Origin: Epinephelus fuscoguttatus
Lineage: Eukaryota > Chordata > Actinopteri > Perciformes > Serranidae
Direction of reading: 5' to 3'
Length of the DNA stretch: 64,000 nucleotides
Assembly: GCF_011397635.1 (NCBI RefSeq)
Contig: NC_064769.1
Span: 13,843,207-13,907,206, forward strand
Part shown: in pieces, positions 1 to 64,000 of the stretch
How the letters are laid out: each line of letters opens with the position of its first letter
Position numbering within the stretch: the first letter of the stretch is position 1
Position numbers and translations under genes: made by a program
The notes under the pieces: generated by a model
Seen by the model: only the letters and a program-made list of their open reading frames with translations
The model's database searches: none
What the model was told of the DNA's origin: nothing

Positions 1-305
1 TGTTATTATAGGTGCTCGTAGATCACCTGCAGCCAGGGACAGAGTTTGTAAAGATTTCAAATGACCCAATCTTTCTGAAAATGGAATAATTTCAGGGAAA
101 GAAAACATCAATGAGGGCTTAATGCTTGACTGTTTTATGCTCAAAAAAGGACTGTTGCTGTCAGCAGTGTGATGCGGTGTATTTGTTTGGGGACTAAACA
201 AAACTAAGGCCTTTATTCCAAAACCAGGCTCAGTGTGTTTATGTTAAAAAGAGAGTTATCTTTCCTCTGTTAACATCACTAAGTGTTTGCTGCTTCTTAT
301 TGCAG

Positions 306-3300
306 ACAAACAAAGGGGATGAGCTTTCCAATCGAATCCAGAGGATGCTGGGCAGTTATGAAGATGTGAATAATCCGTATCCCTTTGCCGTGGAGCCTTC
401 ACCCATTCCTTCTTATGTAACCTTTTCACAGTCAGATCAGGGACAGCCAAACACAGATAAACCAACCAAACCTTCATTCCAAAACCAGGTCCATTACATG
501 CCCACTGAAAATCAGAAAGCTCCCTCTGTTAACGGTTACTCCTCTCAGCCCACGAGGACGTCCACTGCCACTTCTTCTCCTAACCACCGTGGACATTCAG
601 CAACTTTCTCAAATGCGTCTTTGAACCACAGTCAGCTCAGCCACTCAGCAAAGAAGAGTGAAGCCCACTCAGATCTCAGGGAGCGTGTCAGCCTTCCCCA
701 GGAAATGTCTTCTCAGTCTTCTGATATTAAGCCACCACCCTTCCCACATTCCAGTGACCATGATAATACTGACATGGACACTAAGGACACCTTTGATAGA
801 CGTCAGCATCAAGGGTCCACGGATCATCCCTCAGAGTCTGCCAGCATTACGGATGTTTCCACACTTAACCTTAAACAGTCCCCCAAAGATGCATCTCTGC
901 CTCACACTAACAAGGGCAACACACTACCTTCCCAAACCTTCCCTTCTCTCCTGTCGTCAAAGCAGCCCAGTGTAGTCATGACCCAGAAGCCAACAGCGTA
1001 TGTGCGGCCCATGGATGGTCAGGACCAGGTGGTCAGCGAGTCACCTGAGCTGAAGCCTTCACCAGAGCCATATGCATCTCTACCAGAGTTAATCAACAAA
1101 TCTGAGCTGGGAAAAACGAAGATACTGCCACAATTTTTGGAGGTGAGTATACTTGTTAAGATCTCATAATTGTGTTATGATATTATCTAATATGTAATGT
1201 GGTGGTTATCATAGCTTAGCATAAAAATGGAAACAGCAGGAAGCAGCTAGCCTGGCTAGAAATAGCGCTTATACCTCTCTTAAACTTGCTACTTATTGTT
1301 TGTACACTTTGATTTTTGTACAACTCAGTAGTAGTGAGCTGTAGAGGTGCTGGAAGGCAGTTTTCATTACCTCTTAAACTAGGGTTGCAACCATATACTG
1401 GTTTTAAGGTGTACCGTGATATAAAAGTTGACGGTTATTGTACCGTGTACATTTGCTAATCTATAATACTGAAAAAAAATGCAACTGGATGTTGAATCTC
1501 CCCTTTGTCTTAGTTATTTTCACATGGGAGTTCTTTCACACACACTTCTATTAACAAAATGGTGTCAAGTTTTAATTATAGTTATAATACTGATAATTCA
1601 TGATACTGTGAAACCGCTGTATTTTCTAGGACGGACTGTGAAAATCTCATACCATTCATCTCATCCAGACAGAGCCAGGCTAGCCGTATCCCCGTGTCCA
1701 GTCTTTATGCTAAACTCTAAACTATGGGCTATCGGCTGTAGCTTGGTGTTCAGCATTCAGTGGTATTTATCCTATCCAGCTCTCTTTATTACTGGATTAT
1801 TTGTAATATTCATTACTACAAATGTGGGTTTGATTTTTAATTACATTTTGGTGAATAACCTGGAAGTTCCAGTTTTACTTCTGGTCTCTATAAACTTTAG
1901 CAATGCATTTGTTTAATGCAACACTAGAACAATGTTATATATAAATGTAGGATCGGAAGTACAGTATGGTGTAGATAGTTTCGTGTAGAGGTATATGATT
2001 TAAATTCCTGCTATAGCTATTTTATATGGAGTATATTTTCCTCTCCAACAACAGATATTATTGTTTAGCGATATCATATACTACTGAATCTCTTATGGTG
2101 CTTCCTGGGAAGGTGGGGAGGTTATAGGACAAGGAAGTCCTACTTCTTATTTCTCAGCACTGTTGTGTGGCCTATGAACATACTGTTGATGTAGAGGATT
2201 GTGTGCCTGCTGATCTCAGGATGTTCCCTGAAACCTCTTCATAGTTTTGATATTCTTGCTTGACTGTTCAGGCGTTTAAAAAGGTCTTGGACTTGCTTTG
2301 TTTGGCAGAATTTGGCTGAACTCCAGTTCAACTCTATTCATAAACACACACAACCCGTGCACCTGCAGCACGCAGCACCTCCCCCTTCTGCAGCGGCAGC
2401 AGCAGCAGCCGGGGGACTGATCTAGTGCAAGATGTCTAAGCAGTTAGTCATTCCGCTGTTCCTTACCAGCCTTCGCTCCTGAGCTACGTTCCACATATGC
2501 AATAAGACATATGTAAGACATTTTTGGATATACAGTATAATCTGAAGTGTCCCTTTAGCTTCCAAACCATTGAGATGTAGAACACATGAAGAAGTGATGA
2601 GATTACAGTAATGTGTTAACCCTGCACACGGCCCAATACAAAGGCGTCATGGGTCACAGAGTAAACATTCTTGTACAAACACAGCAAAGTTAAATGTTAA
2701 TCAGGCATCTGGATTACAGTTAAACTGGTGTGACAAATGTGAAAACCTTTAGTCACGCAAAGTAGTTACACACCACCCTCATTGCTGTTTGTTTTGTAGT
2801 TGTTCTGAGAGGCATTGTTTTGCACTTCAGAGTATTGAGCTGCAAGTATCACTATTTTGTGTTTAATGTAATACTGCTCACAAGCAGGCAGTTCTGAGCA
2901 TGTAGTGTCATGTCTTTCTCAGGTGCGTAGCGTAGTAAATGTGGCAAGCAGCCTGTGGTTGGTGTTTTGTGTGTTTGTGTTATGTGACCTTAGCTGCCTC
3001 TGATAACTTCAGCCCAGGGCTCAGCAGCAGAACAATAAATGAGCTTTGTCACCAACTTACATAACTGCTCTGGGGGCCCATTCACTCTGACCTTATCTCA
3101 AACACTGTCCATTCAGAAGGAAAAGCTGAAAGACAGGCCTGAAAACAAACTGAAATGCAGCCTGTTGACTCATTCATTCACACACAGTATTTATCTGATG
3201 TTAGAGTTGGCCTATGTTGCTGCCTGATACGGGGGTGTTGCGTCACTTATCCAGTGATTGAGGCTGCACATAGTGGTGATACAGTATAGGACTGCATTCT

Positions 3301-6300
3301 ATTCATAGATGTTTATGGATATACATGGAGCAGAGAGAATATATGGTATGGTTCAGCTGATCTTTTTCTCCCCTCTGGATGGAGACTTTGTAGGGCTTTT
3401 ACACAAAGATCAAAGTGGGCGTTTTTGTCACAACACCTACTGTCATCTGGTGCTCTGTGAAAGATTTAAAATGCCTAAATCAAACAAACAAAATGAAGTG
3501 AAATACAATCCACATTGTTATCTATTTCCTTTTTGATGTATGCATTTACTGTGCTATATTTAACATATGTTAAAACGTATGTGAAATGGACAGTTTACTT
3601 ACCATTCTGACATAAAATTTAAAAATACCACAATAAAATCAAACCACTGTGCTCAAGCTGTGATGGGAAAACTGATTGTTTTTCATTTTGGCATGGGCAA
3701 TGCCAAATGCATTTCAGAAAAGAAAAGGCTCCCCTGCACATCTTTATGAACACTAATGTCAGTGCTGTGCATTTAGTATGGGCTGTTCTGTGCTGCACCC
3801 TGCTGGACAGCACTGACATGCTACATACCCCTCCACTTTGGTTTGATTTTAATGTGGCATGGAAGATTCATGAATGAGAGACAAAGTTAAATAATTGCTC
3901 TTTTTAATACATATCTTTTATGTATTTGTGACACACTAAATGCAAACATTGCTATACTAATTTTTTTTCTTGATTTGATTTATTTTTATTTCCTGTGTTC
4001 TGCTACATGGGTAGATGTTTTCAATTCCCCACAATCTCAACAGTATACCTACAGATGATTTGCCATATTTCAGGTTTTAAGATAAATGACAGCCCTTGTA
4101 TGACAACTGGCAAAACCCCTAGTAGGGACAGATAAGCCTCTATGTGGGTGAGATAAAGTTGCATTCACCGCATGCAGCACATCAACAACGAGGAGTGAAC
4201 AATCTAAGATATAAATGGGGTAAGATAAATGCATATTAAATGTTTTTATTTTATTTTTGTGACAGACTTTTTATTAATTTTCCATACCACCCTAACAAGG
4301 GGGCATAAACATACAAATATACAAATTAGAAATACTGTAACTTAAAATGTAGTGTTTTAAGTTTGGCTTGTGAAATGCCACATATGGTTTGCCCTGTGAA
4401 ACATTAGCCCCTAAACAAACCTCATTATGATTTTATTTTCAGGCTATAATTGAAAAACAGGTGTTTCACTATCTTTTTGGAAACTCATTTTTTGTTTTTC
4501 CTTTCCTTTCTACAGACAAGGACAAATGAAGTTCAGTGTGTCGAAGACATCTTGAGGGTAAGTTCAGCTGTCTAAACTCTCATTTACAGTTGGCTACTGT
4601 CTTTTACTATCATTATAATTTAGAATATAAAATTACTTAAGCACACATACTTAGCCAATGTTCTTGCACCACTTAATCTAAACACTTCATCTCGGCTGCT
4701 TTTCCTATTCGTCCTCCGTTCTGCACGTAAGTGCAAATTTCTTCTTTCTGTGAACCCCCCTTCGCTTCCTAACCACCCTTCATCCTTTCTCCCAACCTCT
4801 GCACACATTTCAGGCACAGAAATTTTCCTTGATTTAAGCCCTGGCAGCAGATCGTGTACAATTTGCAAGAATAGCTGCAGCAAATTACGATAGCACAGTA
4901 AATGGGAGTGCACAAGTCATGTTGTGTGATTGTTCATGGGGTTTGGAGGGCCTATAATCAGGGGATGATTCTACAGACAAAATTTGTCTGTAGAATTGTC
5001 ATGTTGAGAGAATTCGACTGTGCTCATGCTGCCTTTCCAATCATAGAGGAGCAAACATACATGCCTTTAGTTGCTCAACAACCCTATAAACTTAAACAAC
5101 TGCAGGTAAACTTTTCTTTAGCTTTTTTACAACAGTCTCCTGCTCTGGATCGGCAGTATTTTCTTTATCGCTGGGTTTCTGTGTATTTTCGATTGTTCAC
5201 TCACCCCACAGCTTCACTGAGTTTTCACAGATAAGTATTTGTGCCACTGACCTGTGCTGGGGGAAGAATGAAAAAGATATAAATGTTAAGAAAGTAATTT
5301 GTGGGAAAAAAAGCACTGTTACATGGACTCATGTAGTTTAACCCTTTGTTTAGCATGATGTGAAAGGGACTTGGATTCCTTTGATTGTGCCCTTGTTTTG
5401 ATGCTACTGTGCCCTGAACTTTTTTTGATGTTTGATGAAAACATCAGCACCCCACGTGGTCTTTGTTGTAACTCATTTAAGATATGACACGTAAACACCT
5501 AGATGTTTAGACTAGATTAGATTAGAAGATATGACAGGTAAACCGTTTATCATCATATAAACTGGTGATTTTTTTTCGCCTATCATTCAAAATTATGCAA
5601 CACAAGTCAAAATTCTTGGAGCAGCTTTTTTCCATTCACTGATAGTCTAGTTTTGGTGATTCCTCCCCCTTTGTATCTTGCTTGTAGCTGACAGTAGTGG
5701 AACCCAGCACAATGCTCTGCTGCTGTAGCCCATCCACTTAAAGGTTTGATGTGATGTGCATTCACAGAACTCCACTGTCATGTTTTGCTATCATTTTTGT
5801 ACTTGTTCTCTTCTCACGAAGTTTGAATGAGTCTGTCCATTCTCATTGATGAGTGAGGATGCGTCCATAGAAATGCCACTGACTGTATCTTGTTTATTGT
5901 AGTATTCCTTGTAAAGTCAGGGTGCTGCATGAAAATCAGCAGTCCTGTTCAAACGCACTTTCACACGTATTGATTCTACTGTGTCGAACAGTGATTGAAC
6001 ATCTGACGCTCTTTGCATGCTTATATTTAGGTAAAATTACGCAAGTCCGTGTTTAGAGAAGTCAGTTGTGTTTGTGTCAGGTGCAATGAAAAACAAACTA
6101 TCATGTGCCATCACTTAGTCTGAAATAGACTGTGGTGAGGGACACCTGCATGCATCAATGTTTATTTTATATAGAGTGACAGCTATTACCTGTTGTTGAT
6201 AGGCTCTTAACACTTGACACTATTTTTCATTCCTCTCCACAGGAAATGACCCGCTCATGCCCACCCCTCCTGACAGCTATACACACACCTAGCACAGAAG

Positions 6301-9300
6301 AACCCTCCAAGTCCCCGTTTCCAGCCAAGGTAAGAGCTTAAAGGTTAAGAATCAATGAAATCTGTCTTGATTTTTTTTTTTGACACTTATGGTGCTGCCC
6401 ACATGCAGACTGCATGAACACTGAGATAAAAAAAAAGTCTTGTTAGTGAAATATTAATGTGCATATACAGTACTGATTATCACACAGAAATATTTAAGTT
6501 AACAGTTAAGTGTAAATGCAGTCGTACAAATCTGAATCAGACAAATGTTATGACCAAGGTAAAAGCTTGCATGTGTATTTTATTTCTGCCCTCACAGGAA
6601 GCAGAGCATGTCTCCTCATGTCCAGGAAAAAGTGAGTAATGAGGGAATGAAGCAGAGTGCAGTGCAGGCACAGAACAAATATGAACTTGATAATAAATAG
6701 TGTTGATTTTCTATGATACAGTAGCATCATTTCTGAGTGCAAACTTGGGCTAAAGTCTGGTATATCTGAAATTGATGTTGGGAGCAGACAGATCAGTCCG
6801 TCATCATGAAGCATCTACTGTACAGCCTGTAGATAAAGTCTGAGGTTTGATTATCTTTAGTGGAAGTAAGTGTAATGTAAATATTCTGCTCACCTCTCTT
6901 CAACTTTTTATATCAATGGAGTTAAAGCAGCACCTCGCTGATAGTCTCTGCCCTATATTTTCTTCATGGCAATGTTTCTATGGCAACTTGAACTGGCCAC
7001 AAAGTACCCGAGGAGAGAAACAACCCTGCAATTTTATCCCAAATTAACCTCAGCTAAGACTAAGAGACAGTCACGTAGGAGTCAGGGGAGGAGTGATCTC
7101 TCACTGCTCTTAGGCCTTCTCTTTTACTGATTTACTTACATTGTGTTGTTAATTCATCAAGAGCTGGTTTTTATCCATCACTGTCTATACCTACTACTGC
7201 TCATTCATTTTTCTCTGGTGTTATATTATATATCCATTGACCCAAGTGTGTCTGGCATTACAAAAAAAGGTCAGCACTACTAGTAGTAGTCGCCCAGCTG
7301 TTGAAGCACCTGCCAGAAGAGGAGTCAGTATCTTACCAACATAAACTAACAGTAAATAATGTGTAGTACAATTCAGTAATAAAGCAGCTGTTTTTAAATC
7401 CATTGGCCATCCTAAATGCAGTTGACCGTAACTATTTTTCCACAGTATGAGGTAGGATATAGAGGCCAAACTCAGGTCTGTCAGTTGTTTAGTCAGCCAG
7501 ATGCTGAACTTTAGTTCCCCAAGCAAATTGATTTAATGTGGGGAAATGCCAGCGAACCATTTTAGGGACAGTCTACTACTGACTTGTATGATTTATCAAA
7601 GACGGCAAACTTACTGAGTTATAGAAAAGGAGCATCAGCCTGATCATCTTGACATGAATGATGTGGGTTTTCAGATTAATTGAGGACTTTGATAAAGAAA
7701 GTGTAGCAACAGTTGTACCATCTTTGCTCCTGGAGACGTAGCTGTACATCATCTGTCTTTGTTTCCTTTATACAACAATACACTAGATTTTATGTTTAAA
7801 TAGATTGCTAGTAGATGTAGTTGTACCAAAGCCTGTGCTTTAGTTAATTTGAATCTACTGGAAAGCAGACGCCCCTTGGGATGTCTTAAAGCATTGGTTT
7901 ATCTGCAGGTTAGTTGTTTTTTTTTTAAAGTTTGGTCTTTCTAGTGTTTAATAGTCTATAACCTGTGAAGTTATCGGTAGACAAGTCAGCTCACTAGTTT
8001 AAAAAACAGCTCAACCTCAGTGCAAGTGAGCCAAATCCACATTAGTGTGAGTATTTTTTATGTTTACATGTACAAGTAATGAGTTATTGTTTCCTTTGTC
8101 AAACTAATGTTTGTTTTCTCTGTCATTTCTCTCCAGAAAATTATGAGTCCCCTCCTGCCAATCCATCCCAGCTAATCCAGCAGAGCTCCTCGTCGTACGT
8201 GACTTGGGTTTTACAGTTTTTGTGACATAATTTCAAAATATGACACCAACCTAAAACTAGACCAGCTGGCTTCATCAGGGTTTCTGGCATTGACATGAAA
8301 AAGATTTACAGCCCAAGATGATGTATTCATTTGACCAACAGACTAAAACCTTAAGGTATTCGTACTATCAGAAATAACAAGGAAACAGTTTGGCATTTTT
8401 GGCTGAAAAATTACTGCTGAAAGATTAATTTTTAATATATCAGTTGACTAATTGATTAACAATCTGTTGTCGCTCTAATCTGAAGAACATTTGTAGAATG
8501 AACAAGTTGCCAGTCACCATAACAAAAACAAGGTGAAACATTTCTTCTGTTGGTTTCTGCTTCACACATCATGTTGGCCAAATGTGCTGTTTACCAGCAC
8601 AGCCTGGGCATGTAGCCAAAATGATTATTTCATCATAACTAACACTATAATGTGATGTTATTGTGGTGTTTTGTGTGTGTACACAGTAGTTCATTTGAAG
8701 CAACACATTCCAGAGGGGTAGAGTCCACCAGCTCCAGTGACTCAGAGAGTAGTTCAAGATCAGAGTCAGACAGTGAAAGCACCGTCGAGGAGCCACCTCA
8801 GCCCCCAGCGATCAACTCCATCAAACCCGAGGTAATTTGCTGCTTGTCCTTTTTTGTACACATTTAGTAAAGGACACACAAACATGCGTTCTCTGAACTG
8901 TTTATTCTCCCTCATTTTTTTTTTTAAATCACACTGTCTGTTTTTTTAGCCTGATGCTCCAGCAGTAACCCACGTTGACTGGCAGTTGGGGAACTGGATC
9001 CGGTCCAGCCAGCAGAACTCCAGCACTGAGAGTCAAAGTGGTGTACATGCCTCTGAGAGCCCCGCTCACAAACAGCCACCACCCACTCAAAGCTCCAAGC
9101 ACTCACTCAGTGTAGAGGTGGTCAACCCCACCAAGGAGTCTAAACCTCAGCTGTCTTCTTACCGGAAAAAGTTGCCCGGTAGGCTTATGAAGCCCCAGCA
9201 GCACAGTGAGAACCCTCAGGACAACTATAACCATCAAAGTAGCCACGAAGCCCCCTCTGCTGATTTGAACAGCTGTAGCAGTTCCAAGAAACTTTCATGC

Positions 9301-12300
9301 AACACATACTCCTCAAAACCAACAAAGGCAGGTTGCCCAGATCGCACTGAAGCAGCTGTCAGCGTGAAGTGTGAGGAGGTTGTCGCCACCCGAGACAAAG
9401 ACCCCTGTTTCACAGATAGACCCAAGGTGAAGACGAAAGCAGGACATAGCAAGAAAAGCAAGGACAGCAGTGACACTAAAAGAGACAGTAAGAGGACTTC
9501 TAAACACATGTCACTTGACAAGCAGAAGGCTGTATCAGAGCCTCAAGTCACAGTGGTCCTGTGTGGTCACTGTCCTTCATGTGGTGTACGATATCCTGAC
9601 CCCTGTTCCTGCCCCACACAAAGTCTTGCTCAGCCTGACCAGCTGTCCCCCGCCCCTTTGCTCAGAATCAGTTGTACCAAACAAACATCAGAGACCATCG
9701 GCCAGAAGGGCACCAAGATTCCTCACAAAACAACCCACAAGCACTCAGAGAAGACTGGGCAGAAAGCCAAGAGCTCTCGGGACCACCACAGTCCTCCTAG
9801 ATCCCTGCTGGTGAGGATTGATCTGAGTTTGCTCTCAAGAGTCCCCTGCACCTCCGGCAACCACCAGAAGATACCCAACAATGCAAAGAGACCAGCACTG
9901 GTTATAGAGCAAAATGGAGGGGGCAGTGATGCTTCTGCGGTACACAAACTCACCAAAACCAGCAAAAAGAGTGTATCTCAAAATGTGAGAAATATGAGGG
10001 TACATGTCTGTTCTAGTCAGCATAAATATATACGTAATATTTTTTATTTTAATATGTGTTTTGTTGTCTTCTAGGCTGAGATAGACAATGCAACTCTTCC
10101 CAGGAAGAAACAGAGGCTGGAAAACAAGAATACCTCATCAGCTCATGTGTCAGTCAAAATGGAGTAGGTCCCCTAAGTTTAAAGGCTTCTCGTACTTGGT
10201 TTTTTTTTTGCCAGGGATAACATTAAAATGATGTAAGAGAGTGTGTCAGATTACGTGGGTTCTCTTATCTTGTCACCTACAGACATTCTGGCAATTCAAC
10301 AAAGGACCGGGAGCCAAAGAAGGCCGAGAAAAATCCTGTTCCTTTGCAGAAGCCTCAGACACCCAAAGATGCTGCTAAAGGCCCAAAGTTGCACAAACGC
10401 GGTTCAGGGGAGACGCAGGAGCTCAGTAAGGAGGCTGTAAAGAGAAAAGAGTCAAGCAAGCACAAGAGTAGCAGTGGAAAGCACACAGAGCACCCACACT
10501 CTGAAAAGGTAACAGGATGTAAGCACAGAGTACATTAGTGCATTGCTTCTTTTCTTGAGACAAGCTTCTGCAGGTTGTCATAGTTTGAGTGATTGTACAG
10601 TAACAAGTGAAAAAGGCTAACTAATGGACTATTACATCAAGAGGGAAACCATTCAAATTGTAACCAAATGTTTGCCTTGGAATCTTAGAAGCCCCGCAAG
10701 AGCAGCCTTGCCGTCACATCATCCTCACAGCCTGCCAGGGAAGCTTTGAGCAACAGGCCCCTGCTCAGATTGGAAGACAGGTAAAAAAAACCTCGCTGCT
10801 GAGCTGTTCAGCTGTTCTAACATACAGTTTTGAATTTGTTTGTCCCTTAAAAGCCTGTGTAAGGACCTGGCTGGATTTTTCTCCCTTAATCGTGATATTT
10901 CCTTCAGGTTTAATCTGGGTGTATCAGCTTTTCCATGGCGAAAGAAAACTCATAGGAGACCGTCTGATTTCAGATAAAACTCCTTATGTTCTTGGACTTA
11001 AGTCACGGGGTTACACTGGGTCTAAAAAGTGGGCGGTCTCAAAAGATTCTGGTCCATATCCACAATGGATATGATAATAAGGACATTATCGTCAGAATAC
11101 TCAGCCAGTGCAAGTCAGTTACTTTATGATGGACAGTCCAAAGAAAACTGCAACATTTCTGGACTGCTATTGAAAGTATTTCCATGGAATTGTTGGTACA
11201 GTTTTAATTAAGAACAGTGCACTTATTTTGTAGCTGTGATGACAAATGTTATTGTGCTATGAGTTGTTTGTCGCATTTTTTTTTCTCATCTAATAAAGCT
11301 TATTTTTAATGTGTAGACAGTATCCAGTGAAGCACTACATAAAGGAGGCCAAAAAGCTGAAGCACAAAGCAGACGCAGAGGTAGGATCTCTCTTTTTGTT
11401 TGTTTTGAGTTCATTTATGAAAATTACTGCCGTCTACCCCTTGATACAACACATGACCAAACTGTATTTATTCCGCTCTCTCTCTGTAGTCAGATAAGCT
11501 CAGCAAAGCGTTCAACTACCTGGATGCTGTCATCTTCTTTGTTGAAAGTGGCATTGCGATGGAAAAAGATCCACAAATTTCAATGTCGTCCTACACTATG
11601 TTTGCAGAAACAGTGGACCTGCTCGGGTAAGAACCTACTTCTATCATCATCTGCACCTTGCCATGGTCACACACACACCAAAATATTTTTTATGTTTATG
11701 TTAAATTTCAAGCTGTAACATGAGGGTTTTGGCTCCATAACTGAATTTGATCCATGCATTAGTTTTACCGCCACGTTCTCCACTCCCGCAGGTTCGTACT
11801 GAAACTTAAAAACTCAGTGGACGCCTCTGCTACACCCTCAGAAAAGGACTTTTTAGTTTTATGGTAAGGTACCTTATACTTGATGTGCTTTTTCTTCACA
11901 CATCAAAATGTGTCATTGGATCTCTCATGATACATTTGTCTCCTCTTTAGCTTTATTTGTGTTTTTAAACTTGCCATCTATGCAGTGGTTCTTGTGTTAA
12001 CAGGACAGATTTGGAGACTTTCATTTGAATTGATTCGACAATAGCAATTTCTGTGTGTGAGATAACTCTGCTAGTTTGTAGATCTGACCATCTGTGGTGA
12101 ATTTATTTATTATAAGTAATTCATTTTAATGACAAACACAATATCTTGAACTTAAACCAGATCTGTTGTTTTGTGTGATGGTGAAAAAACAGAAACACAA
12201 GGATGACCAGCCTGTTCTTTGTTTTATTTAATGAATCATGTGAATTATGAATAACATTCAGTTGTGTCTTGTAGCTTGAAGTGCCAGTCTCTCCTGCAGA

Positions 12301-13331
12301 TGGCCATGTTTTGCCAAAAACACAAAACTGCACTCAAGTATTCAAAGACCCTCACCTATCACTTCAGCGTAAGTATTAATGTAGTAGTACCATAACCCCT
12401 TATTTCCAGTGTCATTGTTTTGCAGTTATTTAAATCATATTTAATTAAAAAATGTAATTTAATAGCTTTACTGAGTTGGAAAACAGGCACCTAACTTGTT
12501 TTGCTAATTGAATTTGGACCTCTTTCAGAACTCAACACATGAGCCCCCTGCAGTTACATCAAGGTAAGTCATCTAGTTTGCGTATGACATTCTCTGTGTG
12601 GGTATATTGTACCAAGCTGTCATACTTGTAGCGCAGAAAAAATGTACATCTTTTTACTCGTCGCTTTCAGAGTCACAGTCACACCCTCCTACACGCCCAA
12701 CATGCCTTCTCCAGCCAACTCATGCAGCAGCTTAGGTCCCAGCTCCAGCCACAGGGGCAGCGGGTTGGCTGCGGACCCTGTCAGCAGCACCGTGGCGGTT
12801 CCCCAGTCCATTGGACAAATGGCAGTCACCTACGTCAACATCACTACGTTATTCTTGAGCGCTTATGACATCTGGGAACAGGCGGAGGAGCTGGCGCAAA
12901 AAGGCAGCGGTAAGAATGGATGGAAAAGAGAGTGTTACCACATTTCTATGCTAAATCAAAACATATAAAAAAAATTCCATGAATCTGAAATGCACCTGTG
13001 TGACAGGTGACGTAAAACAAAGGATGGGATCGGGCTCTATATAGCTCATTATAGCTGATCCTAATCAGTTAAAAAAAAACCTTGGTTGGCCCCCAATAGG
13101 TATCTTTGAGATTGGATTGAGACATCCTAAATTTAAATTTGAGCCAAAACGCTAAGTGTTGTGTCGGTGTGATGTTAAGTGTTTTTAATATTGCTGTGTG
13201 TTTCAGGTATGCTGACAGAGCTGGACACAGTTATGGGTCCTTTAAGCCTCACATCAAGTATGAGCTCTATGGTCCGTTACATGAGACAAGGTGTCCACTG
13301 GCTAAGGCTGGAAAGTCGAAAGGTAGAGTGA
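306..13331 (+). CDS. AFF1: AFF1 (AF4/FMR2 family member 1), 5'-partial, 17 coding exons
   Basis: Scaffold of the super elongation complex, which brings P-TEFb, ELL and AF9/ENL to paused RNA polymerase II in the nucleus. Exons: 306-1142, 4516-4557, 6243-6329, 6598-6631, 8137-8194, 8687-8831, 8950-9999, 10075-10163, 10283-10508, 10689-10780, 11317-11380, 11490-11626, 11792-11863, 12275-12368, 12529-12563, 12671-12909, 13207-13331 (TGA). They give 1141 residues in one frame; the human protein is about 1210, so only the N-terminus is missing. Seen: KPTAYVRPMDGQDQ near the end of the first exon; the ALF/ELL-binding stretch (EVQCVEDILREMT, LLTAIHTPST) in exons 2-3; the serine/acidic transactivation tract (8687-8831); the AF9/ENL-binding motif VRIDLSLLSRV (9802-9846); and the helical C-terminal homology domain (11317-13331). 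These stretches match AFF1 better than AFF4, and the KLHL8 neighbour supports AFF1. AFF1 is a known MLL-fusion partner in human leukaemia. Confidence 0.94.
1383..1635. repeat. Probable degraded MITE in an AFF1 intron
   Basis: The left part (around 1391-1430: ATACTGGTTTTAAGG, then TACCGTGATATAAAAG) resembles, in inverse orientation, the stretch near 1597-1628 (ATGATACTGTGAAACC, GCTGTATTTT). Such imperfect inverted ends flanking AT-rich filler are usual for old non-autonomous DNA elements in fish. The borders and family are uncertain. The rest of this intron (1143-4515) shows no exon that I can support. Confidence 0.35.
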
Positions 13332-15964
13332 CCCAGCGACCTGCCCCCATCACTGAACACCTGCAAAACCCTTCAAGCTGCCTGTCACTACCTTTACTGC
13401 ACCTCACTGTGTTTAACTCTGATACCGACCTGGACCTGGACCTGGACCTGGACCTCTGCGCCAATTTTCTTCACTTCACATGGACATGAACTCATCTCAT
13501 TGTGAAAAGGTAGACAAAGATCTCCTCTCATGTGATGTGTGTTCTAAAGGATACCACACTGATCATTGCACTTTTTATTTTGGTTTCTCTTTCTTTTTCT
13601 CTGGTAACTTTCTGAGCTGGGTCAAATCTGTTGTAATAAATGTATTTCCTCGTCACCTTACTGTTCCTCTGTCAGCTGATGTCATGGAATCAATAGTGAA
13701 TCAGGGCTCTTTATTCAGGAGTGACCTTACTAATTTGGGATGGAGGATGCACATGAAATATAACCAAAACTACCATTTGGTGGCTTTATAATTCTCCCCA
13801 GCCTCATCATGTGGTTGTGGTGCAAGTCCAGACACAGATCTTATTTATTACCCCAACTGTTGTTATTAATGTCACTATAAGGCACTAAAATCATTGCTTA
13901 AATGAACCGTGATTTTTATTTAATTTATCTTAAAAAGAGATGAAGTTCCCCTGTCTCAGTCTGAAAGGTTTGATTTTGGATTCAGGGATTTTTGTATTTT
14001 TTAAAATTCTGCATTTCATTTCTCCCACAAATCAGCGAGGAAGATCACCCCTGAGAATTCTGGTGTGCATGAATTAATTTCTTATCACATTTGTACAGGT
14101 GACACGGTCTAATCTTGACTACGTATGAAAAAGAGACAAGTCAAATGTGGGGACATTGTTGCACAAGCACCTGATAATTATATTAAATTAGCATTAGTTT
14201 TATTCATTTTAAGCTAATCCCTTGTTGGCATCTGTATTTTCAGTTTTTTCAGATGAGTGTTGCCAGATTCCCACAGCTCTGGTTAGACTGAAACACACCT
14301 CTTGTGCAATAATAAGTGCATTATAAGAATAAAACAAACAGGAAAAAAGTGCCATACTGTTAATTAGATGTCTGTCCTCCTGACACATACATGTTGAATG
14401 TAGATTGAATTGCGTATAGATTGAGAGTGTTGCTGATAACAACGATACATGGGACATGAATAATGAGATAAGGAGGAAGAGTAGGGAAGGTTTTATGATT
14501 TCAGGGGAGACTTACCTGTATGACATTTTCAGACTGACAGCTGTTCGGTCTTTAATGAATAAGGAAGTCATTGTGTGTGAGGTGTAAGTGTAGCATCAGT
14601 GGAATTTCAAGGCATAAACATTTTGTTGTTTGCATCTGGACTCTTGTTTGTGTCGTAAAGAATGATGATTGAAAATGTCTTGGAACTTAAAGACACTAAT
14701 TTCTGATGGATCTGTTGTTATGATCGTTGATGGCTGCAGCTCAGTGACTCCTTTGTCAGACCAGAGAAGACTAGATTTTATTCTTGTCATCCAGTTAAAA
14801 GAAATTTGCACTTGTGCCCTCCTTCTAATGGAAATCATACCAACATCAAAGTGAAGTAACCATCTTTAAGAACAAAAAAGGAGGGGTTATGTTTACATCT
14901 TCGACTCTCCTGAGGTATAGTGGTGGATATAGAGGTTAGCATCGGCCGTGTTTGTCAGTTTGAGTCACCTTTCACGTGTGGTGGGACGACCACAGTCGTT
15001 CAGAGGATATGAAACTACAGTAGTGTTCCCTTTATTTGTTTTTGCACCAGTAAGCTGCTTTTCATCTGTTTCCCACACTTTTGTTGAGTAGCGAATGTTA
15101 AGTTGCAATATGTTTACTAAAATCTGTGGGAGTAGAATAAATGGCCAAAATGATAGCTTACTAAAGAATGCACTTTGAGTATTTGTAGTTAATTTCAGTG
15201 TGGACAAAAGAACACCACTTTCCTAAGACCGGCGGGACTGTGCTAGTCTTTACTCTTGTTTATTGTAACTTTGATTCAAAGCAATAAAGTGAGCTCAAGT
15301 TTTTTTAGCGGTTCGTTGACGTAGATATCACAAGTTCTTATTGATACACAGGGGGATGCTGAAATAATCAGGGTAATATCAGTGAGAAAAGAAACAGTGC
15401 TTTAGAGGAGTACGTTTCTTGAATCGAGCACCATTGGGTTTTGAAATGTTTTGCTTGTTGAATCAGTTAGTGTGTCTGTGCAATTACGCGATAAAAGGGC
15501 TAGACGAGGATCACAAAGTGTCCCTGAATTTATTTTCTCACATAAATGACAAAGTGATATTTTTTTTAAAGTAAGGAGCAAGTGCACAGGTGCCATGGCA
15601 TCTGGGGTTATTTTTACGTACCGATCATCAGCCGGCTGTTCTAGAAATGATCTTTAGACTTTTCTCTTTTTTTTTGTTATTGCACACGAGGTCATTTTGG
15701 CACTTGAAATTCATAACTTGTGCAACTTCAACTGTTTTCTTGTCTTTTTCAACCTGTGGCTTTATTTCCATCATTCTCGACTGTTGGTGCTTCATTTATG
15801 AATTAATCTGCAACAAGTTTACACTTCTTGTCCAAATAATTATTTACTGGAAAAAATGTTCGGAAAGGTTTTTGAAGGATGGGATTTTTTTTCCTTTTTG
15901 TGAAATATGTAAAGAATTTGTGTTGCAGTGTACAGAGATGAATAAACACTGGAAATTAATTTGT
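13332..15964 (+). other. AFF1: AFF1 3' UTR with candidate poly(A) signals
   Basis: No coding exon follows the AFF1 stop. AATAAA hexamers occur at 13635-13640, 15283-15288 and 15941-15946. The last is followed by a T/GT-rich stretch typical of a downstream cleavage element, and the second also has a T-rich run after it. The interval is AT-rich with short meaningless open frames. The true end cannot be fixed from sequence alone. Confidence 0.5.
13426..13453 (+). repeat. Short hexamer tandem repeat (GACCTG)n in the AFF1 3' UTR
   Basis: About four copies of GACCTG lie in a row about 95 bases after the AFF1 stop codon. In one frame they encode Asp-Leu repeats, but the position after the stop makes this untranslated. 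Confidence 0.8.
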
Positions 15965-16195
15965 TGTTTACTCTTAATTTATTGTCGTTTGCTCTTATTT
16001 TCTTCAAAGGAAACAAGAATTGCACAATTTGGTGGTCAGTAAATAACACGTGAACAGTAAATTACATATATAACATGTATGCCACATTCGCAAAGAATCA
16101 AGGAGACAGTAAACGGCAGACAGGTTATCATTTTAGTGAACTACAGCATGACGGTATAATGGTGAATGGCATTGCCATTAAAAGTTAAAATATTT

Positions 16196-16595
16196 GGTAA
16201 CACTTTACTTGAAGTTATCTACATAAGAGTGACATGACACAGTCATAAACATTATGTACATGTCAAACGTTTATGACTGCTGTTGACATTAAATTTGTTT
16301 GGGATGTCCTTATTATGACAACTTGACATTACCAGAAGATCTTTACGTTAATGTCAAGTTGTCATTATAAGGACATCCCAGGACATCCGATACAAATTTA
16401 ATGTCAACTTGTCATGTCAAAGACAACTTCTGGTAAAGTCACTTTGATTAATGTCAAGTTATCATAAATAAGACAACCCAAACAATGTCAACTTGTCATT
16501 ACAAAAACCGAATGACACTTAATGACAGCAGTCATGTCATAGTAATGACAGTGTCATGTCACCCTTATGTAGATACCTTCAAGTAAAGTGTTACC
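16196..16595. mobile_element. Fold-back MITE, 400 bp, between AFF1 and the lectin receptor
   Basis: The ends are inverted copies (GGTAACACTTTACTTGAAG and its complement) continuing imperfectly for about 60 bases. The interior is also palindromic: GACATTAA, AAATTTG and GGATGTCC blocks recur on both arms. The 8 bases on each side read AAATATTT. This is either a target duplication of hAT type or, since the octamer is itself palindromic, an extension of the inverted repeat. No transposase is encoded. Confidence 0.8.
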
Positions 16596-17125
16596 AAATA
16601 TTTTAACTTTTTTTTACCATCGTCTGTGATGGAATTTTTAACGGAATGTTTTGTTGTTCTCTCTTGCAAGGTTGAAACACGAGCGATCTGGACATTACCA
16701 GAAAAATTACATAAAATAATAAACACAAAATAATTTCATTCCACTCTTTGTAAATAGGGCTTGACTGTCACAACATATTGACATGCAGGTTTCATTTACC
16801 GCCCTGCAATTTGGTCGATGTGTTGTTTCTTGCGTGCCGTCCAGACAGTGTTGCCAGCCTGCTATCGTCTGCCAGAGTCCATGTCAGTGTTGCACTATGA
16901 ATTACTCCGGCCACGTAGCACAAATTGCTCTAAACAAAACAAAACAGCTGAACTTCAAAAATTTAAGTGCAAGACAGAAAAACAGTTTTAATACATTCTC
17001 TTTGTATTAGTGTATTACAATATATACAATAGAGTTGAATCTTATAGCCCTCTTGAGCATTCAAAACATCATCGCTGATTTGTTTAAAAAGAATTCGATG
17101 TACTGTACAACACTTGAGTGATGGT

Positions 17126-18273
17126 TTATGTGTCTGATTCTCCTGGGAAGTTGGGGTTGCTGAAAGCAGGCTGCAACAGAAGAATGACACAGCTTAGCAT
17201 TTACACTGGCATAAAAATGTAACCATGTGTTCACACCAAATCATAACAGGTTCATAAATAACTCACCACATCAATGTGATTGGTTGTTCTGGCTCTTGTT
17301 GGCAGGCTCAAGTCTCTCAGTTTATACCCCTGAACACTGAAGAGGTAGAACAGCAGTCCTGCTATCAAGCTCAAAATTACAATGGTTCCAATGATCGCGC
17401 CGACTATCGCCCCTACATTTGTCCCTGTAACAGAGATACAGTGGACGTGTCAGCGGGGATGTTAAACATGTTTTTTCTTTGGTTGGAAAACCAGCAGAAG
17501 GTAAAAAAAAATAAAATGGTGAAAATAAGACATTGTAAGGAAACTGTATTTAGCACTTTGGCCTTGTTCAGACTGCCAGCACAAATCCTTTTTTTCTTTT
17601 GGCATATCCGGATTGTACCCAGATGAATTCTAGGCTGGGCTCATCCGGAGGGAATTGTAAAGCTGCAGCACCTTCGGATCAAAAGGGGTCAGATCAGGTG
17701 GTTTGGGCATCTCATTAGGATGCCTCCTGGGTGCCTCCCATTAGAGGTGTCCCTGACATGCCTATTGGTAGGAGGCCCCAGAACACGCTGAAGGGATTAT
17801 ATATCATATCTGGCCTGGGAACGCCTCAGGATCCCCCAGGAGGAGCTGGAAAGCGTTGCTGGGGAGAGGGACGACTGAAGTACTTCGCTCAGCCTGCTGG
17901 CCCCCTGACCCGGCCTGGATAAGCGCATGAAGATGGATGGAGGATTGTGAATGAATTTTAGTAAGTCTCAACAGCAAAAAACAGATGCCAAAAGATGGAC
18001 CTCTATTTTTCCTGCTTCTGTGTTTGAAAGCCACATCACCAGCATCGTTACCACAGCAATGCAGCGCATGCGGGTTGGTGATGTCTGGACACACAATTAA
18101 GAGTGCGGACAGTCTGTCTTCGACGTCTGATTTGAGAGACAATTCTGATTTGTCTTGAGTCTGAACATAGCCTTAGTCACATTTACTGTTACCTGGACCA
18201 GGATCCGGACCTGGACCTTGAGTTGGACCGTCAGTGGGGAAAACTGGCCTTGTGTTATTATCTGTTGTATAGT
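17126..18273 (-). other. Receptor stalk, transmembrane helix and cytoplasmic tail (residues 2087-2180)
   Basis: Exon 18193-18273 encodes a Gly/Pro-rich stalk (GPTQGPGPDPGP). Exon 17267-17424 encodes a hydrophobic helix (about 2117-2142, GAIVGAIIGTIVIL and on) and the start of the tail (KLRDLSLPTRAR). Exon 17126-17170 ends it with PAFSNPNFPGESDT and TAA. FSNPNF (2169-2174) fits an FxNPx[YF] endocytosis signal. The LINE fragment at 17630-17940 lies in the intron. A poly(A) candidate ATTAAA on the minus strand is at 16987-16992. Confidence 0.85.
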
Positions 18274-21200
18274 CTGAAAAAAGAGTTTCACACAGAGAAG
18301 GTGAAGTTAGAAGAAAGAAAATGTATTGGAAAATATTCTGAGAGTTTCAATAACCAAAAAACTGTTGACATGAGCCTGCAAAATACTAAAAAAAAAAAAA
18401 ATGCTTACACTGGCGGTGGCGGCATATAAATCCTCTTTTTTGAAGGCAGTTGTTGTCATTCCAGCGTCCGTCCTCGTACATCTCCACACAGTTTTCCTCA
18501 GCCACGTCCCCGGGGTGAAAGGCTGCATTGGGCTCGCCAGGAGCCCAGTTGAGGAAGCCCACAGATGTCCGATCCGTCCAGCCCCAGCCAACTAAAACAA
18601 ATCAAACACACAGGTCTCAGCATCAACAAAGGTTAGTGCACAAATATTCAAATATTACATGTAGATGCAAGTAGTCCCTGCCATCATTGTGTATTTCTAC
18701 ACTCACAGTTTCTGTCTCTGGTGAGGCCGATCCAGATGTTGTGATATTTGGTATGGTTGAGGTTCCGGATGAACTCGACCTCCGCTCTGCTGTGGATGGA
18801 CGCCAGCTCTGTCATGAATGACTGGCAGTAGTGCCGGGCGTTCGGCCAGGTGTAACCCTCCCTACCGTTGTACACAAAGTAACAGTAGCGGCCGTAGGGT
18901 TTCCAGAATGGCAGACACATCCCGTCACCAGGGGCGGGAGTCGGTGGTGGTTTCTCTGAAAGGCAGTATAAGTTACATCACCAACGCCTCAAGTTTTAGA
19001 CTGTAAAGGAAGTTTTTTTTTTGTGAAAGACTGACCAGAGAAAAGGAGGAGAAAAGCAGATGTCAGTGCTACACACCTGAAGAGATCTTGCAGATGTAGG
19101 GTTTAGCAATGTCACACTTGGTGTCATTCCAGGTCCCGTGGAAATGGGGTGAAGCGTGCATACTGACACAGCCCTCATCCTTAATGTTGCTGGGCTCTCC
19201 AGGTCCCCATTGAGTGAACAAAACTGGCCAGCCATCTGTCCACTGGTAGGTGCCGTCATCCTGCATTACAAGAAAATATTAGCATGTGATTCATGGTTTC
19301 ACCTCGGACGCGGAAATTCAGCACCACCTGCACCATGAACACCGAACAAGACAGCTTTTTTTAATTTGCAGGTAGTGTGGAGCACCTGGCGTCTGAGTCC
19401 GATCCAGCTGTCAGCTTTGCCCTGCAGGACCACTCCGGCCACGAAGGCCTGGTCGTAGCTCATGTCGATGCTGGTCAGGTGGCCTCCCTCCTGCTGGCAG
19501 GCCGTCTGAGCTGCGTCCCAGGTCGCCAGCTTCTCCACCAGCTTGTAGCAGTTCAGGTACCAGGAGATGTAGCCATCAGGGCAAGGGCTCTTGGTTGGAG
19601 GTGGAGGGGTGATGGTGCTTGCTGATGTAGAAGCAGAAGGAGAAATGGTTTGACATATGTTCGTTGCTGTGTGTTTTCTGTAATTTATTTGAGCAGAAAG
19701 AATAATTTAAGTGTTCACTGACATTTCTTCCTAGAGCAAGCGAAGCTGTAATTTTTGTGGCAGGCATCATCGTTCCACTTGCTGCTCATCACGTAGCTGT
19801 TAGTCATCGCTACGCAGTGTTCCTGTTGAGAATGACAAGAAAGCCTCAAGCTACACAACTATAAACATGAGCTTTATTAGCACGGAGTGCAGGTTTTAGT
19901 CCTGCCTGTAAAAAGATTCACAATATTTCCCACTTGCTTTGCTCAAGTTATCGTAAATAACTGTAGCAAATTTAAGTATCCTCACTGTTCCTCCTGCATT
20001 GTTGGGCTCATTGTCGTTCCAGTTCGTGTACAGCACAGGGCTGACCCCATCACTCCAGGCATACTGATTCTCCGCCACCTTATCTGACAGGCCGATCCAC
20101 GTGGGAAGCTCCAGGTCCCTCTGATAACTAGAAACAAAGTCTAGAGGGAAGGAGAGGATCAAAATATAGAGAGCAATCTCTTTGACCTGGAGCCACTGGA
20201 ATGTTGGTTCTCATAAGTTTAGCTTACCATTCTCATACTGGTTATCAATGACTGCCAGCTGTCCTCCCTGGTCTTTGCACCAATTCCGAGCAAATTTCCA
20301 GCTGCCTTTGATGTCATTTTTCTTCCCTTTGAACATGAAGCACTTGTTCTTAAAAATCATCCAACCTGGTGGCAAGAAAGGTAAAGAGCTTACTGTAGTG
20401 CAGCATGTCACAAAAATGTAATTGAAAAAGTCATTATTTGGTAATTCATAAAAGAAATAATTAAAAATCTAATACAGTATGTCATGAAAACTAAATTTGA
20501 AAAAGTCATACTATAGTACAGTAAATTAAGTAAAGTAAATTTACTAACTTTAATTAATGAGTCATCGGATAGTATCTCATAAAAACTTAAAAAGCCATAG
20601 TATAGTACAGAAAATTTAGTAAATTTAATTTTAAAAAAAGTCATGTCATATGTTATAAAAATTGTGATAACAATGTCATAGTACAGTATGTCATAAAAAT
20701 AAGTCATATTATACACTGTCATTAAGAATAGTATAGATTAATGTAAATAAAAAGTTGAAAGTATGACAAAATTTCGTAGTATGGTATCTCATAAAAATTC
20801 ATAATATAAAATGCCTTAAAATGTATAATGTGCCATGAAAAAGTCCTAAAAAGTCACGGTATAGTATGCCCTTAAAATGTCATAGAAATGTCTTAATATA
20901 TCATGCTATTAAAAATGTATAATGCGCCACAAACAAATACTAAAAAAGTCACAGTATATTGTACGTCATCAAAGTGTCATAAAACAGTTTAAAGAGTCAA
21001 AGTATTCTGTCATTAAAACAAGTCATAGTATAGTATGTCATTAAAAATCATAATGTGATATGCAAAAAAAGCCAAAACAAAATCCTTAAAAGGTCAAAAT
21101 ATAGTATGTCATAAAACATGTAATTAAAAAAAAGTCATTGTATGGTAAGTCATGAAAATTGAATTTAAAAAGTCATAGTATAGCACAGTAAACTTAGTAA

Positions 21201-24200
21201 ATTTAATTTAAAAATATCATAGTGCAGTATGTCATAAAAATAGGCCATAGTATACACTATGTCATGAAGAATACTATAGATCAATGTAAATATAAAAGTC
21301 AGAGTATGACATTAAATTTCATAGTATAGTATCTGATAAAAATTCATAATATAAAATGCCTGAAATGTATAATGTGCCATAAAAAAAGTCCTAAAACGTC
21401 ATAAAACAGTTTAAAGAGTCAAAGTATTGTATGTCATTAAAACATTAAAACAAGTGATAGTATAGTATGTCATTAAAAATAAATTCATAATGTGACATGC
21501 CAGAAAAAAAACATAAAAAATCCTAAAAAGGTCATAGTATAAGTCATAAAAACAAGTCACAGTATGTCAAAAAAGAAAACAGTAAAAGATGCCATAAAAA
21601 AGTACTTAAGAGAGAGTCTTGGTATAAAATGCCACAAAAATGTAAAAAAAAAAAAAAAAAAATCTAATTTAGTGCGTCACAAAAAATGTTGGTCTTTTCA
21701 TGGCTTTTTTTTTTAACTAATAAAAAATACATCACCAAACATATTTTCTAAAATATGACATACTTCTCTGTCTACATATACCCTGCTATCATTCTGCATG
21801 TTTCATGTTTATATGTAAGAAGTGTGTGTTACCTGCAGGACAGTGGCCCACCCAGGGCTGTGTGGGTGGAGGATGAGTGTGAGTATCTCCGGGGAACTTC
21901 TTACAGACGTAACCTGCTGCAGCCCGACCACAGTTGGCATCGTTCCATCCACCTTGACAAGCCAGATTTAATTGTAAATATCACCAACAGGGAGTCCAGA
22001 TCAGTAAACATGCACAATAATCAACAGATCTATATGGTCGTAAGTGTCCAATGAACGGTATTTGAATACCTTGATGTCTGTTCATCTGGACACACTGCTC
22101 CTCCCCGTTAGCATTGTTGGGCTCACCTGGAGCCCAGTGAGTGTATGTCACAGGTGACATGTCGACCCACCTGTGTGGATAAAACATGTCATCATATCCC
22201 AGCACTTGTGCGTCTCTAATCACAGCTTCACCACAGTTTAAAAGTATGAGCTGCACAAGATTATACAAATAATGTGCAGACGGTTACCCTTTAAATTCAC
22301 CTCAACTCTAATCATTTCCAAATATACATACATGTATTGTCCATTTGCAATGCCAAACATCCTCAGTCCAATCCAAGCTGCAGCAACCTGGCCCGTCCCC
22401 ACCTGGACGAGCAGCACAACACGACGCAAACATATTTCACTGTAACACGTTACAACATATTCTACAGTAAAGAAGTAAAAGCAGAAAAAGGCCCACCATG
22501 GTGTTAACGTATGCCTGTTCCTCGATGCTGAGGATGGAGACGAGTAAGGCCTCCTCATCATAGCAGCGCCTCATAGCTGTGTGGAAGTCGACTATGTCGG
22601 TGTCGTTGTAGTAATAGCAAATGTTGTTGTTCTTCCTCCAGCCAGGGTTAGTACCACAATCAGGAGCTGAGGGTCGAGACATGAGGAAACAATCATGAAG
22701 ATGGTATGATCGCCTTGTTATTTTCCTCCACAGCAAAAAAGCCTAATCCGCATTAACTTACATTACACTTCTCCCTATATAACTGACACTTAGTCATTTA
22801 CTCTATAGTGACCGATACATTGAGACGTCTGACACGTATGACTCTGAATCACTTGGCTGTAATTTTTGGATCTAGAAAATAGGAAGCAATGCATTGTGGG
22901 ACTGTTTGCAGACAGTAGTATACATGCTATTCTTTTTGCATTACATAGTGGGAAATTTTTAAAGGTCCAGTGTAGGATTTAGGGAGATATATCAGCAGAA
23001 ATTTAATAACTTCACTCCTGTAGTGTATTTTTCTCAGTAAGAATTTCTTTATTTTTGCCATACCATATTAATTAAAGCTGGGGTAGGCAGTTTTCTGAAA
23101 AAGGCCAAAAATAAACTGAAATTTAAAAAAAAAAAAAAACTCGCACGTCTCACCAGACACCCACAGGTGAGAAGCTGCATATCGCACATTCAACCAGCCC
23201 TTCCTGGCCCCATTCTCTCTGCTTATCAGACCACAAATGAGACAAGAACTACCTCGCTAGCCACCCCATGGTCCCTCCGCCTCACTCTGGGCTGCTGTGG
23301 ACTACTTCCCTGGGAGGAGAGCGGTCGGCTATTCTGGAGACGGACCCTCAGTCAGCAGCTGTAGCAACTTGAATCCAGCCTGTGCAGACCCCAGCACCCG
23401 GGGTGACCTGTTTAACAGCTGCAACAGTAAAGCCTGATTTATGGTCCTGCGTTAAATCAACAACGTCGCTACGTCGTAGGGTACGTGGCTATGCAGAAGG
23501 CTTGCGGTAGCCCCTGGCGTAGCCTGACGTGCACCTCCCCAAAATGTAACTACACGTCGAGGCGACACAGACCCAGCGCAGAAAGAGAGGGCTGTGATTG
23601 GTTTGCTTGGTAGCAACGCATTTCCGGTTCCGTATTTCCAGATTGCGACATCCCCGCCATCTTTAAACATCTTCTGTTGTGATGTAGATGTTGCAGTATT
23701 AAGGCCCATTTATACTCAACGTTCAATACGGATACGGATACGGACAGAGCCGTCTGTCCGTGCTCCGCGTTCATTTCTCTGTGACCGGAAAAGCTGGAAG
23801 CTAAACAAAGAATCAACTAGAGACGATGATAACCATTCAGGAAAGGAACGCAGCCTCCTACCGCTCTGGCGGTGAATTGCACCGTGACGAAATGGAGTGA
23901 CGGAGAAGTTCGAAGGGTTCACGACGGCGTCACGGCAACGATGTACGTACGTCGTAGGTACGCCGCAGGACCATAAATCAGGCTTGAGGTTGCTGATCCA
24001 GCGGGGGAGTCAGGGGTGGTCTGTTCCATGTGAGCTGGGGTTGGGCTGGCTGGATTTGGGTTGCTGCTGCTGCTAACTGGGGCTCCATCTCCACATTGAT
24101 ATGGCTGACACTGAGTCGAGTTTTATTTCGTTTTAGACTGTGTTTTTGGGTTGCTTGCAGTGTAGGCAGTTTCTGCAAATACTTTGTCTGCAGGATTCTT

Positions 24201-27200
24201 GGCCATTGAATCAGGGTTTCACCATCTGAAGGGAAATGCACCCGCATCTGCATTTGTAGGACGGCTAATAGGAATGCCCTCTCTCTGAAATGACCTGTGA
24301 TTGTCCAAAGTCTCCACTCACAAGCAGGATTTTCAAAATAAAAGGTAGACTTTCTCTTGAACTACTTGAATTACAACATGCTGAAAGGTTATAATGGAAT
24401 TTTTGCTTAGTGCCTACCCCAGCTTGAACCAGCCTTTATTTCACCTACCGAAATTAAACACATCACAAGAAACAGGGAGAGGTTTACCTGGGAGAGGAGG
24501 TGGGGGCTCTGGGGGGTTGACGGGGATCTTTCCTTTAGCAATCATGCATATCCAGTCCTGGTGAGCATCGCAGTTGAGATCATTCCACCAGGAGTAGGTC
24601 CCGTTTGTGCTGCTCACCATCTCTACACACTCCTCGCGGCCCTCATGGTTGTTGGGCTCCCCGGGACCCCAGTTGGTGTGGGAGAGAGGTGTACCATCAC
24701 TCCAAGAATAGCCTACATGATGGGAATATTCATGAGGTTTTTGGTGTGTTCTTTATTTGTATCCCAAATAGCTTCCACCAGGATCTTTTCTATACAAGAA
24801 ACATGACACTCACCTCCCTCTGTAGGGTTGTGCTTGAGGCCGATCCACTTGCTGCTGCCTTTGCTGTACAGAGACAGGAACTCCTCCTCCTCCTGATTGT
24901 GGATGCTGACCAGATTAGCTCCTCTGGCAATACAGTCCTCACTTGCTGCTCCCCAGCTCTTCTTTAGAGACCAGTCAACTTTGTGGAAGAGCTGCAATAA
25001 ATCAACAAATAAATCAGTGCTTTAAAATTGACCTCCTACCTAATGCCCCCTGTAGAGAATAATGGCTTTAGCTGTTTAATCCAGTGCCTTTTATACCTTG
25101 TAACAGTATCTGAAGTGAGGCTGACCCGTCCAGCCTTCAGTACAGCCCGTTACAGGAGGAGGAGTCGGCGGCTTGGTGGGTGGACTGATGTCGGGCCTGG
25201 GTTTCTCACAAACAAAGGCGTGTTTCTCTGAGCACTGCTTGTCATCCCAGAAACCACCGATCGGACCGGTTGTCATCGCTACACAAGTGCCATCCCCATT
25301 ATCTAGAGAGAAAAAGGATGTTTTCCAGTGTTTGTATATACTGTATTATCCTGTCCAGATGATATAGGGTTAGTATAAAGATCTCTACCTGGCTGATCTC
25401 GGTCCCAGTGAGTGAAGGTGAGAGGTGCATTATTGTCCCAGATGTAGTCCACCCCTCCACCCGACACTCCATGAGCACGTAGGCCAATCCACCAAAAACC
25501 AGTCTTCCCTGACAGTGCCACCGTGAAGTGTGACTGCTCATAACTGCAGTGAAACGCAGACAGACAAGTAAATCAAAAACTTTAGCCAACCAGGTTGTTA
25601 GATTACGATAACAGAATCTCTGAGATGCTAAATCTGCCATCATTATTAAAGGAATAATTCACCCCACAAATGACCATTTGTATATCAATACCTTACCACA
25701 TGTTATGTTGAATGTGTGCAGAAAACTTTGTTTTTCTAACATGCCTCATGAATTCAATATAACTAGAGGTGAGTAACTGATATACAAAAGATCATTTGGG
25801 AGGCATTTTAAAAGTAGAGCATAAAGAAATAATAAAAAAAAGAGAGAAAACCTTTTTCAAGCAATGTCTGCAAGCAAGGCATATAAGAGCTGTTCTTTAT
25901 GGGAATAATACTGGAGTGGGGATAGGTTGTCACTCACATGTCTCCAATGTGCAGCATGAAGCTGTCCTGCGCTGTGCAGAAAGCCTTAGCTTCCAACCAG
26001 TTCATGGGAGTCTCCTCCATCCAGTAGCAGGCGTAACCGTACGCTTCCCAGTCCTGACACATATTACAGAAGTGAGGCTAATACAGCGATAATCTCTTTA
26101 CACAACATCTCTCTTTATCGGGCATCATTAGATTGAAAAGGAGACAGAAAAATAAAATGTATAATTAGTTTGTGCTACCTGAGGGCATCCGTACACAGTG
26201 GGCTTTGCAGAGGGCAACGGGTAATGCGATTTGGGCATTTTGCATATGTAGGTATTGAGTTCTGTACAGGCCACGTCGTTCCATCGGCCAGTCTGGAACA
26301 GAGATGAAATTACCATGTGACCATAACTTGGTTGGGTACATTTTTGGCTTCATATTCGTAGTATGAAATGTATTCAACTGGTGTGTGAGACTGTTTTTTC
26401 ATCCTTCTCACCTGGTGCAACATCTCAACACAGTCCTCACTGAACCCATCGTGGTTGTTGGGTTCCCCTGGAGCCCAGTAAGTGAAGGTCACCATGTGTT
26501 CATCAGACCAGGTGAACATACCAGTCACAACCAGGTCATTCAGACCGGTCCACACGTCACTCGTGGCTGTAAAGGACAAAAAAACAAATTAACAAAAATA
26601 ATCATATTTAATTTATACCTACCATTGGACGGGTTTATAAAAAGTTTATAAAACATGATGTTTTGTCATAAATTAAACAGTTTAAACAAGTGCAGCGGAA
26701 ACAATTAGTTGATTAATCAATTAGTCAACTGACAGAAAATTAACGGGTAACTATTTTGATAATCATTGAGGTCATTTTCTATTTTTATTTATTTATTTAT
26801 TTTACAGTAATATTTGGGTGTGGGGTTTTTTTTTTTTTTAGATTTTTCTGCATTGGGTACTTTTAATACTTTAGGTACATTTTACTGATCATAATTACTT
26901 TTACTTAAGTGACATTCTCATTGCAGGACTGTGTGGTATTAATACTTTTACTTAAGGGGAGGAACTGAATACATCCTTCACCACTGGGTTTACACATGCT
27001 GAATTCATTCAGTTTTCAGTTATCACCTGTAGACTCATTACTAGTCATCAATACGTGACTAATGCCTAAGAAGTTACATTATATGATCCAGATTTCAGTT
27101 TTGCTAAATAAATTAACACCTCACCAAACTAATTCAAGATAATATGTTATTTCACATTAAACTGAAGCCGACACTGTCAAATTTGAATCAGTATCCTTGA

Positions 27201-30200
27201 GTAATGTTTTATATGGGAGTGAATAAGTGTTCATCTTTCTCACTTTCTTTATCATTAAACTAATTTCCACCTCCTATTTAAAAAAAAAAATCCATACCCA
27301 TGTACAGGTAGCTTTCCAGCCAGCTCTGCTCCGTCATCGAGAGGATGGATACGAGTTCGGCACCCTGAGCCCTGCAGGCGCCCTGGGCATCGTGCCATGT
27401 TTTTTTGTCTCCAAAGGGTTTGTAGCAGAAATCTCCAAACTCATACCAGTCAGGCCCCGAACACCTCAGCTCTGTAGGAGAGAATTCAATCATCATGAGC
27501 TGAAAAATAAACCTGCACACACAGTAAAACACAGAAAAATCTTTTTAAAAAATGTTGCTCAGAGGAAAGAGATTCACTGCAGGGATTAAAAGTGAATCTC
27601 AACTCACCCCCGTCTGCAAAAGTGTAAGATACAGAATAGCTTCCATCGTATCTGTGGAAAAATAAATGTCACTGAATTAGCCTCCCGGGACTTTTCCACT
27701 ACACAAGGAAATAGGGTTTAGTTTAAAACTCAGCTACTTACTGTCTTGAGGTGATGCCATTCCTGGTAGAGCCTAGATAGAGGTCCTGTCCTGGAGCTTT
27801 CAGCAAAGTGCAGTCTCCTCCATTTTCATTTAATATCACTCCAGCATGGATAGCTGCAGCACAGGTGTTTGAGTCCTGGAGCAGAGAATTATATATTCAC
27901 ATATTAACACAAACTTTCCTTAAAACTATACAGAAGGTTTAATACAGATAAGACACTGCACTCACATACCCCGCGATATATTGAAGTGCCGTACACTCTG
28001 TAATCAGCTTTGGCACAGTGTGCTGGACAGTGGACACTGAAAGACACATGAGAATCAGTTTCATCAGTGTGTATGATGGAGATATCACATAAAATCACAT
28101 TATTGCACATAACAGAATAAATGCTGTAAAAAATGTTTAGGGTTTCCTTACGTCATTTTATTGTTGGCAAAGTTGAAGTTGGGCTTATGGCCACATGTGA
28201 CTGCATCTGTCGAACCACAAATTTTCATTATTGACAATCAGTGTTTATATCTAAGAGAATAACAGCAGATTTTGAAAGATTTTTTAAGGTTTTTTAACAC
28301 TGATAAATTGCTTTTCTTACAGTCCGGTGTGCACCCTAAGACATCAAAGCGAAGGCCTGCCTGTCCGTTGAACTCCAGTGGGATGATACGGATGTACTGA
28401 GCTGACACAGGTGTACCCAGCAGCTGAGTTACAGGACTATCTCTGTCTGATGCGCCTGGGAAAAACTGGAAATCGAGGAAATCCATAATGACAACCAGTT
28501 TATTCACAGTTTGGTTTTGGACCAGAAATGTCTTGGCCTCTTTGTAAGGCTCAAGTTTGACAGGTAGACTCACCTGTCCATCAGCAGTGTAGTCATTCCA
28601 GTTCATTCCGTTCATACTGTGCTGGATCTTAAATTTGGTGAGCCAGTGGTCATTTTGAGGACAACCCTGGATTACTACTCCTGTTACTTTTCTGGTCTGG
28701 GTCAGGTCAACCTGGATCCAGTTTGAGGTTGCTGGGGGGGGGCATTAAATAGAATAGTGAGGTTATGAGGATACTAATTCAGTATCAAATAAAGATGAAA
28801 CTCTGTGTTCACCTTTAAAGGAATAAGCCAACGATTTGGGAGTTATGCCCTTTCTCTATCATTTTCATATTGAGACAACATGATCAATATCTTTTTGTGT
28901 CTGTACATCCACTGGCTGGTTCTCAGCGGCAGTAGCTCAGTCCATAGGGACTTGGGTTGGGAACCGGGAACCGGAGGGTCGCCAGTTCGAGTCCCCGTCC
29001 GGATCAAAATATTGAGCATGGACTGGTAGCTGGAGAGGTGCCAGCTCATCTCCTGGGAACTGCTGAGGTGCCCTTGAGCAAGGCACCGAACCCCGCAACC
29101 GCTCGGGGCGCCTCTCCAAGGGCAGCCCCCTCACTCTGAGATCTCTCCACTTTGTGCATGTTTAGGTCCTGTTTGTGTATGTGTCTGTCTTTCAGACCTG
29201 TGTGTAATTGACAAGCAAGAGTGAAAACATTGAATTTCCCCTCAGGGGGATTAATAAAGTAAATAAACTTAAACTTAAAAACTTAGCATTAGCGGCTTAG
29301 CTTAGCAAATACAATTGAAGTCTATAGGGGGTCAGTAGCCTACTCGTAAAAGTGAACAAATAAACGTTACAGAAACCCTGAAGCTGGCATTTCTGCACGT
29401 GCATTTAAAATAAACATGTTTAAACATTAATTTGAAAAACGAGAGTCCTTTTTAGTCGTTTTAGAAGAAGTTTGGTACACGGAAATATAGTGTGTTTACG
29501 CCCTGCGCGGAGGGATACACCAGCGAGCAACAGCTGCAGCTGGCTCTGGGACAGGTACGCTAGGTCACTCGGTAAAAGCAAACAAATATCTCTCAATATG
29601 AAAATGACAAATTGTCGGCGTATTCCTTTAAAGGTTCGCTCGGTAACTTTTATTTTAAAAAATAACTCCTGTTATATTTACTGACACTGTCAACAAGTTA
29701 CTTTTTGTGAAAGTTACAACTGTAACCATCTACTAAAATATTTTTTTTTTTTTGTGTGACCGCTTGGTTGGTACGTACGGTTTCCTGAAGGCATCCAGCA
29801 GGAATTTCCATTCAGACGGGCTTTGTTGGGAGTGAAGAGACCAATAGAGGACGAAGCAGAGAGATGGGAGTCCGTGATGTTCCCGCTCTCGAGACCCAGG
29901 CCGTGCAGACACACTGTGAGCAGCCAAATCACACAGCAAAACATCAACCTTTAGCTGTGATTGTAACAAATTCACAAGCATTTTGTGTTACTCCAGGAGA
30001 CATGGAGTGTGGATTTTTAACTGCTAAAACAATTAAAAAAAGAAGGGCTCACCTTTTTGTTCACAGCTGTAGACAATCTCAAGGTATTTGGAAATTGTAG
30101 GACAGGGGTCTGGCTCCACATGGGCGTACGTAAAGCAGAAGGGATGGTTGTCACAGATCTTTCTATAGAAAGGAAGGACGCCTTCCACTGTGCAGCTTCC

Positions 30201-33200
30201 TACAGAACAGTGTTTATTTTTTGGTTAAATATAGATCATCAGTTGAGTATTGACTCCATATGATTTATAAGGAACAAGAAGTCAAAAGGCAACAAAACAC
30301 ACGGACAGGAAATTGCAGATGAAGATTATAAATGCAGAGAAATAAACAGTGTAGCACCACCTGATGAGTCACCCAGGTGTGGACAGATGTCATCACTCTT
30401 TCGTCCGTAGAAAGCCGAGTGGATGTTAATGACACTTTCAGGTGGACAGTGAAGAACAGCAGAAGAGTCCTGGCACACGAGCACCGTCATGAAACCTGCA
30501 GCAGGAGGGAGTTGCACATTAATTGTTTACTTAATGAAAAATTCAGTGCTGGTTGATGTCATTTGTAGATATATTTGTCATCTGAAGTGAAAATGTAAGC
30601 AATCACGTCAGATAGTAGGATACTGTTACCATCATGAGGTGGAGGAGGCTCAGGTGTGTTTCCTAAAAGAGAAAACATGAGTATAATGTTACAAACATGT
30701 ATTAACACTGTAAGTACTATCTTCTGTTTGCAGCAATGAAATCAATGTATTTCACCTTTCTTCTTACAGATGTACCCTCTTTTGTTCAAACAGTCGTCAT
30801 CGTTCCAGTAGCCATTGTTAATTAGTATAGACAGGCAGTCCTCACCGTAATGGTTGTCTGGATTACCTGTGAAGAAACATGAAGGAAGGGAATTTAGTTG
30901 TCTTTTTTTTAACAAGAAAATAATCCTCATGTTTTAATTCACTCAGAAATCATGCTGAACATATTTGGCTTTAAATTAACCTGCACTCCAGCGGATGTAT
31001 CTGAAAGGAGAGCCATCTGTCCACTCCCAGCCGCCTTCAGTGATGGAGTCATGGCCGCCCATCCACAGAGAGATACCGACGGGACTCAGCTGGATCACAC
31101 CTGAGAGGAAACGACAAAATACAAGTCAGGTCAAGTCAAGCTTATTAACAGATCTAGAGAGGTTTCTTTCTCCCAGAGTCCTTTCAGACTGGTAGAAAGT
31201 TTATAGTCTTTGTTGCACCTGTAACTACAACCAACAGTGATGTCATAGTGTCCTGGAGTTCACCTGTACAACACTGGAGCTAAGTTAGAAGTTAAACCAC
31301 TAGAGGGAGGCACAAACAAGATTTTCAGAAGGTGTTATGTTACTCTTTAAAGGTAAGATGTGCAGAATTTAAAAAATTTTCTTCATTGCCCCCTGGTGGT
31401 GGTAGCAAAAAAAAAAAAGCCACTGTGGCAGACACCAATGCACACTGCCACACCTCCTCTCATTACACACAGGAAAGAAACATAAACTAAACCAATTTTC
31501 ACCAGAATTGTCACTTTTCTAAAAACAAAAGCCATCAGAATCGCTTTAAAGACACTATAGTCACACAAAACTTTTACAGGTAGTTGCTTTAAAGCAACTA
31601 CAAAGTAAAAAGTAATAAAAGTTAAATTGGTTTATTGCTGGTATATTAAACTCTACACATTGGAGTTTAGATAGAGTACAACAGATTATTAGGGTCACTG
31701 CTAGAAAAAGCGGAGATTTAGAGAATTAAGTGGGGAAAATTTTGAAAAAATATTTTAAGAAAATTAACTATTCAAAAAAAATAAAGTTGAGAATACGAAA
31801 TAAGTCATAATTAGAAAGTCACATATGCTTTTTGTGCTATTTTCTCACAAAATTTCAACTTAATTCTCAAATCAATTTTTTCTCTAAACCAAGCTGATGG
31901 TCAACCGACGGTCGATATCAGTCTGTAGGTGAGCGTCCGTCACCCTAGTGTTTGTAGTGTGTTCCACATCACTGGCACTAGTCTGCCCTTGATGCCTTTT
32001 TTTGGCTGATTGAGCATGTTGAATCTACATCGGACGTAAATGAACCCTTTGGTGAATGAAATCAGTCTGAGTGGCAAATCAACTCAGCTGAGCTCTCTAG
32101 CAGAAACAATTTATATACAGTATCTTTTTATTGTTCAGTAGCACACATTATTAATGTGCTAACTGACTAACTAGCGTCTTGAACCCTTCTTGTCAGTCTC
32201 TGGATTCCCTTTTTGAATGGAGATTACAGACTACTGCCACCTACTGGCATGGAGAGTTATTTCCTCTTACGCAGGTGCAGAACATATGTGCCAGTTGCCC
32301 ATTGGCTGCAGTCTTTGTGGTGTGTTCAGGTGCAAGTTTTTGGCCAAGTGGCGACTTGAGGCAAAGTGACCGTCGGCCTTTGTCAGCAATAGTTCTTTGA
32401 TGTTAGTTTGGTGTGTTTGGGCCTCTAAAGACATAACAGCATGATGCAATATAGTCCTTTAACATGCCTATATTCAACACGGTATACTCAAGTGATCTGT
32501 TATGCATCCACCTGTCAATATTCTCATGCAAAAAAAAAGAATGATCACAAATTAAAAAAACGTCATTAAATATAATTGGGATGAGTGCAAAAATAGAAGA
32601 AACATTACATTTGGAGTAAAGATGAAAAGGTCACACCTTGTATGAAGGCCTGTTCGAAGGGATCAGTGATGCTGACAAGGTCTCCTCCCTGGTTGACGCA
32701 GTCAGCCCGGGCCTCTGCCCACGTCCTCATCGACAGGTAGTTAAACAGGTAGCAGAAGTCGTTGAAAGGATCGGCCATCCAAGCGCCACACTTCTCATTC
32801 CACCCTGTAACAAACACAACAGTCCATGCATGTTGATATATGGATAAACACACACATGTTATGAGTCTCAGATCATGCTCCAAGTGTAGTGATCATTGTA
32901 GCATAAAGTTAACCTGGTCCAGATGTTGGGGGCTGGGGAGGAGGTCCTTGTCCCTTGGCTGTAGAAGAAAAAACATCTCAAATATTAATACAAAATACAA
33001 TATTTCTATGACACAAGAGACATATGAATAAAAACTGTAGTGGATCAGACCTTTTTTGCAGATGAACTCCTTTGTGTAGGTGCAGTAAATATCATTGAGC
33101 GTGCCAGGATGTGAGTGAGTCATCCCTGTGAGGTGTGCACAGTCCTCATTGTCAGCCCAGTTGTCTGGCTGGTTAGGCCCCCATGGGAGGAGGTCCTGAG

Positions 33201-36200
33201 ATCCAAAGAAAAACATGTTGCTTCATCGTGAGTAGGACCCTACAATACCAGAGTGACAACACTTCCACTGACTCCTGTAGCATGCTGAAGTTAAGCCTCA
33301 CGGGCCCTCAAGTGGGGCATGAGGGCATTACCTTTCCGACCAGAAAACCCATTCACTTACAGTATGTCTGACGTACACTTGCTTGTAAATTGATGAAAAC
33401 GGCCTTGTTTTTACTTTTACATGTCTTGATCATATTAAGTCATGCTTATAATTTGTTTATTTCAAAATGTAGAGTAACATTATGGTAGACAACTATTTGG
33501 GTTTTTTTACCTGTAAACGGGTCACCGATGCTCCTATTATGGTAGATTATGGTAGATTATGCTTTTAGGTTTGCTTGACTTTGGAAACGCACAAGAATTC
33601 CTGGTCGGCAGCAATGCAGCAATACTGAAGTTCAGTCAGTTCTTGGTCGGATATGCAACGTGCTATCCCGCCACTAGAGGGCACGTGACCAACTTTCCTC
33701 TTGACCAATGTGTGTCGCTACTCCGGTATTGTAGGGTCCTAATCGTGAGCAGCTTCACAATCATACTGCAGCTTTTTTCCATCATGATACATTGAGGAAA
33801 AAACAGGATCGTCAAAAGGATCCCATGAGTTTTAAATATTTGTGATCATAGGGATGTTCAATGTTTTATCTAATTTCAAATTTATATCATTTACAGTAAT
33901 GCGCATCACACAATTTGTTCGTGTCTTTATCACTTACTGCAGGAGTGCCATCGCTGTATACCCACTGGCCTTCAACAGCGACATCACGCAGACCCACCCA
34001 AGCTTCCCCTGGCATGTGAGCTGCAGAAAAAAAACAACAGATGTATGTTCACAACGTTCATATTATTTCTCAATTAATTATTTTATGGAGATTGGATGAA
34101 CTAGAGTGCTTTCTCAGTCGCTCACCGATTAGGAAGCTTAGCTCCTCCTGTGAGTGGAAGCTGGCCAGGTGAGCCTGCTCTTTCATACAGTGAGCCTCGG
34201 CATCATCCCAGTTCTTCACTGACTCAGTCTCAAACTGGTAGCAGAAGTCCCCATACAACAAATATCCAGGGTCACAGTGGAAATCTGGAGCAAAAAAAAA
34301 GTTTCACATTTATTACCACAACTTTCACTAGACAGTGGGGGGGGGGGGACGACATGAAGTCTGACTGACCAGGGGTTGAAGTTGGTTTGGGGTTCTGTCC
34401 ACCGGTCATCTCGCATATGTAACCCAGGCTCTTGAAGCAGGTGGTTGTTTCCCATTTGCCCTCATAATTTCCTGGAAGATAACATAAACTGATGTTGGTT
34501 TTTCAATGCCAGCCTTAGCTCAAAACATACAGAAGTGTCAACTTAGCACCAGAGTGGAAGTTTCTACCTGTGAAGATTTGTCCACAGTCCCAGAAGTGTT
34601 CAGTGTTTCTGGGCCAACCAGGGCCATAGTTACTGAAAGTAACCTCGGTTTTATCCACCCATTTGAAATGCCCATCCTGGTCTTTATCTGGTGACATCAC
34701 AAACCGCAAAATGAACGGAAAGGGCATTTTCACAAATCTCTTGTGTTGTAAAGACAGTTTACTGAGTCACAGTGAGCATCAGAACATACAGCGGGTAGAG
34801 TACCTGATAAACCGATCCAGATGTCGGGAATGTCTATGTGGTGAAAGTCTGGAAGGTTCCCATTTATGAAGAACTGCTCTTCTTGACTGCACACGAGGAA
34901 CAAGACACAAATGACAGACAAAGTAAGATCTTCACTGTTCTCCGGTACTGCTTGATTACTCTGCTTTTAAGCCCCTTTTAGCTCACTGTTTTGATTTTCC
35001 ATAGTACGCAGCAATTTTACGTGAAAAGGCTCTGATAACCCGACTATACGCTACCTACCCAGCAACAAATGAAGTTTGTTAGTGAACTTGGTGGAGCATT
35101 TAGCAGCTAAAGAGACAGATAGTTCCCTTAGGAGTGGGTTGAGACCAAAAACAGAGCTAACAGAATAAATATTGGTGATTCATCTAAATGTTCTGTGTCT
35201 GCTTGATGTATAAATAAGCAACAGTTAGGTAAAACATTCACCATAGCAACTTTATAAGGCAATTATCTTTCAATGTTGTGTTTAATCTTGTTCCACTAGT
35301 CCAAGTGCCCTAAAAACAACAAATGCAGCTTTAACTTTTGTGATAAAATCAATGAAATATTTATCTGTAATTGGCCAAAACGTAATGAAGCCATAAGTCA
35401 GTAAACTGACTCAAGTTATGTCTTTAAAATTGGCTTAGGTGACATTAGCCACATTACAGAAATACTTAATCCACAAAACGACCATTCTGAACTCATGAAG
35501 GAAAACTTTGTTTTTCCTTCATGCATCCGTGGTCAAGAATCCTTCAACTGACAAAATTCTTGATGAATTGGAGTGAAAGGGGACCACGTTTAACAACAGC
35601 AAAATTATATCAAAGCATCTGTTTGCAAACTCTCACACAGTTTTTGTAGAGTAATCCAAGTCTCATTTATCCAGTCCTATGCTCAGTATGCTCATGTTGA
35701 AGTCTGCTCAGACTTTAAATGCACATGCTTGCCCAGATGCACTCCTCCTCCATGCATTAGACTGTTTATGCGATATGCTTTTAAACATAAATGCAGATGT
35801 TTAGGAAGTACTGAGAATATGACTGGATAAATGAGACATGTATTATACCACATGACGTTGAATGAGAGTTTTTAGGAGATGTTTTTATATAGTTTTGCTG
35901 TTGTTAAACGCGGTCCCCTATGTCTTCAGTTCATCAAGAACAGTCCTCATTCTTAAACTCTTTGCTCATCGTGGAGGCATGTGAGAAAACCAACGTTTTT
36001 TTCATGAATTTGACATAACACAGGGTGAGTTATTCATTTACAAATGATCATTTTGTGGGCGAAGTATTCCTTTACGGGCGGTGGTCATAGCAAGGAACAT
36101 TTTACTGCTTATGAATTTAACTTTTTATTTGTAAGATGACGATTGTGCCATTTCTTCTTTCAAGTTACACTGCAAAATATCTGCCATTTTGTTCTTTCCT

Positions 36201-39200
36201 ACCTGTTTATGATCAGCAGGTAGGCCCCCATATCAGAGCACTTGGTGTAGGCCTCGTGCCAGGTGGTCAACAGATTGATATTACTGACCATCCAGTAACA
36301 ATTGCCTGCGAAGCTCCGCCAGCCAGGAGGGCAAATGGCTGAAGGGGTTTTAAAGAAACAGTAGAAAAAGGTTAGAGGGAAAAGCAAAGAAACTTCACAA
36401 CATTATTATACTTTTTTATGATGAAAATAAGAGATATCCTGTCATCCTTACTGTTTACTGGTCGTTTGCACATGTAAGGACGCTCATATCTGCACACATG
36501 GGATCTCCATTTCCCAAATTCATCTGTTGAATCTTTGATGATTGCAGCACACGAGCCGGCCTGCGCATCACTGTTGGAGAACATGTGTAAACCTTGATTG
36601 CACAAATTACTATTTAAATTAAAATGACGAGTAAATAATATAATATCTTACCCAGCAGGTTCATTGCTGGCCCAGTTTGTGTACCCTAACTGAACAGCAT
36701 CAGACCAGGTGTACTGAGTGTTTCCCGCTTCAACTTGACATGAAATCTTGTTGCATTTCTGGAGAAGCAAACCCCAAACTCAGATTCATTCACCACATAT
36801 TCCTGTCTAATATCAAACAACAAAGATGCAGGTGGGCTTCTTAATTTATTGCCCCACTTTGTTCCTCTCACCAGTGTGGAAAGCCCGATCCAGAGATCAA
36901 CCCATGATGGGTCCAGTGTTCCTGTGATGTACTGCTCTTCACCTGCTGAGGTGATCGACACCAGGTCTCCTCCCTCCTGAATACAGTCATGTCTCGCTGC
37001 CACCCAGCTCTTCCGAGTCTCTGCTTTCAGCTTGTAGCAGTTGGAGTTGTACGGACTCCAGCCGTTTGCAGAGTCACACTGTGGGGCCGGATTCGCTAAA
37101 GAGCAGAAAAGAAAATAGGTTTAAAATGTACAGTGGTGGAATGTAACTAAGTACATTTACTCAAGCACTGTACTTATACTCAGGTGCAAGGTATTTGTAC
37201 TTAACTTTAGTATTTCCATTTTATGCAGCTTTATACTACTTACTCTGATACAGTTATGTGACAGCTTTAGTCAGTTTTCAGATGAAGAAGAAGCAAAAGA
37301 AAAACCAGAAGAAAACGAAGCAGAAAATGCAGTGGCAGAGGCAGAAGAAGAAGCAGAAGAAGCAGAAATGGATGAAGCAGCAGCAGAAGAAGATGAAGAA
37401 GAAGAAGGAGAAGAAACCTAATAGCCTAATATTTTCAGCTTTACAAAACAACATCAAAATCTATAACAGGATGCTGGTTGGTGGACTTACAGTTGACATG
37501 TTTGCAGATGTATTTCCTCTTAACATTGCAGTTCTCATCATTCCATTGTCCGTTGCTCGATCCTACCACCTGACCACAGTCCTCCCCATCACCCCAGTTA
37601 TCAGGCTGACCTGGCATCCAGTATCTGGAACAGGGAAGAGACCATTTCGGATCCTTCAGTAAAAACACTTTACACATCTGTGAGTGTGCAGCTTTCACAC
37701 TTTTATTCATGTATAAATGAATTTAATGCTCTCTCTGATATTGAAACAGTATTACATACGCTATGTATGGTAAAAAAGGACTCCCATCACTCCACTCCCA
37801 GACATTTTCTGTAACTTGGTCATTCAGGCCAATCCAGAAGATCTCTGTGCCAATTTGTGTCCTCACCCACAACTAGAGATAAGACATTGAAAAAATACAT
37901 GAACCTAGTGTGTAAAATGTTGTATCGAATCGTTTCTGGACGCTTGTGTGTGTGTTGTCTCACCCTCTCATGAATGTCCTGAATGCTCATGAGGTTGCTT
38001 CGCTGCCCCAAACAAAACGCGTTAGCCTCACTCCAAGTCTTTAGATCAATTGAAAAGAAGTAACATTTATTCTCATTCTCCCTCCAGCCTTGCGGACACT
38101 GGCAATGTGCTGAAAAAACAACACAACACACATATATGAACAAAACATGATACACTGAGTGGAAAAATACATTTTAAAAAAGTCATTGCATTACAAAAAG
38201 TCATGCTCTTTTCACTGCACTACCATGCTGCTCAATGCTTCTCAGTTAACATGTATTAAAAACAGGGGTCTGCTCATCACAGTTATACACTGTTTAAAGA
38301 TTTTTTAAATATGTGGACATAGGTAGAATTGATGCATCATCAGGCAGATGACATAAACAAATAAAAGACATAACAAAATAACAATTCTCAGTCAGAAAGA
38401 ACAGCATAATAAAAGTCCTGCCATTACTTTTCATGGTTGATAAGTAAAAAAGTTGCCCAGTTGGTGCGGAATTTCACAACCTGGTTTATCGTTTGAATGC
38501 CCATCAATCATAAAAGTCCCGTGAAAGATCCAAAGTCCAGCCATGTCAGTCAACTCTCATACAGATCTTTGGGTAATGTTTGACTTTAACAACGTTAACA
38601 AGACTATACAATCACATGATTTGCACACATCTGTAATGGGTTGAAAGACCACAAGAACACCACTACTGATGCAAAGCCGAAGTTAAGGGAGTGTTTTCCA
38701 CCTCACAAGTGACTATACGTCTGAGAAGATGCCCTAATGTGCTGTGTGAGGCCTCAGAAACATTAAATGTCGGATACTAAAATCTGCTATCAGTCCTTAA
38801 AAGAATAAACCATTACTCTTTTTGGCTTGGATATCAGCTGATACAAAATATTTCAGAGTATTTAAACTGCTAGTTTACCTGCCAGTTAAATAATTTCTTA
38901 AGTAAAAAAAACACAATTTCTTTATAAAGACATTAGTAAAACAAAATGTGGCAGTTAGGTCACACTGTGTTTAGAGATATTTTAGTTGATTTTACAAGAG
39001 ATTACAACAGAAAGTAGCACCCCACATTGAATGTAAAATAGTTAAACAACAAAGTACAAAAGGTTCAGAAGTCTCGTGAATGATACATATTTTATTTCTC
39101 TGTTACAATGAACAGAGTATTTGCGGATGGTTTACATGAAAAAAACAAACAATAGAGCTTCTTCTGTGATACCTATTAGTAAATATACTCTGATTACTGC

Positions 39201-40127
39201 TGAATCAATTATACATTTCAAGAGCCTTTTTGATTTTTACTGTGGGAATTAATCAACATGAAATCTTTTTTATTACTTTTATGGCAAAAACAAAATTTAT
39301 ATGCAACAAGATTCTGGTTCACACAATCTCCATCTCCCATCTCCATCTTGGGTCTGCACATCATGTGCTCCATGAACTTAGAATAATTTCTTCAGAATAT
39401 AGCAGAAATGAAAGTAATTTCATAAGGTCACAACGGCCTCACATTAAAACATGTATTAATGTTTTTAGATTTTTTTTTTTTTAGATATTTTTAGATCCTA
39501 TTTCTTATTCATTCATTCATCTTCTAACCGCTTCATCCTCTTGAGGGTCGCGGGGGGCCGGAGCCTATCCCAGCTACATCGGGCGAGAGGCGGGGTACAC
39601 CCTGGACAGGTCGCCAGACTATCGCAGGGCTGACACATAGAGACAAACAACCATTCACGCTCACATTCACGCCTACGGACAATTTAGAGTTATCAATTAA
39701 CTTAGTCCCCAATCTGCATGTCTTTGGACTGTGGGAGGAAGCCGGAGTGCCCGGAGAGAACCCACGCTGACACGGGGAGAACATGCAAACTCCACACAGA
39801 AGGGCTCCCACGCCCGGGATCGAACCGGCAACCCTCTTGCTGTGAGGCGAGAGTGCTAACCACCACACCACAGTGCCGCCCCCCTATTTCTTATGTTTCC
39901 GCAAAGTAAATACACTTGTGTCTTTATTTTGAGTATTCCCAGATTAAAACAAGTGCTCTCAGGTTCACGCTTTGACCTCTTCATGGTCACCGTGGTGATA
40001 AATTTAACTCTCAGGCTTCAAAGAGTCATAAGCACAATAAAAAAAAGTCATCAAAAAGAGACCTACCGCAAGCAAGAAGAGCAGCAAAGCTGAGCAGCTG
40101 CAGAAGCATTCTTTGTCTTCTGTCCAT
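17126..40127 (-). CDS. Large transmembrane lectin receptor: 12 CTLDs plus SUEL, F5/8C and LCCL domains (2180 aa, 50 exons)
   Basis: Probable cell-surface endocytic pattern or glycan receptor. Exons in transcript order: 40067-40127, 37964-38109, 37760-37872, 37491-37624, 36872-37095, 36652-36758, 36452-36570, 36203-36338, 34804-34886, 34568-34687, 34370-34471, 34126-34284, 33938-34020, 33051-33195, 32914-32958, 32637-32804, 30981-31100, 30756-30866, 30630-30662, 30361-30495, 30053-30199, 29779-29913, 28574-28731, 28321-28465, 28152-28206, 27970-28036, 27742-27875, 27608-27651, 27298-27471, 26412-26566, 26179-26292, 25938-26053, 25389-25543, 25097-25302, 24814-24991, 24488-24712, 22497-22666, 22332-22402, 22070-22170, 21833-21952, 20228-20365, 19986-20140, 19723-19822, 19386-19621, 19077-19260, 18707-18955, 18409-18591, 18193-18273, 17267-17424, 17126-17170 (TAA). 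All GT-AG; lengths total 6543 nt with no internal stop. One signal peptide and one transmembrane helix argue for a single gene. It is mannose-receptor-like but has no R-type or FN2 domain. Not a gene I can name. Confidence 0.88.
17630..17940 (+). mobile_element. 3' end of a Rex-type (Rex3/RTE-like) LINE, decayed
   Basis: Broken frames read GHLIRMPPGCLPLEV, RDYISYLAWERL and IPQEELESVAGERDD, the familiar C-terminal stretch of fish non-LTR reverse transcriptases. After a Pro-rich end comes AAGATGGATGGA, the start of a (GATG)n-type tail. The 5' part is absent and the frame has stops and a deletion, so this is a dead 5'-truncated copy. It is antisense to the host receptor gene, inside its intron. 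Confidence 0.75.
18409..18955 (-). other. Receptor CTLD12 (residues 1943-2086), EPN type
   Basis: Two exons. EKPPPTPAPGDGMC linker, YGRYCYF, IWIGLTRD, WTDR, EPN (2045-2047) with a long insertion after it, WND (2069-2071), FICR. Canonical mannose-type calcium ligands next to the membrane. Confidence 0.87.
19077..19621 (-). other. Receptor CTLD11 (residues 1803-1942), EPS variant
   Basis: Two exons. A Pro/Thr linker, then CPDGYISWYLNCYK, WIGLR, WTDG, EPS (1903-1905), WND (1925-1927), YICK. Ser for Asn in the third triplet position departs from the mannose consensus; weak or altered sugar binding is likely. Confidence 0.87.
19723..20365 (-). other. Receptor CTLD10 (residues about 1668-1802), EPN type
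   Basis: Three exons. GWMIFKNKCFMF, WIGLSD, WSDG, EPN (1762-1764), WND (1785-1787), FACSRKK. Canonical mannose-type site. The intron before it holds the 1.35-kb AT-rich minisatellite. Confidence 0.87.
20400..21750. repeat. AT-rich degenerate minisatellite in a receptor intron
   Basis: About 1.35 kb is built of variants of a short unit around AAAGTCATAGTATAGTATG and GTCATAAAAAT. Longer blocks recur: the stretch at about 20725-20860 comes back at about 21262-21400 with point changes and small indels, so there is a higher-order period of about 0.54 kb. It ends in A and T homopolymer runs. It lies in the intron between CTLD9 and CTLD10 and fills most of it. Confidence 0.9.
21833..22666 (-). other. 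Receptor CTLD9 (residues 1518 to about 1665), EPN type
   Basis: Four exons. CGTNPGWRKNNNICYYY, AWIGL, WAPGEPN (EPN 1614-1616), WND (1634-1636), YVCKK. Canonical mannose-type calcium site. The last exon ends with the first cysteine of CTLD10 (WVGHCPA). Confidence 0.87.
23076..24424. mobile_element. TTAA-flanked non-autonomous DNA element, 1.35 kb
   Basis: Both ends carry AGCTGGGGTAGGCA in inverse orientation. The left flank is TTAA; the right flank is TGAA, probably a mutated TTAA. No transposase frame was found. The middle (23431-23984) is a separate fold-back element inserted later. The whole sits in the intron between CTLD8 and CTLD9 of the receptor. A fragment at about 22960-23040 (GGTCCAGTGTAGGATTTAGG) just to the left is another old dispersed repeat. 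Confidence 0.65.
23431..23984. mobile_element. Nested fold-back MITE (AGCCTGATTTATGGTCCTGCG ends)
   Basis: The inverted ends AGCCTGATTTATGGTCCTGC are exact, and the arms continue imperfectly with CGTCGTAGG-type GC-rich blocks, unlike the AT-rich neighbourhood. The flanking triplets are TAA on the left and TGA on the right, so a 3-bp target duplication of Harbinger type is possible but not proven. Base composition shifts sharply at both borders. Confidence 0.75.
24488..24991 (-). other. Receptor CTLD8 core (residues about 1366-1517), EPN type
   Basis: Two exons plus the end of the preceding one. WIGL, WSDG, EPN (1461-1463), WWND (1484-1487) and WICM. A canonical mannose-type site. A Pro-rich linker (PPEPPPPLP) follows. 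The next intron is 1.8 kb and is mostly a 1.35-kb TTAA-flanked element. Confidence 0.87.
25097..26053 (-). other. Receptor CTLD7 (residues about 1218-1350), QPD with WDD
   Basis: Three exons. YGYACYW, WWIGL, QPD (1313-1315, split by an intron), WDD (1333-1335) and FVCEK. It is the only QPD domain in the C-terminal CTLD block. The last exon goes on through a Pro/Thr linker (PPTKPPTPPPV) into the first strand of CTLD8 (CTEGWTGQPHFRYCYK). Confidence 0.84.
25650..25807. mobile_element. Short TTAA-flanked fold-back MITE
   Basis: TTAA stands on both sides. The left arm AATTCACCCCACAAATGACC and the complementary right arm (AAATGATCTTTTGTATATCA read backwards) pair imperfectly. The left arm also resembles the right end of the 35458-36071 element, so both probably belong to one family. 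It lies in the intron between the first two CTLD7 exons. Confidence 0.6.
26179..27471 (-). other. Receptor CTLD6 (residues 1077 to about 1217), EPN type
   Basis: Three exons. GPDWYEFGDFCYKPF, WTGLND, EPN (1169-1171), WND (1190-1192), YICK. EPN with WND is the mannose/fucose/GlcNAc-type calcium site, as in CTLD4 of the mannose receptor. The last exon also carries the opening Cys-Pro of CTLD7, so the border between CTLD6 and CTLD7 is not at an intron. The 0.7-kb intron 26567-27297 holds two degraded dispersed repeats. Confidence 0.87.
26692..26990. repeat. Two adjoining decayed dispersed repeats in a receptor intron
   Basis: 26692-26780 (CAATTAGTTGATTAATCAAT) belongs to a palindromic fish repeat also seen at about 57866-58040. 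26855-26990 (GGTACTTTTAATACTTTAGG, ending CCTTCACCACTGGG) belongs to the TACTTTTACTTAAGT-type family also seen at 37127-37260 and 63820-63960. None of them codes. Confidence 0.55.
27608..28206 (-). other. Receptor LCCL domain (residues about 977-1076)
   Basis: Four small exons. CPAHC, then RVYGTSIY, NTCAAAIHAGVI, GGDCTLL and LYLGSTRNGITS follow the LCCL pattern known from Limulus factor C, cochlin and CRISPLD proteins. In those proteins it is tied to recognition of lipopolysaccharide or other microbial surfaces. The start (VTCGHKPNFNF) is less typical. Confidence 0.85.
28819..29627. mobile_element. TTAA-flanked fold-back MITE, 809 bp including a nested SINE
   Basis: TTAA is at 28815-28818 and 29628-29631. 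The ends AGGAATAAGCC and GGCGTATTCCT are imperfect inverses, and TCATTTTCATATTGAGA on the left pairs with TCTCAATATGAAAATGA on the right. A SINE (about 28926-29270) interrupts it. Both are in the F5/8C intron. Confidence 0.8.
28926..29270 (+). mobile_element. tRNA-derived SINE nested in a MITE
   Basis: The tRNA-like head has an A-box-like TAGCTCAGTCCATAGG (28933-28948) and a B box AGTTCGAGTCC (28984-28994). The body ends with GAATTTCCCCTC, GGGGGATTAATAAAGT and an A-rich tail, a LINE-derived type of 3' end common in fish SINEs. I could not fix target duplications. It is not a functional tRNA gene. Confidence 0.8.
30053..30495 (-). other. Receptor SUEL/rhamnose-binding lectin domain (residues 737-830)
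   Basis: Two exons. Eight cysteines (744, 753, 774, 784, 797, 803, 814, 827) match the usual eight of this domain. The hallmark motifs are all present: YGR (766-768), DPC (812-814) and KYL (819-821). In fish egg rhamnose-binding lectins and latrophilins this fold binds L-rhamnose/galactose or protein ligands. Finding it in the middle of a mannose-receptor-like chain is unusual. Confidence 0.88.
30630..30662 (-). other. Receptor Pro-rich mini-exon before the SUEL domain
   Basis: A 33-nt phase 1-1 exon encodes GNTPEPPPPHD. It bridges the first CTLD block and the SUEL lectin domain. It can be skipped without shifting the frame. Confidence 0.7.
30756..32804 (-). other. Receptor CTLD5 (residues 593-725), NPD triplet
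   Basis: Three exons separated by introns of about 1.5 kb and 0.1 kb. Landmarks: DFCYLF, the unusual LWMGG in place of WIGL, WEW, NPD (690-692), WND (709-711), YICKK. The NPD triplet, not EPN or QPD, makes its specificity unpredictable. The WND calcium ligands are intact. Confidence 0.85.
32914..32958 (-). other. Receptor Pro-rich linker exon between CTLD4 and CTLD5
   Basis: A 45-nt phase 1-1 exon encodes 15 residues (AKGQGPPPQPPTSGP). The acceptor has a strong polypyrimidine tract. The donor GTTAAC is weak, so the exon may be skipped, which would keep the frame. Confidence 0.7.
33051..34284 (-). other. Receptor CTLD4 (residues 449-577), QPD type
   Basis: Three exons. CDPGYLLYGDFCYQF starts the domain and WVGL follows. 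QPD is at residues 538-540, and LND (562-564) stands where WND is usual, keeping the Asn-Asp calcium ligands. It ends FICKK. Galactose-type binding is possible. The 33233-33741 hAT-like MITE lies in the second intron. The last donor (GTCTGA) is weak but keeps the frame. Confidence 0.83.
33233..33741. mobile_element. hAT-type MITE, 509 bp, with perfect 8-bp target duplication
   Basis: Inverted ends TAGGACCCTACAATACC match at both sides. ATCGTGAG occurs at 33225-33232 and again at 33742-33749, an exact 8-bp duplication as hAT transposases make. There is no coding frame. It lies in the CTLD4 intron 33196-33937. Confidence 0.9.
34370..36338 (-). other. Receptor CTLD3 (residues 302-448), degenerate calcium site
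   Basis: Four exons, with a 1.3-kb intron after the first that holds a fold-back MITE. ICPPGWRSFAGNCYW, IWIGL and YICE mark the fold. There is no EPN/QPD triplet (GWPRN lies at that place) and no WND (WET instead). The tail of the domain runs into a Pro/Thr-rich linker. Confidence 0.83.
35458..36071. mobile_element. Fold-back MITE, 614 bp, TTAC on both sides
   Basis: The left arm (AGAAATACTTAATCCAC, then AAACGACCATT) pairs with the right arm (AATGATCATTTTGTGGGCG, AAGTATTCCT). Internal blocks also mirror one another (TGATATAATTTTGCTG-like sequence around 35600 against TATAGTTTTGCTGTTG around 35897). The flanks are TTAC at 35454-35457 and 36072-36075. Located in the CTLD3 intron 34887-36202. 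Confidence 0.75.
36452..37095 (-). other. Receptor CTLD2 (residues 152-301), degenerate calcium site
   Basis: Three exons. The fold landmarks are present (GWSPYNSNCYK, LWIGL, YTW, and the final cysteine in MCK). The sugar triplet reads EPA, followed by GD, and the WND motif is replaced by WRS. The principal calcium/sugar site is therefore probably lost. It may serve as a spacer or bind protein. Confidence 0.85.
37127..37262. repeat. Dispersed fish repeat fragment (CAGTGGTGGAATGTAACTAAG type)
   Basis: The stretch begins ACAGTGGTGGAATGTAACTA and goes on with CATTTACTCAAGCACTGTAC and TTATACTACTTACTCTG. The same family shows at 26855-26990 and 63820-63960. It is non-coding and intronic. Confidence 0.6.
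37281..37417 (+). repeat. Polypurine tract rich in GAA/GCA, intronic
   Basis: About 137 bases are almost pure purine with scattered C on the plus strand, built from GAAGAA and GCAGAA units, right next to a dispersed repeat. One frame would give an all-acidic peptide and another an all-basic one, as expected of a microsatellite. It sits between CTLD1 and CTLD2 of the receptor, on the template-opposite strand. Confidence 0.8.
37491..38109 (-). other. Receptor CTLD1 (residues 21-151), QPD type
   Basis: Three exons. The domain begins CQCPQGW, has the WIGL core in exon 3, then QPD (residues 113-115) and WND (134-136), and ends with YICK. QPD with WND is the calcium-site pattern that in the C-type lectin family favours galactose or GalNAc over mannose. 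All cysteines expected for a long-form CTLD are present. Sugar preference is inferred from the triplet only. Confidence 0.88.
39509..39882 (-). mobile_element. tRNA-derived SINE with perfect 12-bp target duplication
   Basis: Read on the minus strand it starts GGGGCGGCACTGTGGTG, has A box TGGTTAGCACTC and B box GGTTCGATCCC, and ends with a GAATGAATGA tail. CCTATTTCTTAT is found at 39497-39508 and 39883-39894, an exact target-site duplication. It lies in receptor intron 1. The rest of that intron (38110-40066) shows only AT-rich sequence. Confidence 0.9.
40067..40127 (-). other. Receptor exon 1: start codon and signal peptide
   Basis: The ATG at 40125-40127 opens a 20-residue stretch: basic MDRRQR, then hydrophobic MLLQLLSFAALLAC, and a split Ala codon into CTLD1. 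This is a good type I signal peptide, so the mature protein would begin close to the first CTLD. Upstream the frame is not open with another ATG, which decides the start. A splice acceptor (CTGCTTTCAG) ending at 40306 suggests a 5' leader exon of about 40128-40305, with transcription starting further upstream. Confidence 0.85.
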
Positions 40128-43100
40128 TTTATTTTTGTGTTCACCTCTCAAGGTGTGTTTCTATGCATCCTAATAGCTTTGGGTTTATCTCCAAACTCCT
40201 CTGAGCCTTTCAGTGTGTGCGATATGCTCGAGTTCCCAATGTTAACACCTCTGAGCATCTTCTCTTCGGTTCTTCTCTTTTCAGCATCTGTGCAGGGTCC
40301 AAAGACTGAAAGCAGTAAAACACAGATGACACGCACTTGACCTTTTGACTCATTTGCTACATTATGACCTACAGTAGTTTGCTACCAAATAAAACTTAAA
40401 TGACTAAAAACAAAGTTGGATATTTTAATTTCATAGTGTGCAATACTATAGATACAATTTTAATGTAACTAACAATTAACAATAATACATACAAATTTTA
40501 ACAAATTGCCATATTTTCTGAAGGTTACGAATATTTCTTTTTAGATTTCAACAAAGTTTAATTAATTCTACGTGACTTGTTGTATGCATTTTAATGTAAA
40601 ATACTCTATGTTTACTTGTGACTATAAGTGTTACATTAATAAAATGTACTTACCTAATCAAGAGATTAAAATGCTTGCTTTTTCCATACACAATTTCATG
40701 TTTTGTGCTGAATAACAATGGTTTAAAAATGTCAGACAATCTGTGAGCTTTGTGCTTTAGGCTCCAAGACAGTACATAACGATAACACAAACACACAAGA
40801 GGTCATGCAAGTTGTCTCTGTAACATGAAAATGATCAAGGTATGTAAACAATTTGTAAAACAGAAGCTTCGGGAATCTTTAAAATCCTTAATGACACAGT
40901 AATTATAGGAATGTGCACATCACATTTGACACAGTGAAACCACAAAGTCCAGAGGACAGTTTATAACAAGCACATGTCAGCTGTCAATAAACTTTATACT
41001 CTGCCTCAAACTGTTACTTTTTAACTCGGTTTAATGGAACGTTACAAAACGATAAACGCAAATTTGATACAAAAATGTCATTTACCTTGCTCAGCAGACA
41101 CATCAGAGTCAGGAAACTCACAACGGCTACTTTTCAGAAGAGTGTAATTTTATAAATCTTCATTAAAAGAAAAAATACCGCATACCCAACAGAGCAGGTG
41201 TGTAGGAAAATGAACCAAACTCTGCCTTTTTGTAACAGAAGTGACAATTCATTTTATAAGAAGGATCATTACCACAAACTTGATTGCTAAAGTTTTTTTT
41301 GGACCCAGTTTACAGTCAATCTTGTTATGGAGGGCAAAATTTAATAGTGTTACAGGAAAAAATGAGGGAACCCACCGATAAACTTTACACAAAACTTTAT
41401 TATACCAATGCCATGTAAATAAAAGCATAAGATGGAAGCAGTCAGGAGGAGGAAGAACAACACAGAGTACAGTAAACTTTACAAAAGATTTACAAAAGAA
41501 TTTTCTGGCTTGTTTGCTAACAAAGCTGCTGACAAGTTTTATCTTCAGTTTTTGGTGTAAAAATTAGGTTGACAATATGCACTAAAATTAATATCCGCAG
41601 GACACACTGTGCGATAATATGTATATATTTAGTATAAACCATATATAGCATTTCTGTTTAAAAGTCATCACTCTGTCAGCCTGAAAAAAACAAACAAACA
41701 AAACTGTTGCCAGAAAGTATTACATTTAGATATGGCAGAGATAGGCATGAGTGTTAAATAAACATCTTCAAACTCATAACATGAATAACTCCATTTAGGA
41801 CAAAAATATACTCAGACTTCACACCTACTCTAGGAAAATAGTGCACAGCAATGGATTAGATAGAGTAGTAAAGGATATTAAGGAAATACCAAAGATACAC
41901 CTATTTATTATACAAAATGTCCATATATTAAAATATAACACAGCCATCTGCAGAGACAAACCTCAGCTGCATCTTATACACATCTGAAAGCACTCTGATT
42001 AGGATTTCTGACAGTCCAGCTATCGTCAAACACAAATCTTGAATCTGAATATCTGTCCCTGTCAGTCTGAACAGAACTCTATAAAATAATGTAAAACTGA
42101 AAAAGAACTGGAAACGTGCACCGTATTGCTCTGATCAGTCCTAGACTCTCAGGTACAGTATATAGCCATCAAACCTTTATTTATTCTGAGGTCGAGGTTA
42201 AAGTCCCCCTCCAGACACGTCTGTAAAAATACTCTACCATGATTACTACTTTGTTTAACATGGTTTTCCCTCATAAAAGCACATCTTCTCTTTCTCCCTC
42301 ATTGAAGAATTCTCAGTCTGTGGAGAGTGTGAAGATAGGTCTGGCTGTGCGAAGCTACTGCTAGGTTAACCGCTTGAAGAGCAGCATTCATCAAGACGGC
42401 TAACGTTAGCGTTAGAGGAAATGTCGGAGAGATTCAGCAGTACATGTTTCAGCCTCAGTCAGACCCAGACTCAGATGAGATGTCTGTCGTACACCAAACT
42501 CAGCCACTAGCAAACATTTTAGAATGGTCAGTGGAGTTAGCATCTTTTATTTATTTATGTTGTTAGCTTGTATATGGCAGTGGCTAACATAGGGTTAGTG
42601 GTCGTGAAACATACAATAATCTGCTACAATGTTACAGATTGTTCACATTGGTCCGGTTTAGATCTAAAAACTGCACACTCTACCATGTTTGCTGTCAAAA
42701 CCTTTACTATACTAACTCTGCTCTGTGTACTGATGAGTCCGCTCTGCACAGGAAGTCTGTTACCCTTTCAATATGTGTTGCATATTAGACAGCAACTGAC
42801 TTTCATACTAGTGACGTACCTAATCTACCTTGCCCAGGGTACGTTTGAAACTCAGATTTCCAGCACAGGAATGTGAAAACACCTCTCTAGTGAGAAACTT
42901 TGCACAGATACAAGTCAGTATAGTCACGGTCAGACATTTTAGGGGAGATTAACAGATGAAAAACATATTTTTAAGTGGAGGGGGACTTCAATGAAGCGAC
43001 TCAGGATTCAGCAGGTGGATTAAACAGATTTACACGTACACGCTTTCTAGACAGGGGACAAACTTTTTTGTGTTTGGCACTTGCAGCAGTTGAATTCCTT

Positions 43101-44028
43101 TGACCTGTCACGCCTTTCTCGGTGACTGATTTGTCCCAATCACCCTTCAATGATTGTTCAAACACAAATGATTACAGGCAGATCCCAGTTACAACTGCTG
43201 CAATACAATCCAGCTTGCTGCAGTCAAACTGCTATTAGAATAATTCTGAAACGCACCTTTCATAAGTCTAACTGCTTTAACGGATGCTTTCACCTCATCT
43301 GGCATTAGATCACAGGAGTCTTGGAAATGCATTTGACATCTTAACATCATATTTTAGACTGGCTGATGAAAATGTTAATGGTTTAACTGCACACGCTGCA
43401 CTGCAAACAATGTGTTAAATCCAGCATTATTTTTATTTTAAACTACTGATTTGTCACATCTCTGTGGCTAACAAAAATAACTGCAGAGCCAATGAGTAAA
43501 CCACAGCCAGTCTTTAAAAAGAAACCTTTGAAATGCATTCATACTGGCCTACTTTACAGTCCACATTGATAATGTGCAGTTAACCTAGTAGTTCTGAATC
43601 CAAACTTACCTCTCATTCTCGAGACGTTAGTATTAAATACTAGTAGGCTCGGCTACTATGTTCCCTTAAAAAATCAAAACTATGTAAAGGCAGTCAAACG
43701 GAAGAAAATACAGTACAAAATACTACATCACTGAATGCAAATAACACCAGCAGGAGTCAAGAAAAATGTCTCTAATGTATCTTTTGTCAGAAGACTTCAG
43801 ATTTGTCAGACGAGCACTTCAAGTCAGTCAAAACCTCCCTAATATTCCTCAATCACTATGTGCAAACTGAACACCAGCCTATGAGTGATTAAGGCTGATG
43901 TTCAGACAGTGGCGACAGCAATGAAGTTGCCGCGTCACTGTCTGTGTGCTTTGTGTCGTGTGCTTGTGCAGTGATTAGATCTGATGGTGACCTGGCAGTC
44001 AGTCACCTGGTAAAAAGTGGAGCGGTGG
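40128..44028. other. Interval between receptor 5' end and KLHL8 stop: leader, promoter and KLHL8 3' UTR
   Basis: 40128-40305 is a probable receptor 5' UTR exon, because a good acceptor precedes it on the minus strand. Beyond about 40.3 kb the receptor promoter must lie upstream; no clear TATA or CpG island is visible. The right part probably belongs to the KLHL8 3' UTR: minus-strand AATAAA motifs occur near 43430, 42545 and 41398. I see no conserved reading frame here. Confidence 0.4.
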
Positions 44029-44671
44029 TCACATGCAGTTGGCCACGTTGCTGGAGCCCTGGCCGACGTCCCTGATCTGGCTGACGTGAGATGAACAGAC
44101 AGCCACTCCAGCTCCGGCACGGCAGTGCGACACTGAACCCACCAGCTCCCATCTAAAAAGCAAACATGTAAGTCATGACAAAATAGTAATAAGAAGACAT
44201 ACCAACAGTTCTGATGCAGCAGTGTTTTGGGCATTTCCACCTTTATTAGACAAAGTAGAGGAAGACTCAAGAGAAAGGAATACAACATGCAACAAAGGTC
44301 CCAAGGCTAAAGTCGAATCTGGAATGTTGCAATAATGTGGCATGTGCTGTAAACACTTTGCTACTAATGTGCCCCATACAGCTGTATTTTTAAGTGTCTG
44401 TAAGGGTACCATTAAGTAAATGGTAAAATGGACTGACTTTATATCTAAGGCAGGTGCTGGACCAGTAAAAAACAGAAATAAACATGAGGGAGGGTCAACA
44501 CACTGTCGCTTCTGCAATATATCAGCACATCTAATAGTGACGTTTTGAGCTAATGCTCTTCTTCAGACTTGAGGGAGCTACAGTGTGTGGACCTTTCGTT
44601 GTGTTATTAATAGCATTTTTCTATTCATAGCGACCACTCAAAGTACTTTAACACAAGTGCAGTTTACCTGT

Positions 44672-44733
<62 letters not shown>

Positions 44734-47700
44734 TCATACACTGAAGGCCAGGGCCACCATGCAAGGTGCCACCTGCCCACCGAAACTAATAAACATTAAC
44801 AAGCACACACACACCAATAGCACAGTCATGCAGAGCATGGGGTTCAGTATCTTGCCCAGGGACATTTACTACAGACCTTCTGATTAGTAGACAACTGCTT
44901 TACCACCTGAGCTGCAGCCTCAAGTCTCATCCCGTTTTTATTTGAAGACTGCACAGCAATCTCTCACCTAAAATATGTGATTTGTGTCTGTAGTTCAGTT
45001 CCAATGTACAGTGTGCATATTCCAGGGTTTCTGTGATTTGTTTCTAAATAAGCGTTGTGTGGCAAATTTTTTCAAGTTGTTTGTGTTGCACTGGTCTTCC
45101 TCAGTCACTGTACTACCAAACTAGTACCAAATGCAGGTTGTTGTTAACCTCAGCTCATAAATATTTGTCAGAATACAGATCCCTGGTGCAGCTTAATACT
45201 GAACAAGTCCTCAAAAAGACTTATCCAATTAGCAACAACTCCACGCATGTTCTCCATAACTACTTTAAGCTAAAGCCATCCGAAACTGCATGTATGCAAA
45301 ACAAACAGGTTTTATTCCACAAGCAATCAGACTTGTAAACAGTCGCAGTAGGCGAGATGGTCATTTTGCATTGTATATAGATTGATAAATATCCCTTCAA
45401 GTGCACTTTGAGGAACAAATCAAGTATTTTAAACTGCAGTGACATACATTATTAGCATTAAGAGAAGCAGTTGCTTTACAATACCAAAGAGCGACAGAGT
45501 ATGGGAGATTCCTACGTTGAAAAAGGGCTGATAAATCATCCCAAACTCCACTTTAATACATTACAAACACATCACATCCAACAGCCCTTAATCCCGTCCT
45601 CCTCACCTGTTCATTCGAGGCTCAAAAGCCTCCACTGTGTTCAGGTAGATGTTCCCATTGTGACCCCCGACTGCAAACACTCTTCCCATTACAGTGGCAA
45701 CCCCGACTCCCCCACGCGGGGTAGTCAGCTCTGACACGTACTCCCAACGGTGCATTCTTGGGTCAAAGCGCTCTACAGAGCTCAGGGGTGAATTGTCATC
45801 AAAACCACCTTTAAGAAGGACGAGAGAGACAATTACTAAAAATTACTCTGTTGGTTTTGTGACAAAAGCTCTAGGGTCTAGGTTATGATGTTGCAGATGA
45901 AGGGTGCAAAAGATTTTTATATCTCCATACTAAGCCACGGCTACTAACCAGGCAAAATGCCACAACAGACATTTTAATGAACCTTGAATGACTCTTCAAA
46001 TACAAGTTGTACAATAAAAGTCTCACCCCCACACTCTGTAAATCAGTTACCAGATAGCTTTACAAAACATGAACTTTTGTCTTTCCTGATTCACGCATTT
46101 GTGTGTAAAATTGCAGGGTGTGTATCTCTGAGGCATGTGACCTGGGTGTATGAAACAAATTTCAGAGGAAGAGGAAAAAACACCAGGAAAACAATGACAA
46201 ACAGCGTCAATCAAGTCACTGCAGTACAGGAAAATGTGGACGAAATACATGTTGGAACTGATGTATATGCTTCTAACGAAATTATCATAATCAATAAAGT
46301 GATCAGATCCGAAGAGATGAATATTTCAAATGTTTGGAATCCAACTTAATTTATTCATTCCTCTCACCCACTACATAGAGGCAGCCATTGAGTTTGCTGA
46401 CTCCATTTCCAGCTCGCCGCTGGCCCATCTCGCTGACCTCAGTCCACTTGTTGAGATGTGGGTTAAACCGTTCCACGCTGGACAGTGAGGCCACACCATC
46501 GTTGCCTCCCACCGCATACACAAAACTCTGGCAAGGAGAGGGTATAAAGAAGTGAAGTCCAGGGCATATTTCAATCATCAGTCACAAGTGATTGGCTTTC
46601 TCTACAGCGGGGCATCAACAAATGGCGGAGCACGGTTCGGATGTGGACAGAATGATGTTTTCTGTTTATCTGTGACGAATTTCTGATGACTGGGGGAGAA
46701 AAATTAATAATATTTAAAGAGCATTGTTTTTTTTTTCAGACGGTCATGGCTATAGGCTGCAGGCACAGCTAATCCAGTTAATACAGCAATAGTTTCACTC
46801 ACTTGAGTCAATCAAATTGATAATTTACCGTGCTTACACGGTTCGCTATAGCAAGAAAAACTGCATAAGAGAGATGACAGCATGAAGGAGGGGTAGGCTA
46901 CAGGACATAAGGACATAGATTTGGATCATTGCTGAGAGGACATTTTAGTCACTGGACCTCTTTGGATTTTAATCTAGACCTCTGAGTCCTACCCCCAATG
47001 CCACAGATCCCACTCCTCCTCTGGGTGTGTTCATCGGCGCCACAGCACTCCAGCAGTCACTTTCAATGTCATAACGCTCCACATCGTTGAAGCAGGAGTT
47101 GTCATCCAGACCTCCAATGGCATAGATAGGACCACCAAGAGCCGCCAGGGCTATACCCCTCCTGGGAAACACATACACCCTTGCTCAAAGCAGTGCTTCT
47201 GCTATTTACCTAATACTCTAAGCACAGCAAATACACATGGTATAGTAAATGGTTCACTGGAAGAAATGTATGTTAAGGCATCAATCTGTCCTGTTCCTGA
47301 GCATGTAAGGGCTGAAAAAGCAACATTTCCTTTGATCTAAATTTAGGATTAATAAATCAACATCAGGGTTTTAAACACAAAGACTTGCAGCTATTGGAGT
47401 GTAACAGTATGAATGATTTTTAGGCTTTGTATATAATCATTACACTCCATATTTTAAATTACTTTGTCCATCTTAGTGGATTTGGCTGCCCAGATAATCA
47501 TACTGCCTCTTTTTTAATCATTTTAGTGCGTAAAAGGCACTGGGTTAGGATGGCCAAAATGGAGAGGAAAAGCAGCACTTTTTAATTAAGCCATCTTAAT
47601 GCAATAGCACCCTTTCCCAAAATGTAAGCCAATGGAGAAAAGTCCCATTCACATTCAGTTTACTGAGGTGTCTGTGTACCTCTTGGTGTTCATGGAGGCT

Positions 47701-50700
47701 TTCATCATCCACTTGTTGGTGAGGGGGTCAAACATCTCCATGTTGCCTAAGTGTTCGTTACCATCATGGCCCCCAACAGCGTAAACCTTCCCTGAGGAAA
47801 CCAACATCAAAAAGATATGAAGTGCAGTCTTTATGATCATGTGACCCGTCTAGTGATTACAAATGGGTATAAAATAATTAAGGCTTTTTTTGGACTGGTG
47901 ACAAGTAATGTTTTTATATAGATATACAATATGTTTTCAGTTGGTATGTTGCAATGTATACTGAATCTGCTTTTAGGTACACCTATAATCTAAACATTTC
48001 ATTTTCTAAATTATCTCGACAAAACTCAAATATCAGAGTACTTTATTTGAAGCAACACCACTCCAAAACAGTTTGAACAAAAATCAAACATTTTAATCTT
48101 CATGAAAGTAACATTTGCTGCACAACTGTTTTATTAGACTGCATTAGTTTTAGCTCAGTGTACCTAATAAACTGGTGTAAAATACGTCCTAAAGTTTCCC
48201 TGTGCTCTCCATTTTCCAAACTCCAACTGTCCCTGCCCCGGCATTTGCTTTCTGTAGCTTCATTATATATAACCACTCTTACCTCCCACAGATATTACAC
48301 CCACATGACGCCGTCTGCTGTTCATTTCAGGACCAAAGAACCAGCTGTTCTTGGTGATGGAGTAGCACTCGATGCTGCGAAATGGGTCACCGGAACCCCC
48401 GCGGCCACCCACGCAGAACAAAACCCCTGAGGGAATGGCAGAAAAGAAAAAAACGTTGGCACAGTGAGGAACATAACATCATACTTTATGCTCACAGCAC
48501 ATCAGGTCATCACTTTTTTTTTTCAAAGACAAAATATATTAAGAAAATGGGACAAAAATTTTATAAAAAAAAGATGTTATATATTTTTGTAGCTTTTCTT
48601 ATGTTATGGAGAAACTACTAGAAAGGCATTCAGCTTCACTCAGTGTTCTTTTAAGATGATAAGAAAAGCTGCTGCATGTTACTACAAATGCCATAAAATC
48701 AGCAGTTACATGTTGAAAGCCAAACAACCCCATATAAATATTACCTGCAGTGTGTTTCCGGGGTATGGTGCGGACTGAATACTCAAAGTCCAGCACCACC
48801 TTGTTGCTGAGGTGGAGGTGGTAGTTCCTGGCTTCGTCCATCAGGTCGCGACAACTCAGGTTACCTTTGATCATCTCATCCTTGGCCACTGTTCCCGTCA
48901 GGAACTCAACAGGAAGCAGGGGGAGGCGCACCTGAAGGAGAGAGCAGCATACACATTGTATTGTGGTTGTAAAAGTGGTTACATAAATCTGTGAACACAT
49001 ATGTAACACAATTTTACACACAGTTATGTTGCTAACCCTTCAGGTCATCAGTTAAATGGGTCATAAAGTCTAATTTCACTAGAACAAACAGAGGTACTTC
49101 CAGACACAAATACAGAACTTCTGGAGATATTAAATTTACCCAAACCACACCCTATGGTACCCTTCAGCTATGCACTCTCTAACCTGAGACATGATCTGGT
49201 CCAGCCAGGCCTCGTGGTGCTGTGGGTTTGCTTTCAGCCATTTCACTGCTGCATTGTACACCTGTGTCTCTGAATGGATATTGAGCTCGCTGGAGGACAA
49301 TAATGTGCGCAAGTGCTGGGGAGACACACATGTAAAGTCCTCACACTCCACTACCTCAGTGAAGTGTTCGCAGGCATATCGGTCGGCCATGTCCATCAGG
49401 TCCACGCGATTGTGGCTCTCAGCGAAGGTGCGAACTGCCAGGCAGTTGGTGGGGTGAAAGTGGGCCTTCATGTACTCACAGCAGGCTCTTGCCACCAACT
49501 CCACCTGATAGATTCAAACAGTAATAAAGCATTTTACAGATTATCTTAATGTATTAAAAAAATAAGTTCTGTATACAAATTGTCAGAACATTTTGAATTG
49601 CTAAATAAGGGTTTAAGCATCACAGCACTTAACCTTTGATTGAAAATTCACAACCCCTTAGTCCATGTAAAATAAAGAGAACAAAATGCCTGTGCAGCTT
49701 GTTGAGTATTTGTGTTTCTTTACCTGGAGGATGCAGGCAGCATAAAGCAGAGGCTGGACATTGTCCACAGTTAATGTGAGCTTGGAGGAGTAGGCAAAAT
49801 GCACCAGGTCCTGGATGGCATCACCATCAAAGTCCTTGATCTCTATCAGTTCCTGCTTAGCCTCAGACATCTCTGACAGGAACATGGCCCTGAGGGAAGA
49901 AATGGCCACTTAGACAAAAGCAAAGAGAAATACCTTCTGCAAAAACATACAAACATTACAATATTCAGTCTTTGTGGGGTTTTTTCATTACACTGGAACC
50001 TTATGTTCAGGCACAGATTACAGACAGGTCTTTGTTGCTTAATTTCTGTATGTTTAGTCCAAGCAAACGTCCATCAAGCATGTAATACGTAAGGAATAAT
50101 AATGTCATGCTGCATATTACATGTCTATTTACTAAGGAAATCCATCATTTTACATAAAAAATGCTTTTAAAATGATTTTAATGATTAAAAGATAAATGAT
50201 AAATGATGATAAATCATTATAGAGACTGGGTGTCCACTAGTTAAAAAAAACCCTCAAATTGGTCTTTGCTATAATTAAAATATCATTATAGGCCTAATTC
50301 TTAAAAAAAATAAATAAAAAAAGAACCATACCTGAAGTAAGGGATCACACAAGCCAGCACTAGCTTGTGGCATGGTATCAACCTACTGCCAACCTACAAA
50401 AAGAGACAAACACAAAATACATGTTTAACAACTCAAACCTATATGCAGCATTAATAAGTTCAGTGATTATTCATTTCCACAGTATGATTGTTCAGGCAGA
50501 GAACTGTAATTGTGGCAGCTGTTTAGGGATTGAAAATAAATCAAAACTAACAACCACACTCTTTGATTAATATGACTCACATCTCTAAAATATCCTTTGT
50601 GAAATCCCAACCTTTAAGCCGACATCACTGAAAAACATAAACAAAGACCAGCTGAGATATAAATAGCGCGGACAGAGCGACCTACCTTCAGCGTGACGTC

Positions 50701-50883
50701 ACAGAGCTCTCCTACTTCATAGAAATGCCTGAGGGAGTTATGGAAGTCCTTCCAAGCCTCATGAGCCTCAAAGATGAATGACCCATCAGGCTCACAGTCA
50801 GCTTTCGATGCCCTGTTTCCAGGCCGCTTCTCCTTGGGCTTCAGCTGCTTAGCATGGTCTGGCACCACATCCCCTGGTGCCAT
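44029..50883 (-). CDS. KLHL8: KLHL8, BTB-BACK-Kelch substrate adaptor (complete, 614 aa)
   Basis: Adaptor of a CUL3 RING ubiquitin ligase; human KLHL8 has been linked to rapsyn turnover. Eleven coding exons: 50686-50883, 50332-50393, 49724-49889, 49184-49504, 48745-48931, 48283-48426, 47680-47791, 46993-47161, 46368-46527, 45607-45808, 44029-44152. All are GT-AG, and the total of 1845 nt ends in TGA. The start is ATG at 50881-50883, 22 nt after a splice acceptor, with no better ATG. BTB domain around residues 50-150 (GELCDVTLK, DFDGDAIQDLVHFAYSS), BACK domain about 155-270, then six Kelch repeats from about 311 (FCVGGRGGSGDPFRSIECYS, VYAVGGHDGNEHLG, IYAIGGLDD, FVYAVGGNDG, GGFDDNSPLSS, FAVGGHNGN). 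Sequence and length match vertebrate KLHL8 (human about 620 aa) nearly block for block. Confidence 0.97.
44676..44930. repeat. CA microsatellite with adjoining repeat remnant in KLHL8 intron
   Basis: A pure (AC)n run occupies 44676-44732, about 28 units. It is followed to about 44930 by a decayed dispersed repeat with GTATCTTGCCCAGGGACA and ACCTTCTGATTAGTAG, a common companion of CA repeats in fish genomes. The rest of the intron 44153-45606 shows nothing further. Confidence 0.75.
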
Positions 50884-50905
50884 AGCTGGCTACAGGTAAT
50901 AACAC
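50884..50905 (-). other. KLHL8: KLHL8 5' UTR part of the first coding exon
   Basis: A splice acceptor (GTCTTATAG) ends at 50906 and leaves 22 bases of leader before the ATG. KLHL8 therefore has at least one upstream non-coding exon. Two donor-like candidates lie upstream on the minus strand: one ending near 51534 (AACAATAG before GTAGGA) and one near 53364 (CGACATGAG before GTAGAT). Confidence 0.65.
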
Positions 50906-53029
50906 CTATAAGACAGATGAGACTGTTTCAAATCTGACAGAAAGAACTGCATCTCATCTGTGAAGGTTTGGCTTCTTTTCTCAGTTGTATATGGCTGTTA
51001 ATTTGATAGGGTTTTAACGTGTTGGTCACAAAAAGGAATTTAAAGATGTATTCAGTTTTGGAACTTGCAATTGGTATTTTTATAGAGTAAACAAATAACT
51101 CAGAAATTGAAAAAAGAAATCAACAGATTTATTGATAATAATCCAATATAATTACATGGATAGCCTGTGAACAAATTAATAAATTACAGACTAATTGCTC
51201 ATCCCTTGCAATAAGTAGGCCAAATTTACACTGCCATGTACTGCATCATATTGAAAAATCTTGCAGTCTAGAATAGAAATCGCAGCTTAGTGCAAATAAC
51301 ATTCTACAGGCTTCAATAGGACACAAAAGGGAAATTAGTGGTAGGGGGACACTGCCTGCCAGCTGAGCAAGTTTGGTCAGTATTCCTCCCCCTTTCAGTG
51401 TCACTTCCCCTTTACTCATTCAGCAGAGACTGGAGCCAAATGTGAAAAAAACAACACAAGCAGATTCCTACGAGCTAACAAGGCACACCATGTAGAAAAT
51501 ACTGTGCAATCAAGCTCGTAAAAATTCCTACCTATTGTTGAATCTGATGAAAAATCTTCACAGTTGATGTGTCACAGAGAAACTAAGAGCAGACAGCCAG
51601 AGGCCAAAGCTCCTCCCACACCTTACAGATGATGCACTGTCTCTCTTTAAAGCTATGTCTGAATAGACCCAGTGTATCGCCCCCTCATCACTAGTCCTCT
51701 CAGCTATAAGAGCAGAAACATCAAGTCCCATCATATGCACTAGTGATCAAAGGCTCTCTCTCGAAGTCTGCTCTACTTTGTAGGCTCTTGGGTAAGCTTT
51801 ATCTTTGAAACCACACATAGGGACTTTGTTAGATCCACTTATTTCAACGACAAGATTCAAGAACGCTTTCATGGTCTTAAGATGATAACATCGTCACGTT
51901 GTATTATTTATGAGGAATGAGATCGTCAATAATTTAACGACAGATGTATTGCAAAACTCCACTCCACAGCTCAAACTGAACGGTCTGTGCCACCGACCTT
52001 TTTTTTAAAAGTTCAAACATATTTTTCTATGCATCCGCATCTGTGAACAAAATGCTCTCCCACAAAGCAACTAATACACCAAATTAGGTACAAAAATACA
52101 CAAAAGACGGGTGTGCACTCATGTGGACCTACTGTTGTCATGTCAGATTACTTAACCCACTTGTCTTGGAGCACACAGCAACTACACTTAATGCTTCCTT
52201 AGTTTTGCCTTTGATCAGAGCATTGTGACTTACAGAGCTAATGAGCCTGCTTCCTGCACACTGAATTTACAAATTTTCCTCTCAACCTTTTAAGAGATTG
52301 AGGGTGAAGGAGATTGTGGTAGACTGATAAATGCCAAGCATATTTCTTATGCAGACATAGAGATAGCATTTCACATTTATTCCACCTTTTGTGTTGTAAT
52401 TCTCCTGATTACATGTCACTCATGCACTTTTTATTATCTGATCTTTGCACTTTGAATGCATTGCTCATCAGATCACGCAGGCAGCTCACAGATTTGTTTT
52501 GCACCTATCGATACCTACTTGGTAGATAATGCTATGTATTAAAGTAGTGCATCTTCAATCCAACCTAGCCAAACAAGCCCTAACTACCCTATTATGTGTA
52601 CTCATGTATAGAAATGTGTTGGCTACCTTTTTTTTCTTACACATGCCCAAAATTTACAATAAGGTGACCCAAATGCAGCAAGGATGCTCTGACAGCTACT
52701 CATGGACAAGAAAATATCAAGAGATAATGGATGCAAATATCTAAGATAACAACTATAACATTACTGCAAATGTCACACACCTTGCTAATTAGCTCTTTAA
52801 TGCAAACTAAAGCTAACACCTTTAGATGCCATGTAAATTTATTTTTGACCTGTCATACTTTTTGGGTATGATACCAAAACATACTCATATTGATCGCAGC
52901 AAGGTTAGGACATAAAATCGGGCACAACAGTTGACAAACGTTGACATAAAATCTGAGAAATCAAACATAACCATAGGTCCAACAGTTTGTGAAAATAAGC
53001 TCTGGTTATTAAGGGGTTATAGTAACGTT

Positions 53030-53560
53030 AGTTCATACAGCCGCATACCGTGTTAACACCGTGTTGTAAACGTTGAACCAGATTTCTCTCTCAAACCACA
53101 CAAAACATAACGCTACGACTCAAAACAACAATACAAGCTATTAAACGTCGCTATAGTGATACGAAGTCCACGTTAACGGTTAACGTTAGCTTCTTTGCTA
53201 ACATCGACTAGCAGGTAGACTAGCATCCGCTCGCGAGCTAACGTTAGCTGACAGGGAACGGGAAGGATTTAACCTGGTGTTGAGCGAAAATAATAAACCT
53301 AAAATAGCACAAATGACTGTAACACACTGTATAATCGTTGCGTTAGGTCAAAAAATATCTACCTCATGTCGCAGCAAGAATTAAGATGCCGGTTTCATTG
53401 AGCGAAGTGTTTGGCATTGGCACGTTTTGTTGTGATTCCAGGTGCTTCATGGGTATTGTAGTTTTTACGGTATTACCTGAACAACAGCTGAGGGAACTAA
53501 ATATAACGCACATGAAACGTTCCAGGCTAAATAAAGGCAGCCGGTTTCAAGCTAGTCACT
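53030..53560 (-). promoter_or_regulatory. Candidate KLHL8 promoter and non-coding first exon
   Basis: CpG dinucleotides (several ACGTTAGC and GCTCGCGAGC-like pieces) are denser here than in the surrounding AT-rich sequence. A good minus-strand donor lies at about 53363. This fits a TATA-less vertebrate promoter and first exon, but no transcript evidence is available. The stretch 50906-53030 otherwise holds only AT-rich intron or intergenic sequence in which I see no gene. Confidence 0.35.
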
Positions 53561-53972
53561 TATTTTGAAAACTGAGCAGTGTGACAGCTTGAAATATCAA
53601 AGTGTAACACACTGTCCAAAATATTTAGACAGAGGGCATGCAGTAATGGTGATATGAACCCACGCAAAAATAAATGATAATCAGGCACCTGTCTCTTCTC
53701 TCTGAGATCTCTGGTAATGTCTTTGCCAAAGTTGATTTACCTTTCACTTCATGATTTAACTGCAGCCATTTATTTCCAATACATCCCCTCAAACAGTTAT
53801 GGCAGTTAGACACATAAATAGTGTCACACTCTTTGGTTGTGATTGAGTTATTGTTCACTACCAGTATATAACACTGACATGTTCAAAATAAGGCACTAAA
53901 CTGAGTAATGTGCAAAGTAAGGAACTGTTGGACTGTAATTATAATTGTTTTATAACTAAATTGGCCAATTAA

Positions 53973-54317
53973 AGGTGGAGTCTGTGATTCTGGTGAAAGA
54001 TTGTTGATATCTGAACTCAGTACCCCAAGTAAAACACCTCTTACTGCCACTGCTCCTTCAGAAGCTCTGGTAATATCTACAGTGTTATCTGCACTGTCAC
54101 GATGCAGCTTGGCTTCATTGAGCGGCGTTTCTCATGGGCAAGGACGTGGAAGAGCGAGAGTAGTTGGCACACTGTTGTTTTTCTACTTTTTTTTTTTATT
54201 GACAGAGCCAGGGCTGTTTTATTAACGCACACATGGAACAGACAGTTAGCAGATCACAAGGGGGCAGTCGCAGAATTTGACAAAAAGTGTATTGAATTAG
54301 AATCGCTGACTGCACCT
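53973..54317. mobile_element. TTAA-flanked MITE, 345 bp
   Basis: TTAA at 53969-53972 and 54318-54321. The ends AGGTGGAGTCTGTGATTCT and its near complement (GAATCGCTGACTGCACCT) are imperfect inverted repeats about 18-20 bp long. No transposase. Intergenic between KLHL8 and SDAD1. Confidence 0.75.
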
Positions 54318-54790
54318 TTAAATCTTTTCTAGAATTATACATTAACATCAACTTTGCATCCTGATTTGAGTTTTATTAAAGGTACATCAGTGCAGTATCT
54401 GCATATTTATGCTGTAAACACCAAACATAAATACTGAAAACAGATTATTAATATTGGCAGATTTTATAATCATACATGTAGATGAAATTCTAAATCAGTT
54501 TACATCCATGTCTGTGAAAACATAGATGCTACACACACATCTTCCCTGTGGCAGCACAGAAGATCTATACAATCAGCATAGTTTCAAAGTGGACACCCAA
54601 GATTAGTGTCACCAATTCAGTATCTAACCAAATGTCTCCCCTTCTGCTCCTGATATAGGATGTTAAATAGTCGCCAGAAAAGAGTTTTTTGCAGAGCATT
54701 ATGATGTCACAATGAAGCTGATCTCTGGCCTTTTTGATAAAAAATGTCATCACTTAATCGTTTTATTCTATTAGACATTTGTGTAAAGTA

Positions 54791-56394
54791 CACTGAACAA
54801 AAATATAAACGCATCACTTTTGTTTTTGCTCCCATTTTTCATGAGCTGAACTCAAAGATCTAAAACATTTTCTATCCACACTAAAGACCATTTCCTCACA
54901 AATATTGTTCACAAATCTGTCTAAATCTGTGTTAGTGAGCACTTCTCCTTTGCCGAGATAATCCATCCCACCTCACAGGTGTGGCATATCAAGATGCTGA
55001 TTAGACAGCATGAATATTGCACAGGTGTGCCTTAGGCTGGCCACAATAAAAGGCCACTCTGAAATGTGCAGTTTTGCTTTATTGCGTATCTGGTGTGACC
55101 ACCATTTGCCTCACGCAGTGCAACGCATCTCCTTCGCATACAGTTGATCAGGTTGTTGATTGTGTCCTGTGGAATGTTGGTCCACTCCTCTTCAATGGCT
55201 GCGCGAAGTTGCTGGATATTGGCAGGAACCGGAACATGCTGTTGTATACGCCGATCCAGAGCATCCCAAACATGCTCAATGGGTGACATGTCCGGTGAGT
55301 ATGCTGGCCATGCAAGAACTGGGATATTTTCAGCTTCCAGGAATTGTGTACAGATCCTTGCAACATGGGGCCGTGCATTATCATGCTGCAACATGAGGTG
55401 ATGGTTGTGGATGAATGGCACAACAATGGGCCTCAGGATCTCGTCACGATATCTCTGTGCATTCAAAATGCCATCAATAAAATGCACCTGTGTTCGCTGT
55501 CCATAACATACGCCTGCCCATACCATAACCCCACCGCCACCATGGGCCACTCGATCCACAGCGTTGACATCAGCAAACCGCCCCCCCACACGACGCCACA
55601 CATGCTGTCTGCCATCTGCCCTGAACATTGATAACTGGGATTCATCCATGAAGAGAACACCTCTCCAACGTGCCAGACGCCATCGAATGTGAGCATTTGC
55701 CCACTCAAGTTGGTTACAACAACGAACTGCAGTCAGGTCAAGACCCCAATGAGGACGACGAGCATGCAGATGAGCTTCCCTGAGACGGTTTCTGACAGTT
55801 TGTGCAGAAATTCTTTGGTTATGCAAACTGATTGTTGCAGCAGCTGTCCGGGTGGCTGGTCTCAGACGATCTTGGAGGTGAACATGCTGGATGTGGAGGT
55901 CCTGGGCTGGTGTGGTTACACGTGGTCTGTGGTTGTGGGGCCGGTTGGATGTACTGCCAAACTGTCTGAAACGCCTTTGGAGACGGCTTATGGTAGAGAA
56001 ATGAACATTCAATTCACAGGCAACAGCTCTGGTGGACATTCCTGCAATCAGCATGCCAATTGCACGCTCCCTCAAAACTTGCGACATCTGTGGCATTGTG
56101 CGGTGTGATAAAACTGCACATTTCAGAGTGGCCTTTTATTGTGGCCAGCCTAAGGCACACCTGTGCAATATTCATGCTGTCTAATCAGCATCTTGATATG
56201 CCACACCTGTGAGGTGGGATGGATTATTGCAGCAAAGGAGAAGTGCTCACTAACACAGATTTAGACAGATTTGTGAACAATATTTGTGAGGAAATGGTCT
56301 TTTGTGTGTATAGAAAATGTTTAAGATCTTTGAGTTCAGCTCATGAAAAATGAGAGCAAAAACAAAAGTGGTGCGTTTATATTTTTGTTCAGTG
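54791..56394 (-). mobile_element. Tc1/mariner transposon, 1604 bp, with 285-bp inverted repeats
   Basis: The ends CACTGAACAAAAATATAAAC are inverse copies flanked by TA on both sides (54789-54790, 56395-56396). The inverted repeats run 54791-55075 and 56110-56394 with only a few differences, which suggests a young insertion. The element holds one intact transposase gene. The 3' end of that gene lies inside one inverted repeat. Confidence 0.97.
55032..56096 (-). CDS. Tc1-family transposase, intact (354 aa)
   Basis: Catalyses cut-and-paste movement at TA sites. The frame is open from ATG (56094-56096) to the stop without a break. The N-terminal part is a helix-turn-helix DNA-binding region (MPQMSQVLRERAIGMLIAGM start, then VHFSTISRLQRRF). 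The DDE domain follows, with the first Asp in FMDESQLSMF, the second in QHDNARPH and Glu in SPIEHVWD. 34 residues separate the last two, the DD34E spacing of Tc1 elements. Length is close to the usual 340. The last 14 residues are encoded inside the inverted repeat. Confidence 0.97.
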   Translation of the reverse strand: MPQMSQVLRERAIGMLIAGMSTRAVACELNVHFSTISRLQRRFRQFGSTSNRPHNHRPRVTTPAQDLHIQHVHLQDRLRPATRTAAATISLHNQRISAQTVRNRLREAHLHARRPHWGLDLTAVRCCNQLEWANAHIRWRLARWRGVLFMDESQLSMFRADGRQHVWRRVGGRFADVNAVDRVAHGGGGVMVWAGVCYGQRTQVHFIDGILNAQRYRDEILRPIVVPFIHNHHLMLQHDNARPHVARICTQFLEAENIPVLAWPAYSPDMSPIEHVWDALDRRIQQHVPVPANIQQLRAAIEEEWTNIPQDTINNLINCMRRRCVALREANGGHTRYAIKQNCTFQSGLLLWPA

Positions 56395-57533
56395 TATTTG
56401 TCATAATTAACGTATGAATTCCTGAGCCACGTTTTGTGAGGTCACAATGACCTTTGACCTTCATCTGCCAAAGTCTAATCAGTTCAATCAGTCCAAGAGG
56501 ATGTTTGTGCCAAATTTGCGTAAACTCCCTCATAGTCTCGCCACCAGACAATCAGAGATCTCCGCCTTCTGATTTAGTTAAGCAAAGCATCTAAAGACTG
56601 AGATGTGAGTCTAACTCCCTCAAGGCCTTCTTGAAATATCACATTCACAAAATAATTCGGACGCAATGTCACAGTGACCTTTTGCCACCAAATTCTTATC
56701 TGCTCATCTTTGAATCCAAGTTGAAGTTTGTGCCAAAGTTGAAGAAATTCCGTTCTGTTCTTGAGATATCACGTTCATGAGAATGGGATTGACGGATAGA
56801 CGGACAACCCAAAAACATAATGCCTGCACGGAGGCATGAAAAAAAAAAAAATCTATATAGCTACAAAACACTGTACTGTTGGTGAGGTCCAGGCACATAG
56901 ACATGAAACGGACATGCCTAAAATATAACAATTTGTAAGAAGGAATCACAGCAGGGTAAAAAAAAGGTTTGTGTAAATCTTAACCCTGTGTTTTATACAT
57001 ATATTATGACTATATTTGGATGGGATCACATTAGAACAAAGATTTGGCACAAAATTCAGATATCTGTAGAGTTTAAAGGTAAAGGTTTACACTCTGTCAG
57101 TGCCTGTTGTCTAATATACAACTTAACTAGGGGCATGTTCTCCGACAAATGGTAATACTCTATTCATCTTTGGAAAGGGAAACTAAAGCTGTCCAAACTA
57201 TACTATTATAGCTAATTTTCTTGTAATATGAACTATGACCAATGTGAGGTCATTTATCAGCTGGAGAGAATCAGTCAGCTTTTGTAAGAGGGAGTAAGAG
57301 CCGCAGCATAACCAGAGCAAAATAAGATAGCATACAGAAACCTTTACACAATAATTATCAAAGTTTATTTCAGAACAGTGTGAATATATGCAGTTCATCT
57401 GCTGAGAATAATACATTAATAAACTATCCATGTTTTCCAGGCTTCTTGAAGGATGTACAATAATATATGGCATTGTTTGTGATGGCCATCGGATGGCCAG
57501 CGCGAGGCAAATATAACACTATGTCCATGTGTC

Positions 57534-60500
57534 CTACTTGTGCTGCTTCTTCTTTTTCAGGAGTGCATCCCGTAGAGCAATCTGTAGAGGAAAATCAAAA
57601 TATTTTCAGTTGAACTTTGTATTCAATAAAATCAATGTATCCACAGTAAAATACAGCAGCTATTTCCAACAGGTGTGACATACCTGTTTCTCTCTAAAGG
57701 AACGTTTGCCTTTGGTTCTGACATTCTGACTGTGTCTCATCATCATGAAGTTCTTCGTCCTCCTCTTCTCCTTGTTGCTGGTGCTGGCATGTGGGTTCAG
57801 CTTGGTCCGCTTCCTGACAAACTCTTTCCGGTCGGTACGTCCCGCCTGGAAAATCAAATTCATCATTAGAGCTGAAACAGATAGTTGATTAATAAACTGT
57901 TTGATCAACTGATCATCAAAAACTATTTTAATCATCAACAATACAAAGAAATCATCTGATTTTTCGAGACCAAACATTTAATCAAGAAAATAATCTGCAG
58001 GCTTAAAGATAATCGAAATAATAGATATTTGCAGCCCTACACATCAGTACTTGCTGTCACAGTATATAGAGTGTCCATGAATGACTTTCCAGAGTCAACA
58101 GTGTTGCAGCCATATAAAACAACCATGATTTCACTGGACATGTGACTCTAAGAACAGTTCAAATCCTTCTATAGTGAGCATAAGGTTTTACCATTGCTGT
58201 TGCCAGGCGTGTTTCCTTGTCTGCTTTTGGTTTCTTATGCAGTTTCTCAATATTCCTCAACGTCAGCAGCTCCCCTCTGAAAGGTTTGGAAACAAATAAC
58301 ACAAAACACCTCAGTATGATCATCTATCAAAAGCAGTAATCACAAAAAATATTCTGAAGACAACTTCCTCTTTGTAAATGATGTAACTCTTTAAGCTCCA
58401 TGTTCAAATAGTTTTCTAACCTGTTGTCGTCCTCATCGTCAAGTTCCACATTTTTCCTTTTCTGGCCCTTGCCCGGTGCAGCGTTGACCTCCTTGGCCAG
58501 CTGGACCAGACGGATCTTCTTGAAGTCATCTTGAGTGAGCAGTCTGCTGCCACTAACCGCCGCCGCTTTGGCTTTTCTTTCCTCGACTGGCATATTCTGA
58601 AGTTTCTCGGCCTTATGCAAACACACACATAACGCTCGCATTAAAACAAAAACATAATTAATTATCCACATTTTAATAAGCTGTGTGATTTTATACTCAC
58701 CACTTCTGTCGTGTCTTCATCAGACGAGTGGTGAACATCCACCCACTCCCCATCTTCATCATCATCACTAATACTGGCACTCTCCCATCCATCTGTTGTA
58801 CAATATTAAAAACACACTTTAGACTAATATTGACTTTCTGTATACACATATACACAAAGCTACGGCTAGGTATCGTTTAAAAAAAACATACGATACCATC
58901 ATGAACACCAGGACCCTTTAAAGGGATAGTGCACCCAAAAATGCAACCATTATCTGCTCACCCATATGCCGAGGGAGGCTCAGGTGAAGTTTTAGAGTCC
59001 TCACATCCCTTGCGGAGATCCAAGGGGAGAGTGGGTAGCAACACAACTCCACCTAATGGAGGCTGACAGCGTCCCAGATTCAAACGTCCAAAAACACATA
59101 ATTGAAACCATAAAATATCTCCATACTGCTTGTCCGTAGTGATCCAAGTGTCCTGAAGCCCTGACATAAAAAGGTGTTCGGAAAAACGTCATATGAACTC
59201 TGTTTTTAGCCTCACTGTAGCCTGTAGCTCTAACTGCCTCTCTGTGCACCGCGCTCATGTGTGTGCGCTTGCGCGAGACCATGAGACATGGGCACCGCGT
59301 TCATGTGTGTTCACGTGCTTTCACTGGTCTTGTGCGCACACATGAGCACGGTGCCCAGAGAGGCAGTTAGAGCTACAGGCTACAATGAGGCTAAAAACAG
59401 AGCTCAAATAAAGTATTTCCAAACAACGTTTTAAGGTCGGGGTTTCAGGACACTTGGATCACTACGGACGAGCAGTATGGAGATATTTTGTGGTTTCAAT
59501 TATGTGTTTTTGGATGTTTGAATCTGGGGCGCCATAAGCCTCCATTAGGTGGAGTTGTGTTGCTACCCCTTGGATCTCCGCAAGTGATGTGAGGACTCTA
59601 AAACTTCACCTGAGCCTCCATCGGCATATGGGTGAGTAGATAATGGCTGAATTTTCATTTTTGGGTGCACTGTCCCTTTAAGTGATATCAATATCAATAC
59701 AATATTTGTTTGTTACCTTTTTAATCTACTTCATTTAAAACCCATCATGTGATTAGAGTGGTGTGTAGTATAGATATACTTGAGAATGTTTTGATGGCAT
59801 CTTGGCACACAGAACTGCAAACTCCATCAAAACATACTACTGTGGGAGTGTGAGTAGGACCATAAAATCTAGGCTGACATTGAACTGACAGTAGAAGAAC
59901 TTCTCTGGAGACGGCAGCAACTGAGAGTCTGCTGATCGGGCAGGGAGTCTGGACAGTCTAGGATTAGACCCCTGGCGCAAAAAGGATTGCATGTGAGTAT
60001 CATGTATCTGGAGACTTTTTGATCCTACTTGGTACTGGGTTATTTTGGCAGATAAGTTAAGGGTGTTGAATAGCAATACCCAGCCCTACACAGCGCACTG
60101 TATGAAACTGGACTTTGATATACAGCTCAGTTCAGCCACTTCCATCCCATTCTATGGATTCCATAATACAATAGCTGCTCACCTTCGTCCTCCTCTCCCT
60201 CTTTGTTCTCTTCCTCCACCTCCAGGACTTCAGCTCCAGGGATATAATCTTTAGCCTCCAGCTCTCCGTAGTCTTTGATCTTGGCCTCTGCTGATGCCTC
60301 TGTGGGTCTCCCCTGGATGACAAGCAGCAAAGTTCACAATTACTTACATGTGAATATACTACATAGTAGTGCTTTGTCAGTGTTGTATTTCTGGATCTAT
60401 TGCCACTATTCTCCTCTGTTCTCAAAATAATAACAACAACATCTTTGTTTACTATGTGGCCATTATTTACCCACCATTCAACATCATATCTCAGGAGCAG

Positions 60501-63500
60501 AAAGGGATACATTTGATCAGATACTGAATGTTAAAACTGTGCTTGTTGTATTGGTCATTTATATTGTTGGGGGGGAAGATGTGTGTGAAGCATCTATGTT
60601 TACACAGACATGGATGTAAACTGTCAGAGAGACTTGACTGGTGCACAAAAGCATACAACTGCAGGGTGGTAATTTTTAGTTTAAAATGTGTCGTTTTCAG
60701 CCAAATTCACAGTCGGCTCACCCTGTCCCTCTTGTGCAGCATCTGAGGATTGAGACTCCTGAACAGCTGGATCAGCCCTCTGGCAGACATCATCACATCT
60801 GAGGACAAACACAGACAAAAACATGTTCTGTGAAGAAAACATATGTGCACACATATGCACATCTCCTTTAATTGGTACATTCAGAGCTGTGAATGTGCAG
60901 GCGCAAGAAAAAGCAGTCACTCACTCTTGTCTTTGTGGGTCTTGTACTGGGCCAGGTCCTGCAGCAAGTCTTCAGTGATAGCAAGTGGACAGCGGCCTGC
61001 CACTTCCTTAATGGCATTGATACTTGATCACAAAAGAGGGTGAAATTTATTAGAACAATGAAAAGCAATACTTGGTAACTACAAAATAACTGTTTGTATT
61101 TAAATCATTTTAACCAAAACAAACTTTGAATAACTGAAACACAAAGTAGACGAGGCTGCTACTCACCCCACAGTCATCACCTCCCCAGAGTTTCTGTCTG
61201 TCACAAAGTTGTTGGCAATGGTCATGATTACAGGTTCGATGATCTGTAAAGTGGGAGTGTGCAAGAAGTGTCAATACTGGAGTCCATGTGTTAAATACGG
61301 ATGTGCTAACTCACAGAATAAGTCTGTAGATGTTAACGTACCTCTGGTGGGACGAGTTGATGGGAGGCCTGGGCAGCACACAGAAGAATCTTTGTCACCT
61401 CTAGAGAGACAGGTTTGTTTAAAGAATCTCATCAGAAGAGGTTCATTTAATTAAAGCCCCATGTAGCAGTGAGGTTACAGAAGTGAAACTTAAAAATCAA
61501 ATAACATTTCTACCAACAGGTAGCCTTCAATCCTACACACTGGACCTTTACTTGGGGGTTATTTTTTACCTCTTTGATGGGGCTGTAGAAACCTCTGGAC
61601 AAAGGGATAGAAATTGAAGAGGAAAAGCTGGAAGAGAACAGAGTATTCAGCATAAAATGTTTTATTCAAATACATGCGGAGTGCAAGGCATGAGCCCCAT
61701 AACCCAGGAGCAGTCAGTACTGTTGCTATTGTCACGTGCTACCCTTGAAAAATGCTGGCAAAGTTTATTCCTTCACATTATTTATGTGCATTCTGCAAAT
61801 ATTCATGAGGGCCACCTCTAAGTCATCTACCACTGATCTACAGCTGATGAGAGGCACATCATTTACCTCGTGGATTCCAACCAGTCTGGATATGAGATCC
61901 ATCATCATGATCTTGACCTCGAAGCGCTCTTTCGAGTTTTCCAACTGCTTCAAGAGTTTCTCTGAGAAATCTTAATAAAAAGACATATTTCAAATGAAAG
62001 TTTAGTAAATTGTAGTAGTAACAACACTAAAGAAATGTTTGTTCTGCAATTGTTATGAAGAAAGCAGGTGAGCCTACCTTGAGGATCATGAATCAGGTGA
62101 ATGGCAGAGAAATTAAACACTTCTGCTTTCCTCTTTTTCTTGTGTTTCTGCCCAAAGAGTTAAAAACAATTAAGTAAGTGCATTTGAACACAAATGTAAC
62201 AATATGAGCTATGACCCTGAGTAGATATGACAATGTTACCTTGAGGACTTTCATCGCCTTTTCCAGCTTCTTCTTGTTTTTGGATGTTTTCTTGCCAGTA
62301 GAGTATCTCACCTTCAGGTCTCGCACTGATGGCCCCTCCTCCTGAAAGAAGACTGATTCTTAACAAACACATTTGTACATCGTATCGTGTGCACTGAACA
62401 AAAATCACTCCCTTCCAGACTGAGAGAAGCATCCTTTCTCTAACTACTTCATATGTTTTTGGTACTTGCCTCTGAGTCTGAATCACTGTCATTTTTCTCA
62501 TCCTCATCTTTGCCCAGAAAGAATTTAAGACCAGCAACAAGGATCTAAACAGGAAGAGAGCCAGGTGAGGATGTGCAGAGTCACCACAGTTACAATATGA
62601 CAAGTAAAGCATTGCATTCAATATACCTTTGTCACCTTGGAGAAGCACGCTGTTGTAATGACATTAACTGTTTTGGCATCATTCCTGTGGCATACAAAAA
62701 GACAATCACATTAACGTAATGAAAAATAACAAGCATTTCTTGTAAAATAAGTCCAGTGTACAAATAAAACTCACCATATGTTTCTTTTGTACAGCTCCAC
62801 CATTACATCTAAAGAGATCTTTGCTGCTATGGGATTACTGTCTCTCAGCATGGTGTACATGAAGTTCTGTAACGTCTGAAACACACATTAGATAGTGAAT
62901 GCAGAGTATTTTTTTAGCTGCTGTATCACACAGTATTTCACACAGTCAAACATGTAGAACACAGGTGAGTGTGTGTACTTACTGTGTTAACCTTGTTGTT
63001 TTTGTGCTTGGCATTGATGTTTTTAATATCTGCTACAATGTGTGTGTACAGAGTCTGTGGGGAGAGAAAAGCCAGTGTTTAGTTTTGACAGGTGAGGAGG
63101 GAAACAACAGAAGAGCGCATGCATATGCCTATATTTACACTCACATAATTGTTTACCTATGTAAAAAGAAAATATATCAGTTCACTGATCATACTGTGTT
63201 ATCTTTGTAATTATATACACCAGCAGAGTCATTAGAAATATTGTGTGTTTTATACCTCACTCATTTTTCCCCATCTTTCTTCAAAAAAATGAACTTGATT
63301 TCTAACTATTGTGGATATGTTTTTCCATTTGATTTATTTCATTTACAAAATCCTGACAATTAGAATTGATTGAGTTATTATTGTCTAACCAGTTCCAGAG
63401 AATTTTACTACTGTAAATATTTGAGGGCTGTGCTGTACTCTAACCTTTCTGAGAAGTTTGTCGTGACATCGCAGCAGCTCAAAGAAGAGCTCCAGGAGGC

Positions 63501-63786
63501 CGGTGGGGTCGATCAGATCTTTATTCCTGAGAAGAATCAGTGCTTTGCAGAAAGTCTGACATGAACATGAAACAAAAAAAAAAAACATGTCAATGCTAAG
63601 AGACAAGTCATTTGTGTAAGTGTCAATGAACTTATGTGTTGCAAGTATGAACAATTACTCGATATGGACAGCCACAGACGGTCTCACCATTCTTAGGTCT
63701 GGCTCGAGCATCGTGTGGTGACTCATTAGTAACTCAGACAGCTCTTGTGGAAAGGTGGACAGGTGCTGCAGGTAGCAGTGACCAAC
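57534..63786 (-). CDS. SDAD1: SDAD1 (SDA1 homologue), 5'-partial, 20 coding exons
   Basis: Nuclear/nucleolar protein needed for 60S ribosomal subunit assembly and export. Exons: 63688-63786, 63445-63555, 62983-63054, 62775-62875, 62627-62684, 62470-62544, 62240-62341, 62078-62147, 61867-61970, 61570-61627, 61342-61400, 61167-61243, 60925-61022, 60722-60798, 60183-60312, 58701-58792, 58421-58611, 58192-58276, 57684-57845, 57534-57581 (TAG). 622 residues remain of about 687 in human; the first 65 or so lie beyond 64000. Seen: the helical N-terminal SDA1/NUC130-type region ([34 protein letters not shown]), an acidic Ser/Asp patch, Lys-rich nuclear signals, [15 protein letters not shown], and the C-terminal [20 protein letters not shown]. 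One intron (62342-62469) starts with GC rather than GT. A minus-strand AATAAA is at 57364-57369. Confidence 0.97.
57866..58045. repeat. Decayed palindromic dispersed repeat in an SDAD1 intron
   Basis: Starts AGAGCTGAAACAGATAGTTG and ends ATATTTGCAGCCCTAC, with AATCATCAACAATACAAAG-like AT-rich filler. Related fragments occur at about 8440-8500 (GTTGACTAATTGATTAACAA) and 26692-26780. Confidence 0.6.
58922..59677. mobile_element. TTAA-flanked long fold-back element, 756 bp, in an SDAD1 intron
   Basis: TTAA at 58918-58921 and 59678-59681. The arms are inverted copies for most of their length: AGGGATAGTGCACCCAAAAA against its near complement, then TAATGGAGGCT, GGAGATATTTTATGG-like sequence and AGAGGCAGTTAGAGCTACAG on both sides. 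Only a short GC-rich loop (about 59250-59330) stays unpaired. It fills much of intron 58793-60182. Confidence 0.88.
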
Positions 63787-64000
63787 CTGAAGGACAAGAA
63801 CAAATTTAACCACGCAGCATAGAGGAGGTACGAGGTACTTGTACCTAACTGAAGTATTTTCTCCTTGATACTTATATTTTACTACATCTCAGGAGATAAA
63901 TACTGCACAGGATACTCAACCACATCTATTGGACAGATTAGAACTTTTTGGATTACAGTTTTTAACCTTCCTGTCCAGTGAAACCTATGTATCTCCCAAT
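63787..64000 (-). other. SDAD1 intron running off the window, with repeat fragment
   Basis: No exon is visible. 63820-63960 carries a fragment of the GAGGTACTTGTACCTAACTG type dispersed repeat, the family also seen at 26855 and 37127. The remaining N-terminal SDAD1 exons must lie beyond the window edge. Confidence 0.6.

Follow-up and report, generated by a model that had tools for sequence, protein, structure and literature searches.

A 12-CTLD membrane receptor of ray-finned fish with a SUEL-discoidin-LCCL core, probably an ancient relative of the mannose receptors

The grouper Epinephelus fuscoguttatus carries a gene for a protein in which 12 CTLDs are arranged around a core of SUEL, F5/8C and LCCL domains. 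We consider it probable that this is one gene, that its product is a type I multivalent endocytic receptor of the scavenger or pattern-recognition kind, and that it represents the ray-finned-fish form of a 12-CTLD receptor older than the split between protostomes and deuterostomes. In this reading the mannose-receptor family is homologous to CTLD5-12, collinearly so in MRC1, and the protein is neither an invention of fish nor a DEC-205 fusion. As far as our searches show, the bilaterian age of the 12-CTLD receptor and the collinearity between it and the mannose receptors are new within the literature searched. They provide a testable account of how the mannose-receptor family may have arisen; its members are major endocytic receptors, among them PLA2R, which is described in the literature as the major autoantigen of membranous nephropathy.

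Results and Discussion

A gene of 50 exons encodes the grouper protein

The window, by which we mean the whole stretch of 64,000 nucleotides analysed, contains the gene on its minus strand, from an ATG at 40127 to a stop codon ending at 17126, a span of about 23 kb. Its 50 exons form one open frame and are separated by 49 introns of 81 to 1957 bases, all with GT-AG borders (Table 1). The spliced translation equals, letter for letter, the database protein P0001 of Epinephelus fuscoguttatus (2180 amino acids, labelled "macrophage mannose receptor 1"), showing that the exon number, the protein length and the end coordinates given in a preliminary description of this DNA were exact. The exon chain was built by choosing intervals, followed by hand correction at LCCL and CTLD9; the splice weights and codon table were approximate and served only to steer the search. 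A donor at 24449 adds 13 residues (2193 amino acids) and differs from the database, whereas the donor at 24488 gives exactly the 2180 residues of P0001. The 2193-residue version was the one used in the Pfam search and in the homologue search (120 matches listed). Phase-1 introns flank SUEL, F5/8C and LCCL, each domain on its own, and such borders are the usual sign of exchangeable modules.

Four homologues of 2165-2172 amino acids, known by 'lgn' labels (P0038, P0045, P0049 and P0058), have their whole coding sequence uninterrupted on contigs of 6969, 6835, 6844 and 8566 bases, respectively. Set against the 23-kb grouper gene, intronless contigs of 6835-8566 bases point to spliced transcripts (or retrocopies), and from their shortness we infer that they represent cDNA-type evidence.

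Table 1. Features of the receptor gene and its surroundings in the window
Feature	Position	Strand	Exons and evidence
Exon 1, start codon and signal peptide MDRRQRMLLQLLSFAALLAC	40067-40127	-	identical in P0001
CTLD1, QPD/WND	37491-38109	-	exons 38109-37964, 37872-37760, 37624-37491
CTLD2, Ca-site motif not conserved	36452-37095	-	exons 37095-36872, 36758-36652, 36570-36452
CTLD3, Ca-site motif not conserved	34370-36338	-	exons 36338-36203, 34886-34804, 34687-34568, 34471-34370
CTLD4, QPD/LND	33051-34284	-	exons 34284-34126, 34020-33938, 33195-33051
45-base linker exon, CTLD4 to CTLD5	32914-32958	-	in P0001
CTLD5, NPD/WND, counterpart of mannose-receptor CTLD1	30756-32804	-	exons 32804-32637, 31100-30981, 30866-30756
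33-base linker exon, upstream of SUEL	30630-30662	-	exon chain
SUEL lectin domain	30053-30495	-	exons 30495-30361, 30199-30053; Pfam E 5.6e-14
F5/8 type C (discoidin)	28321-29913	-	exons 29913-29779, 28731-28574, 28465-28321; Pfam E 3.8e-27
LCCL	27608-28206	-	exons 28206-28152, 28036-27970, 27875-27742, 27651-27608; Pfam E 3.6e-22
CTLD6, EPN/WND	26179-27471	-	exons 27471-27298, 26566-26412, 26292-26179; final exon also opens CTLD7
CTLD7, QPD/WDD	25097-26053	-	exons 26053-25938, 25543-25389, 25302-25097; final exon also opens CTLD8
CTLD8, EPN/WND	24488-24991	-	exons 24991-24814, 24712-24488; start in preceding exon; donor 24488
CTLD9, EPN/WND	21833-22666	-	exons 22666-22497, 22402-22332, 22170-22070, 21952-21833
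CTLD10, EPN/WND	19723-20365	-	exons 20365-20228, 20140-19986, 19822-19723
CTLD11, EPS/WND	19077-19621	-	exons 19621-19386, 19260-19077
CTLD12, EPN/WND	18409-18955	-	exons 18955-18707, 18591-18409
Juxtamembrane linker exon	18193-18273	-	in P0001
Transmembrane helix and start of cytoplasmic tail	17267-17424	-	sequence
Last coding exon, tail PAFSNPNFPGESDT and stop, FxNPNF motif	17126-17170	-	motif in 55/58 canonical homologues
AF-4 family gene, low end of window	198-1169	+	Pfam
BACK-Kelch gene, other side of receptor gene	49136-49513	-	Pfam
SDA1-like piece	58327-58716	-	27.0 bits, just below Pfam cut-off 27.8
Tc1-type transposase, 367-residue uninterrupted frame	55032-56135	-	DDE_3 and HTH_Tnp_Tc3_2

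The protein combines two CTLD blocks with a SUEL-F5/8C-LCCL core

The order along the protein is signal peptide, five CTLDs, SUEL, F5/8C, LCCL, seven CTLDs, transmembrane helix and tail. The domain order had been read from the DNA alone and was borne out by the Pfam search of the protein, which found all domains with scores exceeding the Pfam cut-offs, with five Lectin_C stretches in residues 1-736 (E 5.2e-103) and seven behind the core (E 1.7e-141). The signal peptide and the transmembrane helix, both seen in the sequence, give a type I membrane layout with a short tail carrying FSNPNF. SUEL aligns with L-rhamnose-binding lectins and latrophilins, and F5/8C with neuropilins and coagulation factors V and VIII. 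In the Pfam search, the exon interval 36872-37095 of CTLD2 was also assigned to the poxvirus A33R family (31.8 bits against a cut-off of 22.5), a label that many homologues receive as well.

Like the mannose-receptor family (MRC1, MRC2/Endo180, PLA2R1 and LY75/DEC-205), the grouper protein is a type I multi-CTLD receptor. It differs from that family in having no CysR head, no FN2 domain, 12 CTLDs, split into five and seven, instead of 8-10, and the SUEL-F5/8C-LCCL core behind CTLD5, and the distinction from CysR-FN2 mannose receptors drawn earlier is thereby upheld. Pfam searches of the whole protein in three pieces gave no R-type (CysR) lectin domain at E 0.1, and no PF00040 (FN2) match was found by Pfam in the protein. 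The fish entry named "macrophage mannose receptor 1" is not the MRC1 of CysR-FN2-8-CTLD layout, a difference that matters for fish-immunity work using that name.

The same domain order recurs in other ray-finned fish

By our own domain profiles, 58 of the 120 homologues listed have exactly the order of five CTLDs, SUEL, F5/8C, LCCL and seven CTLDs; these, together with the four intronless contigs that hold the whole protein and appear to be transcripts, support the initial view that one gene is involved. The other 62 comprise 35 Syngnathus proteins of different order, 23 other predictions from fish, either shorter or altered, and four proteins from non-fish species (Biomphalaria, Nematostella, Styela and Clavelina). 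Those of the 58 that carry a species name all belong to ray-finned fish and range from sturgeon, eel and bonytongues up to percomorphs. The preliminary description had suggested looking for the same order in other fishes, gar, coelacanth and lamprey; other ray-finned fish have it, and among the species-named matches of two word-based searches (120 of 121 listed in one) this core was found in no shark, coelacanth, lungfish, lamprey or tetrapod. Frog matches in the second homologue search were factor VIII-like, and no Fugu protein stood among the species-named matches of the homologue search (120 of 121 listed).

The pipefish genus Syngnathus has a rearranged form. Its proteins are represented by 44 clusters (24 from typhle, 18 from scovelli and two from acus), a number inflated by isoforms; P0079, P0087, P0088 and P0145 are examples, with 40 more clusters. 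A tree of the core that included 15 other fish proteins places the Syngnathus clusters in a single group next to the canonical proteins of seahorse and Nerophis. Scored with the fish position profiles, all 44 have CTLDs of types 2, 4 and 5 only ahead of SUEL-F5/8C-LCCL and a single CTLD of type 6 behind it. The 2-4-5 unit is present in two to seven complete copies, in some proteins with an incomplete first unit, giving up to 22 CTLDs. Many of these proteins open with a signal-peptide-like stretch, as judged by eye and hydrophobicity, and hydrophobicity revealed no membrane segment behind the last domain. Six clusters carry a galectin label. This tailless, repeat-amplified form met with no earlier description in the literature searched, and its expansion runs in the opposite direction to the contraction of mannose-receptor families described for syngnathids (PMC9245644).

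Site motifs and tail suggest glycan capture and endocytosis

CTLD6, 8, 9, 10 and 12 keep EPN in 50-58 and WND in 53-58 of the 58 canonical fish proteins; EPN and WND are the motifs of a mannose-type Ca2+ site. Across the same proteins CTLD1, 4 and 7 have QPD, CTLD5 has NPD and CTLD11 has EPS or EPT, and the site is not conserved in CTLD2 and 3. The tail motif FxNPNF is present in 55 of the 58, the remaining three being one FSNANY and two divergent ends. Elsewhere FxNP tails occur in tunicates (FDNPVV, FENPVI, FDNPIV), in the annelid Owenia (FDNPAY) and in seven of nine MRC1-type proteins. FxNPNF and FxNP tails resemble FxNPxY, an endocytosis signal.

The grouper SUEL shares YGR and DPC...KYLE with L-rhamnose-binding lectins (CSL3) and the SUEL of latrophilin, from which it differs in being a single SUEL inside a membrane receptor. 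The triplet CEG, found in gar, reads CEL in eel and CQD in grouper, and the stretch ahead of DPC is altered in grouper compared with rhamnose-binding lectins; the changed residues lie near what we take to be the sugar-contact site of those lectins. Because of the change from CEG to CQD and the altered stretch ahead of DPC, rhamnose binding by the grouper SUEL is doubtful.

The EPN/WND sites and the FxNPNF tail, together with the precedent of Akhirin, whose LCCL domain is described as binding bacteria (PMC12839204), favour multivalent glycan capture and endocytosis. Judged from these motifs, the likely function is Ca2+-dependent capture and endocytosis of microbes or glycoproteins. Ca2+-dependent binding of mannose-, fucose- or GlcNAc-type glycans would fall to the membrane-proximal CTLD6, 8, 9, 10 and 12, and the N-terminal block and the core could provide additional contacts, whether with glycans, with membranes or with bacterial surfaces. 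The tail would recruit endocytic adaptors so that the cargo is internalised, with a putative role in immunity or clearance. The earlier suggestion of a fish pattern-recognition or clearance receptor is plausible on this basis.

A role in homeostatic clearance or matrix uptake, like that of Endo180, is in our estimate possible but less probable than one in immune pattern recognition. The mannose receptor and Endo180 are reported to take up collagen, and the mannose receptor to scavenge released enzymes. Conservation across the 58 proteins is highest in CTLD5, 6 and 9 (mean identity to grouper of 0.81), as would fit an endogenous ligand. Varied non-self glycans, on the other hand, would be well served by the several intact EPN sites, and CTLD1, 2, 4 and 10 are more variable (0.65-0.68).

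Tunicate and annelid proteins share the 12-CTLD plan

The 5+core+7 layout was also found outside fish. Three tunicate proteins, P0118 and P0124 of Styela clava and P0119 of Clavelina, resemble the grouper protein in having discoidins and LCCL between five and seven CTLDs and an FxNP tail; P0119 is incomplete at its N-terminus, with one CTLD ahead of the core. The 5+7 plan of P0124 recurs in P0122. By our own profiles P0118 has three discoidin domains ahead of LCCL, where Pfam gives two F5/8C stretches and a kringle. The tunicate 12-CTLD proteins differ from grouper in lacking a SUEL match and in having a kringle (P0118 and P0119), an FN2 within CTLD7 (by eye) and a trefoil behind CTLD12. In Owenia fusiformis, P0125 has three F5/8C domains between five and seven CTLDs, its CTLDs matching by position, and the FDNPAY tail. 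It differs in having WSC and two kringle stretches, the best between CTLD3 and CTLD4, and Pfam at E 0.001 finds neither SUEL nor LCCL in it. Among the bilaterian relatives, SUEL was found only in fish and LCCL only in fish and tunicates. Three LCCL domains each were seen, by our own profiles, in the bacterial RHS-repeat proteins P0136-P0138 (two Pseudoteredinibacter).

For the comparison of CTLD order we built one CTLD profile per position from the 58 fish proteins and double-centred the scores, because profile F10 scores high on everything. The same position was picked for 12 of 12 CTLDs in P0118 and in P0124, for eight of 12 in P0122 and for nine of 12 in Owenia, where tunicate profiles gave 10 of 12. 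The diagonal sums of these four proteins were each reached by none of 20000 column permutations. Raw best-match mapping gave a noisy picture, with 11/12 from Styela to grouper and 10/12 in the reverse direction, and 9/12 each way between Styela and sturgeon. In a tree computed for 100 CTLDs, the fish, tunicate and annelid members of positions 3, 5, 7, 8, 11 and 12 group in exact clades (support 62-99). The best clade for each position was picked afterwards by overlap with the expected set; none of the 12 holds a member from a wrong position, six positions miss members, and position 2 misses all three fish.

The simplest reading of these sequences is that annelids and chordates share an ancestor which already had a 12-CTLD receptor with a discoidin core, the protostome side being represented by one annelid sequence. 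The shrimp protein P0126, with 14 CTLDs, is partly collinear (12/1000 permutations with fish profiles, 0/1000 with tunicate profiles). In Manila clam, the 13 'mannose receptors' RpMR1-13 include CLECT (1-14 copies), FA58C and kringle, and RpMR1-6 respond to Vibrio (PMC12321717). Compared by domain content, they share this CTLD, FA58C and kringle repertoire with the 12-CTLD relatives; the passages of that paper at hand propose no 12-CTLD ancestor.

MRC1-type proteins are collinear with CTLD5-12

The MRC1-type set consisted of nine proteins with eight CTLDs each (P0127-P0135), eight of them named as fish; they are close relatives and not independent of one another. All nine fit best at offset 4, with their CTLD1-8 in order on CTLD5-12, by fish and tunicate profiles alike. 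With fish profiles the fit was reached by 0/20000 permutations in eight proteins and 1/20000 in one; with tunicate profiles the counts were 0/20000 in seven and 2 and 10 in the other two. The monotone version of the test on P0129 gave 2/1000 and 0/1000. Single MRC1 domains were less regular: with fish profiles six of eight picked the predicted position, and tunicate profiles gave lower numbers (four of eight in P0129).

Eight-CTLD windows from Nematostella, shrimp and two pipefish proteins served as the control, in 54 tests. In 51 of them, the observed sum was equalled or exceeded by 50 or more of the 2000 permutations. The three lower values, all at offset 4, came from Nematostella CTLD4-11 with fish profiles (43) and from shrimp CTLD7-14 with fish (45) and tunicate (3) profiles, and weak true collinearity is possible behind them.

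In the CTLD tree, MRC1 CTLD1, 3, 4, 7 and 8 fall inside the clades of CTLD5, 7, 8, 11 and 12 (five of eight), and MRC1 CTLD2, 5 and 6 lie outside the predicted clades (positions 6, 9 and 10). The best match of grouper CTLD5 is to residues ~200-350 of PLA2R, LY75, MRC1, MRC2 and the chicken IgY receptor, which we take to be their first CTLD. Compared with solved structures, CTLD8 matched mixed CTLDs, with no clean mapping to CTLD4 of PLA2R or the IgY receptor. In a concatenated, unrooted tree MRC1 joins Owenia (95.8/93), which is the best topology; the topology test rejected MRC1 with tunicates (AU 0.003) and did not reject MRC1 with fish (AU 0.157). For avian MRC1 genes, PMC4229073 reports an absence of domain reassortment among the CTLDs.

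We propose, as an account with an even chance of being right, that MRC1, MRC2, PLA2R1 and LY75 have as their ancestor a bilaterian endocytic receptor with 12 CTLDs, which lost CTLD1-4 and the core and gained the CysR-FN2 head. The alternative would be a sister relationship, with the mannose-receptor family having the shorter array. Ray-finned fish would have kept the full type and tetrapods lost it, and Syngnathus would have turned it into a probably secreted family of the form [CTLD2-CTLD4-CTLD5]x2-7, SUEL-F5/8C-LCCL, CTLD6, in some members with galectin.

The reverse course, in which the eight-CTLD mannose-receptor layout came first and was extended to the 12-CTLD type by four CTLDs at the front and a core placed behind the old CTLD1, seems to us unlikely. 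It would agree with a root on the MRC1 branch, where the unrooted concatenated tree, in which MRC1 groups with Owenia, may have it, but the 12-CTLD plan is found in annelid, tunicate and fish, whereas eight of the nine 8-CTLD matches are from fish, the query not having been designed for such proteins elsewhere.

We regard it as very improbable that the 5+7 arrays of fish, tunicates and Owenia are independent products of domain shuffling. CTLD, F5/8C, kringle, WSC and SUEL are widely shuffled domains, and the Nematostella protein P0114 shows how similar a protein can look: five CTLDs (3+2 around F5/8C and laminin-G), SUEL, six CTLDs, three F5/8C, SEA and a tail with FDNPISF. The order of its CTLDs shows no clear relation (107/1000 permutations with fish profiles, 35/1000 with tunicate profiles), and we do not claim it as an older relative. 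Against shuffling stand the positional identity of the CTLDs, with 0/20000 permutations for the four invertebrate-type proteins tested, and the position clades in the CTLD tree.

The orphan DEC-205-FUSE of Fugu shares the CTLD, FA58C and LCCL layout

A protein of Fugu rubripes named DEC-205-FUSE was predicted by Zelensky and Gready in 2004 (PMC514892), with five CTLDs, FA58C and LCCL, and seven (v.3 assembly) to 10 CTLDs. According to the available passages of that paper it was a GenScan prediction of about 2000 residues with small introns, with no cDNA and no human orthologue, placed in an unclassified group and viewed by the authors as a DEC205-like protein fused with another CTLD-containing gene; the word SUEL is absent from the text of the paper as available. 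Compared by description and not by sequence, the grouper protein has this layout of five CTLDs, FA58C and LCCL, and at least seven CTLDs. The SUEL domain, the tail motif and the relatives in other species, which the passages of PMC514892 do not contain, are added here. We recognised no other description of this domain order beyond DEC-205-FUSE in the literature searched. The statement that no such vertebrate protein had been described has to be withdrawn in view of DEC-205-FUSE and of the database entry "macrophage mannose receptor 1", and the orphan of 2004 can be given an identity as a fish member of a little-known receptor type.

Least probable of all is that two adjacent genes, one DEC-205-like and one encoding other CTLDs, were misjoined by prediction or fused in one lineage: PMC514892 lists the look of a DEC205 fusion, without cDNA, and both blocks are CTLD arrays, but four intronless contigs hold the complete protein, the same order recurs in 58 of 120 listed homologues and the 5+core+7 plan in tunicates and an annelid, and the protein has no CysR or FN2 head. 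Since that plan occurs in tunicates and an annelid with position-matched CTLDs, and MRC1 fits CTLD5-12, the sequences make it probable that the grouper protein is a relative of the mannose receptors as old as the bilaterians, and not a fusion.

Surroundings of the gene

Beyond the receptor gene, the window contains an AF-4 family gene, a BACK-Kelch gene, an SDA1-like piece and a Tc1-type transposase (Table 1). The AF-4 and BACK-Kelch pair presumably corresponds to the human neighbours AFF1 and KLHL8, and with the SDA1-like piece we take them to be the neighbours found at human 4q21-22. A purine-rich GAA/AGA tandem repeat at 37280-37415, within an intron of the receptor gene, produces a long acidic open reading frame on the plus strand that is probably no gene.
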